From positions 124,001 through 188,000 of the forward strand of contig NZ_AP023248.1 of assembly GCF_016756535.1 (NCBI RefSeq): DNA of 64,000 nt. The letters are read 5' to 3'. Below the pieces are notes generated by a model. The model saw only the letters and a program-made list of their open reading frames with translations. It made no database searches and had not been told where the DNA came from. The first letter of the stretch is position 1. The number at the start of each line of letters is the position of its first letter. This DNA comes from Mesorhizobium sp. 131-2-1. Lineage in GTDB: Bacteria > Pseudomonadota > Alphaproteobacteria > Rhizobiales > Rhizobiaceae. Both the position numbers and the translations under genes were made by a program. Below are positions 1 to 64,000 of the stretch, piece after piece.

Positions 1-196
1 GGAAGCCGAGAAAACAGACCGCGATGATGGCAAATGAGCGTGCTATGTTGCCCTGCAGAACGCCGACGAACCACTCCAGCACGTTTTCGACTGGCGCCGC
101 CGACTGGGCGTACGCAATGGTTGGCGCGACTGCTATTCCGACCGCCGAGGCCAAGGCCAGTTTCAGGGCAAATTTGCCCGCTTTCCTGTACTCCAC
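1..196 (-). CDS. virB2: VirB2/TrbC-family conjugation pilin, 3' part beyond the window
   Basis: Translating the minus strand from GTG at 196 gives an exported small protein. It has a basic start (VEYRKAGKFALKL), a hydrophobic signal segment ending in the likely cleavage site AYAQS near residue 30, a linker, and then the start of a second hydrophobic helix (ARSFAIIAVCFLGF) cut off at base 1. This layout (cleaved leader plus two membrane helices) is that of VirB2/TrbC pilins, which form the conjugative pilus. The start is supported by AAAGGAG six bases upstream. The gene lies just behind the virB1-like gene on the same strand, the usual virB1-virB2 order. Only about 65 codons are visible, so family assignment rests on layout and context more than on motifs. 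Confidence 0.72.
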   Translation of the reverse strand, partial: MEYRKAGKFALKLALASAVGIAVAPTIAYAQSAAPVENVLEWFVGVLQGNIARSFAIIAVCFLGF

Positions 197-208
197 CCTT
201 GGCTCCTT

Positions 209-862
209 TCAGTTGCCGAAATCCATGACATGACCATCCTGCCAAGCGTCCCCGTTTGCTGGCGGAGCGGCCGCGAGCATTTCGGATTTGGTCAGGGCGG
301 ACTTCTTCACGACACCGCCGAACTTCCAGCGGTTTAAGATTTTCACGATGTATTCCGCGGTCTCCGGATTCACCGGAATCCCTTGCGCCTTGTAGACGCT
401 GTTGGGCCCGGCGTTGTAAGCCGCAAGCATCAGCAGCGGATCCTGGAACTCGTCATAGAGTGACTTGAGATAGCGAAGGCCAGCCCGGACATTCGCCTGC
501 GTATCGCAACGGTCGCTGACGCCGAGATCGGCCGCCGTGGCCGGCATCAACTGCATGATTCCCAAGGCTCCAGCCTTGGACGGACCCTGACTCGCGCCGA
601 GATCGCTTTCAGCCCATGCAATCGCCTCGGCCAGATCGGCGTCGAACCCTTCGTCTTGCGCGATTGAACGCACAAGTTGGGCGACTTCAGTACGGTTTCC
701 CGTTTTGCACGCCCCCTGCCTTTTCTCCCCGCCCGCGGCAATGGGGTCTGTCGGCGTTGCAAAGGCGACTGCTACGCGGTCTGATGCCAGGTCACGGCAG
801 TGCGCTACCAAGGGTATTGCAGCGCCACACAAGGTGAGCAGGAGAGCGAATCGAGTGTTCAT
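209..862 (-). CDS. virB1: VirB1-like lytic transglycosylase of a type IV secretion system
   Basis: A 217-residue exported protein with a signal peptide (MNTRFALLLTLCGAAIPLVAHC) followed by an SLT-type lysozyme-like domain. The catalytic glutamate lies in AIAWAESDLG, followed by the family motifs GALGIMQLMP and AAYNAGP, then the C-terminal YIVKILNRW. VirB1 proteins cut peptidoglycan locally so that the secretion channel can be assembled. I chose ATG at 862. A longer reading from GTG at 883 would start inside the conserved promoter element and add seven residues before the signal peptide. The gene is directly followed by the virB2-like gene, whose ribosome site overlaps this stop. It is divergent from the gene at 950, with a perfect inverted repeat between them. 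Confidence 0.85.
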   Translation of the reverse strand: MNTRFALLLTLCGAAIPLVAHCRDLASDRVAVAFATPTDPIAAGGEKRQGACKTGNRTEVAQLVRSIAQDEGFDADLAEAIAWAESDLGASQGPSKAGALGIMQLMPATAADLGVSDRCDTQANVRAGLRYLKSLYDEFQDPLLMLAAYNAGPNSVYKAQGIPVNPETAEYIVKILNRWKFGGVVKKSALTKSEMLAAAPPANGDAWQDGHVMDFGN

Positions 863-874
863 ACTGTCGCCAAA

Positions 875-920
875 ATTTGACACTTTACTATGGCTACACG
901 GAGCCCTAGTAAAGTGTCAA
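875..920. promoter_or_regulatory. Divergent operator/promoter with perfect 14-bp inverted repeat
   Basis: TTGACACTTTACTA at 877-890 and its exact reverse complement TAGTAAAGTGTCAA at 907-920 flank a 16-bp spacer between virB1 (minus) and the exported-protein operon (plus). Each arm reads TAGTAAAGTGTCAA toward its own gene, 14 and 29 bases before the ATG. A third copy precedes the trbM-like gene at 6626-6644, where 19 bases match the virB1-side copy. Same orientation and similar distance in all three argue for a shared promoter or activator/repressor site. Which regulator binds is unknown; the XRE protein and the LuxR-type response regulator in this window are both candidates. Confidence 0.75.
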
Positions 921-949
921 CACGATATGCACCGCAGGGACGAATTTCG

Positions 950-1552
950 ATGAAACAGATTGCCCTTTGCATGGTTTTGCTGCTCCAGGGGGCCGTGGCT
1001 TATGCCGCCGGCGCCGACGCGCCAAATGCCTTCGCGCAGCCGTCGGAGCGCTACCTGCTTCAGTTTGCCAAGCCGGGTGAGAAGGTGTTCGTCTATGAGC
1101 GCTACGATGCCAAAGGCGCGCTCTTCCAGCGCGACGCCGCGACCCTCATCTCGCCGGTCAAGGTGCCGTCGGCGACCGAGCGCGTCATCAACGGCGTGAC
1201 GTATCGACTGCGCGGCCTTGCGGCCTGCCCAAAACCAAAGATTACCTACAAGACGCAGGAGTGGGACTGCACGAAGGCCGCGCAGGACTATGAAGGAGGA
1301 ATCTACAACGATCGTGCATCTGTCGTGCTTTGCAAAACGCTTGTGCTGCAGAGCAGGAAGGGGGAACCCGACGCCGTGTCGTGTTTCTCTCTCGTGGGCG
1401 GGGGCAATGCGAACGACCCGTACAACGTCGCCTATGACGATGACGAAATGGTCTTTTTCAACATGGCGGCAATCGGACGTAACAAGGACGGCAAGTCTCT
1501 GCGCCCGGATTTGGAGCACTCTGCCGACCTCGGTGGACAGTTCCAGGAATGA
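950..1552 (+). CDS. Exported protein of unknown function, first gene of conjugation-linked operon
   Basis: A 200-residue protein with a clear signal peptide (MKQIALCMVLLLQGAVAYAAG). I do not recognise the family. The mature part holds four cysteines (ACPK, EWDC, VLCK, VSCF), suggesting disulfides in the periplasm, and an acidic stretch YDDDEMVFF. The upstream reading to 890 would run through the conserved operator, so ATG 950 with AGGGACG upstream is preferred. Its stop overlaps the next start (ATGA at 1549-1552), and the following gene is coupled in the same way, so 950-2258 is a three-gene unit. Position opposite virB1 with a shared operator suggests an accessory role in the secretion or conjugation apparatus; that is inference. 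Confidence 0.75.
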   Translation: MKQIALCMVLLLQGAVAYAAGADAPNAFAQPSERYLLQFAKPGEKVFVYERYDAKGALFQRDAATLISPVKVPSATERVINGVTYRLRGLAACPKPKITYKTQEWDCTKAAQDYEGGIYNDRASVVLCKTLVLQSRKGEPDAVSCFSLVGGGNANDPYNVAYDDDEMVFFNMAAIGRNKDGKSLRPDLEHSADLGGQFQE

Positions 1553-2097
1553 AACAGGCGAGCTTTGCAGCGCTGGCCGCGTTCTCGGTATGCGCATCGG
1601 CACAGGCGCAGGATGCTCCCGATTCTGCCGCTCCAATTCCCTTGGTGGTATCGAAATCGGCTCAACTGCTTACCGGAGATACCTGGCGCGACGGAGATCG
1701 CACTTTCCGGCTCTATGGCGTCCAGTCATGTCTTCGCAGCACATCAGCCGAAGAGCCAAATGGTAAGAAAGTCGATTGCGGGAATGCCTCGCTGGCGCAC
1801 CTTGCTGCCCTGTTCGATAGCGCCGCGGTGACATGCCAGCCAATCGGCTACGCCCTGGACAAGGCGGTTTTTGTCATTTGCGGTGCGCAGCTAAATGGCG
1901 AAACAATTGACGTTGGCACCGCGCTCATAGCGACTGGATACGCGTTTGCCGCAACGACAGCAAAGGGTAAAGCCGTCAATGAGAACTACCTTGTCGCGGA
2001 AATCAACGCTAAGATGAAAAGAACAGGTCTGTGGGGCACGACGTTTCAGCATCCTGTTCAGCTGCTGCTAAACAAGCGGTCGGAGATACAACAATGA
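1549..2097 (+). CDS. Exported staphylococcal-nuclease-like protein, probably without catalytic residues
   Basis: A 182-residue protein with a signal peptide (residues 1-21, cleaved near AQAQD). The mature part follows the SNase/thermonuclease fold pattern: GDTW near residue 43, RLYGV at 54-58, then DVGTALIATGYAFA and a final YLVAEINAKMKRTGLW helix, which is typical of the family C-terminus. Active SNases carry an acidic residue just after the RLxGI strand (the DxPE motif); here the sequence continues QSCLRST, so that residue is missing. Such exported SNase-like proteins are common in plasmid and ICE transfer regions. It overlaps both neighbours by ATGA. A structural or binding role is more likely than nucleolysis, but activity has to be tested. 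Confidence 0.7.
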   Translation: MKQASFAALAAFSVCASAQAQDAPDSAAPIPLVVSKSAQLLTGDTWRDGDRTFRLYGVQSCLRSTSAEEPNGKKVDCGNASLAHLAALFDSAAVTCQPIGYALDKAVFVICGAQLNGETIDVGTALIATGYAFAATTAKGKAVNENYLVAEINAKMKRTGLWGTTFQHPVQLLLNKRSEIQQ

Positions 2098-2258
2098 AGC
2101 ACGACGATGAGGCGCACAAATTTTACTATCCCGTGGAAGGACGCGGTGACGGTGCTATTGGCGGAGCCGCTGCGTTCTTGGCCATCATCTTGGTGCCGGC
2201 GGGCATCTACGTGGCCTGGAATACCTTGGCCGCATGGATTTCGGCGCTGTTCTACTAG
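2094..2258 (+). CDS. Small membrane protein, last gene of conjugation-linked operon
   Basis: A 54-residue protein with a polar N-terminus (MKHDDEAHKFYYPVEGRG) and one long hydrophobic segment (about residues 21-50, AIGGAAAFLAIILVPAGIYVAW and onward), ending ISALFY. One, possibly two, membrane passes are predicted by eye. Its ATG overlaps the stop of the SNase-like gene (ATGA at 2094-2097), so it should be translated with it. I do not recognise the family. Its stop overlaps by four bases the stop of the convergent minus-strand gene that ends at 2255. Confidence 0.65.
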   Translation: MKHDDEAHKFYYPVEGRGDGAIGGAAAFLAIILVPAGIYVAWNTLAAWISALFY

Positions 2259-2599
2259 GACTGCAGCTTCGTGAAGGAACCGAGCAACGCGCGCCAATCG
2301 TCGACATCAATCTCGCACCAGCCATGAGCCGTCAGCCGTTGGAAGTAAGCAGCCTTCATTTTCATTTCCGCGATAGTGGCTACTGGAGCGATGGCAGCGC
2401 GCCTTCGCACCGCGGCCTCTTCCGCCATCACCGCGTCCAGCTTTTGACCAAGCAGAACCGCGTCCGCACCCTCGGCCTCCATCGCTCGCTTGCCGAGACT
2501 TTCAAGCTCAGCGACGCTCTGACGATGTTCCGCAATCAGTTTCGCGACGCCCTCAGCCTCCTGCATCCGTCGGTTGCTGCAGACCAGTTGAATAGGCAT
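2255..2599 (-). CDS. Small helical hypothetical protein
   Basis: A 114-residue protein of unknown function. It starts at ATG 2599 with AGGAG seven bases upstream, which supports it over the competing plus-strand reading of the same DNA. Residues 12-75 are alanine/glutamate-rich and look like a continuous helix or coiled coil (MQEAEGVAKLIAEHRQ, AVMAEEAAVRRRAA). The C-terminus WCEIDVDDWRALLGSF resembles a small folded end. No signal peptide or membrane segment. It converges on the operon that ends at 2258. No function is proposed. Confidence 0.5.
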   Translation of the reverse strand: MPIQLVCSNRRMQEAEGVAKLIAEHRQSVAELESLGKRAMEAEGADAVLLGQKLDAVMAEEAAVRRRAAIAPVATIAEMKMKAAYFQRLTAHGWCEIDVDDWRALLGSFTKLQS

Positions 2600-2658
2600 C
2601 GTCTTGCTCCTGGCTTACATCGGTCAGACACAGATACCTCTGGAGGTGAGGAAAAATA

Positions 2659-2680
2659 GGGATGGGACCATCCCTTTTTT
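2659..2680. terminator. Bidirectional intrinsic-terminator-like hairpin before the response regulator
   Basis: GGGATG at 2659-2664 pairs with CATCCC at 2669-2674 around a four-base loop and is followed by six T. The complementary strand continues TATTTTT, so it could end transcription in both directions. It lies 60 bases before the response regulator start. It may shield that operon from read-through or sit in its leader. Confidence 0.55.
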
Positions 2681-2738
2681 GAAGCGACCAATTCTGAAAG
2701 ACAGGGCGGGGGCGCCTGCGTAGAAGGACTGGCTTTCA

Positions 2739-3368
2739 ATGTTTCGTGCCCTGGTGGTCGAAGACCAGACGCTCATGCGTCTGGCTCTGATGAATGAAGT
2801 GCAAGCGAGCTTCGAAAAATGCGTCGTCTTGGGCGCGGAAACGTTGAACATCGCGACCGTAGAACTTCAAAACAGCCATTTCGATCTTGTCGTTATCGAT
2901 CCTGGCTTGCCCGGTTTTGATCCCACCTCACAAGGCGATCGCGTCGCGGTCGTCGACAGGATCATCGAGGCTTCACCTAGTGCAATCCATATTGTCGTAA
3001 CCGGTTCCGACAACCGTTGCGAGGCAGATGGTTTCCGGCGCATAGGCGCTGCCGCCTATCTCGGCAAGACCGGCCTCGCGCCCGGCGTGTTCAGCGACGT
3101 GCTGGACGATATTTCCACCAAGGGATTCTCCTTGCGCCTGTCGCGGGCTGTCATGACCAAACCCGATTACCGATTTTCCGTCCTTACACCGCGCGAACAG
3201 GAAGCCATCGACATGATGGCGCACCGCGCACCTGGCGTGAAACGAAAGGAGATCTTTTCGCTCATGGCCGATCGGCTCGCCATTGATGCCGGATCGGCCG
3301 AGAAATATTACAAGCAGGCTCGTGCCAAACTCATGAGGCAAGGTCATCCGCTCCCACAGGGGCTATGA
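2739..3368 (+). CDS. Response regulator, receiver plus LuxR-type DNA-binding domain
   Basis: A 209-residue two-component response regulator. The receiver domain has the acidic pair E8-D9 (VVEDQ), the phospho-acceptor D54 in VVIDPGLPG, T88 (VVTGSD) and K110 (AYLGKTG). A LuxR/GerE-type helix-turn-helix starts at SVLTPREQE near residue 148. It is less canonical than most, with a long insert before the recognition helix (SAEKYYKQARAKLM). Its stop overlaps the next start (ATGA at 3365). The histidine kinase at 4607-5872 in the same coupled operon is the obvious partner. Because conjugation genes lie on both sides, it may control them, but no target site was proven. Confidence 0.85.
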   Translation: MFRALVVEDQTLMRLALMNEVQASFEKCVVLGAETLNIATVELQNSHFDLVVIDPGLPGFDPTSQGDRVAVVDRIIEASPSAIHIVVTGSDNRCEADGFRRIGAAAYLGKTGLAPGVFSDVLDDISTKGFSLRLSRAVMTKPDYRFSVLTPREQEAIDMMAHRAPGVKRKEIFSLMADRLAIDAGSAEKYYKQARAKLMRQGHPLPQGL

Positions 3369-4075
3369 TCGCAATGGCCTCTCTAACCGTACATGGGATC
3401 AAGGTCCCCGTCGAACCGCGGGATGTTTCGCCGGTGATCTGGCGAGCACTTCAAAGCCAGAGCTATGAAGCGAAGGAAGCGAAGTGGATCTTCAGGGCAG
3501 TCAAGGCGTGCGATCGCGTACTGGAGCTAGGGTCCGGTATTGGCATCATCACCGCACTGATCGCAAAAATCCCCGGCGTTCAGGTGTGGGCTTTTGAAGC
3601 AAATCCGGCAACAGCGGAACTAGCCAAGCGCGTGATAGCGGCCAACGATCTCGACAATGTTACATATTCCCAAGGTATCCTCACAGCAGGCCCGCCGCGG
3701 TCCTTCACCTTCTACGTTCGCCGCGACCTTTGGATGTCTTCCACGGACAAAGACCAGGGACCGTATGAGCGGGAACTTTCGATCCTCTCGGCGGATGTCG
3801 ATCGTTTCATCACGGATCATCGAATAAACGCCCTCGTCATGGACATTGAAGGTGCCGAGAAGGAACTTCTGCAGGATGCCGAGCTGCCCGGCATTGAACG
3901 CATCTTTCTTGAGTTGCACGACCATCTCTACGGCCTTGACGGCATCCGCAACATCACGCTTGCCCTGGCAGAAAAGGGATTTGCCTACGATCCGCGGGGC
4001 TCCCGAGGTCCATGCGTGCTCTTCGCCAAGAACGATGGACCCCGCGAATACGAGGATGTGGAAGATGTTGCATAA
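3365..4075 (+). CDS. FkbM-family SAM-dependent methyltransferase
   Basis: A 236-residue cytoplasmic protein with a class I methyltransferase core. The SAM loop is VLELGSGIGIITALIA (about residues 51-66), followed by VWAFEANPATAELAKR (acidic end of strand 2) and then the FkbM-type second half NALVMDIEGAEKELLQ and IERIFLELHDHLYG. FkbM enzymes methylate hydroxyls of small molecules or sugars; the substrate here is unknown. Translation is coupled to the response regulator by ATGA overlap, and its end overlaps the next gene by about ten bases. A methyltransferase inside a sensor/regulator operon is unusual; it may modify a signal or a surface molecule. Confidence 0.75.
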   Translation: MIAMASLTVHGIKVPVEPRDVSPVIWRALQSQSYEAKEAKWIFRAVKACDRVLELGSGIGIITALIAKIPGVQVWAFEANPATAELAKRVIAANDLDNVTYSQGILTAGPPRSFTFYVRRDLWMSSTDKDQGPYERELSILSADVDRFITDHRINALVMDIEGAEKELLQDAELPGIERIFLELHDHLYGLDGIRNITLALAEKGFAYDPRGSRGPCVLFAKNDGPREYEDVEDVA

Positions 4076-4610
4076 TGCTCTCGCCGTCATAATTGCGCTG
4101 GCCTTTCCGCTCGCCAGCGCCGCCGAGGAAATGCCCCTCGATCCCAACCAAGTGTCGGTTCAAGACCCCAGTGGCAAGACCGTCGCGGTGTTTTCGGTCA
4201 AGCAGCTGCAGGCAGAGTTTCCGCAACAGACCTATGACACGCGTACGCCATGGACGAGCGACAACGAAAAAATCGAATATCGTGGGCCACTGCTTGCAAA
4301 CGTGCTTGCCAAGGCCGGAATCACCGCCGCACAGCAGGTCAAAGTCGTCGCCTTTGACAATTTCGTTTCCGATATTCGTATGGACGAAATCCGTTCTTAT
4401 AATCCGATCCTGGCGGTCGAGCGCCGTTGCACCGACACCGACAAGGCCGGCTCGCTTTGCCCGGCGGGCCAGGATTTCCGCCCGATCAGCATGGTCGAGA
4501 AAGGCCCCATTTTCATTGTTTGGCCCCTCGACCAATTGCCCGCATCATATGTTCCCGCAAGGAACTCGATCTGGGTGTTTTTCCCAGTCATCTTGCGCGC
4601 TACGCAATGA
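4065..4610 (+). CDS. Exported protein with molybdopterin-oxidoreductase-like fold, sensor partner candidate
   Basis: A 181-residue exported protein (signal peptide MLHNALAVIIALAFPLASAAEE). The mature part resembles the small oxidoreductase molybdopterin-binding domain family: WTSDNEKIEYRGPLLANVLAKAG, VVAFDNFVSDIRMDEI, ILAVERRC, MVEKGPIFIVWPLD and the terminal SIWVFFPVILR. It is too short for a full sulfite-oxidase-type enzyme. In such genes next to histidine kinases the protein is usually taken as a periplasmic ligand-binding part of the sensor; that is inference here. ATG 4065 has GAGG nine bases upstream; ATG 4056 is an alternative. Its stop overlaps the kinase start (ATGA at 4607-4610). 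Confidence 0.65.
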   Translation: MLHNALAVIIALAFPLASAAEEMPLDPNQVSVQDPSGKTVAVFSVKQLQAEFPQQTYDTRTPWTSDNEKIEYRGPLLANVLAKAGITAAQQVKVVAFDNFVSDIRMDEIRSYNPILAVERRCTDTDKAGSLCPAGQDFRPISMVEKGPIFIVWPLDQLPASYVPARNSIWVFFPVILRATQ

Positions 4611-5872
4611 AGTTCTTCCACGGCCGTTTGCTCACTGTTCTTCCGTATCTCGGTATGGCTGCAGCGCTTGGGCTGAGTGCGTGGACATTCATCCAATCGA
4701 ACCGCTACCGTCAGGAGACGGATGCCATCCTCAATCAGACTTTCGAGATTCAGTGGCGCGCGGCACAGATCCGCGAGCGCCTCATACGAGTCTACGGCTA
4801 TCTTCGCATTGCCGACGAAACGGGCAAGCTTGATGCAGACATCGACCGACAAATGGCTCTAGTGAGCGTCAACGTCGCGCAGTTGGAGAATCTGCCCTAT
4901 CTGAATCGCTTTTTTCCCAACCACGAAGCCGAACTCTTGGGCGGAATTCGCCTCACACTCGAACAGAAAATTGCCCCTCTTGTGTCAGCGCGCACAAACT
5001 ACACCCAGGCCATTGCCGATATGGCCAAGCTGGAACAGTCAATTTACGAGATTTCCAGCTCTACCGTCGATCACAGTGCCACCTTGCAGCAGACAGCCAG
5101 CATCGACATTGCGGCCTCGCGGAACTGGTTCATCTTCGCCATCGCGCTTGGCCTGGGTGCCACATTCTATCTCGTTATCCATCAGCGCTATGCGCTAGCC
5201 AATCGCCGTGACCAGCATATGCGCTCGTTCGCTTCGCTGTTTGCGCATATGACCCGATCGCGGGTTACAGCCTTGAGGCTGTTTCTTGAGCACGCACAAC
5301 CAGACAAGCGGCCGAGCGGCGAAATGCTTGAGGCTGCGCGCAGTGCTGCTGCCGAACTGGAATCGATCACCAACGGTGTGCTTCAGATCGCCTATGCACC
5401 ACAAGATTCAAGCACCATGGCGCTCGGCCGACTGCTTGAGGATCTCACGCGCGATCGCAGCAGTTTGGTGCAAGTTTTGGTCGATCCCAAAGCACGCCTG
5501 CACCCTGTACCGGCGGCGCCGTTCCGGTTGGTGGTCAACGAGCTGATAGAAAACGCTCTGGCCGCGTTGTCCGGCGCCAGAAACGTACGAGTTCTCATCT
5601 CCGCGACCCTCAAACGACACCCATTCCTGCCGCGCAGTTATCTCGTGCTAGAAGTGGCGGATAAAGGCTCAGGCATGTCACCTGATATCGTTGCGAAGGC
5701 GACGACACCATTCTTTTCAACGCGAGCTGGAAATCATACTGGCCTTGGACTGACTGCATGTTCCCAGATGGTCTCGACGCTGAAAGGGAGACTCATTATC
5801 AACAGCGCACCCGGTGCCGGCACAACCGTAGAAATCAGGATTCCAGTGCATTCGACTGCCGTCGCTTCATAG
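4607..5872 (+). CDS. Membrane-bound sensor histidine kinase
   Basis: A 421-residue sensor. The first membrane helix is near residues 9-28 (LLTVLPYLGMAAALGLSAW), then a periplasmic region of about 140 residues, a second helix (NWFIFAIALGLGATFYLVI) and a dimerisation segment with a candidate phospho-histidine in SLFAHMTRSR, which is an atypical H-box. The ATPase domain has the N box NELIENALAAL, the G1 box ADKGSGM, the F box PFFSTRAG and the G2 box NHTGLGLT. It is the last gene of the ATGA-coupled operon with the response regulator, methyltransferase and exported protein. The exported protein encoded just before it may present a ligand to the periplasmic part. Confidence 0.85.
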   Translation: MKFFHGRLLTVLPYLGMAAALGLSAWTFIQSNRYRQETDAILNQTFEIQWRAAQIRERLIRVYGYLRIADETGKLDADIDRQMALVSVNVAQLENLPYLNRFFPNHEAELLGGIRLTLEQKIAPLVSARTNYTQAIADMAKLEQSIYEISSSTVDHSATLQQTASIDIAASRNWFIFAIALGLGATFYLVIHQRYALANRRDQHMRSFASLFAHMTRSRVTALRLFLEHAQPDKRPSGEMLEAARSAAAELESITNGVLQIAYAPQDSSTMALGRLLEDLTRDRSSLVQVLVDPKARLHPVPAAPFRLVVNELIENALAALSGARNVRVLISATLKRHPFLPRSYLVLEVADKGSGMSPDIVAKATTPFFSTRAGNHTGLGLTACSQMVSTLKGRLIINSAPGAGTTVEIRIPVHSTAVAS

Positions 5873-6018
5873 CGGTCGTTCTTCCGGCGCGGGCGAAATG
5901 AAGCTCGTGGATAAGAATGGCCCCATCCGAAACATTGATCGACAAATTAGGGTCGCATCCCGCGCGGCCTGAACGGATGATCGAGCTGGCAGTCTGATGT
6001 CCCACCGAAATGAGTACC

Positions 6019-6585
6019 CTACGCGCGGGCTGGATTTAGAGCAGGCTGATCAGGTGTTGGCGGGATCTTTTCGGAAAAGAGGAAGGTCGCTGGATCAAGT
6101 TTCAACGCCTTGGCGATCGCGGCAATCGTGTCGACGCTGATGTTGCCGCTCGCGCGTTCGAGTTTCATGTATGTCGCTTCCGCCACGCCGATGAGCTCAG
6201 CCATCTCATAGCGGTGCAAAGTACGTCGTTGTCGCTCAATATCGATGATGTGGGCCAGCCGCTTGCGGATCGCATTGTCGTCCAACCGATGCGCCCACTC
6301 CGGAACTTTCTTACCGCCGGCGAGCAGCCCTGCAAAGGACACTTGCAAGCCGTTTGCCATGATCTGCAGTGTCGCCAATGTGACATTATTTTTCTGACGC
6401 ACAGTCTGAATGTAGGTTCGATAGGCCAGTTTTTCGCCCTCGGCGGTCCGAAACAGTTCGGCCATGTGCATATGGGATAGGCCGCGTCTGGCTCTCTCCC
6501 GCTCAAGCGTCAGTGCAATGTTGGCGCGCAACGGGTTGTCGACCACGCCTCCGTCGTCTCGCTTCATAAATCGATGTAGTCGCAC
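6019..6585 (-). CDS. XRE-type regulator with two helix-turn-helix domains
   Basis: A 188-residue protein containing two Cro/CI-type DNA-binding domains in tandem. The first (about 20-90) carries AELFRTAEGEKLAYRTYIQTVRQ and TLATLQIMANGLQVSF. The second (about 105-170) carries MAELIGVAEATYMKLERASGNISVDTIAAIAKALKLDP. No ligand or protease domain is seen. The longest start is GTG 6585, with AAAAGGCAGG just upstream; ATG 6567 is an alternative with a poorer ribosome site. It is divergent from the trbM-like gene, and the conserved 19-bp element lies between them at 6626-6644. It is therefore a good candidate repressor of the conjugation genes and possibly of itself. Confidence 0.8.
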   Translation of the reverse strand: MRLHRFMKRDDGGVVDNPLRANIALTLERERARRGLSHMHMAELFRTAEGEKLAYRTYIQTVRQKNNVTLATLQIMANGLQVSFAGLLAGGKKVPEWAHRLDDNAIRKRLAHIIDIERQRRTLHRYEMAELIGVAEATYMKLERASGNISVDTIAAIAKALKLDPATFLFSEKIPPTPDQPALNPARA

Positions 6586-6625
6586 AAACCTGCCTTTTCG
6601 ACCTGTCCTTTTTCGAGCGGATCAT

Positions 6626-6644
6626 CCATAGTAAAGTGTCAAAT
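6626..6644 (+). promoter_or_regulatory. Third copy of the conjugation operator element
   Basis: CCATAGTAAAGTGTCAAAT is identical over 19 bases to the copy in front of virB1 (minus strand, 875-893). It reads toward the trbM-like gene and ends 19 bases before its ATG. TAGTAA could serve as a -10 box; no good -35 box stands 16-18 bases upstream, which would fit an activated promoter. The element also lies 41 bases from the start of the XRE regulator gene. Confidence 0.7.
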
Positions 6645-6663
6645 CCGCAGCGAGGAAAAGGCT

Positions 6664-7266
6664 ATGACCATACTCAAAGTCCTTTTGTTGGGTGCCGTCG
6701 CCATCGTGGGCGCCGCAGCTCTTCCATCCCAATCACAGGCGTCGGAATGGGGCTGTCAAGTCCTCCTCTGCCTTTCCGGCGACTGGCAGGGTACCCCCTC
6801 GTGCCACCCGCCAATTTACAAGTTGATTGCGGCGATGGAAGCCCCGGGTTTTGACTGGCCGACTTGTCCGCAAGCCAACTCCAGCGCCGCGAGGTTCGAG
6901 AAGTATGAGGATTGTCCGCCTGGCTGGCAAGCAGTTGGCGGCAACGATTCCGATCGACCCGGAATGGGGCAAGAACGGAACATCTGCCGCATCGCGGCCG
7001 ACAGACTCACGCTGCCCGTCACTTTCATGAATAGTCGCCTCGGCCAGAATCATGACAATGGATCTCGACAGGCCCAGATCGAAATCAACGGAAAGTTGGT
7101 GGCGGCAAAAATCCAAACCACCGCAGCCGATAGAGGGCCTTCCCGTAGTAACGGCTCGACCTTCGTCATCATCTCTCGGCCGATGCGCGAAAAACCCTGG
7201 TTCATCGAGTATGACGACGCGAACGGTATGCGCCAGAGAAGCTGGTTCAATCTCAACATGCCCTAA
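6664..7266 (+). CDS. trbM: TrbM/KikA/MpfK-family conjugal transfer protein
   Basis: A 200-residue exported protein with a signal peptide (residues 1-26, SQSQASEW). The mature N-terminus shows the TrbM/KikA pattern: CQVLLCLSGDWQGTPSC, then YKLIAAMEAPGFDWPTCP, with paired cysteines. The C-terminal half (NICRIAADRLTLPVTFMNSR, RQRSWFNL) is less conserved. TrbM-like proteins are periplasmic parts of plasmid or ICE transfer systems and affect mating efficiency; their exact role is unclear. GAGGAAAAGG lies directly before ATG 6664. The conserved operator at 6626-6644 places it under the same control as virB1, linking it to the VirB locus at the left edge. Confidence 0.75.
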   Translation: MTILKVLLLGAVAIVGAAALPSQSQASEWGCQVLLCLSGDWQGTPSCHPPIYKLIAAMEAPGFDWPTCPQANSSAARFEKYEDCPPGWQAVGGNDSDRPGMGQERNICRIAADRLTLPVTFMNSRLGQNHDNGSRQAQIEINGKLVAAKIQTTAADRGPSRSNGSTFVIISRPMREKPWFIEYDDANGMRQRSWFNLNMP

Positions 7267-7323
7267 GCCAGGCGATCGAGCAGGACGAGGCACTATCAGG
7301 GCCACAATTCTGGGAGGTTTGTA

Positions 7324-7782
7324 GTGTTTAAGGTACTTCTCCTGTCCACTGTGATTTTGAACTCAGGCGCTGTGTTTATGGCGGCTAGTCAGAGCGACAA
7401 GCCGCGATCAAACGTGGACAATCCTATGTGGCCCGCTTCACTGAAATGGGAGTGCAAGACCGCTGCCAAAATCGTGTGTGAGCGTGATGGCAGTTGCTCG
7501 GTTGCTGAGGACCACACTGGATTTGTACTGAACTACGGCAGCAACGAAGCTGAGTTCCCGACCAGCAATGTCAGGATCAAACGCCACTATCAACAGACCG
7601 TACAGGGAAGCCCTTTGCAGCAGGAAGTTAAAGTCGAACTGGCCGACAATCGGGTTCTTTGGCTGACGGCCGTGGATGCCAGCCGCACTTATTCGCAAGC
7701 GTGGGTCGGCGCACTGAGCGAGCTGAAGGGTGGCGCGGTCCTGATGGTATCCGAGGGAGTCTATTGCATGCCGCACAAGTGA
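7324..7782 (+). CDS. Exported hypothetical protein downstream of trbM
   Basis: A 152-residue protein starting at GTG 7324 with GGGAGG six bases upstream. It has a short signal-type N-terminus ([24 protein letters not shown]) and a mature part with four cysteines ([21 protein letters not shown]) and beta-rich character. I do not recognise the family. It follows the trbM-like gene on the same strand after 57 bases and is probably co-transcribed, so an envelope role in transfer is plausible but unproven. The conjugation-linked gene set appears to end here. Confidence 0.65.
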
Positions 7783-7816
7783 GTGCACCGAGAGGGGAGG
7801 CGAGCGAAGGCCGATA

Positions 7817-8128
7817 CTGCGCGACCCAGCTCACATCCACGCCATCTGCGAAGAGTACCGGGCCGTCGCCGGTATCGACCGGGGGCACGACCGGGCGGAC
7901 TTGACAGCCGGCAGGCGCATCGCCTGTCCGCTACTGGCCCTCTGGGGTACGCCGGGCGCGCTCGACGATTGGTGTGGCGACGTTGGCGGTCCGCTGGAGC
8001 TTTGGCGCGTTTGGGCTAACGACGTCCAGGGTCGAGCCCTCAGGGCGGGCCACTTCCCCGATGAGACGGCGCTGGCGCTGAGCACCTTCTTCGCGCCGCC
8101 TGAGCGCCGGGTTGGCATCCTGTCATAA
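7817..8128 (+). pseudogene. Haloacetate dehalogenase remnant (C-terminal third)
   Basis: An open frame of 103 codons without a proper start. It reads LRDPAHIHAICEEYRAVAGID, then RRIACPLLALWG and GRALRAGHFPDETALALSTFF before TAA. This is the C-terminal part of an alpha/beta-hydrolase of the fluoroacetate/haloacetate dehalogenase group. The catalytic histidine is in RAGHF, while the nucleophile half of the roughly 290-residue protein is absent. A short segment after GALDDW also looks altered compared with what I recall of the family. It lies at the point where conjugation-linked genes stop, so it is a likely scar of an insertion or deletion. Confidence 0.75.
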
Positions 8129-8263
8129 CGCTAGAGGTCGGCTCCGCGAGATTGCGCGACCAGCCAATTCCTAAGCCCTGACGATTTAGCAACCTGCCAA
8201 CGCGTTTTTAATGAGATATGCGCCGATGCCGGCTCGGACCGCACGTCGGTTGACGGTGAGTTT

Positions 8264-8311
8264 CTAGGGTCTGCGCTCGTCGCTACGCTCCTCGCTTCGC
8301 CCTAGGATGAC
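8264..8311. repeat. Palindromic intergenic repeat, copy 1
   Basis: About 48 bases bounded by CTAGGG and CCTAGG. The reverse complement matches the element at 10794-10843 in all but a few positions (shared core GGAGCGTAGCGACGAGCGCAG). Each copy is itself partly palindromic. It resembles the abundant RIME-like intergenic repeats I know from Mesorhizobium genomes. The remaining 8129-8428 holds no recognisable gene. Confidence 0.75.
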
Positions 8312-8428
8312 AACTGCACGGGCAACTCGCCAACCGCCGGCATTCGAGAAAGCGCTATTGGCTCAAGCCGGTGCAACCGATGCATGTGCCAAACCGTTGT
8401 GGCCGTGCATAATCGAGGGGTGCAGAGT

Positions 8429-10717
8429 TTGTCCTTCATACTCGACCGGCGCCGGTCCCTCGCGCTTGCGGCGATGGCGTTCATCTGGATGCCGGCCGCC
8501 GCCTACGCCGCCGAGAAGACCGGCATGTCCTCGGAAGGCATCTTCGTCCTTGAAATCATCCTGCTGCTGCTCGTCGGCCGCGGCATCGGCGAGTTGCTGG
8601 AGCGCATCGGCCAGCCGGCGGTGATGGGGCAACTGATCGGCGGCATCCTGCTCGGGCCCTCGTTGCTGGGCTGGTTGTGGCCGGCGGCCGAGCGCTTGGT
8701 GTTTGCCGGCGACGCGGCGCAGAAATCGATGATCAACGCGATCGCCCAGCTTGGCGTGCTGATGTTGCTTTTGCTCACCGGCATGGAGACGGATCTGCGC
8801 CTGGTGCGCCGGGTTGGCCGCGCCTGCTTCTCGATCTCGGCCGCCGGCGTGGCGGTGCCTTTCGCGATGGGCTTTGGCGCCGCCCAGTTCATGCCGGCCT
8901 CACTGCTTGCCGAAGGCAGCGAGCGGCTCGTCGCCGGCCTCTTCCTCGGCACGGCGCTGTCGATCTCCTCGGTCAAGATCGTCGCCATGGTGGTGCGCGA
9001 GATGAACTTTATGCGCCGCGACCTCGGCCAGGTCATCGTCTCCTCGGCGATCATCGAGGACACGATCGGCTGGATCATCATCGCCATCACCATCGGCATT
9101 GCCACTAAGGGCCGCATCGAGATCGGCAGCCTCGTCTTCACGATCCTGGGTGTCGGCGCCTTCATGGCGTTTTCCTTCACCCTCGGCCGCCGCATCGTCT
9201 TCGACGCCATCCGTTGGACCAACGATACTTTCCGCTCTGAATACGCCGTCGTCACCGTGATCCTCGCCATCATGGGCGCGATGGCGCTGATCACCGACCT
9301 GATCGGTGTCCATACAGTGCTCGGCGCCTTCGTCGCCGGCATATTGGTGGGCGAGTCGCCGATCCTGTCGCGCCATATCGAGGGTCAGTTGCGCGGCGTC
9401 ATTACGGCACTGTTCATGCCGGTGTTCTTCGGCGTCGCCGGCCTGTCGGCCGATCTCACCGTGCTCGTCGATCTGCAGCTTGCGATGCTCACCGTGGTGC
9501 TGGTCGCCATCGCCAGCATCGGCAAGTTCGCCGGCGCCTTCATCGGCGCCGAACTCTCCGGCATGAGCCGGCGCGAAGGCATCGCCGTCGGCTGCGGCAT
9601 GAACGCGCGCGGCTCGACCGAGGTCATCGTCGCCTCGATCGGCCTGTCGATCGGCGTGCTCTCGCACAACCTCTTCACCATGATCGTCACCATGGCCGTG
9701 ATCACCACCTTGGCGATGCCGCCGACGCTGCGCTGGGCGCTCGGCCGGCTGACGCTCGGCGAGACCGAGAAGAAGCGGCTGGAGCGCGAGGAGATCGACC
9801 AGCGCGGCTTCGTCGCCGGCCTCGAGCGGCTGCTGGTGGTGGTCGACGAAGGCGTCGTCGGCCGCTTCGCCGCCTACCTCGCTGGTGTCGTCGGCGCCGG
9901 CAAGCCGACGACGGTCCTGCATTCGAGCGGCGAGGGCGAGGCGGAGCCCGGCGAAAGTTCGCATATCGAGGAGATCGAAAAGGGCGCCGAGGAGAGCCGC
10001 GAGGCGGCGAAGAAGACGGACGAGACGCCGGTGCGCGAGGCGCCCGTCACTCGCCGCCGGCACGACGCGCCGCTCTCGACCGAGGCGGTGGCGAAGGAAG
10101 CGCGCAAGGGCTACGGCATGCTGTTGATCGGGCTTGGCCGCTCGCTGACCGCCAAGGGCGGCTTCACCCGACGCCTCGACGAGATCGCCGGCGCCTTCGA
10201 CGGCCCGCTCTGCCTGGTGCTGAAGCCGGTCGGCGCCGGCCGTCAGATGCCGAAGCTCGGCCCCGAGTCGGGCCGGATCCTGGTGCCGGTCAACGGCACG
10301 TCGGTAGCGCGCCGCGGCGCCGAGCTGGCGCTGGCGATCGCTGCAGTCACCGGCGCGCCGGTCAAGATGCTCTATGTCGCCCGGGTCGGCCGCGACGAGC
10401 CGCGCGACACCGTCTCGCATCGCCGCAGGGAAGCGGTGCTGAAGGACATCGTCGCGCTGGCCGATCGCTACGGCGTCGAGATCGAGACCGCCATCCGCAG
10501 CCGCGCCGCCGCCGCTGATGCCATTGCCAGGCAGGCCGGCAGGCAGGTGGCGCTGATTGTCATGGGCGTGGCGCGGCGGCCGGGCGACGAGCTCATCTTC
10601 GGCGAGACGACGAGCAGCGTGCTGCAGCGCTGTCCGTGCCCCGTGGTGCTGATCTCCGACGCCCGCCTGCGCCGCGACGACGAGGGCAGGGAGGCGCTGA
10701 GGTCGGGGACAGGGTGA
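8429..10717 (+). CDS. CPA2-type cation/proton antiporter with C-terminal UspA domain
   Basis: About 762 residues. After a hydrophobic N-terminus (SLALAAMAFIWMPAAAYAAE), residues 30-420 form an Na+/H+-exchanger domain of about 12 helices with the KefB-like patterns GQPAVMGQLIGGILLGPSLLG, ISSVKIVAMVVREM and CGMNARGSTEVIVASIGL. A charged linker (about 480-560) leads to a UspA-like nucleotide-binding domain with RILVPVNGTSVARRGAELAL and the terminal LIVMGVARRPGDE and SSVLQRCPCPVVLIS. It would exchange K+ or Na+ for protons across the inner membrane. TTG 8429 with GAGGGG eight bases upstream is the best start by ribosome site; ATG 8384 would add 15 residues. It stands alone, flanked by inverted repeat copies. 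Confidence 0.85.
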   Translation: MSFILDRRRSLALAAMAFIWMPAAAYAAEKTGMSSEGIFVLEIILLLLVGRGIGELLERIGQPAVMGQLIGGILLGPSLLGWLWPAAERLVFAGDAAQKSMINAIAQLGVLMLLLLTGMETDLRLVRRVGRACFSISAAGVAVPFAMGFGAAQFMPASLLAEGSERLVAGLFLGTALSISSVKIVAMVVREMNFMRRDLGQVIVSSAIIEDTIGWIIIAITIGIATKGRIEIGSLVFTILGVGAFMAFSFTLGRRIVFDAIRWTNDTFRSEYAVVTVILAIMGAMALITDLIGVHTVLGAFVAGILVGESPILSRHIEGQLRGVITALFMPVFFGVAGLSADLTVLVDLQLAMLTVVLVAIASIGKFAGAFIGAELSGMSRREGIAVGCGMNARGSTEVIVASIGLSIGVLSHNLFTMIVTMAVITTLAMPPTLRWALGRLTLGETEKKRLEREEIDQRGFVAGLERLLVVVDEGVVGRFAAYLAGVVGAGKPTTVLHSSGEGEAEPGESSHIEEIEKGAEESREAAKKTDETPVREAPVTRRRHDAPLSTEAVAKEARKGYGMLLIGLGRSLTAKGGFTRRLDEIAGAFDGPLCLVLKPVGAGRQMPKLGPESGRILVPVNGTSVARRGAELALAIAAVTGAPVKMLYVARVGRDEPRDTVSHRRREAVLKDIVALADRYGVEIETAIRSRAAAADAIARQAGRQVALIVMGVARRPGDELIFGETTSSVLQRCPCPVVLISDARLRRDDEGREALRSGTG

Positions 10718-10724
10718 TTGGCGA

Positions 10725-10743
10725 TCTCCCTCCTCGAGGGAGA
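10725..10743. terminator. Hairpin behind the antiporter gene
   Basis: TCTCCCTC at 10725-10732 pairs perfectly with GAGGGAGA at 10736-10743 around a three-base loop, seven bases after the antiporter stop. There is no T-run, so it is a weak or Rho-assisted terminator at best, or an mRNA-end stabiliser. Confidence 0.4.
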
Positions 10744-10793
10744 GATAGCCGGCAAAGCCAAAGGATTGTGAAGGAACGCGGCCTATCACCGTC

Positions 10794-10843
10794 GTCATCC
10801 TAGGGCGGAGCAAGGAGCGTAGCGACGAGCGCAGATCCTAAGG
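10794..10843. repeat. Palindromic intergenic repeat, copy 2 (inverted relative to copy 1)
   Basis: About 50 bases starting GTCATCCTAGGGCGGAG and containing GGAGCGTAGCGACGAGCGCAG. It is the near-identical reverse complement of 8264-8311. Together the two copies bracket the antiporter gene in opposite orientation. Confidence 0.75.
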
Positions 10844-11348
10844 CGTGGACTCAACATGGCGCAGCCATATTCGGAGTGAAGCCAGGTTGAGAGTAAGAAG
10901 AGTGCAGCGTCTTACGTCAATTATAATCAGACGGTAATGTGGTAGTAATTAGTATCGATCTGTCGATCCGGAACTTTGAGCAAGTCAAACCTACGCAGCA
11001 CTGATCGGATGCCCTGTATATTACAGCAATAATGCTTTCGATAGGTGCGATGAACGCTATGAAACGCTATGAAATATTAGGTGTTACTGATGAAAGTCGC
11101 ATAATCTATCTTATGGAACAAGACTTTTTTGTGTAAATACAATACCTTGTCGAGAGCGCGACTACGCGAGGCGACGTTCGTCGGTTTCAAAAATCGTACG
11201 CGACCCGGAAGCTCGCCAAGTGATCACGCAGGACATCCTTGTTGTAGCTCGGATTGCTGCGCGACCTGGGGATTGTCCGACGACTCGACCAAGGCCGAGC
11301 TCGAACGGCCCCATTGAAGGACAGGTTAAGGACCAGTCGCAACGCTTG
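10844..11348. other. AT-rich gene-free stretch
   Basis: No supportable gene. The part 10900-11140 is visibly richer in A and T than the surroundings and contains a 10-bp tandem duplication (AACGCTATGA at 11053 and 11063). It separates the antiporter from the decayed GNAT gene. No tRNA or attachment core was recognised. Confidence 0.5.
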
Positions 11349-11765
11349 TCAGTGATAGTAGATATCCAGGCGATTGCAGTCCCTGACCGACATGGCGATA
11401 TCGCAGGCGATTTTCGCTCGCGTTCCGGCACAGCGTCGCGCTACCGCCTGAGCACGCGTCTGAGCCTTCGCAGAACCCCATTTGTCCACCAAGCGCGTCG
11501 CTATCGCTTGCACTTTGGTCTCGTACAAACAGTTGCAGACATGCCGGCCACCGCCGGCCTGGTTTGGCCGAATGTAGTAGGTTCCAAGGATGGCGCCCGC
11601 TTCCTCGGCAACGAAGACTTCCTTGTCTGCTCCCATCCAGTAGGCAATTGCCACTGCCTGGCTCAGGTTGCGATCAAGCGTATAGGTTTCCCCCACTCGG
11701 ATCGTGGGCTCGAGGATCGACCAGATGGCGGGAGCGTCAGCGGATGAGGCGGGACGAATGTGCAT
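11349..11765 (-). pseudogene. GNAT acetyltransferase with degraded 3' half
   Basis: From ATG 11765 the first 75 or so residues are a normal GNAT N-acetyltransferase start (MHIRPASSADAPAIWSIL, VGETYTLDR, YWMGADKEVFVAEE, YYIRPNQAGGGRHVCNC). In relatives I know, the acetyl-CoA loop RGxGxA and a MQFNFVV strand follow. Here the sequence turns into LYETKVQAIATRLVDKW and arginine-rich text without those motifs. Total length is 138 codons against about 165 for the family. The break is near base 11537. It follows the class III PLP gene on the same strand and is probably inactive. Confidence 0.6.
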
Positions 11766-11847
11766 GACGGCGTGATCAGCGTTGCAGCGGGTGCTGAGAA
11801 ACGGATGGCAGCGGCAAGGCCCGGCCATTTGCTCGCAGGTATGCGGT

Positions 11848-13176
11848 CTAGCCTCTGACCTTGATGAGCGCGCGCTCTAGGGATGCAAGGAAGAGATCGA
11901 CATGCTCGGCCTGGCAAACCAGCGGCGGGCGCACCTTGAGTGTGTCCTCACTAGCCCCTGTCGAGCTGATAAGAACGGCATCATCCCGCATTGCGTTGAC
12001 CACATCCAAAGCCATTGCACGCCGGCTCGCTGCCGGAGCGCCTTCAGGACCCATGTCGACGCCAATGAAGAGTCCGGCATTTCGGATCCCACGAACGCCA
12101 TCATGTCGCTTTGCGATTTTCTCCACGCCCGCGCGGAGGCGCTGGCCCATGGCAAGCGCATTCTGGGGGATCTGATCACGTTGCAGGATCGTCAGTACAG
12201 CGTCTGCGGTCGCGATGCCAACCGTATTGCCGGCGAACGTGTTCGAGTAGCGCGCAGTGGCGCCGAACCGCTCCATCGGGGATTTGCGGCCAACGACAGC
12301 GCCGATCGGAAATCCGTTGCCCATCGGCTTGCCTAGGGTCACGAGATCCGGAACGATCCCGTGCCGCTCGAAGCCCCACATATGGGCGCCCGTTCGCCCG
12401 AAGCCCGGTTGAACTTCGTCGGCGATGACGAGGCCACCAGCCTCCCGCACAGTCGCCACGCCGCTGGCGATGAAGCCAGGCGGATCGACCCACACGCCGT
12501 CGCTGGAAAAGATACTGTCCATAAGCAGGGCCGCAACGCCGATGCCACGACGGTTCAGATCCAGAATGGCTGAACGGACCTGCGCCTGGAAGAAGTCCGC
12601 GGCCTGGGCTTCTGGCATGCCGGACGGTCCGGGCAGCGATACCATGCGCACGAACGGGCTGAGATTGACTGCGTCGCCCAGGTTCGGCGACACCGCGGCG
12701 ACCGCAGCGCTTGTGCCGTGATACGCATAGGAGGATACGATCACGCCTTCGTTGCCGCTGGCAAATCGCGCGATTCGCAAGGCCAGATCGTTGGATTCGC
12801 TCCCCGTGCAGGTGAAAACGACCCGATCAATTTCGTTCGGGAAGGTATCGACCAACCGCTCGGCATAGTCGACAAGTCTCGGCTCGAGATAGCGCGTGTT
12901 GGCGCTGATCTGGCCCGCCTGCTCGGCCATAGCGGCATTCACTTCCGGGTGGCAGTGGCCGAGAGACGGCACGTTATTGTAGAAGTCGAGATAGGCCCGC
13001 CCGTCAGGATCGTACAGCCACATCCCTTCGCCGCGAACAAAGTGCACGGGCCGGCGATATTGCAGCCGATAAGAAGCCCCTAGAACGCCGTCGCGGCGGG
13101 CAATCAGCTCCGCCTCGCGCCTGGGAAGGTGGGATGCGCCGGGTCTGTAACGATTAGGCATGAGATCTGTGGACAT
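11848..13176 (-). CDS. Class III aminotransferase-fold PLP enzyme, probable phospho-lyase (cassette A)
   Basis: A 442-residue fold-type I PLP enzyme. Seen motifs are YNNVPSLGHCHPEV, the phosphate-binding TGSESND (124-130), the PLP aspartate D253 in VIADEVQPGFGRTG and the PLP lysine K283 in LVTLGKPMGNG. The family includes aminotransferases, ethanolamine-phosphate phospho-lyase and 5-phosphohydroxylysine phospho-lyase. The gene directly follows (36-base gap) a phosphotransferase of hydroxylysine-kinase type, and the same pair occurs again at 45800-48243. I therefore infer that it removes phosphate and ammonia from a phosphorylated amino alcohol or hydroxy-amino acid to leave an aldehyde, which the aldehyde dehydrogenase at 15938 could oxidise. 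A plain transaminase role remains possible. Confidence 0.75.
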   Translation of the reverse strand: MSTDLMPNRYRPGASHLPRREAELIARRDGVLGASYRLQYRRPVHFVRGEGMWLYDPDGRAYLDFYNNVPSLGHCHPEVNAAMAEQAGQISANTRYLEPRLVDYAERLVDTFPNEIDRVVFTCTGSESNDLALRIARFASGNEGVIVSSYAYHGTSAAVAAVSPNLGDAVNLSPFVRMVSLPGPSGMPEAQAADFFQAQVRSAILDLNRRGIGVAALLMDSIFSSDGVWVDPPGFIASGVATVREAGGLVIADEVQPGFGRTGAHMWGFERHGIVPDLVTLGKPMGNGFPIGAVVGRKSPMERFGATARYSNTFAGNTVGIATADAVLTILQRDQIPQNALAMGQRLRAGVEKIAKRHDGVRGIRNAGLFIGVDMGPEGAPAASRRAMALDVVNAMRDDAVLISSTGASEDTLKVRPPLVCQAEHVDLFLASLERALIKVRG

Positions 13177-13212
13177 GTGCTGCTGCCTATCTGTGGGAGT
13201 AACTTGGTCGAT

Positions 13213-14334
13213 TCACCCTACTGGCGGCCGCGACGACGATATCGCGGCCACGACTGCCGCCTCGCCCGCTCTGCCATCAAGAGACGCCAAGATGGAGAGG
13301 CCGTGCTCGGCACGCGCGACGTTCTTTTTAATGTACTGGGCGTCAGCCGGGAAAAGGTGGGAGCGCCAGTAATTGACCAGGATCAATGCGCTTTGCCGCG
13401 CCCGCATCAGCCCGGCGAGCATACTTGCTTCCAGCGTCGAAAGCGCAATTACTGATGCATAGCCGGCAATCAGATGTTCGGCCCCACCCAAGGGAAGGGC
13501 CGGATCCTTTACCACGTGACTTGCTGCGATCGCCAGATCCTGAATCCTGGGGCTCCAGCAGCCATCGCCAAAATCAATAAACCCCACTCCCTGGCCAGTC
13601 ACCAGCATATTGAACGGGCTGGGATCATTGTGAGTGACCTGCCAGGCTACATTCGCGATTTGTGGCTCGATCAACTCCACATACTCGGCCATCGCCGCGC
13701 GGACGCTGTCGGCAATCCCACCGGATGGTAGGTATTGCTCCAGTTCCATCAGCCGCGACCAGCACCCGATATGCCAAAGAACAGGGCGATGGGCCGCGGG
13801 CACATTGACCCGCTCAAGGGCAAGGTCCAGCCGGGCCAGAGCGCTGCCAATTCGAAAAAGCAGCTCTGGAGCAGGCGTCTCCCAGTGCAGCGGAACGCCC
13901 TCAATCCGGCTCTGCAAGTACCCGCATACCCCCTCTTCCTCGAACATCAACGCGCCGCTGCCCGTGCGGAGCACTTCGGGTGCAACGAAGCCCCCAGCCC
14001 CTTGCAAGGCCGCCATGGCGGCGGTTTGGAAACGGAAGCTGCCAATCGCCTCCGGCCTTGTCGAGGTCTTCAGGATCAGTCGGCGGCCGTCCGTGAGGTT
14101 GACCTCGACCGTCCGCTCGACCTCGGAGGACAATGTCGCGATCAATCCCGCCAACCCATAATGGCGCTTCAGTAGTGCCGCCGGCATGTCCGGCTCGGCG
14201 GGATCCGGCCGAGCCGCCAGGATGGCGGCGGCTGCGCGAAAATAGGCCTCGGTTGAGGCTGCCGCGCAAGGCAGGTGGTCGCGTCCCGCAGCCAGGGACC
14301 TATTGTGCGGGACCAGATCGCTACAAGCACCCAA
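13213..14334 (-). CDS. APH-family phosphotransferase, hydroxylysine-kinase-like (cassette A)
   Basis: An aminoglycoside-phosphotransferase-fold kinase, 373 residues if the TTG at 14334 is used. Its catalytic loop is H235-N-D237-PSPF-N242 and its metal site is D254-F-G in GFIDFGDGCWSP, with LILKTS giving the ATP lysine near residue 89. The only in-frame ATG (14187) would start right at PAALLKRHYG and lose about 50 residues. TTG has GAGG about ten bases upstream, so the start is uncertain. Hydroxylysine kinase (HYKK) belongs to this fold and shares the GxIDFGD pattern. Lying between the HAD and PLP genes on one strand, it would phosphorylate the hydroxyl group on which the PLP enzyme then acts. 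Confidence 0.75.
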   Translation of the reverse strand: MGACSDLVPHNRSLAAGRDHLPCAAASTEAYFRAAAAILAARPDPAEPDMPAALLKRHYGLAGLIATLSSEVERTVEVNLTDGRRLILKTSTRPEAIGSFRFQTAAMAALQGAGGFVAPEVLRTGSGALMFEEEGVCGYLQSRIEGVPLHWETPAPELLFRIGSALARLDLALERVNVPAAHRPVLWHIGCWSRLMELEQYLPSGGIADSVRAAMAEYVELIEPQIANVAWQVTHNDPSPFNMLVTGQGVGFIDFGDGCWSPRIQDLAIAASHVVKDPALPLGGAEHLIAGYASVIALSTLEASMLAGLMRARQSALILVNYWRSHLFPADAQYIKKNVARAEHGLSILASLDGRAGEAAVVAAISSSRPPVG

Positions 14335-14496
14335 TTCGAATGATCCTCACCTGTTGGAAATGGTGTTCTTCATTCTGCCAAAGGAAGCAGGGCTCCGGCC
14401 ATGAGGCCCGCGCTTTTCATTTTTTGCGGCGGTTGCAACAGTTCCGCTGGCAGCGCGCGAAAACGGATATGAAAGGCCCGCCGCCCATCTTCGCCG

Positions 14497-15165
14497 TCAG
14501 ATCCCGAACACGCCTGGTAGCTGCGTCACATCGCGGATTTCGGTGTACTCGTAATAGGGGTTGGCCGGCTCATGGCCGCGGTTTACCCAGACCTTGCTCT
14601 GGATGCCCAGATCATAGGCGGACATCAGATCATGGCGGAACGACGAGGAAACGTGCGTAATGTCCTCCGGGCCGCATCCGAGCATATCGAACATGTATTC
14701 GAACGCCTTGAAGTGCGGCTTGTAGGCGCCCGCCTCTTCGGCAGTTAAGACGGCATGAAAGGGCGCACCGAGCTTTGCCACGTTCGACGGAATCTGCGCC
14801 ACCATGGAGTTCGTCAGGGTTACCAGCGGAATTTCCTTGGCCAGTCTGGCCAATCCCGCGGGCACGTCCGGATGCGGTCCCCACGTCGGGATACGATTGT
14901 AGATCGTTTCAGCGTCTTCGGCACGGAACGGGACATTGTTGCGCCGGCAGGCGCGCTCGAGCGCGTTGTGGACGATATCCGCGTAGGGCTTCCAGTCCTG
15001 CATCACCTCATCGAGGCGGTAACCTTGGAAATTCCTGATGAATTCATCCATGCGCGGCCCATCCAGAAGATGACCGAGTAGGTCCCGAGCGGCTTCCGCC
15101 ATCTGGAAATTGATCAGCGTGCCGTGGCAATCGAAGGTTACGTATTTCGGCCGGAAGCGAGCCAT
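14497..15165 (-). CDS. HAD-superfamily hydrolase, type II haloacid-dehalogenase-like (cassette A)
   Basis: A 222-residue HAD protein. The nucleophile is D12 in YVTFDCHGTL, followed by a helical cap (GYRLDEVMQDWKPY), motif II in TLTNSM, the lysine of motif III in AGAYKPHFKAFEYM and motif IV in ITHVSSSFRHDLMSAYDLG. It belongs with L-2-haloacid dehalogenases, many of which act on phosphates or unknown substrates. A close relative, well over half identical by eye, is encoded at 49505-50194 in cassette B, with the same WGPHPDVPAGL and VWVNRGHEPANP signatures. Repeated pairing with the kinase/PLP genes suggests a role in that pathway, perhaps clearing a dead-end phosphate; this is inference. Confidence 0.8.
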   Translation of the reverse strand: MARFRPKYVTFDCHGTLINFQMAEAARDLLGHLLDGPRMDEFIRNFQGYRLDEVMQDWKPYADIVHNALERACRRNNVPFRAEDAETIYNRIPTWGPHPDVPAGLARLAKEIPLVTLTNSMVAQIPSNVAKLGAPFHAVLTAEEAGAYKPHFKAFEYMFDMLGCGPEDITHVSSSFRHDLMSAYDLGIQSKVWVNRGHEPANPYYEYTEIRDVTQLPGVFGI

Positions 15166-15937
15166 GTTCCTGATCCCTGTAATCTGCTTATAGGAAAAAG
15201 GATAGCCACAGGCGTTGGGCAGAATGTGCCGGAACGCATGATCATTCAGCAGAGGGCCCTCCGATCTATCGCAAACCCAGCACGACCTTCGGCAGCACTT
15301 GCTTGGTTCGCCCTCCCGAGCCGAAACCGACCTGCTGCGCTCGCACTGTGTGCAGAGCCGAGCCGAATAGATCAGGGTCGTACTCGGTTCGGCACGCGTC
15401 TAGCGCGTCGTCGAGATGTCATGGACACCGTGAGGAACCGCAGGCAGCTATGGTGCGCCAGTTCATGCAATTCATCTCGAGTAAAGGTCGAGGAAATCCT
15501 CAACCCGTCATTCCGCCGACAGGATTCAACTGACGGGCCGTGCTCCGCAAACGCTATGAAGAGGTGCAGTTAGCCGGCATCAAACGTCACCATCCAACTC
15601 CCGTATCATCCCCGGCAAGCGTATTAAGTAGTGCCACGGCGGATCTCCTCTTCTTCGAGGAGGTTTATCCGCCCCACGTCCGACGTCGATCGCCAGATTT
15701 TGTGATTGACCCGCGCGTCTGCTTCATCCGTGCGATCGCCCGTCGCCTGCCACACTGCGCGAACAGAACGAGTACCAATACCGAATCCCCTATCGGAGCT
15801 GTTCAAGATCAAGACGCAGCCGGTCGGCGGTTCGGTCGCTGGAAACGGCCGGCAGGACATATCTTGCGGTGAGCGGTCCAGCTATCGAAACCAAACATGG
15901 GAACACCAACTCCCTCCACGCGCGGCGAAAATAACGC
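15166..15937. other. Gene-free interval inside cassette A
   Basis: About 770 bases between the aldehyde dehydrogenase stop and the HAD start, both on the minus strand. Short frames exist on both strands but none has a convincing ribosome site or a recognisable protein pattern. It probably holds the promoter for the HAD-kinase-PLP group, and may be the site of a past deletion. Confidence 0.45.
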
Positions 15938-17392
15938 TTAGAAATAGCCGAGGATGGATTTGACCTCGAGATACTCCAACATGCCCTCGAGGCCGTACTC
16001 GCGCCCGTTTCCGGATTGCTTGAAGCCGCCAAACGGTGCGTGGGGATCCCAGGCCGGGTAGTTGAGATGCACCTGACCGGCGCGGATCCGCGACGCGACG
16101 TCCTTGGCTCGGTCCATATCTCTGCCCTGCACATGCGCCCCGAGGCCATAGACGGTGTCGTTGGCGATGGTGACGGCCTCCTCCACCGTCTCATATGGGA
16201 TGATGCAGAGGACCGGACCGAAGATTTCCTCCTGGGCAATACGCATGCCCGTGCGCACCTCGGAAAAAATGGTCGGCTTGACGTAGAGCCCGGCATTCAG
16301 GCCGCCTGGACGACCCTCCCCACCAGTGATGAGCTTCGCGCCTTCGGAAATGCCGACGCCGATCATGGTCTGGATTCTGTCGAACTGGGCTCGGTTGGCG
16401 ATCGCACCATGGGTGGTGGTCTCCGCCAGAGGATCGCCAACGACGATCTCGTCCGCGGCGCGCTCGGCTATCGACTCAATCTCCGCAAGCTGCGCGCGCG
16501 GCACGATCATGCGCGTTGGCGCGCTGCATGACTGACCGAGATTGCGGAAGGCGGCGGCTATGCCCAGAGAAATGGCGCGATCGAGATCAGCATCCGGCAG
16601 GACCACGTTCGGCGACTTACCGCCGAGCTCCTGCGCGACGCGCTTCACAGTCGGCGCTGCCGCCTGGGCCACCGCAATGCCTGCACGGGTAGAGCCGGTA
16701 ATCGAGATCAAATCGACGTTGGCATGGGACGCAAGAGCCGCCCCGACGCAGAGGCCGTCCCCATTGACGAGATTGAAGACACCCGCCGGGAAGCCGGCTT
16801 CCTCGATCGCCTCCGCGAACAGAAGGGCGCTCAACGGAGAGAGTTCACTTGGCTTCAGCACGAGTGTGCAGCCCGCGGCAAGTGCCGGCGCGACCTTGGC
16901 GGTGAGTTGGTAGAGCGGCCAGTTCCACGGCGTAATCAGCCCGCAGACACCGACCGGTTCGCGGGTGACGGCCGTGTGGCCGCGCTGCTCGACGAAGGTG
17001 AACGATGTCAGGACATCGCGGGCGGTCTTCACATGGGCAATGGCCAGCGGTACCTGCGCTGTGCGCGCATACCCGATCGACGCGCCCATTTCCAGGGTGA
17101 GGCATTGTGCAAGCAGTTCGCTGCGCGCTTCGAGCAACGCATGCAGGCGATCGAGCAAGCTCACGCGGTATTCCGGCTTTGTCCGGCTCCAGGTAGCAAA
17201 TGCCAGGCGGGCGGCGGAAACGGCTGCGTCCACATCCTCGCCGTTTCCGAGCGGAAACCTAGTCATGACCTTTTCCGTGGCCGGATTGATAACGTCGCCC
17301 GTAGCGGTGCCACTCGGCTCGCGCCATTCGCCGCCAATGAAGAACCTATCCACGCGGCCGTTGCGGGACAGGTGCTCGAGGGGTGCGGTCAT
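15938..17392 (-). CDS. NAD(P)-dependent aldehyde dehydrogenase (cassette A)
   Basis: A 484-residue ALDH. Key residues are the cofactor motif TPWNWPLYQ (near 154), E255 in AQELGGKSP and the catalytic C289 in LGQSCSAPTRM, with EEIFGPVLCI and the terminal PFGGFKQSGNGREYGLEG. It oxidises an aldehyde to the acid in the cytoplasm; the betaine-aldehyde/semialdehyde-type sequence does not fix the substrate. Its start overlaps the stop of a 47-codon frame upstream (ATGA at 17389-17392), so it belongs to the minus-strand run coming from the GNAT and D-threonine-aldolase-like genes. In the proposed pathway it would oxidise the aldehyde released by the PLP enzyme. Confidence 0.85.
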   Translation of the reverse strand: MTAPLEHLSRNGRVDRFFIGGEWREPSGTATGDVINPATEKVMTRFPLGNGEDVDAAVSAARLAFATWSRTKPEYRVSLLDRLHALLEARSELLAQCLTLEMGASIGYARTAQVPLAIAHVKTARDVLTSFTFVEQRGHTAVTREPVGVCGLITPWNWPLYQLTAKVAPALAAGCTLVLKPSELSPLSALLFAEAIEEAGFPAGVFNLVNGDGLCVGAALASHANVDLISITGSTRAGIAVAQAAAPTVKRVAQELGGKSPNVVLPDADLDRAISLGIAAAFRNLGQSCSAPTRMIVPRAQLAEIESIAERAADEIVVGDPLAETTTHGAIANRAQFDRIQTMIGVGISEGAKLITGGEGRPGGLNAGLYVKPTIFSEVRTGMRIAQEEIFGPVLCIIPYETVEEAVTIANDTVYGLGAHVQGRDMDRAKDVASRIRAGQVHLNYPAWDPHAPFGGFKQSGNGREYGLEGMLEYLEVKSILGYF

Positions 17393-17532
17393 GTCACGAG
17401 GTCCTTCATCCGGTAATAGGCACCGAGGATCGGCCGGAACCAGGGACGCCCGAAATAGCGGCCTTCAAGGAGTTTGGACGGGCCTTGATCGAGCCGTTGA
17501 GACGCCTCCAGCCCGTAGGAGGTAAGTTTCAT
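17389..17532 (-). pseudogene. Short frame resembling the C-terminus of a PuuB-type flavin oxidase
   Basis: Forty-seven codons starting at ATG 17532 and ending in an ATGA overlap with the aldehyde dehydrogenase. The end LEGRYFGRPWFRPILGAYYRMKDLVT resembles the C-terminal tail of FAD-dependent amine oxidases, for example RGDPWFLPAVIKGYGLQDK in the protein encoded at 31219-32532. I read it as the remnant of a deleted oxidase gene, since cassette B still has a flavin oxidase. It could instead be a genuine small coupled protein; evidence is thin. Confidence 0.35.
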
Positions 17533-17590
17533 TTGCACCACCAGACGTCAGTTTCCATGGGCGTCATGCAAAGCGCGGAGATCGGGGCTC

Positions 17591-18760
17591 CTACCAGCCG
17601 CGGATCCGCTCCCAGCGCGCTTCAATCTCGGGGCTCTCTCCGTTAACGACGCTGTAGAAGTCATGCTGCGCGGCCATTGCGCACGCATGGTTGGGCAGGA
17701 TACGGATTCGAGTCCCGACGGGGAGTTCGGGCATGCTCTTGCCGGACCCGCTGCGGATCGCGAGGATGCCGTGTTCCTGGCTGGCTTGTGCCACCACGAC
17801 ATCATCGAGCACGCGCCCACTTTCGTCGCAGACCACGCCGTAGCCCTGGTCGACACGCTGGTTCGCGGTTCCGCGGTCGCGCGAGAGGGCCATCCACCCC
17901 GCGTCGACCAGCACCCAGCCTTTTTCCGGCTTGGCGCCGATAACGGTGGCCAAAACGGAGATCGCGATATCGTCGATGGCACAGACCCCCACCCCGGACT
18001 GAACGAGGTCGAAGAACATGTAGACCCCGGCGCGCAACTCGGTGACGCCTTCCAGATTTTCGGCAAAGTGCGCGGTGGGCGTCGAGCCGAGGCTGACGAT
18101 CGGGCAGGCATGTCCGTGAGCGCGCAGGATTTGGGCTGCGCGCACGGTGGCGGAACGCTCGTTCTCGGCTGCCTTCACCAGCGCGTCGGGCGTGCTCAAG
18201 CCATAGGACTCACCGGCATGGGCGAGGACGCCGACAAGGTTGGCGCCCGCTGCGACAACCTTGTCGGCCACCTCGACCAGCGTGGGATCATCCGGCTTCA
18301 ATCCGCCGCGATGGTCATCGCAATCCAGTTCGATGAAGACTGATGGCACAACGCCCGTTGCCTTGCGCACATCGGCTAGGGCATCGGCCTGTGCTACGGT
18401 ATCGAGGAGCAGTTTGAGATCGGCCCCCGTGCGGCGACAAAGCTCCATGGCGCGCACGGCCGAAGCCGGCGACATGCCGACGGCATAGGTCATGTCGCGA
18501 AAGCCATGGCCGGCGAAATATTCCGCCTCGGCGATGGTCGAGACCGTGATCGGACCGGGCCCGTCCGGGAACGTTTGTCGGGCGACGTCGACGCTCTTGG
18601 CCGTCTTCATGTGAGGGCGCAACACAACCCCGAGCTTTCTAGCGTGGTCGGCAAGACGATGGATATTGCGCTGGAGTTTCTCGCGATCCAAAAGCATGGA
18701 CGGGGTGACGAGGGCGTCGATTGTTTTGGCTGCTTCACGCATCTTTGCATTCGACTCCAT
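17591..18760 (-). CDS. D-threonine-aldolase/D-serine-dehydratase-like PLP enzyme (cassette A)
   Basis: A 389-residue fold-type III (alanine-racemase-like barrel) PLP protein. Seen are the N-terminal TPSMLLDREKLQRNIHRL, the lysine region LRPHMKTAKS, ELDCDDHRGG, GSTPTA, LRAGVYMFFDLVQSGVG and a C-terminal metal pair in LPNHACAMAAQHDFYSVV (His and Cys as in D-serine dehydratase). Family members cleave D-beta-hydroxy amino acids to glycine plus an aldehyde, or deaminate D-serine. Start: ATG 18760; ATG 18742 is the alternative. It lies 16 bases behind the GNAT gene on the same strand. Together with the L-threonine aldolase at 24994 the region can open beta-hydroxy amino acids of both configurations. 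Confidence 0.8.
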   Translation of the reverse strand: MESNAKMREAAKTIDALVTPSMLLDREKLQRNIHRLADHARKLGVVLRPHMKTAKSVDVARQTFPDGPGPITVSTIAEAEYFAGHGFRDMTYAVGMSPASAVRAMELCRRTGADLKLLLDTVAQADALADVRKATGVVPSVFIELDCDDHRGGLKPDDPTLVEVADKVVAAGANLVGVLAHAGESYGLSTPDALVKAAENERSATVRAAQILRAHGHACPIVSLGSTPTAHFAENLEGVTELRAGVYMFFDLVQSGVGVCAIDDIAISVLATVIGAKPEKGWVLVDAGWMALSRDRGTANQRVDQGYGVVCDESGRVLDDVVVAQASQEHGILAIRSGSGKSMPELPVGTRIRILPNHACAMAAQHDFYSVVNGESPEIEARWERIRGW

Positions 18761-18776
18761 CGCTGCCACATCCTCA

Positions 18777-19640
18777 TCAACCGAACGACTGGTTTGCCAA
18801 GGCATACAGGCGGGTCGTCCCGTCGGAAGTCGGCCGCTGCCCCTTAACCATGGCGGTCGCATTGCCGACTCGCTTGAGGCCCAAGCGCTCCAGCCAGTCG
18901 CTCAACCCGTGTTCGGCGTTGACGTCAATGCGCACGAACTGCCCAGGAAGCATCGCAAGGTGAGCCAAGATCAGGCGTTGCGCGTCGTGGGCACTTTCGG
19001 CCGCGGTGGGGCCGATGACGTAGCCGCGCCCGAACCTCCTGGCGATGGCGTAGCCCGCAACTCGCCCGCCGCGGTCGACCACCACCACGTCACCCGCATC
19101 GGCAAGTGCAGCCACCATCGTCTGACGGGACATGCCCGATGCCCGTTGGTCGAAGGAGTGGATCGCCGGGAGGTCGGAAACAGTCGCCGGGCGGATGTCG
19201 TCGCGGCCGTCCGGCGTCACGGCGATAGTCAGCGGGCCTTGGTGTTGGTGCACCATGCCCAAGGCGGTGAAGCCGCGCCGCTCGTAGAGCGTCAGCCCCT
19301 CCTCAGTGGAATTGAGCAGCACGTTCCGCTCGCCAGTCGCTGCAAGTAGGCCATCGAAGAGCTGCGAGCCAAAGCCGCTGCCTTGTGCGGAGGCGGTGAC
19401 GATGATCATGCCGGCGCTGGCATAGGCTCCGTAGTTCCACCACATGGCCGTGCCGAACACGTCGCCTGCCCGCTCCAGCACCAGGCCGTGGCCCACCATC
19501 GCAGCGAACGCCCAGTCCTCCCGGCGATAAGGCCAGCCCATCTCCTGCGACAGCTTCAGCGCGCCCGGCACGTGACGGCTTTCAAAATTCATCAGCTCGA
19601 GCGGGGTGCTGAGTGTTCTTCTTACGTGTTCGAGGGTCAT
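18777..19640 (-). CDS. Two-domain GNAT acetyltransferase (cassette A)
   Basis: A 287-residue protein with an N-terminal GNAT domain (GTAMWWNYG, the acetyl-CoA loop TASAQGSGFGSQLF, LLNSTEEGLTLYERRGF) and a second GNAT-like C-terminal domain of the YitH/HolE type (RPATVSDLPAIHSFDQRASG, GRVAGYAIARRFGRGYVIGP, GQFVRIDVN, GLSDWLERLGL). A protein of the same architecture is encoded at 42114-42989 in cassette B (matching GTAMWW/GSAMWF and RFGRGYVIGP/EFGGGFVIGP). Substrate unknown; N-acetylation of an amino acid or amine in the pathway is plausible. It heads the minus-strand run, divergent from the cyclodeaminase-like gene at 19864. Confidence 0.8.
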   Translation of the reverse strand: MTLEHVRRTLSTPLELMNFESRHVPGALKLSQEMGWPYRREDWAFAAMVGHGLVLERAGDVFGTAMWWNYGAYASAGMIIVTASAQGSGFGSQLFDGLLAATGERNVLLNSTEEGLTLYERRGFTALGMVHQHQGPLTIAVTPDGRDDIRPATVSDLPAIHSFDQRASGMSRQTMVAALADAGDVVVVDRGGRVAGYAIARRFGRGYVIGPTAAESAHDAQRLILAHLAMLPGQFVRIDVNAEHGLSDWLERLGLKRVGNATAMVKGQRPTSDGTTRLYALANQSFG

Positions 19641-19863
19641 AAGAAAATGCCGTCTCTTGGTCCGGGTCCGATGAAGTCGACCTTAGAGTTGCCTCCCACT
19701 GACGGATTTCCCTGCCGTTTTGACCTTTCAGATCAGCGGTATTGTTCGTTCTGAGCAGATTCTCGGCATGCCAAATCGCACAAATCGGGAGAGATATCTG
19801 ACGTTTGAATCGCCCTCGTAAATCCGCGGTCGGCGTGCGGTTGATGCTCAGGAGGAGACCTGG

Positions 19864-20799
19864 ATGATCTACATCAGCGAAGAAGAGTCTGCCGCCCTCG
19901 TCACGCACGACCTTGCTTTCGAGGCGGCGCGAGCGGCCCTCGTGGCCGCAGCGTCCAAGCAGAGCGGCGTCTTTCCTGCGGTTCTCGGGCGCTCGCGGGA
20001 AGCGAGCAACACCTTCTCAATCAAGTCTGGCTGGTCGGACGACCTGACTGGGATGAAGATCGGCTCCTTCTGGTCGGGCAATCTTGCGCGTGGCCTGCCC
20101 CGCCACAACTCCACCATCGTGCTGCTCGACCAAGGTACGGGTCAACTCGGCGCCGTGATCGAAGCGGGCAAGGTCAACGCCTACAGGACAGCCGCCGCCG
20201 ACGCGGTTGCGGCCGATCTTCTTGCACGAGAACAAGCCAATGTTCTGGCGATATTCGGAGCCGGCAATCAGGCCGGCTTCGAAGTGATTGCGCTGGCGCG
20301 CATCCGCCCGATCGACACCGTGTTGGTCGTGGCCAGGCCTTCGCCGCGGCGTGACGCCTTTGTCGACCAGATCGGCGAAACGGGCCTGGAGGTGCGCGCC
20401 GTACCGGCCGAAGAAGCCGTGCGCGCAGCTGACATTGTGGTGACGGCGACACCCTCACGTGAACCTCTGTTCGATGCCGCCTGGGTGAAACCCGGAACCC
20501 ATGTCGTCAGCATGGGCTCGGACGCACCCGGCAAGCGCGAATTGCCGGGCGACTTGTTGTCGAGGGCAAGGCTGTTCTGCGACCTGCCCTCGCAGTCCCT
20601 CCAGATTGGCGAGTTCCAGCACGTCCGCAGCGAGATCGGCGCGGGCGTGCTTGCCGTAACACCCATCGGCGACGTCATTGAAGAGCGTGCACCCGGACGT
20701 CGCTTGGAAGACGAAATCACGGTCTTCGACAGTTCCGGTATCTCCCTGCAGGACCTCTACATGGCCGACGCGCTGATCCGCGCTAAGCTCCGCCGGTGA
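19864..20799 (+). CDS. Ornithine cyclodeaminase/mu-crystallin family protein
   Basis: A 311-residue NAD(P)-binding protein. Seen are the N-terminal SEEESAALVTHDLAFEAARAAL, FSIKSGW and GLPRHNSTIVLLDQ, the nucleotide loop LAIFGAGNQAGFEVIALA, VTATPSREPLF, GTHVVSMGSDAPGKRELP and VFDSSGISLQDLYMA. Family members include ornithine cyclodeaminase, ketimine reductases, alanine dehydrogenases and the EutC protein of ectoine use, so the exact reaction is open; imine or keto-acid reduction is likely. AGGAGGAGAC before ATG 19864 is a strong ribosome site. It is transcribed away from cassette A and converges on the LysR gene, leaving a divergent promoter region at 19641-19863. Confidence 0.8.
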   Translation: MIYISEEESAALVTHDLAFEAARAALVAAASKQSGVFPAVLGRSREASNTFSIKSGWSDDLTGMKIGSFWSGNLARGLPRHNSTIVLLDQGTGQLGAVIEAGKVNAYRTAAADAVAADLLAREQANVLAIFGAGNQAGFEVIALARIRPIDTVLVVARPSPRRDAFVDQIGETGLEVRAVPAEEAVRAADIVVTATPSREPLFDAAWVKPGTHVVSMGSDAPGKRELPGDLLSRARLFCDLPSQSLQIGEFQHVRSEIGAGVLAVTPIGDVIEERAPGRRLEDEITVFDSSGISLQDLYMADALIRAKLRR

Positions 20800-20840
20800 T
20801 CCCGCCTGGGCCTTTTGACCGACGTCGACCACATACCTTT

Positions 20841-21719
20841 TCAGCCAAACGAAATCTTGCATTGTGCTTTCAGCCATCGAGCAAGATCGTGAACTTTCCC
20901 AGACGGTTCGGTTTCTCCTATCCATATGAGCCCATAGTGGCTTCCGTCGGGATCGAAACCGGCCGGTGCGATGAGCCGCTCTCTATCTATGTCGTCGGTT
21001 GCAAGGACCATGGGACTGAGCGCAACGCCCAACCCCGCCGCTGCGGCTTCAATGATCAGGAAGTGATGGTCGTAGAAGCGGATTTCCGTGGGGCGCGGCA
21101 CCGAGGAGTGGATGGATAGCCAATGCGACCAAGCGTCCGGCCGGGTCTTTGAACCCAAGGCGACATATTCCCCCGATGCAAACGCCGGCGCGAGCTGAGG
21201 GCTCATGACTGGCCCCACCTTCTCAGGAAAGAGGCGCTGGACATGCCAGGCGTCGGGCAGCCCGAAGTCGAGTCGGCGGATGGCGAGATCTATCCGGTCG
21301 CGACGGAACTCGACCGGACCGCCACCCACTGACAGATGTAAGACGATCTCGGGATGCGCACTGTGGAAGTTTGGCAGTCGCGGAATGAGCCAACGCATCG
21401 CGACCGAGGGCTCGCATGAGAGAACCACGGCGTTTTGCTGAACGTTGGCAGCCCGCAGGCCTTCGACCGTTGTCGTCAATTCCGTGAAGAAGCGGCCAAG
21501 GGTAAGGTTGAGCGTCTCCCCGGCCGCCGTGAGGCGCAAACCCCGGCCACTTTTCTCAAAAAGTTTGAATCCAAGGTCTTCGGACAGCTTGGTAATCCGA
21601 CGGCTGACGGCGCCATGGGTCAAGGCGAGACGGTCTGCGGCCAGCCGGACGGAGCCGAGACGAGCCGTCGTCTCGAACGCTCGCAGATCATCCAGTGAGG
21701 GTATTTCGGACCGCTTCAT
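20841..21719 (-). CDS. LysR-family regulator, GcvA-like
   Basis: A 292-residue protein with an N-terminal winged helix-turn-helix (SLDDLRAFETTARLGSVRLAADRLALTHGAVSRRI, LFEKSGRGLRLTAAGE) and a LysR effector domain (VVLSCEPSVAMRWLIPRLPNF, RRDRIDLAIRRLD, IIEAAAAGLGVALSPMVLA). Its style is that of the GcvA subgroup. It is divergent from the kinase-PdxA2 operon starting at 21794, with a perfect 8-bp dyad between them, so it very likely controls that operon and its own gene in response to a pathway intermediate. Confidence 0.88.
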   Translation of the reverse strand: MKRSEIPSLDDLRAFETTARLGSVRLAADRLALTHGAVSRRITKLSEDLGFKLFEKSGRGLRLTAAGETLNLTLGRFFTELTTTVEGLRAANVQQNAVVLSCEPSVAMRWLIPRLPNFHSAHPEIVLHLSVGGGPVEFRRDRIDLAIRRLDFGLPDAWHVQRLFPEKVGPVMSPQLAPAFASGEYVALGSKTRPDAWSHWLSIHSSVPRPTEIRFYDHHFLIIEAAAAGLGVALSPMVLATDDIDRERLIAPAGFDPDGSHYGLIWIGETEPSGKVHDLARWLKAQCKISFG

Positions 21720-21724
21720 CGGTG

Positions 21725-21754
21725 AGTTTCTATCACCGATTTTGCGTAGAAACT
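21725..21754. promoter_or_regulatory. Candidate LysR operator
   Basis: AGTTTCTA (21725-21732) and its exact complement TAGAAACT (21747-21754) form a perfect dyad with a 14-base spacer. It lies six bases from the lysR start and 39 bases before the kinase start. LysR proteins typically bind such interrupted dyads in divergent promoters. Confidence 0.65.
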
Positions 21755-21793
21755 ATCGCTTTTCAAGCGGCGTAGGATCGGCATGATTGATCC

Positions 21794-22858
21794 ATGCGAA
21801 CCAATAGCCAATATACGATCGGTATCCTCGCCGACGACCTGACCAGCGCCGCGGATGGCGCCGGACCGTTCGTCGAGCGAGGTTTGCGAGCTGTAGTCGG
21901 CCGAGCCTGCCTGCCGGCGGAGGAGGCAACGATCGTCGCCGTCGACAGCGGATCGCGATCTGCTACCGCCTGGCAGGCTGCGGAACTCGCGGCGGAGCTT
22001 GCTGTGCAGCTCGCGTCGCGCGATGTCCTCTACAAGACCGTGGACTCCACCCTGCGGGGCCATGTGACGGAGGAACTGGAAGCCGCTTTCAAGGCAAGTG
22101 GTCGCAAGATGCTTGTCTTTGCTCCTGCGTTCCCCGCTGCAGGGCGCACGACCGTGAGCGGCGTTCAGCTCGTTGATGGCGTGCCGGTAGCGGAGACCGC
22201 CTACGGTCGCGACCCCGTTCATCCGACGCGGCAGTCACGGCTGGTCGACTTTGTTCCGGCCACCGTCAGCAACGCCGTCATTCTCGATGCCACGACGCAG
22301 GATGATCTCGACACACAGATTGCCGCCCTGCCGGATCCGGAAGCGATCCTTTGGGTGGGTTCCCCGGGCATGGCGGCGGCCCTGGCGAAGCGCCTTGCGC
22401 CGGTTGCGGCAGCATCGAATGCGATCGTGGCGGCCGGCGACATTCTCGTCGCGATCGGCAGCGCCAACCCCCTCAGCCATCGTCAGGCCGATCAGATCGC
22501 GGCGGACGCTCGGGTTACCTTGCTTCGGGCTCCGGCCCAGCGCGCGGATGATCCCATGTCCGTCTTACACGACATCGCTCGGGATGCGGCTGGACGACTG
22601 CGCGACAAGCGCTTCGATGTCGTGATCGCCACCGGCGGGGATACCATGGAAGCGATTCTCGACCTCCTGGAGATCCGGGGCTTCGAGATCCTGCGGGAGC
22701 TCGAGCCAGCCTTTCCGCTGGGCCGCGCCTTCCTCAGGGATGGGCGCGAGCTTCTTATCGGCATGAAGGCAGGCGGCTTCGGTGACGACGACACGCTGCG
22801 CCGCGCAATCGCCCAAGTCCGCCAGAACGCCTTAGAACCAGGACAGGCATTGTCATGA
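21794..22858 (+). CDS. Four-carbon acid sugar kinase family protein (DUF1537)
   Basis: A 354-residue protein with the family marks GILADDLTSAADGAGPF at the N-terminus, LYKTVDSTLRGHVTEEL, VFAPAFPAAGRTT and, in the C-terminal nucleotide-binding half, LVAIGSANPLSHRQ, IATGGDTMEAIL and LIGMKAGGFGDDDTLRRAI. Characterised members (DtnK, OtnK, DenK types) phosphorylate threonate, erythronate or 2-oxo-tetronate at C4. It is somewhat shorter than the characterised enzymes (about 400-430 residues). Its stop overlaps the start of the PdxA-like gene (ATGA), matching the known kinase plus PdxA2 pairing. Substrate here is not determined. Confidence 0.82.
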   Translation: MRTNSQYTIGILADDLTSAADGAGPFVERGLRAVVGRACLPAEEATIVAVDSGSRSATAWQAAELAAELAVQLASRDVLYKTVDSTLRGHVTEELEAAFKASGRKMLVFAPAFPAAGRTTVSGVQLVDGVPVAETAYGRDPVHPTRQSRLVDFVPATVSNAVILDATTQDDLDTQIAALPDPEAILWVGSPGMAAALAKRLAPVAAASNAIVAAGDILVAIGSANPLSHRQADQIAADARVTLLRAPAQRADDPMSVLHDIARDAAGRLRDKRFDVVIATGGDTMEAILDLLEIRGFEILRELEPAFPLGRAFLRDGRELLIGMKAGGFGDDDTLRRAIAQVRQNALEPGQALS

Positions 22859-23865
22859 CGCAAGTCGCTCCCCTTGCCATCACGATGGGCGACGCCTCCG
22901 GCATCGGCCCGGAGATCGTGTCGAAGACATTGGCCAACGGCAGTGAGCGGGCGGTCGTTTTCGGCAGCTACCTCGTGATGGAGGAAGTCGTCCATCGCCT
23001 GGGTCTCGACCTAGCGGTCAAGCGTATCGCCGGACCTGAAGAGGCGCGCTTCGCGCCGCGGTCCATCGAGATCGTCGAAGCGACCCAAATCTTGGCGCTG
23101 CCGCCGCCTGGGATCGTCAACGCTACTTCCGGCCAAGCTTCCTTCGACGCAATCACATCCGCCATAACGGCCGCCAAGGCCGGTAGCGTGAGCGGTATCG
23201 TTACCGCACCTATCAACAAGGAAGCGATGGGATGCGCGGGCATTCGCTATCCAGGACACACCGAGATTCTGGCGGAGTATGGCGGCGCAAAGCGAGTCGC
23301 CATGATGCTGGCCAATGACGATATCCGCACGGTTCTGGTCACCATCCACACATCGCTTCGCAAGGCCATCGACCAGGCCGATTTCGACGCACAGATGTCG
23401 GCGATCCGGTTGGCGCATGACGGCGGCAAGGCCCTGGGGATCGCGGCACCGCGAGTTGCAGTCGCAGGGCTCAATCCACACGCCGGTGAAGGTGGTCTCT
23501 TCGGTGACGAAGAAATCCGGATCATACGGCCTGCGATTGAGGCGGCGCGCGCCGAGGGCATTGATGCCAGCGGACCCTGGCCCGGCGACACGGTATACAT
23601 GCAGGCCCGCAAGGGTCGCTTCGATGTGGTCGTAGCCCAATATCACGACCAGGGGCTGATCCCGGTGAAATATCTTGGCCTCGAAAAGGGCGTCAACATC
23701 ACGCTGGGCCTGCCGTTCGTCCGCACTAGCCCCGACCACGGAACGGCGTTCGATATCGCAGGTCAAGGCATAGCCGATCCCAGGAGTCTGGAAACCGCCA
23801 TCGCTTACGCTCGGCGGCTCGTTGCTGCGCAAACCGAGACCAAAGAACATGAAAGGGTAATCTGA
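22855..23865 (+). CDS. pdxA2: PdxA2-like 4-phospho-threonate / 4-hydroxythreonine-phosphate dehydrogenase
   Basis: A 336-residue PdxA-family NAD-dependent dehydrogenase. It opens with ITMGDASGIGPEI, has VTAPINKEAM, YPGHTEILAE, the three metal histidines at the usual places (H165 in TIHTSLR, H209 in LNPHAGEGGLFG, H264 in QYHDQGLIPVK) and TSPDHGTAFDIAG. Housekeeping PdxA acts in vitamin B6 synthesis. PdxA2 paralogues next to DUF1537 kinases instead oxidise and decarboxylate 4-phospho-threonate or -erythronate to dihydroxyacetone phosphate. Coupling to the kinase (ATGA at 22855-22858) supports the catabolic role. Its stop shares one base with the next start. Confidence 0.85.
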   Translation: MTQVAPLAITMGDASGIGPEIVSKTLANGSERAVVFGSYLVMEEVVHRLGLDLAVKRIAGPEEARFAPRSIEIVEATQILALPPPGIVNATSGQASFDAITSAITAAKAGSVSGIVTAPINKEAMGCAGIRYPGHTEILAEYGGAKRVAMMLANDDIRTVLVTIHTSLRKAIDQADFDAQMSAIRLAHDGGKALGIAAPRVAVAGLNPHAGEGGLFGDEEIRIIRPAIEAARAEGIDASGPWPGDTVYMQARKGRFDVVVAQYHDQGLIPVKYLGLEKGVNITLGLPFVRTSPDHGTAFDIAGQGIADPRSLETAIAYARRLVAAQTETKEHERVI

Positions 23866-24920
23866 TGGGCCTCCGCTTCATCTTCATGCTCACGCGCAAC
23901 GACCGCACCGTCGAGGACGCGTCGAAACAACTTCAGACCGCCTTGAGGCTCGGCGTGCGCCATATCGGCTTCAAAGATATCGGCCTGCCGACCGACCAGC
24001 TGATGGCCCTCAACGCCGCCATCAAGGCGGGCGGAGCGACCTCCTATCTCGAGGTTGTGTCGCTCGACCGCGACAGCGAGATCGTTTCGGCACGCGCCGC
24101 GACCGAGATTGGCGTGGATGTGTTGCTGGGCGGCACACGCGTCGATGACGTCCTGCCTGTAATCGCCGGCACAGACATCCAGTATTGCCCCTTCCCGGGC
24201 CGCATCATGGGCCATCCCAGCGTTCTGGAAGGGAGCATCGAGGAGATCGTCGAAAGTGCCAAGGCGCTTGCGGGGCGGGAGGGCGTGCATGGCCTTGACC
24301 TGCTGGCTTACCGGTCCAAGGAAGACGTTCCAGCTCTTATGAAGGCGGTCTGCGCCGCTGTGTCCAAGCCCGTCTACATCGCCGGCTCCATCGACACGCC
24401 CGAGCAGATCGCCGTGGTGAAGGCGGTTGGCGCTGCCGGCTTCACGATCGGCACCGCCGCGCTCGATGGCAAATATCCGGCGCAGGAGGACGGCGTGCCG
24501 GGTCAGCTCGCCGCGATCATTCGCGACGTCGCCGCGCTCAACAACCATATTTCACCATTCCACAAGAGAAACCTGACGAACGCGTTCCAGCGCTTCTCCG
24601 ACACCTGGACGCCGAAGATCGCGGGCCAGGTCAACGGTATGCAGATCAAGCTCGCCAAATTCGAGGGCGAACTTTCCTGGCGTTTCCACAAGAAGGAGGA
24701 CGAGCTCTTCTTCGTGCACAAGGGGCGTCTTCTCATGAAGTTTCGTGACCGTGACGAGATTGTCGAGGCGGGCGAATTCATCATCGTGCCGCATGGCGTC
24801 GAGCATTGCCCAGTCGCTCTGGACGACACCTGCGATGTCATGCTGCTCGAGCCGGGCACCACGCCGAACACCGGCACGGCAGCCGATGCGCGAAGGATTG
24901 CTGAACGCGGCCAGGTTTGA
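23865..24920 (+). CDS. Fusion of a phosphate-binding TIM barrel with a cupin
   Basis: A 351-residue two-domain protein. Residues 1-225 form a TIM barrel: an FIFMLTRNDRTVEDA start, VRHIGFKDIG, SYLEVVSLDR, GVDVLLGG, GLDLLAYRSKEDVPALM, and a HisA/ThiE-type phosphate loop YIAGSIDTPEQIAVVKAVGAAGFTIGTA given here as two parts, YIAGSIDTPEQI and GAAGFTIGTAAL. Residues about 245-340 are a cupin: HISPFHKRNL linker, FHKKEDELFFVHKGRLLM (His and Glu ligands) and IVPHGVEHCPV (second His). The frame is open throughout with no sign of a frameshift. I know both halves as separate proteins, the barrel near DUF1537 kinases. A lyase, epimerase or isomerase on a phosphorylated intermediate is a guess. It overlaps the PdxA2 stop by one base. 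Confidence 0.7.
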   Translation: MGLRFIFMLTRNDRTVEDASKQLQTALRLGVRHIGFKDIGLPTDQLMALNAAIKAGGATSYLEVVSLDRDSEIVSARAATEIGVDVLLGGTRVDDVLPVIAGTDIQYCPFPGRIMGHPSVLEGSIEEIVESAKALAGREGVHGLDLLAYRSKEDVPALMKAVCAAVSKPVYIAGSIDTPEQIAVVKAVGAAGFTIGTAALDGKYPAQEDGVPGQLAAIIRDVAALNNHISPFHKRNLTNAFQRFSDTWTPKIAGQVNGMQIKLAKFEGELSWRFHKKEDELFFVHKGRLLMKFRDRDEIVEAGEFIIVPHGVEHCPVALDDTCDVMLLEPGTTPNTGTAADARRIAERGQV

Positions 24921-24993
24921 GGAGCGTGCGCGAACTAGTAAACTGGCACCGAAATTCGGTGGCACAGTAATTCACTCCGACAGGTTCTCAATC

Positions 24994-26028
24994 ATGCAAT
25001 CCAATGCTATCCGCCTCGATTTCCGCTCTGATACGGTCACCCGTCCCACCGCGCAAATGCGTGCGGCGATGGCGGCTGCCGACGTGGGCGACGATGTGTT
25101 GGGCGATGATTTCACAGTCCAGGCGCTCGAGGCGCGGGTTGCCGCGGTGTTCGGCAAAGATGCGGGACTCCTGCTGCCGACCGGCACCATGGCCAATCTC
25201 GCTGCGATCATGAGTCATTGCCAGCGCGGCGAGGAGTATCTCTGCGCGAGCGGAGCGCATACCTATCTGTGGGAAGCCGGGGGCGCTGCCGTGCTGGGCT
25301 CGGTCCAGCCGCAGCCTTTGCCGGTCCGGGCCGACGGCACGATCCCCATCGAGGATCTACACGCCGCGGTTAAGGACGACGATCCGCATTTTGCAGTCAC
25401 ACGTCTAGTCACCATAGAGAACACGTTCGCCGGGCGAGTTTTGCCGCGAGAACATCTGGCCGAGGTCGTCGAATTTGCGCGGGAGCGGAAGCTCGCGACC
25501 CATCTTGACGGTGCGCGGCTGTTCAACGCGGCTGCGGCGCTCGGCGTTGATGTCGGGTACCTGGCAGAGGGCTTCGATAGCGTGTCGTTGTGCCTTTCAA
25601 AGGGGCTCGGGGCGCCGCTCGGATCAGTGCTGGTCGGCGATGCCCCGTTGATCGCCCGTGCGCGCCGGTGGCGCAAGATGCTCGGCGGCGGCATGCGACA
25701 GGCCGGAATAATAGCAGCGGCGGGGCTGTACGCGCTCGACCATCATGTTGACCGTCTGATCGAGGACCACGCCAACGCTCGGGCGCTCGCGGACGGCTTC
25801 ATGGGAATTGAAGAACTGACGGTGACACCGCCGCAGTCCAACGTGGTGTTTGTCGATCTAGCGCCCGAGTTGGCGACCCGGCTATCACAGGCGCTACGTG
25901 AACTCGGCATCGCGGCGAGTTTCTGGCCGGGTGGACGAATGCGCTGGGTCACCCATCTCGACGTCGATCGTGTCGCCGTTGGCGAGGCAATCGCAGCGGT
26001 GCGCGAGGTCGCTGAGAGTCGGAGATGA
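24994..26028 (+). CDS. Low-specificity L-threonine aldolase
   Basis: A 344-residue fold-type I PLP enzyme. Seen are [52 protein letters not shown], the PLP aspartate region [12 protein letters not shown] and the PLP lysine K203 in [14 protein letters not shown]. Such enzymes split L-threonine, allo-threonine and related beta-hydroxy amino acids into glycine and an aldehyde. ATG 24994 fits the family start; only a weak CAGG is upstream. It follows the TIM-cupin gene by 73 bases on the same strand and is probably part of the LysR-controlled operon. It could act on 4-hydroxythreonine-like compounds, giving glycine plus glycolaldehyde, but this is not shown. Confidence 0.87.
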
Positions 26029-26485
26029 AATGCGCGCACGGACTGCACGGTTGCCTCCCGGAACCCGTAGAAGAAGCGGTATTCCCAACGATGCTCGTGG
26101 CTGCGATAGCCGAGTTAAATTTTGCATTGAGTAATTCAGCGGCAAGCTCGTGTAGGAGTGGCCATGGCCCCCAGACATGGGTGTGGTTCCACTCGACGTG
26201 AATCATGTCGAGATTCTGTCGCCCAGCCGTGCTCCAAGCCTCCAAACGTGCTCAAGACTTCAAGCCCATAACAACCACTATTTGAGGTTTATTCCTGCGT
26301 GCCCAGTCCGCGCCTGGGACCTTCAACGAGACTACCCGCCTGTCAGCGGCAGGCCCGATCAAGTTTTGGCTTCGACAAGCCTGAGCAGGTTGTCGTCGCC
26401 CTCAGCAGGGGTATATCGCTCTGCCTCCAGGACATTCATGTCCACCGATGGCGAGCCCTGACCTCTTGCACTAGGCGCTGCCCCC
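26029..26485. other. Gene-free region between convergent operons
   Basis: About 450 bases separating the threonine aldolase and tdh stops. Short frames look like noise. A CTCGAC/GTCGAG stem is visible near 26193-26215. I looked for a glycine or threonine riboswitch pattern and saw none; no strong T-run terminator was found either. Confidence 0.4.
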
Positions 26486-27520
26486 TCACCAATCCATCAC
26501 CACCTTGCCCGAACTGCCGCTCCGCATTGCGTCGAACCCTACCTGGAAATCATCGATCCCGATGCGATGCGTGATCAGCCCCGACACATCCAGCGGCCCC
26601 TGCACCAGAGCGATCATCTTGTACCAGGTCTCGAACATCTCGCGGCCGTAGATGCCTTTCAGATGCAGCATCTTGAAGATGACCTTGTTCCAGTCGATCT
26701 CGAAACCGGTTGGCGCGATGCCCAAAATGGCGATCTTGCCGTCATTGTTCATGGTGTCGATCATGTCGCGAAAGGCGGGCGCGGCGCCGGACATCTCCAG
26801 GCCGACGTCGAACCCTTCGGTCATGCCGATCGAGGGCATGACGTCGCGCAGCTTCTCCTTCGAGGCGTCGACGACATGCTGGACGCCGAGTTTCCGCGCC
26901 AGATCGAGGCGAACGGGGTTGATGTCGGTGATAACGACTTTTCGCGCGCCGACGCATTGCGCCACCAGCGCGCCCATGATGCCGATCGGGCCGGCACCGG
27001 TGACCAGCACGTCCTCGCCGACCAGATCGAAGGACAGTGCCGTGTGCACGGCATTGCCCAGCGGATCGAAGATGGCGGCGATCTCATCCGGCACGTCGTC
27101 GGGGATCGGCACGACATTGTGCTGCGGGATGACCATATATTCGCCGAAAGCGCCGGGGCGGTTGACGCCGACGCCGAGCGTGTTGCGGCAAAGATGGCCC
27201 CTGCCCGCGCGGCAGTTGCGGCAATGGCCGCAGACGATGTGGCCTTCGCCCGAGACGCGCTGGCCAAGCTTGTATTCGGTGACGGCCGCACCGAAGTCGG
27301 CAACCGTGCCGACGAATTCGTGGCCGGTCACCATCGGCACCGGCACGGTCTTCTGCGCCCACTGGTCCCAATTGTAGATGTGGACGTCGGTGCCGCAGAT
27401 CGCGGTCTTCTTGACCTTGATCAGCACGTCGTTGGGGCCGATCTCCGGCACCGGCACCTCTTCCATCCAGATGCCCGGCTCGGCCTTGGCCTTCACCAGC
27501 GCCTTCATCATGTTGGACAT
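26486..27520 (-). CDS. tdh: L-threonine 3-dehydrogenase
   Basis: A 344-residue zinc medium-chain dehydrogenase. Catalytic zinc ligands are C42 ([11 protein letters not shown]) and H67-E68 (VTGHEFVG). The structural zinc cysteines are C97, C100, C103 and C111 in [17 protein letters not shown]. The NAD loop is [17 protein letters not shown]. It closely matches Tdh, which oxidises L-threonine to 2-amino-3-oxobutyrate. It starts within the last base of the kbl stop (TGATG), the usual kbl-tdh pair. The long reading to 28129 runs through kbl in another frame and is not real. It is the last gene of the minus-strand run beginning near 37.9 kb. Confidence 0.95.
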
Positions 27521-28707
27521 CAGCCGATTACCCCGAGTTCGCGTCCCACCTCGCCAAACGCCTCCACCGCCCGGTCGATATCCTCCGCCGAATGCGCGGC
27601 CGACATCTGCGTGCGGATGCGAGCTTGGCCCTTCGCAACGACCGGGAAGGAAAAGCCGATCACATAGATGCCGTGGTCCATCATCATGTCGGCCATCTTC
27701 CCAGCGAGCGCCGCGTCGCCGATCATCACCGGGATGATCGGGTGGTCGGCGCCGGCCAGCGTGAAGCCCAGCTTTTCCATGCGCGCGCGGAATCGGGCGG
27801 CATTGTCGTAGAGCCGACGTCGCATTTCCGTACCCTGCTCGATCATGTCGAGCACTTTCAGCGAAGCACCGGCGATCGCGGGCATCAGCGTGTTGGAGAA
27901 GAGATAGGGCCGCGAGCGCTGGCGCAGCCATTCGACGATCGGCCTGCTCGCGCTCGTGTAGCCGCCGGAGGCGCCGCCAAGCGCCTTGCCGAGCGTACCG
28001 GTGAGGATGTCTATCCGGCCTTCCACGCCGCAATATTCCGGCGTGCCGCGGCCGTGCTCGCCGACGAAGCCGACGGCATGGCTGTCGTCCACCATCACCA
28101 TCGCGTCGTATTTTTCCGCCAGGTCGCAAATCCCCTTCAGGTCGGCGATCACGCCGTCCATGGAAAAGACGCCGTCGGTGGCAATCAACCGGAACCGAGC
28201 ATCGGAGGCCGCCTTTAGCCGCTCCTCCAGCTCCTTCATGTCGTTGTTGGCGTATCTATAGCGCTGAGCCTTGGAGAGCCTTATGCCGTCGATGATCGAG
28301 GCGTGGTTGAGCGCATCGGAGATGACCGCGTCCTCCTCGCCGAGCAAAGTCTCGAACAGGCCGGCATTGGCATCGAAGCAGGAGGAATAGAGGATCGTGT
28401 CCTCCATGCCGAGGAACCGCGACAGCCGCGCCTCAAGCTGCTTGTGCTCCTCCTGCGTGCCGCAGATGAAGCGCACCGAGGCCATGCCGTAGCCGTAACG
28501 GTCGAGCGCGGCCTTGGCTGCCTGGCGCAGTTCCGCCTTGTCGGCAAGGCCGAGATAGTTGTTGGCGCAGAAATTCAGCACCTTGCGGCCGCCGACCTCT
28601 ATAGTCGCCGATTGGGTCGAGCTTATCACGCGCTCACGCTTGTAAAGGCCTCCCCCCTCGATGTGCGAAAGAAGCTCGCGAAGGTGATCTTCTAAAGTCG
28701 ACGCCAT
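27520..28707 (-). CDS. kbl: Glycine C-acetyltransferase (2-amino-3-ketobutyrate CoA ligase)
   Basis: A 395-residue alpha-oxoamine synthase family PLP enzyme. Seen are [71 protein letters not shown] given here as DDSHAVGF, and the PLP lysine in [16 protein letters not shown]. It uses CoA to split 2-amino-3-oxobutyrate into glycine and acetyl-CoA, directly after Tdh. It overlaps tdh by one base and follows the thrB gene by 39 bases. Confidence 0.95.
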
Positions 28708-28746
28708 GATGCCATCACCTCCAGTGTCGCAAACGTGCGGTCTTGC

Positions 28747-29691
28747 TCATGCGATCTCTCCACGAAGCGCTCGCAAGATGCGCTCGAAGTGGCTGGGATC
28801 GTGTGCGTTGAGGAGCGCTGCTTCTCGTGGCAGGTACAGGTCCCAGAGGCGCGACAGCCAAAAACGAAATGCGCCGGCCCGCTGCATTGCAGGAAGCAAT
28901 GTGCGTTCGGCTGGAATAAGCGCGCGAACAGCCTCATAGCCGCCGAGGAAAGCCGCAACCCGCTCATCGTGTCGGCGGCCGGTGCAGCCATCGACGCACC
29001 AATCATTGAGGCACACGGCAATATCGAACAGAAAGGTGTCGCATCCGGCGAAGTAGAAATCGAAGACGCCCGTTAGCTTCCCACCGTCAAACAAGACGTT
29101 GTCGCGAAAAAGATCGGCGTGCACCGGCCCTTCGAGGAGCTGCCCGTAGGTCAGGGAGGCCGCGACCTGCCTCTGAAAGGCCAGTTCGTTCGAGAGCAAC
29201 GCTCGCTGTGCATCAGAGACGTATCGGCCGACTACCGGTACCACCTCGTTCCACCATTCAAGTCCTCGCGGATTGACCTGGCCTCCTGCGTAATCGCTTC
29301 CGGCGACATGCATTCTCGCAAGAATCTCCCCGACAGAGCGACAATGGGCCTCTGTCGGTTCTGTCACGCTCTCGCCAGGAAGCCTGTTGACCACCACCGC
29401 GGGCCGGCCTTTGAGCGAGTGAAGAAGCTCGCCATGCCTGTCAGCAACCGGATCCGGGACCGGAATGCCGCGCTCCGCAAGGTGCTTCATGAAATGGAGG
29501 TAGAACGGCAGTTGCTCGAATGTGAGCCGCTCGAATAACGTGAGCACATACTCTCCGGTTTCAGTATCCACGAAGTAGTTCGTGTTCTCAATTCCGGTTG
29601 TGATGCCGCGGACTGATTTCGGCCAGCCCAGACCCAGCGCCCGAAAGAACGCTGCGACTTCGTCGACTGACAGCTCCGTATACACAGCCAT
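28747..29691 (-). CDS. thrB: Homoserine kinase, ThrB APH-fold type
   Basis: A 314-residue homoserine kinase of the phosphotransferase-fold class used by many proteobacteria. Seen are MAVYTELSVDEVAAFF, ITTGIENTNYFVDT, YVLTLFERL, LPFYLHFMKHLAERGIPVPDP, the catalytic GPVHADLFRDNVLF and metal site GVFDFYFAG, then LNDWCVDG. It makes O-phospho-L-homoserine, the substrate of threonine synthase. The HADLFRDN/LNDWC signature looks to me like the beta/gamma-proteobacterial form, so horizontal origin is possible. It stands between thrC (36-base gap) and kbl (39-base gap), unlike the housekeeping thrB context of rhizobia. A catabolic role is inferred from those neighbours. Confidence 0.88.
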   Translation of the reverse strand: MAVYTELSVDEVAAFFRALGLGWPKSVRGITTGIENTNYFVDTETGEYVLTLFERLTFEQLPFYLHFMKHLAERGIPVPDPVADRHGELLHSLKGRPAVVVNRLPGESVTEPTEAHCRSVGEILARMHVAGSDYAGGQVNPRGLEWWNEVVPVVGRYVSDAQRALLSNELAFQRQVAASLTYGQLLEGPVHADLFRDNVLFDGGKLTGVFDFYFAGCDTFLFDIAVCLNDWCVDGCTGRRHDERVAAFLGGYEAVRALIPAERTLLPAMQRAGAFRFWLSRLWDLYLPREAALLNAHDPSHFERILRALRGEIA

Positions 29692-29727
29692 GGCGAAAAA
29701 GCGGTTCCCGATTGCTGAAGCGGCTGT

Positions 29728-31155
29728 TCAGCAGACCGCAGCCTGCAGGGCTTCGGCGATAAAGGTCTTTACGGTCTGCACATCGGCGGGGAGCAGTTTG
29801 AACCGCCTCGCCAATTGCTCGATGCCATCGAACCGGTCTGGACGATCGGGCTCCCGGCCCAAAGCCTCCTTGATCGTCCCAGCAAATTTGATCGGCAGTG
29901 CGGTCTCGAGCACGATCATCGGCCTCTCCGGGACGCAGTGCTCGCGCGCGACCTTCACGCCATCGGCCGTATGCGGATCAATAACCGTGTTGGAACGCTG
30001 CCACGTGTCACGGATCGTCGCCAACCGGTCGGCGTGGGTGCTCTTCCCGCTGCGAAAGCCAAAACGACCCGCCATCTGCGCGAAGGCGGGATCACCGCTG
30101 ACATCGAACGATCCTCGATCCGTGAGTTGACCGTCAAACATGGATTTCGTCCGGCTCGCATCGCGACCGAGCAGGTCGAACACGAAACGCTCGAGGTTAG
30201 ACGCTTTCGAGATATCCATCGAAGGGCTTGAGGTTTCATAAGTGTCCGCGTGGCCTCGCAACCGATAAACACCGGTGCGGAAGAATTCGTCGAGCACATC
30301 GTTCTCGTTGGTCGCAACCACGAGACGGGATATGGGAAGACCCATCATGCGAGCGACATGGCCCGCGCAGACGTTACCGAAATTGCCCGAAGGAACGGCG
30401 AAGTCTACCTGTGATGAATTCTCTTCGGTCACCTGAAAATAGGCGGAGAAGTAATAGACCACTTGAGCCGCCAGCCGGGCCCAATTGATCGAATTGACGG
30501 CGCCGATGCGGTGGCGCCTCTTGAAGTTGGCATCGCCAGACACCGCTTTTACGATGTCCTGGCAATCGTCGAACACTCCTTCGATGGCGATGTTGTGGAT
30601 GTTTTCGTCAAGCAGGCTGAACATCTGGGCCTGCTGGAAGGCGCTCATGCGTCCGTGCGGCGACATCATGAAGACACGGATGCCCGTCTTGCCGCGCATG
30701 GCATATTCCGCCGCGCTTCCCGTGTCGCCGCTGGTCGCCCCGAGGATGTTCAGTTCCTCGCCCCGACGGGCCAGTTCATATTCAAGGAGGTTGCCAAGCA
30801 ACTGCATGGCCATGTCCTTGAACGCCAGGGTTGGGCCGTTCGACAGTTCTGCGACGTGAAGGTCCATCCCGAGCGCGCGCACCGGCGTGATCCGATCGCT
30901 CCTGAAAAGCTCGGGCGTATAGGTCTTCGCGCAGATGGCCCTCAGATCGCCAGGTGGAATATCGTCGATATAGAGCGACAGGATTTCGAAGGCGAGCTCG
31001 GAATACGACAAGCCCCGCCACCGATCCAGCATGGCATCGTCCACAATCGGGTAAGCCTCGGGCACATAGAGCCCACCATCGGGCGCCAGACCTTCAAGCA
31101 GGATATCGCAGAACGACCTGCGTTCGTGATGGCCACGCGTGGAGATGTAGTGCAT
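29728..31155 (-). CDS. thrC: Threonine synthase
   Basis: A 475-residue fold-type II PLP enzyme. Seen are the N-terminal MHYISTRGHHERRSFCDILLEGLAPDGGLYVP split here as MHYISTRG and LEGLAPDGGLYVPEAYP, the PLP lysine in GPTLAFKDMAMQLLGN, LGATSGDTGSAAEYAM, VNSINWARLAAQVVYYF and FAVPSGNFGNVCAGHVA. It converts O-phosphohomoserine to threonine plus phosphate. Housekeeping thrC is biosynthetic, but this copy lies between a transporter/flavin-oxidase group and thrB-kbl-tdh, all on one strand. The product threonine would flow straight into Tdh/Kbl. A 7-bp GC-rich hairpin lies at 31188-31215, between the oxidase gene and this start. Confidence 0.92.
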   Translation of the reverse strand: MHYISTRGHHERRSFCDILLEGLAPDGGLYVPEAYPIVDDAMLDRWRGLSYSELAFEILSLYIDDIPPGDLRAICAKTYTPELFRSDRITPVRALGMDLHVAELSNGPTLAFKDMAMQLLGNLLEYELARRGEELNILGATSGDTGSAAEYAMRGKTGIRVFMMSPHGRMSAFQQAQMFSLLDENIHNIAIEGVFDDCQDIVKAVSGDANFKRRHRIGAVNSINWARLAAQVVYYFSAYFQVTEENSSQVDFAVPSGNFGNVCAGHVARMMGLPISRLVVATNENDVLDEFFRTGVYRLRGHADTYETSSPSMDISKASNLERFVFDLLGRDASRTKSMFDGQLTDRGSFDVSGDPAFAQMAGRFGFRSGKSTHADRLATIRDTWQRSNTVIDPHTADGVKVAREHCVPERPMIVLETALPIKFAGTIKEALGREPDRPDRFDGIEQLARRFKLLPADVQTVKTFIAEALQAAVC

Positions 31156-31218
31156 GTGCTGCTTTTCCTCATGGCCACGATCGGCGGGCCGGGGTCGAGA
31201 GACTGCCCCCCCGGCTTC

Positions 31219-32532
31219 TCAGCGGCAGGCCCGCCACCAGGCGATCTTGTCCTGCAGGCCATAGCCTTTGATGACCGCCGGCAAGAACCAGGGATCGCCC
31301 CTATAGAAGGGGATGGAAGCCGGCGGTCGGAAGTCGAAAGCCGTGCTGGCTTCCGGCGCGCGACCCATCAGCTTGTAGGCGGCTCGCGTACCGACCCACG
31401 GTGCCCAGACCACACCCGAACCGCAAAAGCCGGTGGCATAGACGATGCCATCCTTCTCGAAGATGCGGGGCAGCATGTCGCGGTTCATGGCCACGTTGCC
31501 GAACCAGCTGTGCGAAAAGCGAACCTTCTCCAACTCCGGGAAAAGCTGTACCAGACCGTTGCGAAGGCGGAGCGTCGGGGCTGTCGGATCGCTGTTGCCG
31601 TGGGAACTGTCTCGCCCACCGAGCAGAATGCGCGTGCCGTCGGGCGAAGGACGATAATAGAAGCCCAGCTCTCGGTTCTCGCCCATCATCATCAGCTTGG
31701 GCATCAGCCGCGCCATCAATTCAGGCGGAAGTTCCTCGGTCGCGATAATTCGGCTGCGAACTGGCACCAGCCGTCGGCGCAGGAATGGAGCGGCGGCATC
31801 GGTATAGCCGTTGGTGCAGACCAGCACCTGCCGAGCCTGCACAGTCCCGGCCGATGTCGCGACACGGAACCCGGACACATCTTTCTCGATGGAAATCACG
31901 GGCGTTCGTGAGTGGACCGTCAGCCCGGAAGCCAAGGCCACCCGCAGGAGCTCGGCGTGGAACTTAGCCGGGTGCAAACCGCCAATGTCCATCCGAACCG
32001 TGCCGCCTCGGTAGAAGTTGGTGCCGATGTAGTTGCCCTGCTCGGCATGCGGAACAGCGTAGGATTCGATCCCTAGCCTCTTCGCCAGCGCCTCGGCGCC
32101 GCGGGCCATCTTCTCGTACTGGTCGTATCCGATAGCACCCATGAACCGGCCGACCAGCTTGAAATCGCAGTCGAGTCCCTCGGTCTTAATCAAGTCATAG
32201 AGGAATTCGCGCGCGAGCTTGCCTTCAGCCTCAATCGCCTTGGCTTTATCCTCGCCAAAACGCCTGGTGATCGTGGCATAGTCCGGTCGGATTGATCCGC
32301 TGGTGATCCCTCCGTTGCGCGACGAGGCTCCTTCGCCAGGGTTCATGGCATCGAAAGCTGCAACAGAACGCCCTTCTCGGGCCAGTACGAGCCCGGCCGA
32401 GAGACCGGCATAGCCGGCGCCCACGATCGCCACGTCCAGCCTCCTGGCCAAAGGCTGTGGCGACAGCGGCCTCACCGGCGCCGCTTCCCACCAGTAGGGC
32501 GTATTCTTGTCGGCGACTTTGAGCTCGGCCAC
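31219..32532 (-). CDS. FAD-dependent amine/amino-acid oxidase, PuuB/DAO type
   Basis: A 437-residue flavoprotein. The FAD-binding motif is DVAIVGAGYAGLSAGLVLA near residue 34, followed by SSRNGGITSGSIRPD, GTVRMDIGGLHPAKFH, LVCTNGYTD, YYRPSPDGTRILLGGRDS and the C-terminal ATGFCGSGVVWAPWVG, PFYRGDPWFLPAV. This is the DAO superfamily near gamma-glutamylputrescine oxidase. It would oxidise a secondary or primary amine, releasing an aldehyde or keto acid plus an amine. GTG 32532 is the preferred start; longer readings would overlap the permease gene. Position between the ABC transporter and thrC suggests that it processes the imported compound, perhaps releasing homoserine from an N-substituted form. 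That is speculative. Confidence 0.85.
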   Translation of the reverse strand: MAELKVADKNTPYWWEAAPVRPLSPQPLARRLDVAIVGAGYAGLSAGLVLAREGRSVAAFDAMNPGEGASSRNGGITSGSIRPDYATITRRFGEDKAKAIEAEGKLAREFLYDLIKTEGLDCDFKLVGRFMGAIGYDQYEKMARGAEALAKRLGIESYAVPHAEQGNYIGTNFYRGGTVRMDIGGLHPAKFHAELLRVALASGLTVHSRTPVISIEKDVSGFRVATSAGTVQARQVLVCTNGYTDAAAPFLRRRLVPVRSRIIATEELPPELMARLMPKLMMMGENRELGFYYRPSPDGTRILLGGRDSSHGNSDPTAPTLRLRNGLVQLFPELEKVRFSHSWFGNVAMNRDMLPRIFEKDGIVYATGFCGSGVVWAPWVGTRAAYKLMGRAPEASTAFDFRPPASIPFYRGDPWFLPAVIKGYGLQDKIAWWRACR

Positions 32533-32587
32533 GTGACTGACTTCTCGTTGCGTTTGCTGATGAGAGAGCGGGCTATTTGCCCAACGT

Positions 32588-33466
32588 TCAAATGTGGTCG
32601 TCCCGGACGTCCAGTGCGTCACGCAGTCCGTCACCGATGAAGTTGAAACTGGTCACCGCGATGGTGATCGCAGCTCCGGGAATGATGGCAAGCCAAGGTG
32701 CGCTGCCCAGATATTGCTGGGCGCCGTTGAGCATGTTGCCCCAGCTTGGCAGGGGCGGCTGGATGCCGTAGCCGAGGAAGCTGATATAGGCTTCCATGAG
32801 AATGGCGCGCGCCACCGTCAAGGTGGAAGCAACGATGATCGGTCCCATGGCGTTGGGCAGTATCTCGCGGAACATAATGTGGGTGCCGCTCAATCCAAGC
32901 ATGCGTCCGGCCAGGACGAACTCGCGTTCGCGCAACGAGCGCACTTCCGCTTCAACGATACGGGCAACCTCCATCCAACTCGTGAGGGCGATGATGACTG
33001 TGATCATCACGGGACTGGGCTTGAGTGCCGCAGCCAGCGCCAGCAGCAGAAAGATCGATGGGAACGACAGGAAGCCATCGACCGTGCGCATCAGCGTTGC
33101 TCCGATCCAGCCACCGCGATAGCCTGCGATCACGCCGACCATCGTGCCGACGAGCGTCGACAACACCATGGCAAAGAAACCCACCAGCAACGAGATCCGT
33201 CCCGCCATCAAGAGTCTTGCCGCCAGGTCGCGGCCGAGCGGATCAGTGCCTAGAAAGTGGTGCCCCGTGAGCGGAGGAGCAAAGCGGGCCCGCAGGTCGA
33301 TATACAGTGAGTCATAAGGCAGGATATGGGGGCCGAGGACGCAAGCGAGGCACAGGAAAACGATCATCGTCAACCCGAGCAGCGCCAGGCGATGCCGTAT
33401 GAAACGGAGTGCGGCGCGGTTGTTTATCCAGCGGCTTGGAGCTGCATTTGCGGTGAAAGCGGTCAT
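32588..33466 (-). CDS. Peptide/opine-type ABC transporter permease (DppC-like)
   Basis: A 292-residue inner-membrane permease. The first helix is near residues 25-48 (RLALLGLTMIVFLCLACVLG), followed by HFLGTDPLGRDLAARLLMAGRISLLVGFFAM, typical of DppC/OppC, and the EAA-loop region SLREREFVLAGRMLGLSGTHIMFREILPN. It has five to six membrane helices. ATG 33466 has AGGAGA eight bases upstream. It forms the transport channel with the DppB-like protein encoded 32 bases upstream. Confidence 0.9.
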   Translation of the reverse strand: MTAFTANAAPSRWINNRAALRFIRHRLALLGLTMIVFLCLACVLGPHILPYDSLYIDLRARFAPPLTGHHFLGTDPLGRDLAARLLMAGRISLLVGFFAMVLSTLVGTMVGVIAGYRGGWIGATLMRTVDGFLSFPSIFLLLALAAALKPSPVMITVIIALTSWMEVARIVEAEVRSLREREFVLAGRMLGLSGTHIMFREILPNAMGPIIVASTLTVARAILMEAYISFLGYGIQPPLPSWGNMLNGAQQYLGSAPWLAIIPGAAITIAVTSFNFIGDGLRDALDVRDDHI

Positions 33467-33498
33467 ATCGGCTGTCTCCTGACGGGGAAGTAGCGCGC

Positions 33499-34449
33499 TC
33501 AAGCCAGACGAATGCGCGGATCGACAATAGCCACGACAATGTCGGCGATCAGGTTTCCAAGCAGAACGAGGATAGCCGAGAACATCAAAAGCCCCATCAC
33601 AACGGGATAGTCGCTGTAACCAAGGCTATCGAGAAACAAACGTCCCATTCCTGGCCAGGTAAAGACAGTTTCGGTCACCAGCGCGCCGGTGAGCACACTG
33701 GGAAGCTGCATTCCGGCCAAGGTAATCATCGGCAAAAGCGCGTTACCGACGACATGCTTCATCAGAATCCGGCGTTCACTCAATCCCTTGGCCCGAGCCG
33801 TCTTGACGAAGTCCTGGCTAATGGCGTCGAGGGTCGCCGTTCGCATGTAGCGGCTCCAGATCGCGACATGGACCAGCGACAGCACGATGCTTGGGAGGAT
33901 TAGATGGTGGAGATAGCCCAAGACCGAGCTATCGCCAATCTCTGACATATTGCCCGCCGGCAGCCAGCCCAACTTCAGGGAAAAGATGTAGATGCCGACG
34001 AGGCCAAACCAGAAGGTAGGGACCGACAATGCGACCATGGCGCCAACGGTCGCAAGATAATCGAATAGCGAGTAGCGGCGTGTGGCGCCGCGGATTCCAA
34101 CCCAAGCGCCAATGGAGATCGCAATCACGGTTGAGGATCCCATCAGCAGCAGCGTGGCGAACACGTGGCTGCCAATGATCTGCAACACCGGCGCTCCGTC
34201 ACGGAAGGAGTGACCCCAGTCGCCTCGCACCAGCCGCCACGCCCAGTCCAGATATTGGACCCATATTGGGCGATCAAGGCCCAGCAGCCCCTTGAGACGC
34301 TCGATATCCTGCTGGGTCATCCCGGGATCGAGCCCGAATTGCGCCATCGGTCCCCCGGGCAGAAGGTTCAGAATGCCGAAGCCAATGATCGAAACGATCA
34401 CAAGCAGTACCAGGCTCTGCGAGAGGCGATTGAGCAGGAAGCCGCGCAT
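33499..34449 (-). CDS. Peptide/opine-type ABC transporter permease (DppB-like)
   Basis: A 316-residue permease with an N-terminal helix RLSQSLVLLVIVSIIGFGIL, the DppB mark LLPGGPMAQFGLDPGMTQQDIERLKGLLGLDRPIWVQYLDW given here as LLPGGPMAQ and GLDRPIWVQYLDW, and the EAA loop RTATLDAISQDFVKTARAKGLSERRILMKHV shortened to QDFVKTARAKGLSE. Six membrane helices are expected. ATG 34449 is preceded by GGAGGG six bases upstream. It follows the binding-protein gene by 78 bases on the same strand. Confidence 0.9.
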   Translation of the reverse strand: MRGFLLNRLSQSLVLLVIVSIIGFGILNLLPGGPMAQFGLDPGMTQQDIERLKGLLGLDRPIWVQYLDWAWRLVRGDWGHSFRDGAPVLQIIGSHVFATLLLMGSSTVIAISIGAWVGIRGATRRYSLFDYLATVGAMVALSVPTFWFGLVGIYIFSLKLGWLPAGNMSEIGDSSVLGYLHHLILPSIVLSLVHVAIWSRYMRTATLDAISQDFVKTARAKGLSERRILMKHVVGNALLPMITLAGMQLPSVLTGALVTETVFTWPGMGRLFLDSLGYSDYPVVMGLLMFSAILVLLGNLIADIVVAIVDPRIRLA

Positions 34450-34527
34450 TCGAATCCCTCCATAGTGGGTTGACGATACGGTCTGTTGCCGCCGCCACTG
34501 TAAATTCGGCGGCGGCAACAGCGTGGA

Positions 34528-36198
34528 TTAGGCCTTCCAACGCCAACTTGCGGCATGCCACGACGCGGTGCGCGTGTTGGCGTTGGGCTCGAAGCCGTCC
34601 AGACCCTTCTTGCGCCCGAGGACGTTTGTGTAGGCGAACAGCGGCAGGAACGGCAGATCATGGCGCACCGTCTCCTGCACGCGATTGTAGATCGCGCGCC
34701 GCTCTTCCGGATCGAAGCTGCGAGCGCCCTTTTCGAGCAGGGCATCGACCTCAGGGTTGGAATATTGCGCGGTGTTCGAACCGTGGCCACCCTGAGCGGC
34801 GATTGCCTTCGTATGCAGCCGGTTGGTGGCGTCGGGGTCCGCTGCAATCAGATAGGTGACGCCCGACATGGCGGTGTCGAATTGCGACTTCACCCAGAAA
34901 TCCCCCCACATCACGGCAGCTGGCAAATTCGAGATCGTCATCTCGACGCCGATCTCGGCAAACGTCTGCTGCAGGAACTGCTGCGTCTGCTCGCGGAGGT
35001 TGTTGCCAGACGTCGTTGAGTTGGCGAAGGACAGCCGCACTCCGTCCTTGGCGCGTATTCCATCCGGGCCAGGCTTCCAGCCAGCCTCATCCAGGATCTG
35101 GCGCGCCCGATCCAGATTGAACTCCTGCGCGGGCAGGTTCGGATTGTAGTAATAGGACTCCTTCGGCATGAAACTCTCGGTGAGTGTGCCCACGCCGTAG
35201 TAGATCGTGTCGACAATCGCCTTCCTGTCCAGAGCGGCGTAGAGCGCTTGGCGCACTGCCAAATCCTTGAACTGCGGGCGGCCCAAATTCAGGTAGAACG
35301 ACTCCAGCGATGCGCCGGTCTCCAGGGTCACTAGGCGGTCCGGCAGTTCGTGGGCTTCAGTGTAGTGGTCGGGAGTGATGTAAGCCTGATCGACCAGGTC
35401 CACGTCGCCGCTCTTGAACTGAGTGTAGAGCACTGTCATATCGGGAATGTATTTGAAGATGAGCTGCTCGATATAGGGACCTTCCCCGGCATACTCAGGA
35501 TTGGCGACGAGTTCTATATGATCGCCCGCGACGCGCTGGCTCCATTTAAATGCGCCGGTGCCGACCGGCGCCTGGTTGAATGCGGCTGCATTCGGATCGG
35601 CCTCTTTCTCTAAAATGTGTTTGGGCACGATGAAGGTCTCGGCCAAGAACGAAAGATAGGGAGCAAAAGCCTCCTTCATCCGCCATGTGATCTCAGTAGG
35701 TGAAACCACTGTAATGTCCTGCACGAGCGAATGGCCGCTCGTGCGCCAAGCCCGAAACTTCGGGTTCGTGATAAGCTCGAGGGTGAATTTCACGTCCTCG
35801 GCCGTGAATGGCTGGCCGTCGTGCCAGCGGGCATTGTCGCGCAACTTGATGCGCCAGTTCAGACCGTCCTGCGAAATGCCGCCATTTTTCTGGCTTGGCA
35901 CCTCGGCTGCGAGATTGGGCTGAAGGACGCCTTTGGCGTCCATCCTGACCAACGCATCAAAAACCGAGAAATGGACCGCGTCATCAACTTCGATATGCGC
36001 CATCAACGGATTGAACACGGTCGGCTCTTGTGAAAGACCGACGACGACGCGACCGGCCGGACCCGCGGCAGGGGTCTTGGCGAAAGCGGACTTGCCCAGA
36101 AGATTGGGCGCGATCAAGCCTGCAGCTCCACCGAGCGCCATCAGTCGCAGCGCCTGGCGTCTCGAGTAGTTGGATGTAGTCGTTGAATTTTTGGTCAT
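34528..36198 (-). CDS. ABC transporter substrate-binding protein, family 5, Tat-exported
   Basis: A 556-residue periplasmic binding protein of the DppA/OppA/NikA family (SBP_bac_5). The N-terminus has a twin-arginine signal SRRQALRLMALGGAAG followed by a hydrophobic core and KSAFAKT. The mature part shows VVVGLSQEPTVFNPLM, DAKGVLQPNLAAEVPSQ, WRIKLRDNARWHDGQPFTAED and LAVRQALYAALDRKAIVD. Ligands of this family include peptides, opines, glutathione and nickel, so specificity cannot be read directly. ATG 36198 has AGAGGA six bases upstream. Its placement just before the oxidase and threonine-pathway genes suggests it binds their starting compound. Confidence 0.92.
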   Translation of the reverse strand: MTKNSTTTSNYSRRQALRLMALGGAAGLIAPNLLGKSAFAKTPAAGPAGRVVVGLSQEPTVFNPLMAHIEVDDAVHFSVFDALVRMDAKGVLQPNLAAEVPSQKNGGISQDGLNWRIKLRDNARWHDGQPFTAEDVKFTLELITNPKFRAWRTSGHSLVQDITVVSPTEITWRMKEAFAPYLSFLAETFIVPKHILEKEADPNAAAFNQAPVGTGAFKWSQRVAGDHIELVANPEYAGEGPYIEQLIFKYIPDMTVLYTQFKSGDVDLVDQAYITPDHYTEAHELPDRLVTLETGASLESFYLNLGRPQFKDLAVRQALYAALDRKAIVDTIYYGVGTLTESFMPKESYYYNPNLPAQEFNLDRARQILDEAGWKPGPDGIRAKDGVRLSFANSTTSGNNLREQTQQFLQQTFAEIGVEMTISNLPAAVMWGDFWVKSQFDTAMSGVTYLIAADPDATNRLHTKAIAAQGGHGSNTAQYSNPEVDALLEKGARSFDPEERRAIYNRVQETVRHDLPFLPLFAYTNVLGRKKGLDGFEPNANTRTASWHAASWRWKA

Positions 36199-36221
36199 GG
36201 TAGTTCCTCTCTTGTTATTTT

Positions 36222-37886
36222 TCATGCGTTTGCTGCAATTGGACGGGCGTTGCCTGACCTCTCCCCTGGAATTGCCGCTACGAGCTGACGCGTGTACGCG
36301 GCTTGCGGGTTTAGGAATATCTGCGAGGGCGGTCCGCGCTCGACGATCTGGCCCTTCTGCATAACGGCGATTTCGTCGCAGATCTGGCTGGCCACGCGCA
36401 GGTCGTGGGTGATGAAGACCATAGACACGCCGGTCTCGCGCTGTATCTGGTCCAGAAGCTGCAGAATCTGCGCCTGGATCGACACGTCGAGCGCGGAAAC
36501 CGCCTCGTCGGCAATCAACAGCTTCGGCTTGAACATCAGCGCGCGAGCGATGCCGATGCGCTGGCGTTGCCCACCCGAGAATTCGTGCGGATAGCGGCCA
36601 TAAGCGCCGGCATCGAGACCGACATGGGCCAGAAGCGCACGCGCTTCCTCGCGCGCTCGGGCATAAGGCGTCCCGTGAGCCACCGGACCCACGGTCAAGA
36701 TGTGGCCGACGGTCGAGCGTGGGTTCAGAGACGCGAAGGGATCCTGGAAGATCATCTGGATCCGCGGTCTAAGCGGGCGGAACTCCGCTTCGGAAAGCTC
36801 GGCGATGTCAGATCCCTCGAACAAAATCCCGCCGCCGTCGCTGTCCAGCAGCTTGATCAGCAGCCGGCCCAGTGACGATTTTCCCGAACCGCTCTCGCCT
36901 ACGACGCCTAGCGTGCGGCCGGGTGCCAATTCGAACGAAACCTCGTTCACCGCTTTCACAATCCGCTGCGCGCCGAACAGCGCACTGCCGTCACGATAGG
37001 TCTTCACCAGACCTTCGACCTTCAGGATCGGCTCCTTGCTGACAGGCTCCGCACGAGGGCGATCCTCGCCGGTCAGATGCGGTACGGCCGCGATCAGGCG
37101 CTGGGTGTAAGGATGCTTGGGCGCCTTCAAGACCTGCTCGGCGCTGCCCTGCTCGACGATGTGACCCTTTTCCATCACCACGACACTGTCGGCGATCTCG
37201 GCCACCACGCCGAAATCGTGGGTGATGAACATCACGCTCATGCCCTTGCGGCGCTGAATGTCGCGGATCAGTTCCAGGATCTGTGCCTGGGTAGTGACGT
37301 CGAGCGCGGTGGTCGGCTCATCGGCGATCAGCACCGTTGGCTCGAGCGCCAGGGCCATGGCGATCATGACGCGCTGCCGCTGCCCGCCAGAAAGCCGGAA
37401 AGGATACTGGTGATACATGAGTTCGGGGTCGGGTAGTCCCACTTCAGTGAGCAGCTCAATGGCGCGGTCGCGGCAGGTTTTTGGCGTGCCGTAGCCATGC
37501 GCTGCCATCACCTCATCAATCTGCGCTCCCACAGTCATCAGCGGGTTGAGCGCCGAGAGCGGATCCTGAAAGATCATCGACACGACTCGTCCACGCAGGT
37601 TGCGCAGCTTGTCGCGCGACATGCCGATGATGTTCATTCCCTCCAGCTGGATGACACCCGATGAAACGCGGATCACCTTTGGCAGCAGCCCCATGATCGC
37701 GTTCGCCGTGACCGACTTACCGGATCCGGACTCGCCTATGATGCAGAGGATCTGGCCGCGTTTCAGATCAAACGAGATATTCTCAACTGCATGGACCCGC
37801 TCCATGCCGGCCGGCAGGCTGACTGTCAGGTCGCGTACCGAAAGCGCTACCTCATGAGGAGCTACAGCTTGGATGCTGGCGATCAT
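36222..37886 (-). CDS. Fused double ATPase of a peptide/opine ABC transporter (DppD-DppF fusion)
   Basis: A 554-residue protein with two complete ABC domains. The first (about 15-260) has Walker [17 protein letters not shown], signature [15 protein letters not shown] and [10 protein letters not shown], and ends with the oligopeptide-type [12 protein letters not shown]. The second (about 285-540) has [29 protein letters not shown] and [10 protein letters not shown], and ends [13 protein letters not shown]. Most Dpp/Opp systems use two separate ATPase genes. ATG 37886 with GGGAG upstream is chosen; the longer reading to 38081 lacks support. It is the first gene of the ten-gene minus-strand run, so the promoter should lie in 37887-38164, where no gene was found. 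Confidence 0.92.
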
Positions 37887-38164
37887 CGAGATCTTCTCCC
37901 TTTTCAGCCGCCATCTCCAGCCCGCTGCGGATTGCGTTTTCGATCTCCGCCTCGGGGCGATCGATCGGTCAAACTGTTCCCTATCGTGAACTCTCCGGCT
38001 CACTTTCCAAGCCTCCCTTCTGAAGCCTACCGCGCCTACTTGGCTCTTGGCGACTATCCGGGAGTAACGGACCTTAGTCACCGATGAGTGTGACCCTTTC
38101 TGGCCGATAGAATCGCCGAAACTTAGCAGGCACGCAGCAGGAACTTCCGCGGAGGGAGCCCAAA

Positions 38165-38781
38165 TTGGTATTTCACTCTGCGCCTATTCCGGCATTCGAG
38201 CCACGCGAGCGCGTTCTGTGGGCGTTTACATTTCGGCTGTTGCAGGTCGCCGCCCTGCAAGTTTCTGACGGTGGTCACGGAATCCAACGCGAAGCGCCGC
38301 GGCATGGTAATGTAGGATGAGATCGCGGCAGAGGTGACGCGGGAGTGATGTCGCGTGGGACAAGATACTGGTTAATGCTATGACGGTGCGTATGACTTTC
38401 AAACCTCGCAGCCTCGACACGATTGTCGCCACCGCCCTTCATGGCGATATATTGTCCAACATTGCAGGGGCGCTGGCGGGCGGCCTGGGGGTGGACACCA
38501 CCGCAAACGTTGACCCCGAGCGGTATCCCTTGATGTTCGAACCAATTCACGGCTCGGCTTTCGACGTTGCTGGCAAAGGTATCGCCAACTCCATCGTCAC
38601 CTTCTGTACCGCCGCCCAGATGCTTGAACATCTGGGTGAGAGCCCAGCGTCCATACGGTTGATGAGGGCCGTGGAAACGGTCTCGAGCGAAGGCGTGCTG
38701 ACGCCGGATGTGCGAAGGACAGCGACCACGCACGAAGCGATCGATGACGTCTGCCGGACGACCTGCGGTTCGAACGTGTGA
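38165..38781 (+). pseudogene. Tartrate/D-malate dehydrogenase (TtuC/DmlA-type) remnant
   Basis: The last 133 codons (from 38380) are the C-terminal part of a beta-decarboxylating dehydrogenase: TVRMTFKPRSLDTIVAT, LHGDILSNIAGALAGGLGV, MFEPIHGSAFDVAGKGIAN. Upstream bases continue the same protein with visible damage. One frame gives TVVTESNAKRRGMVM, then TAG where the family has Trp, then DEIAAEVTRE. A second frame gives DVAWDKILVNAM, which joins the C-terminal part. Further upstream RERVLWAFTFRL matches the family RxxERVxRxAF segment in yet another frame. So there is at least one nonsense and two frameshift lesions, and the N-terminal 130 or so residues are missing. Confidence 0.85.
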
Positions 38782-38791
38782 CAGGTTAACG

Positions 38792-39268
38792 ATGAAGCTC
38801 GACAGGATCGACATCAAGATCTTAGCACAACTGCAAAAGAACGGGCGGCTCACGAATGTCGAGCTTGCCGACTTGGTCAACCTTTCACAGAGCCCTTGCC
38901 TGATGCGGGTGAAAAAACTTCAGGCAGAAGGTTTCATCACCGGTTATTCTGCCCAGATCGACGTCGCGAAGCTGGGGCAGACTTTGACGGTTTTCACAGA
39001 AGTGACGCTCAAGCATCATCAGCATAACGACTTCGCGAGATTTCTCACCGCCATTCAGAAGGTAGAGTCGGTCATAGAATGCCACCTGGTTTCAGGGGGT
39101 TACGACTATCTTGTGAAGTTTGTCACAGCTGGGATTACTGAATACCAGACGATCATGGAGCGCTTGATCGAATTGGATATTGGAATCGACAAATATTTTA
39201 GCTTCGTCGTGCTGAAGTCACCGATCGCGAAGTCCCATTTGCCACTCGATACCATTTTCGACAGATGA
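38792..39268 (+). CDS. Lrp/AsnC-family regulator, copy 1
   Basis: A 158-residue Lrp-type regulator. The N-terminal helix-turn-helix is LDRIDIKILAQLQKNGRLTNVELADLVNLSQSPCLMRV shortened to ILAQLQKNGRLTNVELADLV. The C-terminal RAM domain has TVFTEVTLKHHQ, VIECHLVSGGYDYLVKFV and KYFSFVVLKSPIA. ATG 38792 is the start shared with its paralogue at 48868. The two are the same length and most residues match, yet they stand ten kilobases apart at either side of cassette B. It begins ten bases after the tartrate dehydrogenase remnant. Likely effector: an amino acid handled by the neighbouring genes. Confidence 0.88.
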   Translation: MKLDRIDIKILAQLQKNGRLTNVELADLVNLSQSPCLMRVKKLQAEGFITGYSAQIDVAKLGQTLTVFTEVTLKHHQHNDFARFLTAIQKVESVIECHLVSGGYDYLVKFVTAGITEYQTIMERLIELDIGIDKYFSFVVLKSPIAKSHLPLDTIFDR

Positions 39269-39439
39269 GAAGGCAGCTCCCGGTCTTCAGCCCAGAGAGC
39301 AGCATGCCGCCGCTCCCTTCAAACCGAAGTCCTCTCGAACAACGTGAAGTGACACCTGGTCGAAATAGAGAAAGGGCCGGTCTCCACCGCCTCTTTCTGT
39401 TGTTCCAGCGCGCCCATACGCGTTCAGTCTCTGCAGAAA

Positions 39440-40924
39440 CTAACCAAGCCCGCCAACATGAAAGGTCTTGATCTCGAGATATTCCTCGATGCCGAGCTGC
39501 GATCCTTCGCGGCCAACTCCTGACTGCTTGACACCGCCGAAAGGCGCTACCTCGGTCGAGATCATGCCTGTGTTGAGCCCGATCATACCGAACTCCAACG
39601 CCTCGGCAACACGCCATGACCGTTTGAGATTGTCTGTATAGAAGTAAGCGGCAAGGCCGAACGGCGTATTGTTCGCTATTGCGATGGCCTCGTCCTCCGT
39701 CTCGAAGCGAAAAAGGGGCGCCACCGGACCGAACGTCTCTTCCGATGCCAGGAGCATCTCGGTAGTGGCCTCTCCCAGCACGACGGGCCGTGCATATTGC
39801 TTGCCGTCGGGCACTGCCTCGCTTTGGGCGATGATCTGCGCGCCCTTCTCTTTCGCATCCGCGATGTGACGCTCGATCTTGTCGATCGCGGCCGCGTTGA
39901 TCATTGGGCCGATCTCAGTACCCTCGTCGGTCCCTGCGCCAACCTTCATCCGCGCGACGCGCAGGCTCAGCTTTTCGGCGAAAGCGTCGTAAACGCCTTC
40001 ATGCACGAGAATCCGGTTCGCGCAGACGCAGGTTTGACCGCCATTGCGGAACTTGGATGCGATCACCCCTTCAACTGCCTTGTCCAAATCGGCGTCATCG
40101 AACACGATAAAGGGCGCGTTGCCGCCGAGCTCGAGGCTCAGCCGCTTGATGCTATCGGCAGCGCCACGCATGAGCAGCGCACCGACGCGCGTCGAGCCGG
40201 TGAACGAGATCTTGCGCACCGTCCCGTTCGCCATCAGTTCGTTGCCGATTCCGGTGGGCATGCCGGTGACAATGTTGATCACCCCGGGCGGAATACCTGC
40301 CCGTTCCGCCAGAACGCCGAGCGCCAGTGCCGAGAATGGTGTGAATTCCGACGGCTTGATGACAACCGTACAACCCGCAGCCAGCGCCGGCGCCACCTTG
40401 CGCGTGATCATCGCGTTGGGGAAATTCCACGGCGTGATGATGGCGCAGACGCCGACGGCCTCCTTCAGCACCAGAATGCGGCGATCGGGCGTGGGCGACG
40501 GAATTGTCGAGCCACCGATCCGGCGTGCTTCTTCGGCGAACCATTTGACGAAGGAGGCGCCATAGCGGATTTCGGCGCGTGCCTCCGCCAAAGGCTTGCC
40601 CTGTTCCAGCGTCAGCAGCAATGCCAGGTCAGCCTCATTTTCCAGTATCAGACTATGCCAGCTTTCCAGAAATGCTGCACGTTCGGCATGGGTCCTGGCC
40701 TTCCAGTCGTAAAGCGCCGCCTGCGCCGCGTCTATTGCTGCCCTTGTTTCGTCAATGCCCATATCGGGCACCGTTCCAAGGACTTTCAGACTTGCTGGGT
40801 CGGTCACATCGACCGTCTCATTGCTGTGCGCATGCTGCCAAACATCTCCGATGAGCGCCCGCTGGCGAAACAGGTCCGCATCCTTCAGGAAACCAATCTT
40901 CGTGATTGCATTCATGATCGTCAT
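39440..40924 (-). CDS. Succinate-semialdehyde-dehydrogenase-like aldehyde dehydrogenase (cassette B)
   Basis: A 494-residue ALDH of the GabD type. Seen are TLEQGKPLAEARAEI, the cofactor motif TPWNFPNAMITRK, FTGSTRVG, the catalytic pair E265 in LELGGNAP and C299 in NGGQTCVCANR, and ETFGPVAPLFRF and GGVKQSGVGREGS. GabD oxidises succinate semialdehyde; related enzymes oxidise glutarate or aminoadipate semialdehydes. ATG 40924 has AAAGGAC close upstream; ATG 40915 is the alternative. It is the counterpart of the ALDH of cassette A, although of a different subfamily. It converges on Lrp copy 1. Confidence 0.88.
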   Translation of the reverse strand: MTIMNAITKIGFLKDADLFRQRALIGDVWQHAHSNETVDVTDPASLKVLGTVPDMGIDETRAAIDAAQAALYDWKARTHAERAAFLESWHSLILENEADLALLLTLEQGKPLAEARAEIRYGASFVKWFAEEARRIGGSTIPSPTPDRRILVLKEAVGVCAIITPWNFPNAMITRKVAPALAAGCTVVIKPSEFTPFSALALGVLAERAGIPPGVINIVTGMPTGIGNELMANGTVRKISFTGSTRVGALLMRGAADSIKRLSLELGGNAPFIVFDDADLDKAVEGVIASKFRNGGQTCVCANRILVHEGVYDAFAEKLSLRVARMKVGAGTDEGTEIGPMINAAAIDKIERHIADAKEKGAQIIAQSEAVPDGKQYARPVVLGEATTEMLLASEETFGPVAPLFRFETEDEAIAIANNTPFGLAAYFYTDNLKRSWRVAEALEFGMIGLNTGMISTEVAPFGGVKQSGVGREGSQLGIEEYLEIKTFHVGGLG

Positions 40925-41354
40925 TTGTCCTTTCAGCCGATGCCGCCGGCGCCTTGCACGATGGAATTCGTCCGCGTGTCGCCGCAATCGTATCTTTCGA
41001 TGAGCACGCTCTTGAAATTGCCGGGCAAAACAGGTTTCCCGCCCGATATCCTGCTGCTGCTGGACCCGTTGTAGTCGCCGCTCGGAGGGTCGCCCAAGCG
41101 CGCCCAGCTGCTAACGGACGGATCGTGCTTTCCAGCGCGCCGTCCGTCCACGCCCGTTCATTCCCGATGAACGCAAGTTCCTGTAACGGATCGAAGCTCT
41201 ACGTCGCGGTATCTGATGATAGTGGAGAGCACACCGCATTTTTCATTGAGATAGCGCCCTCTGACCGTGATCACATTGCGTCAACCAGGACTTCGAAAGC
41301 CGATCGTGCTGCAATCGCGGCGCGTTCTATTGGGCGGGATCTTGTGCATTGAAA
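40925..41354. other. Gene-free interval before the aldehyde dehydrogenase
   Basis: About 430 bases between the cupin stop and the ALDH start, both minus strand. A 61-codon plus-strand frame from ATG 41167 is open but has no ribosome site or recognised pattern. Probably regulatory. Confidence 0.4.
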
Positions 41355-41711
41355 TTAGTCATTCACCACTACGTAGATCTTGCGCACGGTCTCGATCGTG
41401 CGCCACACGCCGACAAAGCCAGGTTTCATCACGAAACTGTCGCCGGCGCGATAAGTCTTGGTCTCGCCGTCCTTCTCCTCGATTTCAATCACACCCGAAA
41501 TGATGTGACAGAACTCGTAGGTGCTGCCTTTCACCGAATGCGTAACGCCGGGTGTCGCCTCCCAGACGCCAGCCAGAACCTTCTCACTTTTCGAAGCGTC
41601 CTGCGCCCAAGTCTTGAAGGATGGAGCGCCGGAGATGAGTCGCTCCGGCAACGGCAATGACTGCTTCGGCGTGAAGGCGGGATTCGTGTCGATCGAGATC
41701 AGAAGTGACAT
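41355..41711 (-). CDS. Single-domain cupin (Cupin_3/DUF861 type)
   Basis: A 118-residue cupin. Its pattern is VLAGVWEATPGVTHSV, TYEFCHIISGVIEIEEKDG, YRAGDSFVMKPGFVGVWRTIETVRKIYVVV, which is the Cupin_3 (EutQ/DUF861) type. These proteins are often found beside amino-acid and opine oxidation genes and may isomerise or bind small molecules; no activity can be assigned. ATG 41711 has CAGGAAA six bases upstream. A perfect GATCGGC/GCCGATC palindrome at 41742-41758 lies in the divergent region toward the GNAT gene and is a candidate operator. The rest of 41712-42113 shows no gene. Confidence 0.78.
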   Translation of the reverse strand: MSLLISIDTNPAFTPKQSLPLPERLISGAPSFKTWAQDASKSEKVLAGVWEATPGVTHSVKGSTYEFCHIISGVIEIEEKDGETKTYRAGDSFVMKPGFVGVWRTIETVRKIYVVVND

Positions 41712-42113
41712 GTGAGGTTTCCTGCTAGTAGCCAAGTTTCCGATCGGCGACGCCGATCAGTTCTCCCAGGCGCGGTGACGCCGGGTATTCTCCACCAGCG
41801 ATCGCGCAGCCGTATGCATGCTGGGGCTGCGGAAAATGCGATCAGCTTCGCGAAAACTTCTTCGACATTCACGAGTACCGCTCGCCAGCGCTATTCATCG
41901 GATGCAGATAATGTCGCAGCCCGCGGGAGCATTCCCTGCCGAACGGCGCTGCGCTTTGGCTGAAGATTTTGAATATTAGGTCAGAACCAGCGAAACTTGC
42001 TGGCCTTCGAGTGCAACTTTGGGGCAAAAGAGGGCTGCAAAACCGTGCAACAGGCACCCGATCAAGACGTGCTCGCGAGCTTGGCAATTCGATAAAGGAG
42101 CGGGTCGACCTAA

Positions 42114-42989
42114 ATGCAAAGATCAGTGCGCCTGAAATCTTTCGAACTGGTCGCGCGCGACATTGATGATGTCGACGTAAAGCTGCTGCATGCGCTCTCG
42201 ATTTCGGTCCGGTGGCCGCATCGACCAAAGGATTGGGAACTGCTGCGCCGTGCCGGCCGGGGTATCGTTGCTGTGGACGGGATCGGACGGGTTTTCGGCA
42301 GTGCGATGTGGTTTCCCCATGGGAACGATTTCGCCACCATCGGTTTGGTCATCACAACGCCCCGCACGCAAGCGCAGGGAGGCGGTCGATGGCTCATGGA
42401 CTTGGTTCTGAAAGAGTGTGGCGATCGCAGCTTGACGCTCAACGCCACCCACGCTGCATATCCTCTCTATGTCTCACTCGGCTTCACCGCCGAGGCGACC
42501 GTATACTTGCGCCAAGGCGAGGTCTTACAGACGCTCCCAGTTCCGAACTTGGACGGCGAATTGAAGGCCCTGTCGAGCGATAGGCTAAAGGAGATCGCGG
42601 CGCTGGATACGCGCGCGTTTGGGACAAACCGCGAGAGGTTGCTCGCGTTGCTCTCCGAGGATGCCTCAATTTACACTTTGAGCCGTAGCGGCGAGATCGT
42701 CGGGTATTCCATGTGTCGCGAATTCGGGGGTGGTTTTGTAATCGGCCCGATCGTCGCGCGCGACGAACTTGACGCGATCCATCTTACAGCTGTGCATCTG
42801 AAAAATCTGATCGGGCGGTTCGTCCGCGTCGACTCGCGCGAAAAGGACGGCGCGTTTGCCGAGTTCCTCCAGAAGAGCGGCCTTGATATCGCGGAGTCTG
42901 TTACGACCATGTCCAAAGGGCGCCGCTTCCTCAACCGAGAACACAACGAACCTTGGGTTTACGGGCTGGCCAGCCACGCATTCAGCTGA
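42114..42989 (+). CDS. Two-domain GNAT acetyltransferase (cassette B)
   Basis: A 291-residue protein with the same double-GNAT architecture as that encoded at 18777-19640. The N-terminal part has SISVRWPHRPKDWELL, GRVFGSAMWFPHGND, the acetyl-CoA loop TPRTQAQGGGRWLMD and LNATHAAYPLYVSLGF. The C-terminal part has IAALDTRAFGTNRERLLALL, GEIVGYSMCREFGGGFVIGP and IGRFVRVDSREK. The substrate is unknown; occurrence in both cassettes argues for a pathway function. AAAGGAG lies 14 bases before ATG 42114, a long spacing, so a slightly different start is possible. It is divergent from the cupin gene. Confidence 0.78.
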   Translation: MQRSVRLKSFELVARDIDDVDVKLLHALSISVRWPHRPKDWELLRRAGRGIVAVDGIGRVFGSAMWFPHGNDFATIGLVITTPRTQAQGGGRWLMDLVLKECGDRSLTLNATHAAYPLYVSLGFTAEATVYLRQGEVLQTLPVPNLDGELKALSSDRLKEIAALDTRAFGTNRERLLALLSEDASIYTLSRSGEIVGYSMCREFGGGFVIGPIVARDELDAIHLTAVHLKNLIGRFVRVDSREKDGAFAEFLQKSGLDIAESVTTMSKGRRFLNREHNEPWVYGLASHAFS

Positions 42990-43395
42990 ATACGAGCACG
43001 TTTTAGTAAACGCGGAGCGTTCGCCGACAACTCGAAAGCCCGGAGCAGGAGGGCCATCATTGGAGACTGCCGCCTGCACTACCGCGATCCTAATGATCGT
43101 GAATATTTCCGAAGACGTTGTCAGGCGGGCATACCCCTGCCCCATCAGATCGAAATGACCGATCCAGCCCCTGCCTGCCGCGTGGCCCCGAGTGCGAAAT
43201 GGCGACGGCCGTATCCTGGACACCGGTCCAGATGAGGTCGCACGCGAACGAACCGAGCGAGGTGCGTTCCTGAGCGCATTCTGATGCGACTCGTACCGGT
43301 TTGCCTCATTCCCCGACAGACTCGGGAAGGCGGGTCCCGCTCACTTGTCTGCCGACACCTTGATCTTGTTTTTGGCGTGCCTGATTTCCGGCTCT
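42990..43395. other. Gene-free interval between convergent genes
   Basis: About 400 bases between the GNAT and flavin-oxidase stops. Frames on both strands look like noise. No clear terminator hairpin with a T-run was found. Confidence 0.4.
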
Positions 43396-44718
43396 TCAGA
43401 TGGCGGCAATGTCCAGCTTCGAACCGTCGACCAGACGCGACAGCCGGAACGGTGTGGGATCGACGGAAGGTGTGTCGTTCACGACAAGCTCTGCAGCCAG
43501 ATAGCCGAGCCCCGGGCCCAAACCGAAGCCGTGACCCGAGCAGCCCGCCGCGAGGACGAGACCTTTCACCCCCTCGATCTGCGAGACCACAGGCACCGCG
43601 TCCGGCGTGCAATCGACGAAGCCACCCCAGGCGCTATCGATCTCTAAATCGCGAAGTTGGGGAAACGTTTTCCGGACACTCTCCACCACTTGGCCCACCA
43701 GCCATTTCAAGGGCGGTGGATCCAGCACGCGATTCTGTTCGAAGATCCGATCATCGTTGGTCAGCAGCGCCTGTATTGAATCCGGACCCGAAATGAACGA
43801 ATGACCGACGCCGAGCCTGACGTTCTTCAGGCGGCGCAAGAACTGCGGCATGAATTCCCGGCAATACCGGATAGCCTGGGGCGTGATTTCGAGGTTCGCC
43901 TTTCCGCTAATCGCAAGCGTATAGCTGCCGTCCAGTCGGCGCGTGATCGTGCAGTAGGGCGTGGAGACCGCTTCGCCTATGTTGATTGTCGGGGTGGAAC
44001 GCAGTGCGGTCTGCCTGATGCTCGCTTGGGGGAAACTGATCCCGAGGGGCCGAAGGAAGCGCGAGGACCAAGCGCCGGCGGCGCACAGCACCGCGCTGGT
44101 TCTGATGTGACCCTTCTCGGTATGCACGCCCGCAATCTTGCCATTGGTCAAGTCGAGCGCCCGCGCGGCGCATCCCTGGTGGATCGTGGCGCCCAGAGCT
44201 CTGGCCCCTTCGGCGATAGCCGGCGCGGCGAGCGCAGGTTCGGCCTTGCCGTCCCGCTCCGAATAGGTCCCGCCGACCCATTTGTCGCGCGCTTCGGGGA
44301 CGCGCTTGGCCACCTCCGCCCGGCTCAGCACTCGGGTTTCGACCTCGTACTCCCTGGCGACCTCGCGCCACCTTTCCCAGCCGGCGAGCACAGCCTCGTC
44401 GTGGGTCGCATAGACGAGACCGCAGCGTCGGAATCCGAGGTCCCGATTGATATCGCGCGTGAGCTCGTCCCACAGTCGCATGGAGATCACCGAGAGCGGC
44501 AGTTCGCGCCGGTCGCGGTTCTGCTGGCGGCACCAACCCCAGTTTCGGCTCGATTGTTCACAGGCGACGTAGCCCTTCTCAAGGAGCGCCACAGAGAGGC
44601 CACGCTTCGCCAGGTAGTAGGCGGCCGTAGACCCGAGGATGCCCCCGCCGATGATGACGACGTCGGCCTCGGCCGGGAGACGCTCATCGCTGTGAATGCG
44701 TTCTACGCGGGGCGACAT
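43396..44718 (-). CDS. FAD-dependent D-amino-acid/glycine-oxidase-like enzyme (cassette B)
   Basis: A 440-residue DAO-superfamily flavoprotein. The FAD motif is DVVIIGGGILGSTAAYYLAKRG (about residues 20-42; conserved GGGILG). It is followed by the signature SSRNWGWCRQQNRD, which marks a subgroup of uncharacterised oxidases, then GLVYATHDEAVLAGW, SVGHSF-like FISGPDSIQ, DSAWGGFVDCTPDAVPV and CSGHGFGLGPGLGYLAAEL. It would oxidise an amino acid or secondary amine to the imine with release of peroxide or electrons. ATG 44718 is chosen from the domain start. It is the last gene of the minus-strand run kinase-PLP enzyme-GntR-oxidase. Only a tail-like remnant of an oxidase is present in cassette A. 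Confidence 0.82.
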   Translation of the reverse strand: MSPRVERIHSDERLPAEADVVIIGGGILGSTAAYYLAKRGLSVALLEKGYVACEQSSRNWGWCRQQNRDRRELPLSVISMRLWDELTRDINRDLGFRRCGLVYATHDEAVLAGWERWREVAREYEVETRVLSRAEVAKRVPEARDKWVGGTYSERDGKAEPALAAPAIAEGARALGATIHQGCAARALDLTNGKIAGVHTEKGHIRTSAVLCAAGAWSSRFLRPLGISFPQASIRQTALRSTPTINIGEAVSTPYCTITRRLDGSYTLAISGKANLEITPQAIRYCREFMPQFLRRLKNVRLGVGHSFISGPDSIQALLTNDDRIFEQNRVLDPPPLKWLVGQVVESVRKTFPQLRDLEIDSAWGGFVDCTPDAVPVVSQIEGVKGLVLAAGCSGHGFGLGPGLGYLAAELVVNDTPSVDPTPFRLSRLVDGSKLDIAAI

Positions 44719-45056
44719 GTTCAAACCAACCTCGGCTGCCAAGAATGCGGAAGCAAAGTTCCGATCAGCCCTTGATCGCATCGCGCACTCGATAGAATGT
44801 GCCGAAATCATCCAGGACCTCGCAAGATGTTTGGGTTTTTGACCGCTTGATCGATAAGAGTTGCTCAAGCGCCGACCGAGTTCCAGTTCGGCGTAGAGCG
44901 GCGCAACATGCTCGCGTGCTCGTTATCGCACTTGTGGGCCTGCTCCTCTTTCGGCCGGTGGCGTTGAAAAACTCGCGTTTGCGCTTGCGTCGAACCGGCG
45001 GCTCAGAGCCGCCTGGCAGGTATCGTTTCTAGCTGTCAATCCACAGAGCGGGCTGG
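44719..45056. other. Spacer between GntR gene and flavin oxidase gene
   Basis: About 340 bases on the minus-strand run without a recognisable gene. It may carry a separate promoter for the oxidase gene. Nothing further seen. Confidence 0.35.
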
Positions 45057-45722
45057 TCAGCGTTGATCAAGCAATTTGATCTGGAGATCTTCCCAGTGCT
45101 CCTTGAAGGCTTCTCGGGCGGTGTCGTAGTGGCGGCTTCTCAGGCCGTTGATGAGCCGCTCGTGCTCTAACGCCATTTCCTCAGCCGTCCCATAGAAATC
45201 CTGCCGCTGGACGAGGAGAAGCTCGATCTCGCCTTCTAGGCCCGAATAGGTTCGCCCCAGTCGAACGCTCCCACTCGCCGCGACAATGGCGCGATGGAAG
45301 TCGCGGTCCGCGGTAACCAGCGCGGACCTGTCAGAGGACAGGGTCGAGGCGTGCATGACCGCGACCGCCTTGAGCGCCAAGGGCGGAATGACTCCGGTCA
45401 GCACGATCAAACGAATGGCTTCGCCCTCTATGGCGCCCCGCACACGTGTGATGTCGACAATGTCGTCAGGTCCGAATTCGGGCAGCACGAACCCTCGGTT
45501 CGGTATTTGACGCAGCAAGCCCTGGGTGACGAGTATCTGGGCCGCCGTACGGAATGTGTGCCGTGAGGTCGAATGCTCCTCGCACATTCTGGCGTCGCGG
45601 AGGAATTCGCCAGGCTGGAAATCTCCCGACAAGATGCGCCCTCGCAGGTCGTGCGTCAGGGCTTCTACCGCGCTAACGGGGAAAGGCTCAGCGTTGGTTT
45701 CTATGTCTTGGACTTGCTTCAT
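45057..45722 (-). CDS. GntR-family regulator, FCD (FadR) subgroup
   Basis: A 221-residue regulator. The winged helix-turn-helix covers ALTHDLRGRILSGDFQPGEFL, RDARMCEEHSTSRHTFRTAAQ and LVTQGLLRQIPNRGFVLP. The helical effector domain has DIVDITRVRGAIEGEAIRL, DRDFHRAIVAASGS and LEHERLINGLRSRHYDTAREAFKEHW, giving the metal-binding Asp/His set of the FCD fold. The recognition helix (STSRHTFRTAA) departs from the common SRTPVREAL. ATG 45722 is preferred over the TTG at 45776. It sits between the PLP gene (77 bases upstream) and the oxidase gene, and probably controls cassette B. Confidence 0.85.
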   Translation of the reverse strand: MKQVQDIETNAEPFPVSAVEALTHDLRGRILSGDFQPGEFLRDARMCEEHSTSRHTFRTAAQILVTQGLLRQIPNRGFVLPEFGPDDIVDITRVRGAIEGEAIRLIVLTGVIPPLALKAVAVMHASTLSSDRSALVTADRDFHRAIVAASGSVRLGRTYSGLEGEIELLLVQRQDFYGTAEEMALEHERLINGLRSRHYDTAREAFKEHWEDLQIKLLDQR

Positions 45723-45799
45723 GGCCTTGGTCGTCGATGTTGCGCGTGCAGCTTCATATGCGGCGATGTAGGGCAAGGAAGATCATGCTGTATCGCACC

Positions 45800-47170
45800 C
45801 TACTTCTGCACGGACCGAAGCGCCTCGTCGAGGCCCTCCAGCAGACGTCCTGCGTTGGACGATGTGAAGACAAGCGGAGGCCTAATCTTGAGGATATTGG
45901 CATCTGCTCCCGTCGCGGAAATGAGGATGCGCCGGTCGCGCAAGGCGTTGACGGCCGCTAGCGCACGGTCCATGTCCGGAATCTTCCGGTCGCGATCTTT
46001 GACGAGTTCGACGGCGAAATAGAGGCCCGTCCCCCGAACATCGCCGACGAATTCGTACTTGTTTTGCAGGTCGCGGAGGCCGTCGAGGATTTCGCCGCCG
46101 ACCTTGGTAGCGTTGTCCATCAAACCCTCTTCGACAATCGTGTCGAGCACGGCCTGCGCAGCGGCGATGGCGACGGAGTTGCCACCGAACGTGTTGAAGT
46201 AGCGCATGCTGGACCCGAATTCGGCCACGAGTTCGGGCCGCACCACCAAGCCCGCAACGGGATAACCGTTGCCCATAGGCTTTCCAAGGGTGACGATATC
46301 CGGATCGACCTCGTGACGGGCGTGCCCCCAAAGGTGGGTACCGGTCCGCCCGAAACCGGATTGTACTTCGTCGGCTATGAACAGGCCTCCGGCCTTGCGT
46401 ACTACTTCGGCCACCGGCGCCAACGCGTCCGTGGGCTCGACATAGAGACCATCGGAGGAGAAGACGGGGTCAGCGATGAAGGCAGCGAGGCCCCCGCCAT
46501 GCCTCTCGAGGTCGGCAATCTGTCGCGCAGTATCCTCCGCCATCCGCCGCCCGATTTCCTCGACGGGCAGACGGTAGGAATCAGGCGCGGCGACCGTTCG
46601 AACATAGGGATCGAGGGCCGATTTCTTGCCGAGTGACGGCGAGATTGCTGCCACCGCGCCGCTGTTGCCGTGATAGGCCTCGGCCGTGACAATGACGCCG
46701 GTCTTGCCCGTGTGGTACCGCGCGATGCGCAAGGCAAGGTCGTTGGCTTCCGAACCTGTGCAGGTAAACATCGCGCATCCGGTTCGCCCGAGTTCACCAT
46801 CGAAGGTATCAATCAGGGCTTCGGCGTAGTCCAGCAGGGGCTCCTGCATGTAGCGCGTGTGGGTGCAGAGCGTCTCGAACTGCTTCTGGATCGCCGCAAC
46901 GACGCGCGGATGAGCGTGTCCTAGCGACACCACGTTATTGTAGGCGTCGAGATATTCGTTGCCATGCTTGTCATAGAGGAAGACGCCCTTGGCGCGGGAA
47001 ATCTCCACCGGCGATCTATAGAATAGCCGATAAGCGGGGCCAAGCAGCCTTTGCCGCCTGGCCACATGCGCAATGTCTTCACCTGGGAGATGAGACGCGT
47101 CCTGAGGGTTGAAGCCATTGGCCATGTCGCCACGGTAGCCCTTAGGCAGGGCAGTCGCTTGTTTGGGCAT
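45800..47170 (-). CDS. Class III aminotransferase-fold PLP enzyme, probable phospho-lyase (cassette B)
   Basis: A 456-residue relative of the cassette A enzyme. Shared marks are AYRLFYRSPVEISRAKG, YLDAYNNVVSLGHAHP, CTGSEANDLALRIARYHTGKTG, AEAYHGNSGAVAAISPSLG, the PLP aspartate D267 in FIADEVQSGFGRTG and the PLP lysine K297 in IVTLGKPMGNGYPV. The start ATG 47170 shares a base with the TAA of the phosphotransferase gene upstream, a tight translational link that mirrors the cassette A order kinase then PLP enzyme. Such pairing is known for hydroxylysine kinase with phosphohydroxylysine phospho-lyase. The alternative start ATG 47125 is less likely. Confidence 0.78.
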   Translation of the reverse strand: MPKQATALPKGYRGDMANGFNPQDASHLPGEDIAHVARRQRLLGPAYRLFYRSPVEISRAKGVFLYDKHGNEYLDAYNNVVSLGHAHPRVVAAIQKQFETLCTHTRYMQEPLLDYAEALIDTFDGELGRTGCAMFTCTGSEANDLALRIARYHTGKTGVIVTAEAYHGNSGAVAAISPSLGKKSALDPYVRTVAAPDSYRLPVEEIGRRMAEDTARQIADLERHGGGLAAFIADPVFSSDGLYVEPTDALAPVAEVVRKAGGLFIADEVQSGFGRTGTHLWGHARHEVDPDIVTLGKPMGNGYPVAGLVVRPELVAEFGSSMRYFNTFGGNSVAIAAAQAVLDTIVEEGLMDNATKVGGEILDGLRDLQNKYEFVGDVRGTGLYFAVELVKDRDRKIPDMDRALAAVNALRDRRILISATGADANILKIRPPLVFTSSNAGRLLEGLDEALRSVQK

Positions 47171-48243
47171 TACAGTTCCTCTCGGGTCAGAAGATCGGAT
47201 ATTTGTGCGGTCGACACTGAGTTGAACCACTCCAGATGAGCCCACCCGGCTTCGGTGTGGCGCAGAATGTAGCGGCTGTTCTCAGGGAACATCTCGGCGC
47301 GCCAGCAGGTCAGAAGCGCGCGGACCGCAAGTCGGCCCATTGCCAGGAAAGGGATAAGCCGGAGTTCTTCGTCCGTCAGTTCGGCATAGCGAAGATAGCC
47401 GCGCAGAACATCGCGCGGTTCATCGAACAGGTCACGCCGGTTCGCATGGTCGATGGTCTTTGGCATCTGATTCATCAACGCAGTGGACACGTCGACCGCG
47501 ATGGCGGTGCGGACGGCATCGCCAAAATCGATGACCCCAGTCAGGAACTGCGGGCTGGCGTGGTCAACGACCAGGTTCGACGTATTGAAGTCGTTGTGGA
47601 GCACTTGCCGCCGGCACAGGTCGAGCCGCGGCTTGATCTCGGCAAACCGCTCCAGCGCGCGGACGGTCCACGCCCGCTTGCCGCCCTCTGGAATGAAGCT
47701 CAAGAGATCGGAGAGATCGAGCAGATGGGTGACGTCCCATGCCAGCGCCCGATCGTCCGCGGGATGGGAAAAATCGGCCATTGAATGACGTAGCTTCGCC
47801 AAGACCTCGCCAATCCGTTCGCGCTGTGGGGCGGTGGAAGTCGTCCGGTCGAGCGGCGCACCGCAGAGGAAGGTGATGAGCCGCACCACTCTCCGCTCGC
47901 CGGCACTGGTCGTGACGATGGGCAAATCCGCGCCGTCGACGCCGCGATGTGCACGGGGGATGGGTAGGTCAGGAGCCCGCTGCTCGAGATGGCGCAACAG
48001 CGCGACCTGGAAATCGAGTTCCTCCACCCGCTCGGAAGGATGAGCGATCTTCAACACGAACTTCCCTCGGCCGGCGCAATCGAGGAGGAACGTGTCGTCT
48101 TTCTCGGTTTCAAAGCGTGTGGCCGAGCCACGCACGCCATATAGAAGTTTGGCGATTTCTTCGGCTTCCGCCGCACCCACAGGATGGCACGCCTCGGAAA
48201 GCTCCGAGGTGCGCGCCGGCTGAACCTGATGATTGTGACCCAT
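47170..48243 (-). CDS. APH-family phosphotransferase, hydroxylysine-kinase-like (cassette B)
   Basis: A 357-residue kinase with FVLKIAHPSERVEELDFQVALL (ATP-lysine region), the catalytic loop H216-N-D218-FNTS-N223 in VLHNDFNTSNLVV and the metal motif D239-F-G in GVIDFGDAVRTAIAVDV. The last pattern is typical of the hydroxylysine kinase subgroup of the aminoglycoside-phosphotransferase fold. It is the first gene of the minus-strand run and faces an AT-rich 620-base intergenic region shared with Lrp copy 2. It probably phosphorylates the hydroxyl of a hydroxy-amino acid or amino alcohol, making the substrate of the PLP enzyme encoded next. Confidence 0.78.
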   Translation of the reverse strand: MGHNHQVQPARTSELSEACHPVGAAEAEEIAKLLYGVRGSATRFETEKDDTFLLDCAGRGKFVLKIAHPSERVEELDFQVALLRHLEQRAPDLPIPRAHRGVDGADLPIVTTSAGERRVVRLITFLCGAPLDRTTSTAPQRERIGEVLAKLRHSMADFSHPADDRALAWDVTHLLDLSDLLSFIPEGGKRAWTVRALERFAEIKPRLDLCRRQVLHNDFNTSNLVVDHASPQFLTGVIDFGDAVRTAIAVDVSTALMNQMPKTIDHANRRDLFDEPRDVLRGYLRYAELTDEELRLIPFLAMGRLAVRALLTCWRAEMFPENSRYILRHTEAGWAHLEWFNSVSTAQISDLLTREEL

Positions 48244-48867
48244 CTTCCACTCAATTCTTATGCTGCCTCAAGAGTGCGCAGCGCCGCTTGACTATCTCAC
48301 ATTCCATTTTTGTACAACAATTTGTTTCTCAATCAAGGCGATTGCCGTTTTGGGATCGAAGGTCGCAGTCCAATTTTGACCCAATTTTCGACAGGATCAT
48401 GCAAGTGGCCTGGATGCACTTTAACTGGAAGGAGCAGTAATATTGAGGCATATCAATGGTATACCAAGCCGTGGTCGAGGCGCGGTTCGCGATATACCAA
48501 CGCTGATGAAAACTGGCTGGACGTTTGATGCCCCTATCAATTGTTGGACAATCTATTGCAATCGCCGCCTCGCTATGCTTTTATGCTCCGGCGGAACCGG
48601 AGTGCGGCAGCCGGCGCGGCGCTCGGCCTGGGTGGGGTGGGCCGACGTGAAAATGGGGAATGAAATGAAACTGGTCAGATGCCTTGAAGGTACCCACGTC
48701 GCTACGGCATCGCGGTCCGTCGGCACGCTCGACCTTCTTAAGCAAACAGCGTTGATCGGGGGCCTAGCTGGGCGAGTTCAAGCAAGACGGTCCGCCAACA
48801 ACCATGCAGCGTCGCCAATGCGAGGCGCCAGGCCACCCGCGGCACCAATATGGGACGGACTTTCCAC
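48244..48867. promoter_or_regulatory. Divergent control region between kinase B and Lrp copy 2
   Basis: About 620 bases without a supportable gene. The part 48290-48570 is AT-rich for this window and contains TTGTACAA, CAATTTGTTT and two TATACCAA repeats near 48462 and 48495, the kind of loosely repeated AT-rich DNA that Lrp proteins bind. No exact operator can be named. Confidence 0.4.
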
Positions 48868-49344
48868 ATGAAGCTCGACAAGATCGACATCAAGATCCTG
48901 TCTGAGCTGCAGAAGAGCGGGCGGATCTCGAACGTCGAGCTTGCGGACTTGGTCAGCCTCTCGGCAAGCCCGTGCTTGATGCGGGTGAAGAAGCTGCAGG
49001 AGGAGGGCTTCATCATAGGCTATTCTGCCCGGGTCGACCTGGCCAAGCTGGGTCAGACAGTGACGGTCTTTACCGAGATCACGCTCAAGAACCATCGCCC
49101 CACAGATTATTCGCGGTTCCTCGCGACGGTCGAGAAGATCGATTGCGCGATCGAGTGTCACCTTGTGTCTGGCGGCTACGATTATCTGGCGAAGTTCGTC
49201 ACGCCGGGGATCAGCGAGTATCAGGCGATCATGGAGCGCTTGCTCGAGCTCAACATCGGGATCGACAAATATTTCAGCTTCGTGGTGCTGAAATCGCCGA
49301 TCGTTAAAGCGCACCTGCCGATTGACGCGATCGCTACTCACTAG
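48868..49344 (+). CDS. Lrp/AsnC-family regulator, copy 2
   Basis: A 158-residue regulator, same length as copy 1 at 38792-39268 and very similar throughout (LDKIDIKILSELQKSGR, NVELADLVSLSASPCLMRV, VTVFTEITLKNHRP, IECHLVSGGYDYLAKFV, KYFSFVVLKSPIVKAHLP). N-terminal helix-turn-helix and C-terminal RAM ligand domain are complete. It stands between the kinase/PLP genes (divergent) and the HAD gene (downstream, same strand), so it probably senses an amino acid of this pathway and acts on the AT-rich regions on both sides. Confidence 0.88.
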   Translation: MKLDKIDIKILSELQKSGRISNVELADLVSLSASPCLMRVKKLQEEGFIIGYSARVDLAKLGQTVTVFTEITLKNHRPTDYSRFLATVEKIDCAIECHLVSGGYDYLAKFVTPGISEYQAIMERLLELNIGIDKYFSFVVLKSPIVKAHLPIDAIATH

Positions 49345-49504
49345 AGATTGAGATTCAGAAGATAATCTGCCAAATAAATTGCAAAATACAAAACAATCCG
49401 CTTCAAATGGCGAAAAATTTGGCAAATGATATTCTGTATTCCATACTACGTTGGTGCGACTTGAACAGGAATTCTGTGTCGTAGAATTAAAGGGAACACA
49501 CACC
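49345..49504 (+). promoter_or_regulatory. AT-rich leader of the HAD gene with GCCAAAT/ATTTGGC dyad
   Basis: About 160 bases, strikingly A/T-rich compared with the flanking genes. GCCAAAT at 49369-49375 and its complement ATTTGGC at 49417-49423 form a dyad separated by A-tracts. It is a plausible Lrp binding region directly behind the lrp gene. It also contains the ribosome site AAAGGG before ATG 49505. Confidence 0.45.
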
Positions 49505-50194
49505 ATGACCACTTTTATACCGAAATATGTCACCTTCGACTGCTACGGCACGCTGACTAACTTCGATATGGCTGGTGCAGCGCGGCGTGTGTACGCCGAG
49601 CGTCTCTCCGTTGAGGCGATGGCCAGCTTCGTCGAGGCTTTCAGAGGCTATCGCCTGGACGAGGTGCTGGGGTCATGGAAACCTTTTCTCGAGGTGGTGC
49701 ACAATGCCGTTGAACGCAGCTGCAAGCGCATCGGTATCCAGTTCAAACCCGAAGACGCGCGACGCATCTATGACGAAGTGCCAACGTGGGGTCCGCACCC
49801 GGACGTCCCGGCAGGACTCACCAAGGTGGCCAAGGAAATCCCACTGGTGATCCTGTCGAACTCGATGAACGACCTGATCATGTCGAATGTGGAAAAGCTC
49901 GGCGCGCCCATTCACACCGTCATCACCGCTGAAGAGGTTGGCGCCTACAAGCCACTGATGAAGGGCTTTGAATACATGCTCGACAAGCTCGGCTGCGGTC
50001 CCGAAGACATCACTCATGTTTCCTCCTCCTTCCGCTACGACCTGATGCCGGCCTATGATCTGGGGATCAAAAACAAGGTCTGGGTCAACCGCGGTCACGA
50101 ACCCGCCAATCCTTTCTATGAATACACCGAGATCAAGGATATCGGCGGACTTGCCGCCGCCGTAGGCTTGGATCCCGCCCGGAAGCGCGCCTGA
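49505..50194 (+). CDS. HAD-superfamily hydrolase, type II haloacid-dehalogenase-like (cassette B)
   Basis: A 229-residue relative of the protein encoded at 14497-15165. The nucleophile is D12 in YVTFDCYGTL, with cap helices GYRLDEVLGSWKPFLEVVHNAVERSC given here as GYRLDEVLGSWKPF, motif II LSNSM, the lysine in VGAYKPLMKGFEYM and ITHVSSSFRYDLMPAYDLG. More than half of all residues match cassette A by eye, including WGPHPDVPAGL and VWVNRGHEPANP. ATG 49505 follows AAAGGG. A terminator hairpin follows at 50234. Its function is unknown; conservation in both cassettes is the main clue. Confidence 0.82.
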   Translation: MTTFIPKYVTFDCYGTLTNFDMAGAARRVYAERLSVEAMASFVEAFRGYRLDEVLGSWKPFLEVVHNAVERSCKRIGIQFKPEDARRIYDEVPTWGPHPDVPAGLTKVAKEIPLVILSNSMNDLIMSNVEKLGAPIHTVITAEEVGAYKPLMKGFEYMLDKLGCGPEDITHVSSSFRYDLMPAYDLGIKNKVWVNRGHEPANPFYEYTEIKDIGGLAAAVGLDPARKRA

Positions 50195-50233
50195 AAGATC
50201 GGTAGTGAGCCCTGCTGGCTGTCTCGCAAGAAC

Positions 50234-50256
50234 GGGGCGATCCATCCGCCCCTTTT
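50234..50256 (+). terminator. Intrinsic terminator behind the HAD gene
   Basis: GGGGCG at 50234-50239 pairs with CGCCCC at 50247-50252 around a seven-base loop and is followed by TTTT. It lies 40 bases after the HAD stop. The remainder of 50195-50501 shows no gene. Confidence 0.6.
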
Positions 50257-50501
50257 GGCGAAACGCACGTAGGGCTTGGCTCACCAATGTGAGCGGCTGC
50301 TTCGATGCCGGCTTCAAGTAGCCGGACATGACAGAGTCGACCTACCGACGCGCTTCGTCGGAACAGGGTTGTTCGCCACGTGGCGTTTGGGAACTGGTCC
50401 AATGAATTGAGTTTGCCGAGCTTTCTGCGCCAGAGCGCACTCTTGGAGGTACTTCCTTAGGTGACCAATCCGTTGCCGACCCGAAGTGGGTTGACCAACA
50501 A

Positions 50502-50540
50502 GGGGTCGGAACAAGAGCAGTGCGAAATCGTACGCTAAGG
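50502..50540 (+). repeat. Tn3-family terminal inverted repeat, left
   Basis: Thirty-nine bases from GGGGTCGGAA to TACGCTAAGG, the exact reverse complement of 51411-51449. Length and GGGG...TAAG form fit Tn3-family ends. Confidence 0.88.
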
Positions 50541-50557
50541 TCGAACGGAGCAGGAGT

Positions 50558-51285
50558 TTATGCGGCACGGCGTAGCCCTGCCGGGAGGCGAAGCGACCTG
50601 AAGCCTTCGGGGAGATGTTGCTCGCTATCCCAGGTGTAGATACCTGTCAGGTTGATGTGCTCCCAACTCAGCGGCGAGATATGCTTCAACAGCGTATCTG
50701 GGATGTTCAATCCCGTTCGTTTGAGCTCTGTGACCGCGCGGTCGAGATAGACCGTGTTCGCCGACGGGCAATGGCGCGGGCGGCAAGACCGATCCGTTCG
50801 ATCGTGTCGATAGGCGGCAGATGAGATCCGCGTTCACGAAACATGGAGACAGTAGCACTCGCTATCGCGCCACCGACGTCGGAGATCGCGGCCGCCTGAA
50901 TTGCAGCCAACAGCGCGGCTCTACGGTCTTGCCCCGTCGCGCTCCGCGCGGCCAGATAAACCATCAAGCGAGCAATGTGATCGCGACGCGTTTCTTCACG
51001 GCGTGCATAGAGCGAAAACTTTCCAGCGTCGGCGCCGATCTGCTCAGCAACGTACTTTAGCATTGCACGAGGCGGAGTTTCGTCGGTCGCCAACACCCTG
51101 CCTGGATATCGCATCAGGCAGGGCTGAACGGCAAATCCGAGCTGATTATGTTCTCGCCTGCGAAGTCCAATCTCAAGCCTGTCCGCCGACGATAACGAAT
51201 AGTGTCGGATGAGGCCGTCCTCATCGGTTGGTATATCGAAAAGTCTCTGTCGATCCTGAACCTTGAGAAGCCTCCGTTTACCCAT
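50558..51285 (-). pseudogene. tnpA: Tn3-family transposase remnant (N-terminus fused to C-terminus by deletion)
   Basis: From ATG 51285 about 180 residues follow the DUF4158 N-terminus of Tn3 transposases: LPTDE-like FDIPTDEDGLIRHYSLS, NQLGFAVQPCLMRYPGRVL, MLKYVAEQIG, YARREETRRDHIARLMVYL. Near 50765 the sequence jumps, in a shifted frame, to the C-terminal end of the same protein: NTVYLDRAVTELKRTG and KHISPLSWEHINLTGIYTW, ending at TAA 50558-50560. About 700 central residues, including the catalytic DDE core, are missing. The gene is therefore dead. The longer reading to 51576 runs through the terminal repeat and is not part of the protein. Confidence 0.85.
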
Positions 51286-51410
51286 CGCCCAGCTCCATCT
51301 ACGACTAATGTGCCGGGAGCGTCGCGAAGAAATCAAAACTGGTGCCCTGCGATGGCAATCCACAGGGATCGGATGCTGCATAGCAGCATGAGAGTTCATG
51401 ATCCGTTCGC

Positions 51411-51449
51411 CCTTAGCGTACGATTTCGCACTGCTCTTGTTCCGACCCC
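51411..51449 (-). repeat. Tn3-family terminal inverted repeat, right
   Basis: Exact reverse complement of 50502-50540 over 39 bases, ending in CCCC at the outer edge. About 100 bases separate it from the NCS1 permease stop. Confidence 0.88.
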
Positions 51450-51553
51450 CCATGGGTTCAGAAAACTTCGACCTAATGCTCGCCCATGACGATGGGCGCC
51501 GCAACAGTCTCGCGGCACCCCGATTGCCTGGCAGCGTTCCGAGAGTTCTACAA

Positions 51554-53071
51554 CTAAAGGTCTTCGCGACCTGCACTGGCAGTGCCCAATTCGGAAACGC
51601 TCATCCGCTGAAAAGCGCCCTGGCCGAGATGGACCCAGCTCTTGCCGACGGACGTTGCCAAAAAGCCGTCAGCATACCCACTTTCGATTTCCTGCTGCGG
51701 ATTGGTTGGCAAGACGAGCGTTTTCATCAGCACATAATATAGCCCCACACCGAGCGGGAAGCCGATGATAAAGGCATAATCTGAATAGTATGCAGCGATA
51801 CCGCCCGCGATCACCCAGGCGATCATCCCGGCCCAGTTGACGCCACCGGTATACCGAAATTGCCCGGTCATGCTGTAGAGATCGGGCACATTCAACCGAC
51901 GCCGCCGGATCAGGTAATAGTCAGCCGTCATGATGCCGCCGATCGCCGACAGGAAGGCGCCGTAGTAGCCGAGGAAGACGAAGAGATTGTTGAGGATCAG
52001 CCACGGGAAGCACAGCGTGCCGATGATGCCGGCTAATGCGACGCCGAGCTTATAGTTGATGAAGCGCGGCGAAAGATTGACCAATGTCAGGGCAGATGGG
52101 ATCAAGTTCGCTGCAGTATTCGTTGACCATTGTGCCAAAACGACCAGCACCAATAGCATGATCAGGGCGAAGCCTTGGCTCTCGGCCTGGATGACCTCGA
52201 TGGGGTTCCAGTTACCGGTGGCGATAAACGATATGCCGCCGATGCCGGCGATCATAGCCTGGGTGAGCGGAAGGGCAAGCAGTTGCGCTGCGAAAATGCT
52301 TTTGTTGCGCTTTAGAAAGGCTCTTGCACCAGGTTCGGTCTTCACGAAACGCGTGAGGTTCGGAATGTCTATCGCCATCGTCGACCAGAAGCCGAGATTG
52401 GCAACGAAAAGCACGATGAGCGACATATGGCCTTCGGCATGGAAGTTCCAGATGTTCAGTCCTTTGGTCTGGGCAAGGCCGTCGAGTGTGAAATACATCC
52501 ATACGGAGATCGCAATGATGCATGGCGCAGCCAGTGCAGCCAGCCTTTCGATCGCCTTGATTCCGTAAGCCGTGTTGACGACCTGGATTATGCCAAAGGC
52601 GGCATACCAGACGAACCAGTTGTCGAAACCGAGGAAGTGGGAGCCGATGCCATTGAGCGCCAGCGCCCCAAGATAGGTTTGGATACCGAACCACATCGAG
52701 GCGACAAGGCCGCGCGAAATAGCCGGCAGGTGCGTTCCGTGAATACCGAAAGGTGCACGCAGATAGACGGCGAACGGCAGGCCATGCTCGGTGCCGATGT
52801 CTGCGGTCAGAAGCATGAACAGGCCGATGCCGATATTGGCGAGGAAGATGGTCAGGATGACGCCTGTCAGAGAAACCCCTCCGCCGACACCGGTGGCGCC
52901 GAGCGAGTAGGTCGCGATGATGACGGCGATACCGATCCAGATCCAAGCATAGCCCAACATTGTGATAGGCCGCTGGCCAAGACTTGTAGGCAGGATCGAT
53001 TCCTCGATGAGCGTGCTTCGCTCACGCTCGACTGATACCGTTTGAGCTGCAATAGTCACGGGTTCCTCCAT
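51554..53071 (-). CDS. NCS1-family nucleobase/hydantoin permease
   Basis: A 505-residue inner-membrane protein with about 12 helices of the NCS1 (nucleobase:cation symporter-1) family, which includes the hydantoin carrier Mhp1. Seen are LGYAWIWIGIAVIIATYSLGA, TEHGLPFAVYLRAPFGIHG, SMWFGIQTYLGALALNGIG, FWSTMAIDIPNLTRFVK, WSTNTAANLIPSALTLV and GGIMTADYYLIRRRR. It is the last gene of the run amidase-hyuA-hyuB-permease, so uptake of N-methylhydantoin, creatinine or a similar compound is the most likely role. The start at ATG 53071 has no strong ribosome site. Confidence 0.88.
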   Translation of the reverse strand: MEEPVTIAAQTVSVERERSTLIEESILPTSLGQRPITMLGYAWIWIGIAVIIATYSLGATGVGGGVSLTGVILTIFLANIGIGLFMLLTADIGTEHGLPFAVYLRAPFGIHGTHLPAISRGLVASMWFGIQTYLGALALNGIGSHFLGFDNWFVWYAAFGIIQVVNTAYGIKAIERLAALAAPCIIAISVWMYFTLDGLAQTKGLNIWNFHAEGHMSLIVLFVANLGFWSTMAIDIPNLTRFVKTEPGARAFLKRNKSIFAAQLLALPLTQAMIAGIGGISFIATGNWNPIEVIQAESQGFALIMLLVLVVLAQWSTNTAANLIPSALTLVNLSPRFINYKLGVALAGIIGTLCFPWLILNNLFVFLGYYGAFLSAIGGIMTADYYLIRRRRLNVPDLYSMTGQFRYTGGVNWAGMIAWVIAGGIAAYYSDYAFIIGFPLGVGLYYVLMKTLVLPTNPQQEIESGYADGFLATSVGKSWVHLGQGAFQRMSVSELGTASAGREDL

Positions 53072-53129
53072 CTAGGGTTGCAAATCTTTTCGTGTTTTTT
53101 GCGGATGCGAGTCTCGCTTCGTGACGAAC

Positions 53130-54929
53130 CTATGCCTGGTTCTTGGCTGCTCTGAGCTTCGCGGTAGCTTCGATGTCGACTGTTTCCTCCTCGACATCGA
53201 CAACCACGCCATAGACTTCGCGGGCATGGTCGGCGGAATAAAAGCCGTCCAGAACGTCTTCGAGCACCTTTTGAGCAGGCCGTTTCAGCGGCGAGCCGTA
53301 GCCGCCACCGTTGGGACTGTAGTAGGCCATCGCGTCATTGGCCTCGACGGCCAGGCCGGAGAACTTCGAATACATCTCGCGCGCACCAGCCGGGTTCGCC
53401 GTGTTGTAAACGACGCATTTGCCAACCGCGCCCTCGGTTCCGCCGAACACTCCCCAAGGAGCCTCCTTGTGGCGTTCGGATTCGTGGGTGATGAAGCCGG
53501 AGGAAAGCACGCGCTGCGCCTTGATCACGCCAAGGCCGCCGCGGAACTCGCCGGCGCCCGGCGGCATGTCGTCGCGAAGCTCATAGCGGTCGCAGATCAT
53601 TGGAATGTGCATGGCCAGATCCTCGAGCGGATTGTTGCGCGTGTTGGCCATCAGATTGTCGATGCTGTCCGGACCGTCGGAGCGCGGCCGCCCGCCATAC
53701 GCGCCTTCGTTCACTTCCAGGAACACCCAGTAGTCGCCGCTTGGACGCACGCCGGAATAGGCGGCGAAGGAGATCGAGGCTGAACTGCCGGCGATCACGG
53801 TTTCGGGCATCACCGGCGCGAGCGCCTTGATGATCAAGTCGATCATGCGGTTGCACTGGGTGAAACGGGCTTCGGCCGAAGCCGGCGCCTTCGGATTGAA
53901 GATCGAACCCAGCGGCGCGATCACGTTGATCGGCCGGAACGAACCTTCGTTGGATGGCACGCGGACATCCGAAGTGTAGGCGTCGAGCAGCAGTTTACGA
54001 AAGGCCGCATAGGCCGCAACCTTGGTGGATCCTTCGAACGGCACGTTGTAGGCGGTCGGCGTCTGGTCAGCCGACCCGGTCAGGTCGACATCGAGTTCGT
54101 CGCCCTTCACCCGGATCGTGACTTTGACCTTCAACTGCTTGTCGCGATTGCGGCCGTCATCGTCGAGCCACCCTTCAGCCGTGTACTCTCCATCCGGAAT
54201 GTCGGAGATGCGGTTGCGCATCATGCGCTCGGCGTAGTCCATCAACTGATTCGCTGCCTGGAAGACGATGTCTTCGCCGAATTTTTCGATCAGCTCAACG
54301 AAGCGTTTGGCGCCAAGACGAGCCGAGGCGACCTGCGCTTCGATGTCGCTGACCAGTTGCTGTGCCGCGCGGCTGTTATTGCGGATGAAGTTCCAGATGG
54401 CATTGTTTGGCTGGCCCTTGCGGTAAAGCTTGGTGCCGGCAAACAGCATGCCTTCGGCGAAAACGTCAGGCACGTCGATGATGAGGCCCGGTGTCGCCGC
54501 ACCGATATCGACATGATGGGCCGTATTTCCGGCGAAACCGACCAGACGGCCGCCATAGAACACAGGCACGACGATGGCGAGGTCGGGGGAATGGCTCGAC
54601 CCGTGGTATGGATGGTTGTGGACGACCACGTCGCCCTCATACCATTCGCCGTCTTCCAGCGTCGCCCGGATACCGCGGAGGTAACCGGGAATCGAGCCGA
54701 TGTGCATCGGGGTCGATTCGGACTCGCAAAGCGTGTTGAAGTCGACATCGAATAGTCCGGCGCCGAGATCCTCGGACTCACGAATGATGGACGAAAAGGA
54801 CATGCGATAAAGCACATGCGCCATCTCTTCCGCGATGGTTTCGAACGAGCCGCGGAGCACCTGCAAGGTGATCGGATCGATTTCCGCCGGCGTTTCCTTT
54901 AGCGCCACTGCCTGGGCCATGCTTATCAT
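53130..54929 (-). CDS. hyuB: Hydantoinase B / N-methylhydantoinase subunit
   Basis: A 599-residue HyuB-family protein. Seen are EIDPITLQVLRGSFETIAEEM, SSIIRESEDLGAGLFD, NHPYHGSSHSPDLAIVVPVF shortened to HPYHGSSHSPD, GNTAHHVDIGA, RFTQCNRMIDLI, YEGVRP-like YSGVRPSGDYWVF and ELRDDMPPGAGEFRGGLGV. With HyuA it forms the ATP-dependent enzyme that opens N-methylhydantoin (or 5-oxoproline, or acetone in carboxylase relatives). GGGAGG lies seven bases before ATG 54929, which is 17 bases after the hyuA stop. The neighbouring N-carbamoylsarcosine amidase makes the N-methylhydantoin reading the best. Confidence 0.9.
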   Translation of the reverse strand: MISMAQAVALKETPAEIDPITLQVLRGSFETIAEEMAHVLYRMSFSSIIRESEDLGAGLFDVDFNTLCESESTPMHIGSIPGYLRGIRATLEDGEWYEGDVVVHNHPYHGSSHSPDLAIVVPVFYGGRLVGFAGNTAHHVDIGAATPGLIIDVPDVFAEGMLFAGTKLYRKGQPNNAIWNFIRNNSRAAQQLVSDIEAQVASARLGAKRFVELIEKFGEDIVFQAANQLMDYAERMMRNRISDIPDGEYTAEGWLDDDGRNRDKQLKVKVTIRVKGDELDVDLTGSADQTPTAYNVPFEGSTKVAAYAAFRKLLLDAYTSDVRVPSNEGSFRPINVIAPLGSIFNPKAPASAEARFTQCNRMIDLIIKALAPVMPETVIAGSSASISFAAYSGVRPSGDYWVFLEVNEGAYGGRPRSDGPDSIDNLMANTRNNPLEDLAMHIPMICDRYELRDDMPPGAGEFRGGLGVIKAQRVLSSGFITHESERHKEAPWGVFGGTEGAVGKCVVYNTANPAGAREMYSKFSGLAVEANDAMAYYSPNGGGYGSPLKRPAQKVLEDVLDGFYSADHAREVYGVVVDVEEETVDIEATAKLRAAKNQA

Positions 54930-54946
54930 GAAAAATCCTCCCTTTC

Positions 54947-57028
54947 TCAGGCAACGCCGGCGCGATGGACACGCGTGTTACCGTATTCGAGCGTTTCGGC
55001 GACATAGCCGGGCGGCACCAATGTCGTTGAGTCATGCTGAACAAGAATTGCTGGCCCACTGACCCGATCGCCCGCGTAAAGCTTGGTGCGGTCATAGCGC
55101 GGTGTCTCCAACGTGCGTCCGTCGTCGAAAGTCGTGGCCCTCACGAACATCAGCGCACGGTCGATGCTGGAGCCGTCGGTCGGCCGGACCTTAGGCACTT
55201 GAAGCCGTTCGATGGCCGCACGGCCGATCACTCGCAGCGTAATCAGTTCTACCTCCCGGTCGCGGTAACTGTAGCCGTAGTCGAGCTGATGCTGGTCGTG
55301 GAAACTTCCGATGATGCTCGCCTTGGTGACCTGTGTGACCAGCCCCTTGGGCATCGTTGCGCGAAGCTCGAAACCTTGGCCGTGATAGCGGCATTCGGCG
55401 ACGATCTCGATTAGTTGCTTCTCGCGCGGTATTCCGTCATCGTCGAGTTCGGCGACAACTCGGGCGCGCAGCGTTTCAGCGGCGCGATTGATGCGATCCA
55501 GGTCGCTATTGCCTGCAGCGTTCAATTCGACGATCACGGCTTCGGTATGCTCGTACTGCAAGTCGGTCTTCAAAAGACCAACCGCCGCAGTGATGCCCGG
55601 CGCGACAGGGACGATGACGTCCTTGGCCGAAATCGCCTCGGCCAGCGCTACACCATGCAAAGGCCCGGCGCCCCCGAAAGGCAGGATCGAGAACTCCCGA
55701 GGGTCGATTCCGCGCGCCACCGAGTTGGAGCGAATGGCCAGCGCCATATTGTTGTTGATGATCTTGATGATGCCGAGCGCGGCATCCTTGACGGACATGC
55801 CGAGCGGCTTGGCGATCTTTTCTTCGATCGCCTTTTTCGAAAGATCCGGATCGAGCTTGAGGTCGCCGCCCAGAACCAGGTCTGGGTCGAGCCGGCCGAG
55901 CACGATCTGCGCATCCGTGACGGTCGGTTCCGTGCCGCCGCGCCCGTAGCATGCCGGACCGGGTTCGGAACCGGCCGAACGCGGACCAACGTTGAAAGCG
56001 CCGGCCTCGTCGATATAGGCGACGGAGCCGCCGCCGGCGCCGATGGTGACGAGATCGATCATCGGGGTCAGAACCGGATGACCTGAGACAAAGGTGTCGC
56101 GTGGATTCATGATCTTCACGCGGCCGTCCGGAATGGTGCTGATATCGGCGGAGGTGCCACCGATGTCGACCGTGATAACGTTCTTGACACCGGCCATTAC
56201 GCCTTCCGAGGCGCCGCCGATGACACCGCCGGCTGGTCCGGACATCAGGATGCGGACCGGGCGCGTGGCGCAGGATTCCACCGTGGAGACGCCGCCATTT
56301 GACTGCATGATACGCAGCTTCGACGAAACGCCTGCTTCGCGCAGCTTCGATTCCAGATCGCGCAGGTAGAAGGCGGTTTTCGGTCCGACATAGCAATTCA
56401 TCGCCGCCGTCGAAAAGCGCTCGTATTCACGCATGACATTGGCGACTTCGCTCGACAGCGTCACATAGGCGTCGGGCATTTCTTCCAGGACAATTTCCTT
56501 GGCGCGACGCTCATGCTGGTCGTTAAGAAAGGAAAACATGAAGCCGACGACGATGGAATTGATGCCGCGCTTCTTGAAAATCTTGATCGCATCGCGGACT
56601 TCCTGCTCATTGAGCTCGGTCTCTACCTCGCCCTTGGGAGGCAAGATGCGTTCCGAAATCGCGATCCTGTTGCGGCGTTTCACCAGCGGCTGGTCCTGCC
56701 ACGGAACGGTGAAGTGAAGGGAAAAATTGTAGGGCCGCTTGTGCCGGCCGATATGCAAGATATCGCGGAAGCCGCGCGTCGTCAGCATGCCGGTTTCCGA
56801 GCCATTGTGCTCGATGGTGATGTTGGTGGCGGTGGTCGTGCCGTGGACGATGACGTCGACATCGGCTGTGTCGATGCCGGCGATGTGGCAGATGCCCCTG
56901 ACACCATCGACAACGCCAATCGATTGATTTTTCAAGGTCGTCGGAACCTTGTGATAGAACACGCCCCTGGCGCATTCGAGTACGAGGTCGGTATTGGTTC
57001 CGCCTACATCCACGCCTATGCGAGCCAT
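54947..57028 (-). CDS. hyuA: Hydantoinase A / N-methylhydantoinase ATP-binding subunit
   Basis: A 693-residue HyuA-family protein. It starts MARIGVDVGGTNTDLVLE, an actin-like ATP motif, with VIVHGTTTATNITIEHNG, RRNRIAISERILPPKGEVET, VSLSSE-type VTLSSEVANVMREYERFSTA, GGVIGGASEGVMAG, TVDIGGTSADIS and FGGAGPLHGVALAEAI. ATG 57028 has AAAGGAGGAAATAGT directly before it, a strong ribosome site, so the longer reading to 57370 is rejected. It is preceded by a strong intrinsic terminator at 57045-57073. It supplies the ATP-hydrolysing half of N-methylhydantoin amidohydrolase, producing N-carbamoylsarcosine. Confidence 0.92.
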   Translation of the reverse strand: MARIGVDVGGTNTDLVLECARGVFYHKVPTTLKNQSIGVVDGVRGICHIAGIDTADVDVIVHGTTTATNITIEHNGSETGMLTTRGFRDILHIGRHKRPYNFSLHFTVPWQDQPLVKRRNRIAISERILPPKGEVETELNEQEVRDAIKIFKKRGINSIVVGFMFSFLNDQHERRAKEIVLEEMPDAYVTLSSEVANVMREYERFSTAAMNCYVGPKTAFYLRDLESKLREAGVSSKLRIMQSNGGVSTVESCATRPVRILMSGPAGGVIGGASEGVMAGVKNVITVDIGGTSADISTIPDGRVKIMNPRDTFVSGHPVLTPMIDLVTIGAGGGSVAYIDEAGAFNVGPRSAGSEPGPACYGRGGTEPTVTDAQIVLGRLDPDLVLGGDLKLDPDLSKKAIEEKIAKPLGMSVKDAALGIIKIINNNMALAIRSNSVARGIDPREFSILPFGGAGPLHGVALAEAISAKDVIVPVAPGITAAVGLLKTDLQYEHTEAVIVELNAAGNSDLDRINRAAETLRARVVAELDDDGIPREKQLIEIVAECRYHGQGFELRATMPKGLVTQVTKASIIGSFHDQHQLDYGYSYRDREVELITLRVIGRAAIERLQVPKVRPTDGSSIDRALMFVRATTFDDGRTLETPRYDRTKLYAGDRVSGPAILVQHDSTTLVPPGYVAETLEYGNTRVHRAGVA

Positions 57029-57044
57029 ACTATTTCCTCCTTTG

Positions 57045-57073
57045 AAAAAAAGCGCGCCCCAAGGGACGCGCCC
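57045..57073 (-). terminator. Strong intrinsic terminator/attenuator between amidase and hyuA
   Basis: On the minus strand GCGCGTCCC (57071-57063) pairs with GGGGCGCGC (57060-57052; one G-T pair) around a two-base loop and is followed directly by seven T. It begins just after the amidase stop, and its T-run touches the hyuA ribosome site. It would make the amidase transcript end before hyuA unless read through, setting unequal expression or acting as a regulated attenuator. Confidence 0.75.
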
Positions 57074-57077
57074 GATT

Positions 57078-57800
57078 CTACTCAGCCGCAATACGCGTGG
57101 CGTTGACGGTATTGAGGTAGTCAACGCACTCGTCGACGCTGTGGACGTCGGCGAACTTCGCGTCGATGTCGTAGAGGTTCCAGGCGACGGCGCCTGGGAC
57201 GCGATCACCGATACATTCGCGCACTGCAATGGTGCGGAAGCCATCGGCGAGCCCGTCACAAATCGTGGTACGAACACAGGCAGTGGCCGTGACGCCGGTG
57301 ACGAGGATGGTGTCGACGCCAGCAGCGCGCAGCAGGCCCGCAAGGCCGGTGCCGTGGAACGAGCTCGCACGCTTCTTCAGCATCGTATACTCGCCTTCGA
57401 TGGGCGCGATACGCGAGTCGATCGCCCACAGGTCCTTGTTTTTCAAATCGACGACATCGATCGGGATCTTGCAGTGCCACAGGCCCATATCAGTGAAGCC
57501 CGCGTTGCGATCGGTGATCTCATAGGCCGTGGTCACGTGTATGACCGGATGACCGTTAGCGCGGCAAGCCTTCAGAAGGCGCTGCATGCCTGGAATGATT
57601 TCCTGGTCCATGGCTTCCTGATCGCAGGTGAACGGATTGCCGGGGCGCGTCCAGGCATTGGCCAAATCGACGCTGATCAAGGCTGGCCGTTTGCCGAAGC
57701 CAACACGGCGTTGAAAGCCGCGCTCCTGATATATTTTGGTCGAGGCTTCAAAGGCCTGCTGCAGCATGCGGTCGAGTTCTTTGTTGTCTACGTCACTCAT
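57078..57800 (-). CDS. N-carbamoylsarcosine amidase-like cysteine hydrolase
   Basis: A 240-residue isochorismatase-fold hydrolase. The catalytic set of N-carbamoylsarcosine amidase is present: D45 in ISVDLANAW, a lysine in TMLKKRASSF (142/143) and the nucleophile C175 in TGVTATACVRTT. TRPGNPFTCD and DRVPGAVAWNLYDIDAKFADV are also typical of this enzyme. It splits N-carbamoylsarcosine into sarcosine, CO2 and ammonia. AGAGGA lies before ATG 57800. It is the first gene of the run amidase-hyuA-hyuB-permease and is divergent from the LysR gene. Its product sarcosine is the substrate of the sox genes encoded at 61.7-64 kb. Confidence 0.88.
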   Translation of the reverse strand: MSDVDNKELDRMLQQAFEASTKIYQERGFQRRVGFGKRPALISVDLANAWTRPGNPFTCDQEAMDQEIIPGMQRLLKACRANGHPVIHVTTAYEITDRNAGFTDMGLWHCKIPIDVVDLKNKDLWAIDSRIAPIEGEYTMLKKRASSFHGTGLAGLLRAAGVDTILVTGVTATACVRTTICDGLADGFRTIAVRECIGDRVPGAVAWNLYDIDAKFADVHSVDECVDYLNTVNATRIAAE

Positions 57801-57914
57801 AGCGGTTCCTCTTGATCGGCCGCGACAGCCGGCCTTGATTGCGATCCGATGACCTGCGGGTCGATCCCGTCTGGTTACCGAGCGAGAACATGGCGCACGG
57901 CAACTGCGAACTGA

Positions 57915-57931
57915 ATTGGTGTGTTGCCAAT
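57915..57931. promoter_or_regulatory. Candidate LysR box
   Basis: ATTGG-N7-CCAAT, a perfect dyad containing the T-N11-A core of LysR sites. It lies in the divergent region between the amidase operon (start 57800) and lysR (start 57993). Confidence 0.6.
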
Positions 57932-57992
57932 TATTGTTGCGCGAAACGCATCAATCGATAGATTGCCGTCTGGCTGATATTGGACGTGCGCA

Positions 57993-58892
57993 ATGGACCC
58001 GGAAGCCGGCCTTGAACTGACGCATTCCTTCGTCATCGTCGCGGAGGAACTGAGCTTCAGGCGTAGTGCCGAAAGGCTCAATCTCGATCAGTCGGCGCTG
58101 ACCCGACGGATCCAGAAGCTGGAGCACATTCTTGGATTCGCGCTCTTCGAACGCACCACGCGTGAGGTTTCGCTGACCCCGGCGGGGCGCTCCTTCTATG
58201 AGGAGAACGCCCAGTTGCTGCAGAATTATTCGCGTTCGGTGAAAGCAGCAAAACTGGTCGCCGAAGGCAAGACCGGCGTTCTGCGCCTCGCCTACATGGC
58301 CTTCGCGGCGACCGAACTGATGCCGCATGCGGTGTCGCGGTTCCGACGGCTCTACCCGCACGTTGACGTCAATTTGCGTTACATCCGCACGCAGGGCCAG
58401 AAGCTGGCGCTCGCGCATGACGAGGTCGACATCGGCTACATGATCGGCCCATTCGACCACAGCGATTTCCACAGCCTCCTCCTCACCGCTGATCCGCTCT
58501 ATGTGGTGACGCCGAGAAATCACCGCTTTACCCGGCTGCACGAGGTACGCCCGGCGGATCTAGCCGAAGAGGAGTTGATCCTCGGCGACATGATCGAATG
58601 GGAGGCTTATCGGTGGCGGCTCAACGATATGTTCTCCGGCGAAGGCGTGCCGCTCAACATCAAGCTCGAGGCATCCAACACACTCGCCTTGCTCGGCCTG
58701 GTGGCGGCGGGCCTTGGTGTGACGGTCTATCCAGAGAGCCTGATCGGCTTTCTGGGACGCAATGTCGAGGTTCGTCCGATCATACACCCCGACTTCCGTA
58801 TCCAGACGGTCCTTGTCTGGAAGCGCGCCAACCGGGCAAAGGCGGTCCGGCATTTTGTCGAAGTCGCGAAAAACCTTCCCGCGCGCGGCTGA
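57993..58892 (+). CDS. LysR-family regulator of the hydantoin/creatinine operon
   Basis: A 299-residue LysR protein. The DNA-binding domain is LTHSFVIVAEELSFRRSAERLNLDQSALTRRIQKLE shortened to EELSFRRSAERLNLDQSALTR, with LFERTTREVSLTPAG. The effector domain has LRLAYMAFAATELMPHAVSRFRRLYPHV shortened to LMPHAVSRFRRLYPHV, IGYMIGPFDHSDFHSL, LEASNTLALLGLVAAGLGVTVYP and HPDFRIQTVLVWKR. It is divergent from the amidase-hyuAB-permease operon and convergent with sdaA, whose stop is 25 bases away. It probably activates the operon in response to N-methylhydantoin, creatinine or sarcosine. Confidence 0.88.
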   Translation: MDPEAGLELTHSFVIVAEELSFRRSAERLNLDQSALTRRIQKLEHILGFALFERTTREVSLTPAGRSFYEENAQLLQNYSRSVKAAKLVAEGKTGVLRLAYMAFAATELMPHAVSRFRRLYPHVDVNLRYIRTQGQKLALAHDEVDIGYMIGPFDHSDFHSLLLTADPLYVVTPRNHRFTRLHEVRPADLAEEELILGDMIEWEAYRWRLNDMFSGEGVPLNIKLEASNTLALLGLVAAGLGVTVYPESLIGFLGRNVEVRPIIHPDFRIQTVLVWKRANRAKAVRHFVEVAKNLPARG

Positions 58893-58917
58893 GCCTGCCT
58901 ATCCTTGGGAGCGTTGC

Positions 58918-60315
58918 TCAGCATTCCGGCAGGTTGACGGCGAGGCCGCCGAGGCTTGTTTCCTTGAATTTCGTGCTCATCTCGACGCCGGTCTGGCGCA
59001 TCGCCTCGATGCAATTATCGAGCGGCATGAAATGCGAGCCGTCTCCTCGCAGCGCGAGCGACGCGGCCGCCACCGCCTTGGTAGCACCGATGCCGTTGCG
59101 CTCGATACAGGGCACCTGGACAAGCCCCCTGACCGGATCGCAAGTCATGCCAAGGTGGTGTTCAAGCGCGATTTCAGCCGCATTTTCCACTTGCTCCGGT
59201 GTACCCCCGAGAACGGCGCATAGCCCAGCGGCGGCCATTGCGGCAGCCGACCCAACCTCGCCCTGGCAACCAGCTTCCGCGCCCGAGATCGAGGCGTTGT
59301 GCTTGATCAGCCCGCCGATCGCAGCGGCAGTCAAGAGGAACTCAGACACCCTCGCCGGGTCGGCGCCGACGCAGTGGTCAAGATAGTAGCGCAGCACCGC
59401 CGGCACGACCCCGGCCGCGCCATTGGTCGGCGCGGTGACCACTTTGCCACCGGCCGCATTCTCCTCATTCACCGCCATGGCATAGACGCTGAGCCAATCG
59501 GAAGCGACATGCGGTTGCGCGCGGTTCGAGCCGCGTTCCTGCTCAAGTTGCTGAAGGATTTTCTTGGCGCGCCGCTTGACGCGAAGGCCGCCGGGAAGTT
59601 CGCCGTCAAGCGCAAGCCCGCGGTCGATGCAGCCGTTCATCGTCGTCCAGATGCGCGCGATGCCCTCGTCGAGGTCGCGCGGCTGGCGCACCACGAGTTC
59701 ATTGGCCCGTTTCATCGCCGCGATCGAAAGACCACTGTGCCTGGCCATAAGCAGCATCGACGCCGCTGTGTCGAACGGATAAGGCCAGCGAGCAACCTCG
59801 CCGGCAGGTGTCGCCTCAGATGCTTCCCGCTCTGCCGCCGTGACGACGAAGCCGCCGCCGATCGAGTAGAAGGTTTCGGCGAAGTACAGACGGGTATCCG
59901 CGTCGAAAGCTTCGAAAACAAGCCCGTTGGCGTGGCCGGGCAACGCCGGCCCGTAGTTGAACACGACGTCAAGACCCGGATCGAACGAAAGCGGCGGCAG
60001 ATCGACAGGCCGCAGCGTCTTGGTGCGTTGCAGATCCATGAGCCGCGATTCCGCCTCACCCGGGTCGAGATCAGCTGGCGTGTAACCGAGCAGTCCGGTT
60101 GCCACGGCACGATCCGTCGTGTGGCCCTTGCCGGTGAAGGCCAATGAACCATAGAGCGTAACGCGCAAGCTGGCCGGCTTAGATGTTTCGCCACGCGCTA
60201 CCGCGTGCTTGTTCAGCGATTGCAGGAAACGGACCGCTGCCGTCATCGGGCCCATCGTGTGCGAGGACGACGGACCAATGCCGATCTTGAACATGTCGAA
60301 TACACTGAGAAACAT
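58918..60315 (-). CDS. sdaA: L-serine ammonia-lyase (iron-sulfur type)
   Basis: A 465-residue SdaA-type serine dehydratase. Seen are the N-terminal [40 protein letters not shown]-like [48 protein letters not shown] (shortened: [12 protein letters not shown]), [22 protein letters not shown] ([11 protein letters not shown]) and [11 protein letters not shown] at the end. The three cysteines for the 4Fe-4S cluster are in place. It converts serine to pyruvate and ammonia. ATG 60315 has GGAG eight bases upstream; ATG 60333 has none. It is the last gene of the run soxA-soxG-glyA-sdaA. Confidence 0.93.
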
Positions 60316-60421
60316 CTGACTGCTCCGACCCATCAGGCTGGCGAATTAGGCGTGCATCACCAGGCCGCCCTGCCGGGTGGACAGGGCACATTTCGCGAAA
60401 GATTTGGCCATTGAACCGGCG

Positions 60422-61696
60422 CTACTGGTAAATAGGAAAACGGCGGCAGAGGTCGCGGACTTCGGCCAGAACCTTCTCTTCGACTGCGCGATTGCCCTCC
60501 GGCCCAGCCTCGGCGAGTGCATCGATCACCGACAGGATCAATGCACCGATCCGCCGGAATTCCTTTTCGCCGAAGCCGCGTGTCGTGCCGGCCGAGGTGC
60601 CGAGCCGCACGCCGGATGTGACGGCCGGTTTTTCCGGATCGAAGGGGATCGAGTTCTTGTTGCAGGTCAGTCCGGCACGCTCCAGTGCCTGCTCGGCATC
60701 CCGGCCCTTGACACCCTTCGGCCTCAAGTCGACCAGCACCATGTGGCAGTCCGTCCCGCCCGAGACAATGTCGAGGCCGCCCGAAATCAGCGTCTCGCAG
60801 AGCACCCTGGCATTGCCGATCACCTGTCCGGCGTAGGTCTTGAAGTCGGGCCGTAACGCCTCGCCGAAAGCGACCGCCTTGGCGGCGATGACATGCATAA
60901 GCGGCCCGCCCTGATTGCCGGGAAACACCGCCGAGTTGAACTTCTTCGCTAACGCCTCATCATTGGTCAGGATCATTCCGCCGCGGGGGCCGCGGAGCGT
61001 CTTGTGCGTCGTGGTGGTAACGACATGGGCGTGCGGCAGCGGATCGGGATAGAGGCCGGCGGCGATCAACCCGGCATAGTGGGCCATGTCGACCATCAGA
61101 TAGGCGCCGACCTCGTCGGCTATGCGCCGGAAGGCGGCGAAATCGATGGCGCGTGGATAGGCCGAGGCGCCGGCGATGATGAGCTTCGGCCGGGCTTCCA
61201 GCGCTCCCTGCCTGAGCAGCTCGTAGTCTATCTGCTGGTCCGACAAGCGCACCTCGTAGCTGACAACGTCAAACCATTTGCCCGACATCGTCACTGGCGA
61301 GCCGTGGGTGAGATGCCCGCCATGCGCCAACGACATGCCCATGATGCGGTCGCCCGGCTTGAGCAGCGCTAGGAACACCGCCTGGTTGGCCTGCGCGCCC
61401 GAATGCGGTTGGACATTGGCGAAGCCAGCGCCGAACAGCTTCTTCGCCCGGTCAATGGCAATCGTCTCGACCTCGTCGACGAATTCGCAGCCGCCATAAT
61501 AGCGGCGGCCCGGATAGCCCTCGGCATATTTGTTGGTCAGCACCGACCCTTGCGCCAAAAGCACGTCGTTCGAGACGATGTTTTCGGACGCAATCAGTTC
61601 GATCTGGTTCATCTGTCGATCTAACTCGCGGCCGATGGAGGCCGCGATCTCGGCGTCGCCGAGCGTTGCATTCAAATGGGTTTGGTGGACGGTCAT
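60422..61696 (-). CDS. glyA: Serine hydroxymethyltransferase
   Basis: A 424-residue fold-type I PLP enzyme. Seen are [33 protein letters not shown] ([16 protein letters not shown]), [28 protein letters not shown], the PLP lysine K232 in [16 protein letters not shown] and [12 protein letters not shown]. It interconverts glycine plus methylene-tetrahydrofolate and serine. It lies between soxG (17-base gap) and sdaA (about 105 bases). Heterotetrameric sarcosine oxidase releases glycine and methylene-tetrahydrofolate, exactly the two substrates of GlyA, so this copy is probably dedicated to sarcosine catabolism. Confidence 0.95.
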
Positions 61697-61713
61697 TTCC
61701 TTGTCCTTTGTTC

Positions 61714-62274
61714 TCAGATGCCGAGCGCGATTTCGCGGCTGGCCGCCTGCAGCAGTCCCCAGACGTGATCGGCGAAAGAGCGCCAGACCTCGATGCGGAA
61801 CCGGTTTTCGTCGTGGCGGATCAAGATGATCTGCGCCTTGTCGAAAATGGTGCGTGTTCCGGTGCCCGATGGCATGGTGTCGAAATCGAAGGCGCAGGCC
61901 GAGCGCAGCGCCAGCACCGCAGCTTGACCTTCGACGGCGATGCCGATCTCGCGATGACCGACATCGACCAGGCTGTGCGGGCAGCTGGCATAGAGCGCGG
62001 CGAAAGTGGTTTCGATGGAGCGGCTCTCAGCGATAGGCGCATAGAGCTGCCACTCGTCCGGGCCAAGGCAAAGCGCCAGCCTGCCACCCGAAGTCGCGGT
62101 CGCGCCGATCGTCGCCGGCAGTACGCAGCCAAAGGCTTTCGAGGCCGCTCCGAGGTTTTCCGGCGCGATGCGGAGATTGAAGCGCGAAGAATCCTCGGCG
62201 TCGTGGATGATGAGGGAGGATCGCTCGGCAAGTGAGATCCGCTGCCCCATCAGTGGGTGGCGTTCCTGCAGCAT
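61714..62274 (-). CDS. soxG: Sarcosine oxidase gamma subunit
   Basis: A 186-residue SoxG-family protein. Its pattern is [68 protein letters not shown] ([16 protein letters not shown]), [15 protein letters not shown] and the C-terminal [12 protein letters not shown], related to the GcvT/YgfZ fold. It is the small subunit of the four-part sarcosine oxidase. ATG 62274 has GGAG upstream and lies ten bases behind the soxA stop. Confidence 0.88.
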
Positions 62275-62284
62275 GATGGTTCTC

Positions 62285-64000
62285 CTAGGCGTTCAGGCGC
62301 TTGTTTTCCGGATCGACGAACACCATGCCCACGATCTCAGCTTCGTGGGTGATGTCCGGCATCGGCACATGAATGGTCTGGCCTTCCTTCGCCCGCCCGC
62401 CCTCGACGATTGCGAGTGCGATCGAGCGTCCGAGTGTCTCGCTCCAGTAGGACGAGGTGACGTGACCAGCCATCCTCATCGGCACCTTCTGGTTCGGGTC
62501 GAAGACGATCTGAGCCCCCTCCTCCAGCACGGTCTTGGGATCGCTCGTCAGCAGCCCGACCAGTTGCTTGCGGTCGGCCATGAGCATGTCGGGGCGGGCG
62601 AGCGAGCGCTTGCCGACGAAATCCGGCTTGGTCTTGCCGATGGCCCAGGCAAGGCTCGCATCATCCGGCGTCACCGTGCCGTCGGTGTCCTGGCCGACGA
62701 TGATGTAGCCCTTCTCGGCACGCAGCACGTGCATTGTCTCGGTGCCATAGGGCGTGATGCCGTATTTGCGGCCGGTGTCGTACAGCGCTTCCCAGACAGC
62801 GCGGCCATAGCGCGCCGGCACGTTGACCTCGAAGCCGAGTTCGCCGGTGAAGGAGACGCGGAACAGCCTGGTCGGCACGCCGCAGATCTTGCCCTCGGCG
62901 ACCGACATATGGGGGAACGCCTCGTTGGTGAGATCGATGCCTTCGACCAGCGGCTCGATAAGCTTGCGGGCGTTCGGCCCGTTCAGCGCGATCACCGCCC
63001 ATTGTTCCGTTGTCGAGGTCAGCCAGACCTTCAGATCGGGCCATTCGGTCTGCAGATAATCCTCCATCATGGCGAGCACCCGCGCGGCGCCGCCGGTCGT
63101 GGTCGTGACATGGAAGCGGTCCGTCGAAAGCCGGCCGATGACGCCGTCATCGCGGATGAAGCCGTCCTCGCCGAGCAGCAGGCCATAGCGCAGCCGTCCC
63201 GGCGCCAGCTTGGTCCAGGCGTTGGTATACATGCGGTTCATGAACTCGGCCGCATCCGGACCGACGATTTCGATCTTGCCGAGCGTCGAAGCGTCGAACA
63301 TGCCGAGCGACTGGCGCGTCGCCCGGCATTCCCGCGCCACGGCCTGGTGCATATCCTCGCCCTGCTTGGGGAAATACCAGGCGCGCCGCCACAGCGACAC
63401 CGGCTCGTAGGCCGCGCCGTTCTCCTCAGCCCAGCTGTCGATCGCCGTCTTGCGCGTTACCTCGAACAGTTCGCCGCGATTGTAACCGGCGAAGGCGCCG
63501 AAGGTGGTTGGCGTGTAGGGCGGGCGGAAAGTGGTCAGCCCTACCGACGGCGATGGTCGCTTAACCGCGTCCGACGCGATAGAGAGGCCGTTCATATTCG
63601 ACGTCTTGCCCTGGTCGGTCGCCATGCCGGTGGTGGTGTAGCGCTTGATGTGCTCGATCGACTTGAACCCTTCGCGGACGGCAAGGCGAATGTCCTTGGC
63701 GGTCACATCGTTCTGGAAGTCGACAAAGGCCTTGGCCCAGGACGCGTTCTTGTCTGACGGCAGTTCGCGGTTGCTGACGCCAGTGCAGAGCACCTCGCCT
63801 TCCACCGCATAGGAACCGGCGATTGCGCTGAAGCCGGCATCGATCGCCGCCGCGGCTCCCGCCGAAGCGCCTTCCACCAAACACTCTTTCAGACCGAATT
63901 TGCCATTGCCGGCGCCGGCGCACCGGCTGTCTTCAGTGCGCGCGCCCGGCAGGAACATCTGCCGCTCCTCGTTCCAGTCGAGCTTGCCCTTGGTGTGTGA
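62285..64000 (-). CDS. soxA: Sarcosine oxidase alpha subunit, C-terminal part
   Basis: The open frame runs from the right window edge (first visible codons SHTKGKLDWNEERQMFLPG) to TGA at 62285, 571 codons of a protein that is usually about 1000 residues. Seen are DFQNDVTAKDIRLAVREGFKSIEHIKRYTT in two parts (DFQNDVTAKDI and EGFKSIEHIKRYTTTGMATDQGK), then the GcvT-like folate-binding half: RPPYTPTTFGAFAG, EPVSLWRRAWYFPK, GRLRYGLLLGEDGFIRDDG, HVTTTTGGAARVL, GELGFEVNVPARYG and RAEKGYIIVGQDTDGT. It oxidises sarcosine and transfers the methyl carbon to tetrahydrofolate. The ATG at 63958 is internal, not the start. soxB and soxD should lie to the right. Confidence 0.93.
   Translation of the reverse strand, partial: SHTKGKLDWNEERQMFLPGARTEDSRCAGAGNGKFGLKECLVEGASAGAAAAIDAGFSAIAGSYAVEGEVLCTGVSNRELPSDKNASWAKAFVDFQNDVTAKDIRLAVREGFKSIEHIKRYTTTGMATDQGKTSNMNGLSIASDAVKRPSPSVGLTTFRPPYTPTTFGAFAGYNRGELFEVTRKTAIDSWAEENGAAYEPVSLWRRAWYFPKQGEDMHQAVARECRATRQSLGMFDASTLGKIEIVGPDAAEFMNRMYTNAWTKLAPGRLRYGLLLGEDGFIRDDGVIGRLSTDRFHVTTTTGGAARVLAMMEDYLQTEWPDLKVWLTSTTEQWAVIALNGPNARKLIEPLVEGIDLTNEAFPHMSVAEGKICGVPTRLFRVSFTGELGFEVNVPARYGRAVWEALYDTGRKYGITPYGTETMHVLRAEKGYIIVGQDTDGTVTPDDASLAWAIGKTKPDFVGKRSLARPDMLMADRKQLVGLLTSDPKTVLEEGAQIVFDPNQKVPMRMAGHVTSSYWSETLGRSIALAIVEGGRAKEGQTIHVPMPDITHEAEIVGMVFVDPENKRLNA

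Follow-up and report, generated by a model that had tools for sequence, protein, structure and literature searches.

Two five-gene cassettes, A and B, lie in a 64,000-nt window (the whole stretch of DNA that was analysed) of Mesorhizobium sp. 131-2-1 (GCF_016756535.1, NZ_AP023248.1, 124,001 to 188,000, forward strand), a root-nodule-type bacterium in which the host replicon of both cassettes is a plasmid. Gene calls and Pfam matches resolved the ten genes into five homologous pairs (a class III PLP enzyme, an APH-fold kinase, a HAD hydrolase, a double GNAT and an aldehyde dehydrogenase (ALDH)), as the first-pass annotation had described; all five genes of cassette A are on the minus strand. 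Identity between A and B is 46% for the PLP enzymes, 65% for the HADs, 34% for the GNATs, 39% for the ALDHs and 24.5% for the kinases (E = 8e-17). The catalytic motifs of the PLP enzymes, kinases, HADs and ALDHs are unbroken in both cassettes, judged by patterns typical of these families. Given such divergent kinases, PLP enzymes of two old lineages and ALDHs of different subfamilies, A and B are, judged by sequence, not duplicates of one another.

The PLP enzymes (A-PLY, 11848..13176, minus strand; B-PLY, 45800..47245, minus strand, with an actual start that is probably further inside the called ORF) match PF00202 and carry the PLP lysine motif GKPMGNG. Their top solved matches are 5g4i, a phospholyase (346 bits for A-PLY, 345.6 for B-PLY), and 6tor, an ethanolamine-phosphate phospho-lyase (263 and 321.5 bits), with the next matches at 172 and 180 bits. 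The tree placed both in a phospholyase clade split from 22 transaminases (SH-aLRT 100), within which they fall into two old lineages, and 33 alignment columns, NNV among them, were conserved in 93% or more of 61 family members but in 20% or fewer of the 22 transaminases; 22 of the 33 are identical in both 5g4i and 6tor. Because the closest solved proteins are phospholyases, the assignment of A-PLY and B-PLY as phospholyases rather than transaminases is well supported. They share the fold family, PLP lysine and signature columns with 5g4i (presumably a bacterial enzyme, Arthrobacter A1RDF1) and 6tor, which we take to be O-phosphoethanolamine-type phospholyases of EC 4.2.3.2, and differ from them in forming separate lineages and in having a neighbouring kinase and HAD–GNAT–oxidase surroundings. 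PbfA, an (R)-1-hydroxy-2-aminoethylphosphonate ammonia-lyase, is likewise a class III PLP lyase, with a beta-hydroxy amine as its substrate (PMC8154272); the cassette enzymes scored 165.5 and 218.9 bits against its cut-off of 525, and no phosphonate genes above cut-off were seen among the proteins scanned.

The kinases, A-KIN (13213..14334, minus strand; PF01636, 82 bits; HNDPSPFN and IDFGD) and B-KIN (47170..48243, minus strand; PF01636, 92 bits), both contain the APH-type HxDxxxxN pattern (HND....N) and the metal-binding Asp of IDFGD. The best NCBIfam match of A-KIN is the APH half of the fused PRK06148, and B-KIN matched PRK06148 with 196.9 bits spanning the APH half; its PDB search gave a single match, 6ef6. 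PRK06148 proteins (APH–M23–aminotransferase) hold kinase and lyase halves like those of the cassettes in one chain, whereas the cassette proteins are separate chains scoring 121–467 bits against a cut-off of 1128. One relative (L182) is a kinase–M23–lyase fusion that passes this cut-off with 1663.5 bits, and its existence, with the grouping of the PLP enzymes with solved phospholyases, supports the kinase–phospho-lyase–dehydrogenase logic suggested earlier.

The A ALDH (15938..17392, minus strand; PF00171, 508 bits) reached the curated cut-off of none of the best 25 models listed (TIGR01780, 340.3 versus 646.35), whereas the B enzyme (39440..40987, minus strand) is SSADH-type and GabD-like (TIGR01780, 671 versus 646.35; PRK11241, 693.7 bits of 828). 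Both carry GQ[ST]C and ELGG, and by these model scores they are of different kinds, with B passing the SSADH cut-off and A not. The double GNATs lie at 18777..19640 (A, minus strand; PF18014 and PF13508) and 42114..42989 (B, plus strand; PF18014, 68 bits); the predicted model of the former (pLDDT 94.2) has 3ddd as its closest fold.

Several further genes had been overlooked. Cassette A also includes a fold III PLP enzyme of the D-Ser dehydratase/D-Thr aldolase family (17591..18862, minus strand; PF14031 and PF01168) and is flanked by an ornithine-cyclodeaminase-family protein (19864..20799, plus strand; PF02423), possibly an imine reductase. Their best curated models are BhcC (115 bits, cut-off 690) and BhcD (236.3 bits, cut-off 500) of the beta-hydroxyaspartate cycle, scores far under the equivalog cut-offs that would place them in that cycle; BhcA and BhcB were not seen among the window proteins scanned, a part of the total. 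Cassette B adds a small cupin (41355..41735, minus strand; PF05899, 75.8 bits) and an FAD amine oxidase (DAO; 43396..44868, minus strand; PF01266, 244 bits), together with the GntR/FCD (45057..45776, minus strand; PF07729 and PF00392) and Lrp/AsnC (48850..49344, plus strand; PF13412, PF13404 and PF01037) regulators that had been placed around B from the outset. An SBP_bac_5-type ABC importer (32588..38081, minus strand; Pfam), comprising two permeases (32588–33502 and 33499–34518), a binding protein (34528–36225) and a fused ATPase (36222–38081), all on the minus strand, adjoins a second FAD amine oxidase (31219..32634, minus strand; PF01266, 190 bits), for which the top NCBIfam model is that of the L-pipecolate oxidase AmaA, at 127.6 bits against a cut-off of 600. 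Importer and oxidase (31219–38081) lie between the cassettes, and the importer gene set is likewise annotated in R. etli, Aminobacter and Alloyangia islands.

Conservation and linkage of the cassettes

The five-gene grouping proposed in the first-pass annotation recurs elsewhere: of 56 regions with the HAD that lie outside the window, 5 hold the complete set (L041, L048, L049, L086 and L148), and it is present on annotated plasmids as well. Within the stretches fetched around related PLP enzymes, a cassette-type kinase was present at 48 of the best 80 loci listed and the HAD at 11 of them; set against the 28 of 398 phylum genomes that hold the HAD subfamily (E ≤ 1e-60) anywhere, these counts indicate co-occurrence above chance. 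Partners were counted in 43 HAD-seeded regions and 86 PLY-seeded regions without HAD, giving DAO (40/43 versus 10/86), GNAT (35/43 versus 0/86), SBP5 (34/43 versus 7/86), transaminase (23/43 versus 13/86), GabD (20/43 versus 6/86), a second HAD closer to azetidine-2-carboxylate hydrolase (AC2H-like; 18/43 versus 0/86) and tartrate dehydrogenase (TTC; 16/43 versus 2/86). The HAD, double GNAT and an SSADH form part of a larger cluster for amine catabolism that also contains amine oxidase, the SBP_bac_5 importer and a tartrate-type dehydrogenase, and in which a transaminase is a commoner partner than the kinase and lyase.

In the plasmid collection, 16 of the 18 records with a B-type PLP enzyme also hold an A-type one, the two being within 11 kb in 8 records, within 54 kb in 3 more and 88–241 kb apart in 5. 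The gap is approximately 9 kb in R. etli and R. sophoriradicis, in which A and B are contiguous, as they are in S. shofinae and one further genome (G461); the island carriers are large plasmids in rhizobia of bean, soybean and pea. A and B are linked and mostly inherited together, not independent units. The two copies had been read as serving two substrates; because the cassettes travel together, the separate-unit part of that reading is weakened, and two related substrates remain likely. Independent acquisition of two cassettes that share gene types and act on unrelated substrates would suit the low kinase identity, the two PLP lineages, the differing regulators and ALDH subfamilies, the 12 of 28 A-bearing plasmid records without B and the wide spacing in 5 shared records, but it is improbable given how regularly A accompanies B and that they are neighbours in several genera.

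HAD hydrolases

Both HADs (A, 14497..15165, minus strand; B, 49451..50194, plus strand) are type II hydrolases that pass the curated cut-off for haloacid dehalogenase type II (TIGR01428; 181 and 171.6 versus 125.4) and carry FDC[HY]GT and YKP. DxD is absent, position +2 being Tyr or His in all 65 cassette-type HADs. Asp12, Thr16, Asn119, Lys149, Asp179 and Arg196 are invariant in these 65 and are likewise all present in 3smv, 8hp5 and the 18 AC2H-like HADs; Arg50, also in 65/65, is missing from 3smv and 8hp5. The top solved matches are 8hp5, an (S)-2-haloacid dehalogenase (79.8 bits), and 3smv, an L-azetidine-2-carboxylate hydrolase (72.6 bits), for A, and 3smv (75.3 bits) for B. In the tree, the 65 form their own clade, sister to AC2H and not within it, and the 18 others cluster with 3smv and 8hp5; none of the 17 HAD regions bearing the kinase–lyase pair has this second HAD.

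The azetidine-2-carboxylate route is described as a HAD hydrolase, a GABA transaminase and a helper GNAT (PMC8016842). Its hydrolases (3smv and 8ywo) resemble the cassette HADs in the Asp nucleophile and absent DxD, and the route (Pseudomonas; AzhA/NgnA in Aspergillus) includes a GNAT helper, alike by description only, and a downstream GABA-type transaminase. The cassettes differ in their sister-clade HADs, in the extra Arg50 and in a kinase–lyase pair that replaces the transaminase. This is a possible precedent for the double-GNAT and HAD roles that had been regarded as new.

A cis-epoxysuccinate-like epoxide or halo-acid hydrolase, in an island that degrades an epoxide or halogen compound and passes tartrate to the tartrate dehydrogenase, is an unlikely alternative despite the Foldseek search, in which the top ten matches were all cis-epoxysuccinate hydrolases, the TIGR01428 and TTC results and Arg50. 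Structure comparison did not tell azetidine, epoxide and halo-acid substrates apart, and by sequence azetidine-hydrolase types outscore epoxide hydrolases (A, 79.8 versus 56.2 bits; B, 75.3 versus 35.1 bits); the amine oxidase, transaminase and GNAT would be left without a role, and a separate AC2H-like HAD occurs in many of the regions. We prefer to read the HAD as a hydrolase that works by the haloacid-dehalogenase mechanism rather than as a phosphatase, and that would form or free the amine upstream. Its role may be to open a strained ring alpha to a carboxylate, for example azetidine-2-carboxylate or N-substituted or hydroxylated forms, at slightly under even odds. The title of a solved relative, 8hp7, names (2R)-4-amino-2-hydroxybutanoic acid as the trapped compound, and a transaminase, SSADH and a D-malate/tartrate-type dehydrogenase could convert this acid to pyruvate.

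Proposed catabolic route

The reactions and substrates proposed here are what we infer from the observed gene content, homology, conservation and co-occurrence. Each kinase would phosphorylate a hydroxyl beside a terminal amine (H2N-CH2-CH(OH)-R), the PLP partner would remove both phosphate and ammonia to give OHC-CH2-R, with an enamine as intermediate, and the ALDHs would oxidize this aldehyde; this general chemistry is likely. The islands of R. sophoriradicis and R. etli also encode a protein of the RidA family (TIGR00004, 95.6 of 106.25), which fits enamine release. For a non-hydroxylated amine, the kinase and lyase would be replaced in sister clusters by a class III transaminase. A single amine-catabolic island in which A and B serve as two kinase–phospholyase arms, distinct rather than duplicated, with the proposed substrates and HAD role, is a tentative reading, a shade less secure than the HAD role alone. 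The arm substrates may be C4 hydroxy-amino acids (for example, 4-amino-2,3-dihydroxybutyrate or 2,4-diamino-3-hydroxybutyrate), the C4 products malate or aspartate semialdehyde passing to the SSADH-type enzyme, and larger parent compounds would enter by the SBP_bac_5 importer and be cleaved by FAD amine oxidases, a scheme that we consider possible and somewhat more doubtful still.

The cluster is probably a route for degrading small, hydroxylated amino acids of plant origin. As the HAD is nearest to azetidine-2-carboxylate hydrolase types by sequence, with a closer homologue in the 18 HAD regions, a speculative parent class is nicotianamine and mugineic acids; with a similarly low probability, the island may be a route for eating these azetidine plant metallophores, with both arms removing hydroxylated C4 units. 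The HAD would open the N-substituted azetidine ring and FAD oxidases would split the secondary amines to yield C4 units; the two kinase–phospholyase pairs would then convert 2,4-diamino-3-hydroxybutyrate to aspartate semialdehyde and 4-amino-2,3-dihydroxybutyrate to malate semialdehyde. Microbial turnover of plant iron chelators is known from soil work. Genes for nicotianamine or mugineic acid turnover were not found in print (one search was too broad to weigh much), and the literature searched contained no account of the cluster or of what it degrades; if the metallophore proposal is true, that turnover would get genes.

Simple amino alcohols are a quite unlikely substrate class; on this reading, phosphorylation and elimination would turn ethanolamine into acetaldehyde or 1-aminopropan-2-ol into propionaldehyde. 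Routes of amino-alcohol kinase and phospho-lyase have been known from Erwinia and Pseudomonas since the 1970s (our literature search for them gave no match), the matches listed for the PLP family include Erwinia, Pantoea and Pectobacterium, and the nearest solved enzymes are phospholyases, one named for ethanolamine-phosphate; however, the A and B lineages are distant from the Erwinia lineage, and there would be no need for the peptide/opine-type importer, the amine oxidases or the HAD. Least probable is animal-like hydroxylysine catabolism (kinase to 5-phosphohydroxylysine, lyase to 2-aminoadipate semialdehyde, then ALDH), the substrate favoured by the first-pass annotation: the animal pair, reportedly described by Veiga-da-Cunha in 2012, belongs to the same two families by description (the 5-phosphohydroxylysine phospholyase PHYKPL is likened to A/B-PLY in this way and not by sequence), an Lrp/AsnC regulator suits an amino-acid inducer, and the oxidase at 31219–32634 and another (L040) have L-pipecolate oxidase, of a lysine route, as best model (127.6 and 184.4 of 600 bits), but models specific for lysine or aminoadipate all stayed below cut-off for the neighbours scanned, the catabolic partners with a passing score are of C4 type (SSADH and tartrate dehydrogenase), an ethanolamine-phosphate phospho-lyase is among the nearest solved enzymes, and the HAD, GNAT and importer are left without explanation.

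The chemistry of the preferred amine-catabolic route is of a known kind. The route had been called little described, which is partly right, although solved 5g4i and the 1970s work precede it. Kinase and phospho-lyase chemistry on amino compounds gains a bacterial genetic home, in two versions mostly co-inherited on plasmids of nodulating bacteria, for which a plant compound of C4 hydroxy-amino units is predicted to be a carbon and nitrogen source.

Gene content of the cassettes and the replicon

Every gene that the first-pass annotation had claimed for cassettes A (11.8–19.6 kb) and B (39.4–50.2 kb) was recovered by gene calling and Pfam, with coordinates and families holding throughout. Each cassette encodes a class III PLP enzyme of the phospholyase type (A-PLY, B-PLY), an APH-fold kinase, a HAD type II hydrolase, an aldehyde dehydrogenase (ALDH) and a double GNAT, and the enzymes of both have intact catalytic motifs. 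Identities between A and B (HAD, 65%; PLP enzyme, 46%; ALDH, 39%; GNAT, 34%; kinase, 24.5%), together with the PLP enzyme tree, rule out recent duplication of the cassette. Judged by curated profiles, the two ALDHs are of different subfamilies: the B enzyme passes the SSADH model and the A enzyme passes none of the 25 models shown.

The window spans bases 124001–188000 of contig 2, which is 285,993 bases long, in a two-contig genome of 7.1 Mb. Given that the best genus-named HAD homologue in the homology search is from Mesorhizobium (86%) and that the best plasmid match to 30–54 kb of the window is pB2-1-1 of Mesorhizobium sp. B2-1-1 (88% over 46% of the query), we infer that the replicon is a Mesorhizobium-like plasmid or chromid. 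A fragment of DUF4158, a domain of Tn3-type transposases, borders cassette B (50707–51576) and is possibly a scar of mobility.

Kinases, phospholyases and HAD hydrolases

The top solved match for both PLP enzymes is the phospholyase 5g4i (346 bits for A-PLY and 345.6 bits for B-PLY); the human ethanolamine-phosphate phospho-lyase 6tor scores 263 and 321.5 bits, and the next entries 172 and 180. In a tree made by a quick method from 85 of 149 available rows (61 family members, comprising 21 HAD-linked and 40 random sequences, 22 random transaminases and two PDB sequences), the phospholyase family including 5g4i and 6tor was split from the transaminases with an SH-aLRT of 100, with 5g4i, 6tor and some transaminases flagged as long branches. 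Thirty-three columns distinguish the family from transaminases, 22 of which are the same in both PDB sequences. A-PLY and B-PLY fall in separate clades of this tree, and HAD-linked members of the family turn up at four or more positions: the A clade, B with P. viridiflava, a Pseudomonas/Cupriavidus/Massilia/Sphingomonas clade, and Actinobacteria. The aminotransferase half of the fused PRK06148 model is the best match for A-PLY and B-PLY and its APH half the best for both kinases; since an actual fusion of APH, M23 and class III domains also occurs in a relative (G021, locus L182), these matches support kinase and lyase acting as consecutive enzymes.

A second Asp at the DxD position is the phosphatase motif. 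All 65 cassette-type HADs have Tyr or His there, which rules out a role as phosphatase for a phospho-amino acid; because they lack DxD and keep Asp12, Thr16, Asn119, Lys149, Asp179 and Arg196 (65/65), we take the HAD to be a dehalogenase-type hydrolase. The nearest solved proteins by sequence are 8hp5 then 3smv for the A enzyme and 3smv then 8hp5 for the B enzyme. In comparisons of a HAD structure model (pLDDT 80.7), cis-epoxysuccinate hydrolases lead, with L-azetidine-2-carboxylate hydrolase (AC2H, 3smv) and halo-acid enzymes within 1 Z, and the GNAT model best matches 3ddd, a putative acetyltransferase; the fold is clear in both models, and neither discriminates the substrate. Cassette-type HADs form a sister clade of AC2H and, given this placement and the lead of the cis-epoxysuccinate hydrolases, were not assigned to AC2H, although they may act in a similar manner.

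Conservation of the island on plasmids

Among 72,556 plasmid records, 28 carried an A-type PLP gene (≥77% identity) and 18 a B-type gene (≥88%). Both types were held by 16 of the 18 B-type records, although the effective number is smaller because several are near-identical strains. A–B spacing in these 16 was 4.5–10.7 kb (n = 8), 37–53 kb (n = 3) or 88–241 kb (n = 5), compared with 34 kb in the window. Sinorhizobium fredii NGR234 has both PLP genes on its plasmid. In Rhizobium sophoriradicis pCC511_2 and R. etli pRetIE4771d, the two arms form a single run of SSADH, cupin, GNAT, GntR, B-PLY, B-kinase, B-HAD, threonine/serine dehydratase, ornithine-cyclodeaminase-like enzyme (OCD), A-HAD, A-kinase, A-PLY, Lrp, oxidase, RidA and DSD1, which in pRetIE4771d continues into an ABC importer with the same gene set as that of the window. 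The arms are also adjacent in S. shofinae and genome G461. On Aminobacter pAA02, cassette A is accompanied by OCD, homoserine kinase, threonine synthase and the importer, matching the window, and B-PLY lies at a distance of 37 kb. In the 47 kb seen of the nearest Mesorhizobium plasmid, the island takes its transaminase form and lacks kinase and lyase. The island, that is, both arms with their putatively amine-catabolic neighbours, is real and conserved; no description of it was found in the open-licence papers searched. On a plasmid of Novosphingobium sp. ES2-1 (L181), HAD, kinase and PLP gene adjoin recombinases; a TonB receptor follows at some distance and no other part of the island appears in the 31 kb seen, which makes this a minimal version of the cluster.

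The wider HAD cluster

Of the genomes searched for the HAD subfamily (E ≤ 1e-60), 17 of 199 from the order and 28 of 398 from the phylum contain it. We compared 43 HAD-seeded regions (covering each of the 46 occurrences listed in other genomes; four regions <20 kb) with 86 control regions around related PLP enzymes without HAD, calling families by best BLAST match to references from the window, L040, L048 and L051 (E 1e-10, 40% of reference). With references that, being drawn from HAD loci, favour such loci, and with amine oxidase, ALDH and ABC loosely called as broad families, HAD-seeded and control regions contained FAD amine oxidase in 40/43 versus 10/86, GNAT in 35/43 versus 0/86, SBP_bac_5 importer in 34/43 versus 7/86, ALDH2 in 24/43 versus 12/86, transaminase in 23/43 versus 13/86, GabD (SSADH) in 20/43 versus 6/86, a second, AC2H-like HAD in 18/43 versus 0/86, tartrate dehydrogenase in 16/43 versus 2/86, A-type ALDH in 4/43 versus 7/86 and the D-Ser/D-Thr-type PLP enzyme (DSD) in 2/43 versus 2/86. 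Kinase and phospholyase were present in 4/43. The strain's own chromosome has a transaminase version (L040, G000:C1:2431501-2451500) with importer, GNAT, oxidase, a PRK05965 transaminase and a tartrate dehydrogenase that both exceed their cut-offs, and an AC2H-like second HAD (128 bits to 3smv); its HAD, SSADH and cupin are 74%, 76% and 69% identical. These counts and L040 place HAD, amine oxidase, GNAT and importer at the core of the cluster, with kinase plus phospholyase as a rarer alternative or addition to the transaminase.

Across 56 HAD regions, the 17 with kinase and phospholyase lacked the AC2H-like HAD (0/17 versus 18/39 of the others), less often had importer (6 versus 32), GNAT (7 versus 32), amine oxidase (10 versus 37), GabD (3 versus 20) and transaminase (3 versus 22), and more often had OCD (5/17 versus 2/39) and a serine/threonine-dehydratase-like enzyme (5/17, one weak, versus 1/39; PALP counts include one weak 24% match, L100), a contrast biased by the location of 13 of the 17 through their PLP enzyme. 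This suggests a different, perhaps hydroxylated substrate. By the same result, the azetidine signal comes from the sister version of the cluster.

Siderophore importers were set aside as general support for a metallophore, being present in just two HAD regions: L049, a Devosia cluster (2510–5321; EitA-like, 552.7 of 640 bits and below cut-off, with FecCD and ATPase), and L172 (FecCD and ATPase by BLAST). A candidate in L045 has the domains of a Peripla_BP_4/BPD_transp_2 importer, and the domain scan at L040 covered an ABC ATPase. The window ORF at 8384–10717, considered as a TonB receptor, is a Na/H exchanger with a Usp domain. The nearest solved structure of the binding protein gave no pointer to its ligand.

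Proposed chemistry

Mugineic acids contain β-hydroxy-α-amino acid units. The reactions proposed here belong to a known type of chemistry, newly arranged, and the whole mechanism is one that we infer from gene content. The AC-hydrolase product is 4-amino-2-hydroxybutyrate, according to PMC8016842, and the title of 8hp7 names this compound as ligand. Transaminase, SSADH and tartrate dehydrogenase would convert it through malate semialdehyde and malate to pyruvate, which would account for the transaminase version. With a hydroxyl beside the amine, kinase and phospholyase would give the same semialdehyde without a transaminase, and two hydroxylated units would explain the presence of two such arms. 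RidA, OCD, DSD, dehydratase and threonine aldolase in the islands would fit β-hydroxy-α-amino acids with enamine intermediates; the hydroxyaspartate-like enzymes scanned (among OCD, DSD and dehydratase) score below curated cut-offs. Among the papers listed, titles and opening lines of abstracts pointed to no bacterial hydroxylysine kinase catabolic pathway apart from PMC8154272; aminopropan-2-ol had no occurrence in the papers listed for it, no paper was found that combines nicotianamine, azetidine and a bacterial haloacid dehalogenase, and the portion of PMC8079746 consulted, on phytosiderophore degradation, contained no catabolic genes.

Neighbouring genes

Homoserine kinase, threonine synthase and glycine C-acetyltransferase (Kbl), all above curated cut-offs, lie between the cassettes (27520–31155), plausibly a branch from homoserine to glycine and acetyl-CoA; the first two, likewise annotated in pAA02, make a third kinase and PLP phosphate-elimination set. 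A run of four-carbon acid (D-threonate-type) kinase, PdxA, cupin and low-specificity threonine aldolase (21794–26028) has counterparts next to the A-type cassettes of L045 and R. sophoriradicis and in the Mesorhizobium B2-1-1 transaminase version. An NCS1 permease lies with hydantoinases B and A (51554–57370), for which caprolactamase models score best, below cut-off; among the HAD-seeded regions, the set searched, hydantoinase A or B occurs in seven (L137, L138, L139, L144, L145, L153 and L170), hinting at a lactam step. A tRNA-Gly call by ARAGORN (20063–20139), on the same strand inside the ornithine-cyclodeaminase-like gene, is perhaps a false positive.
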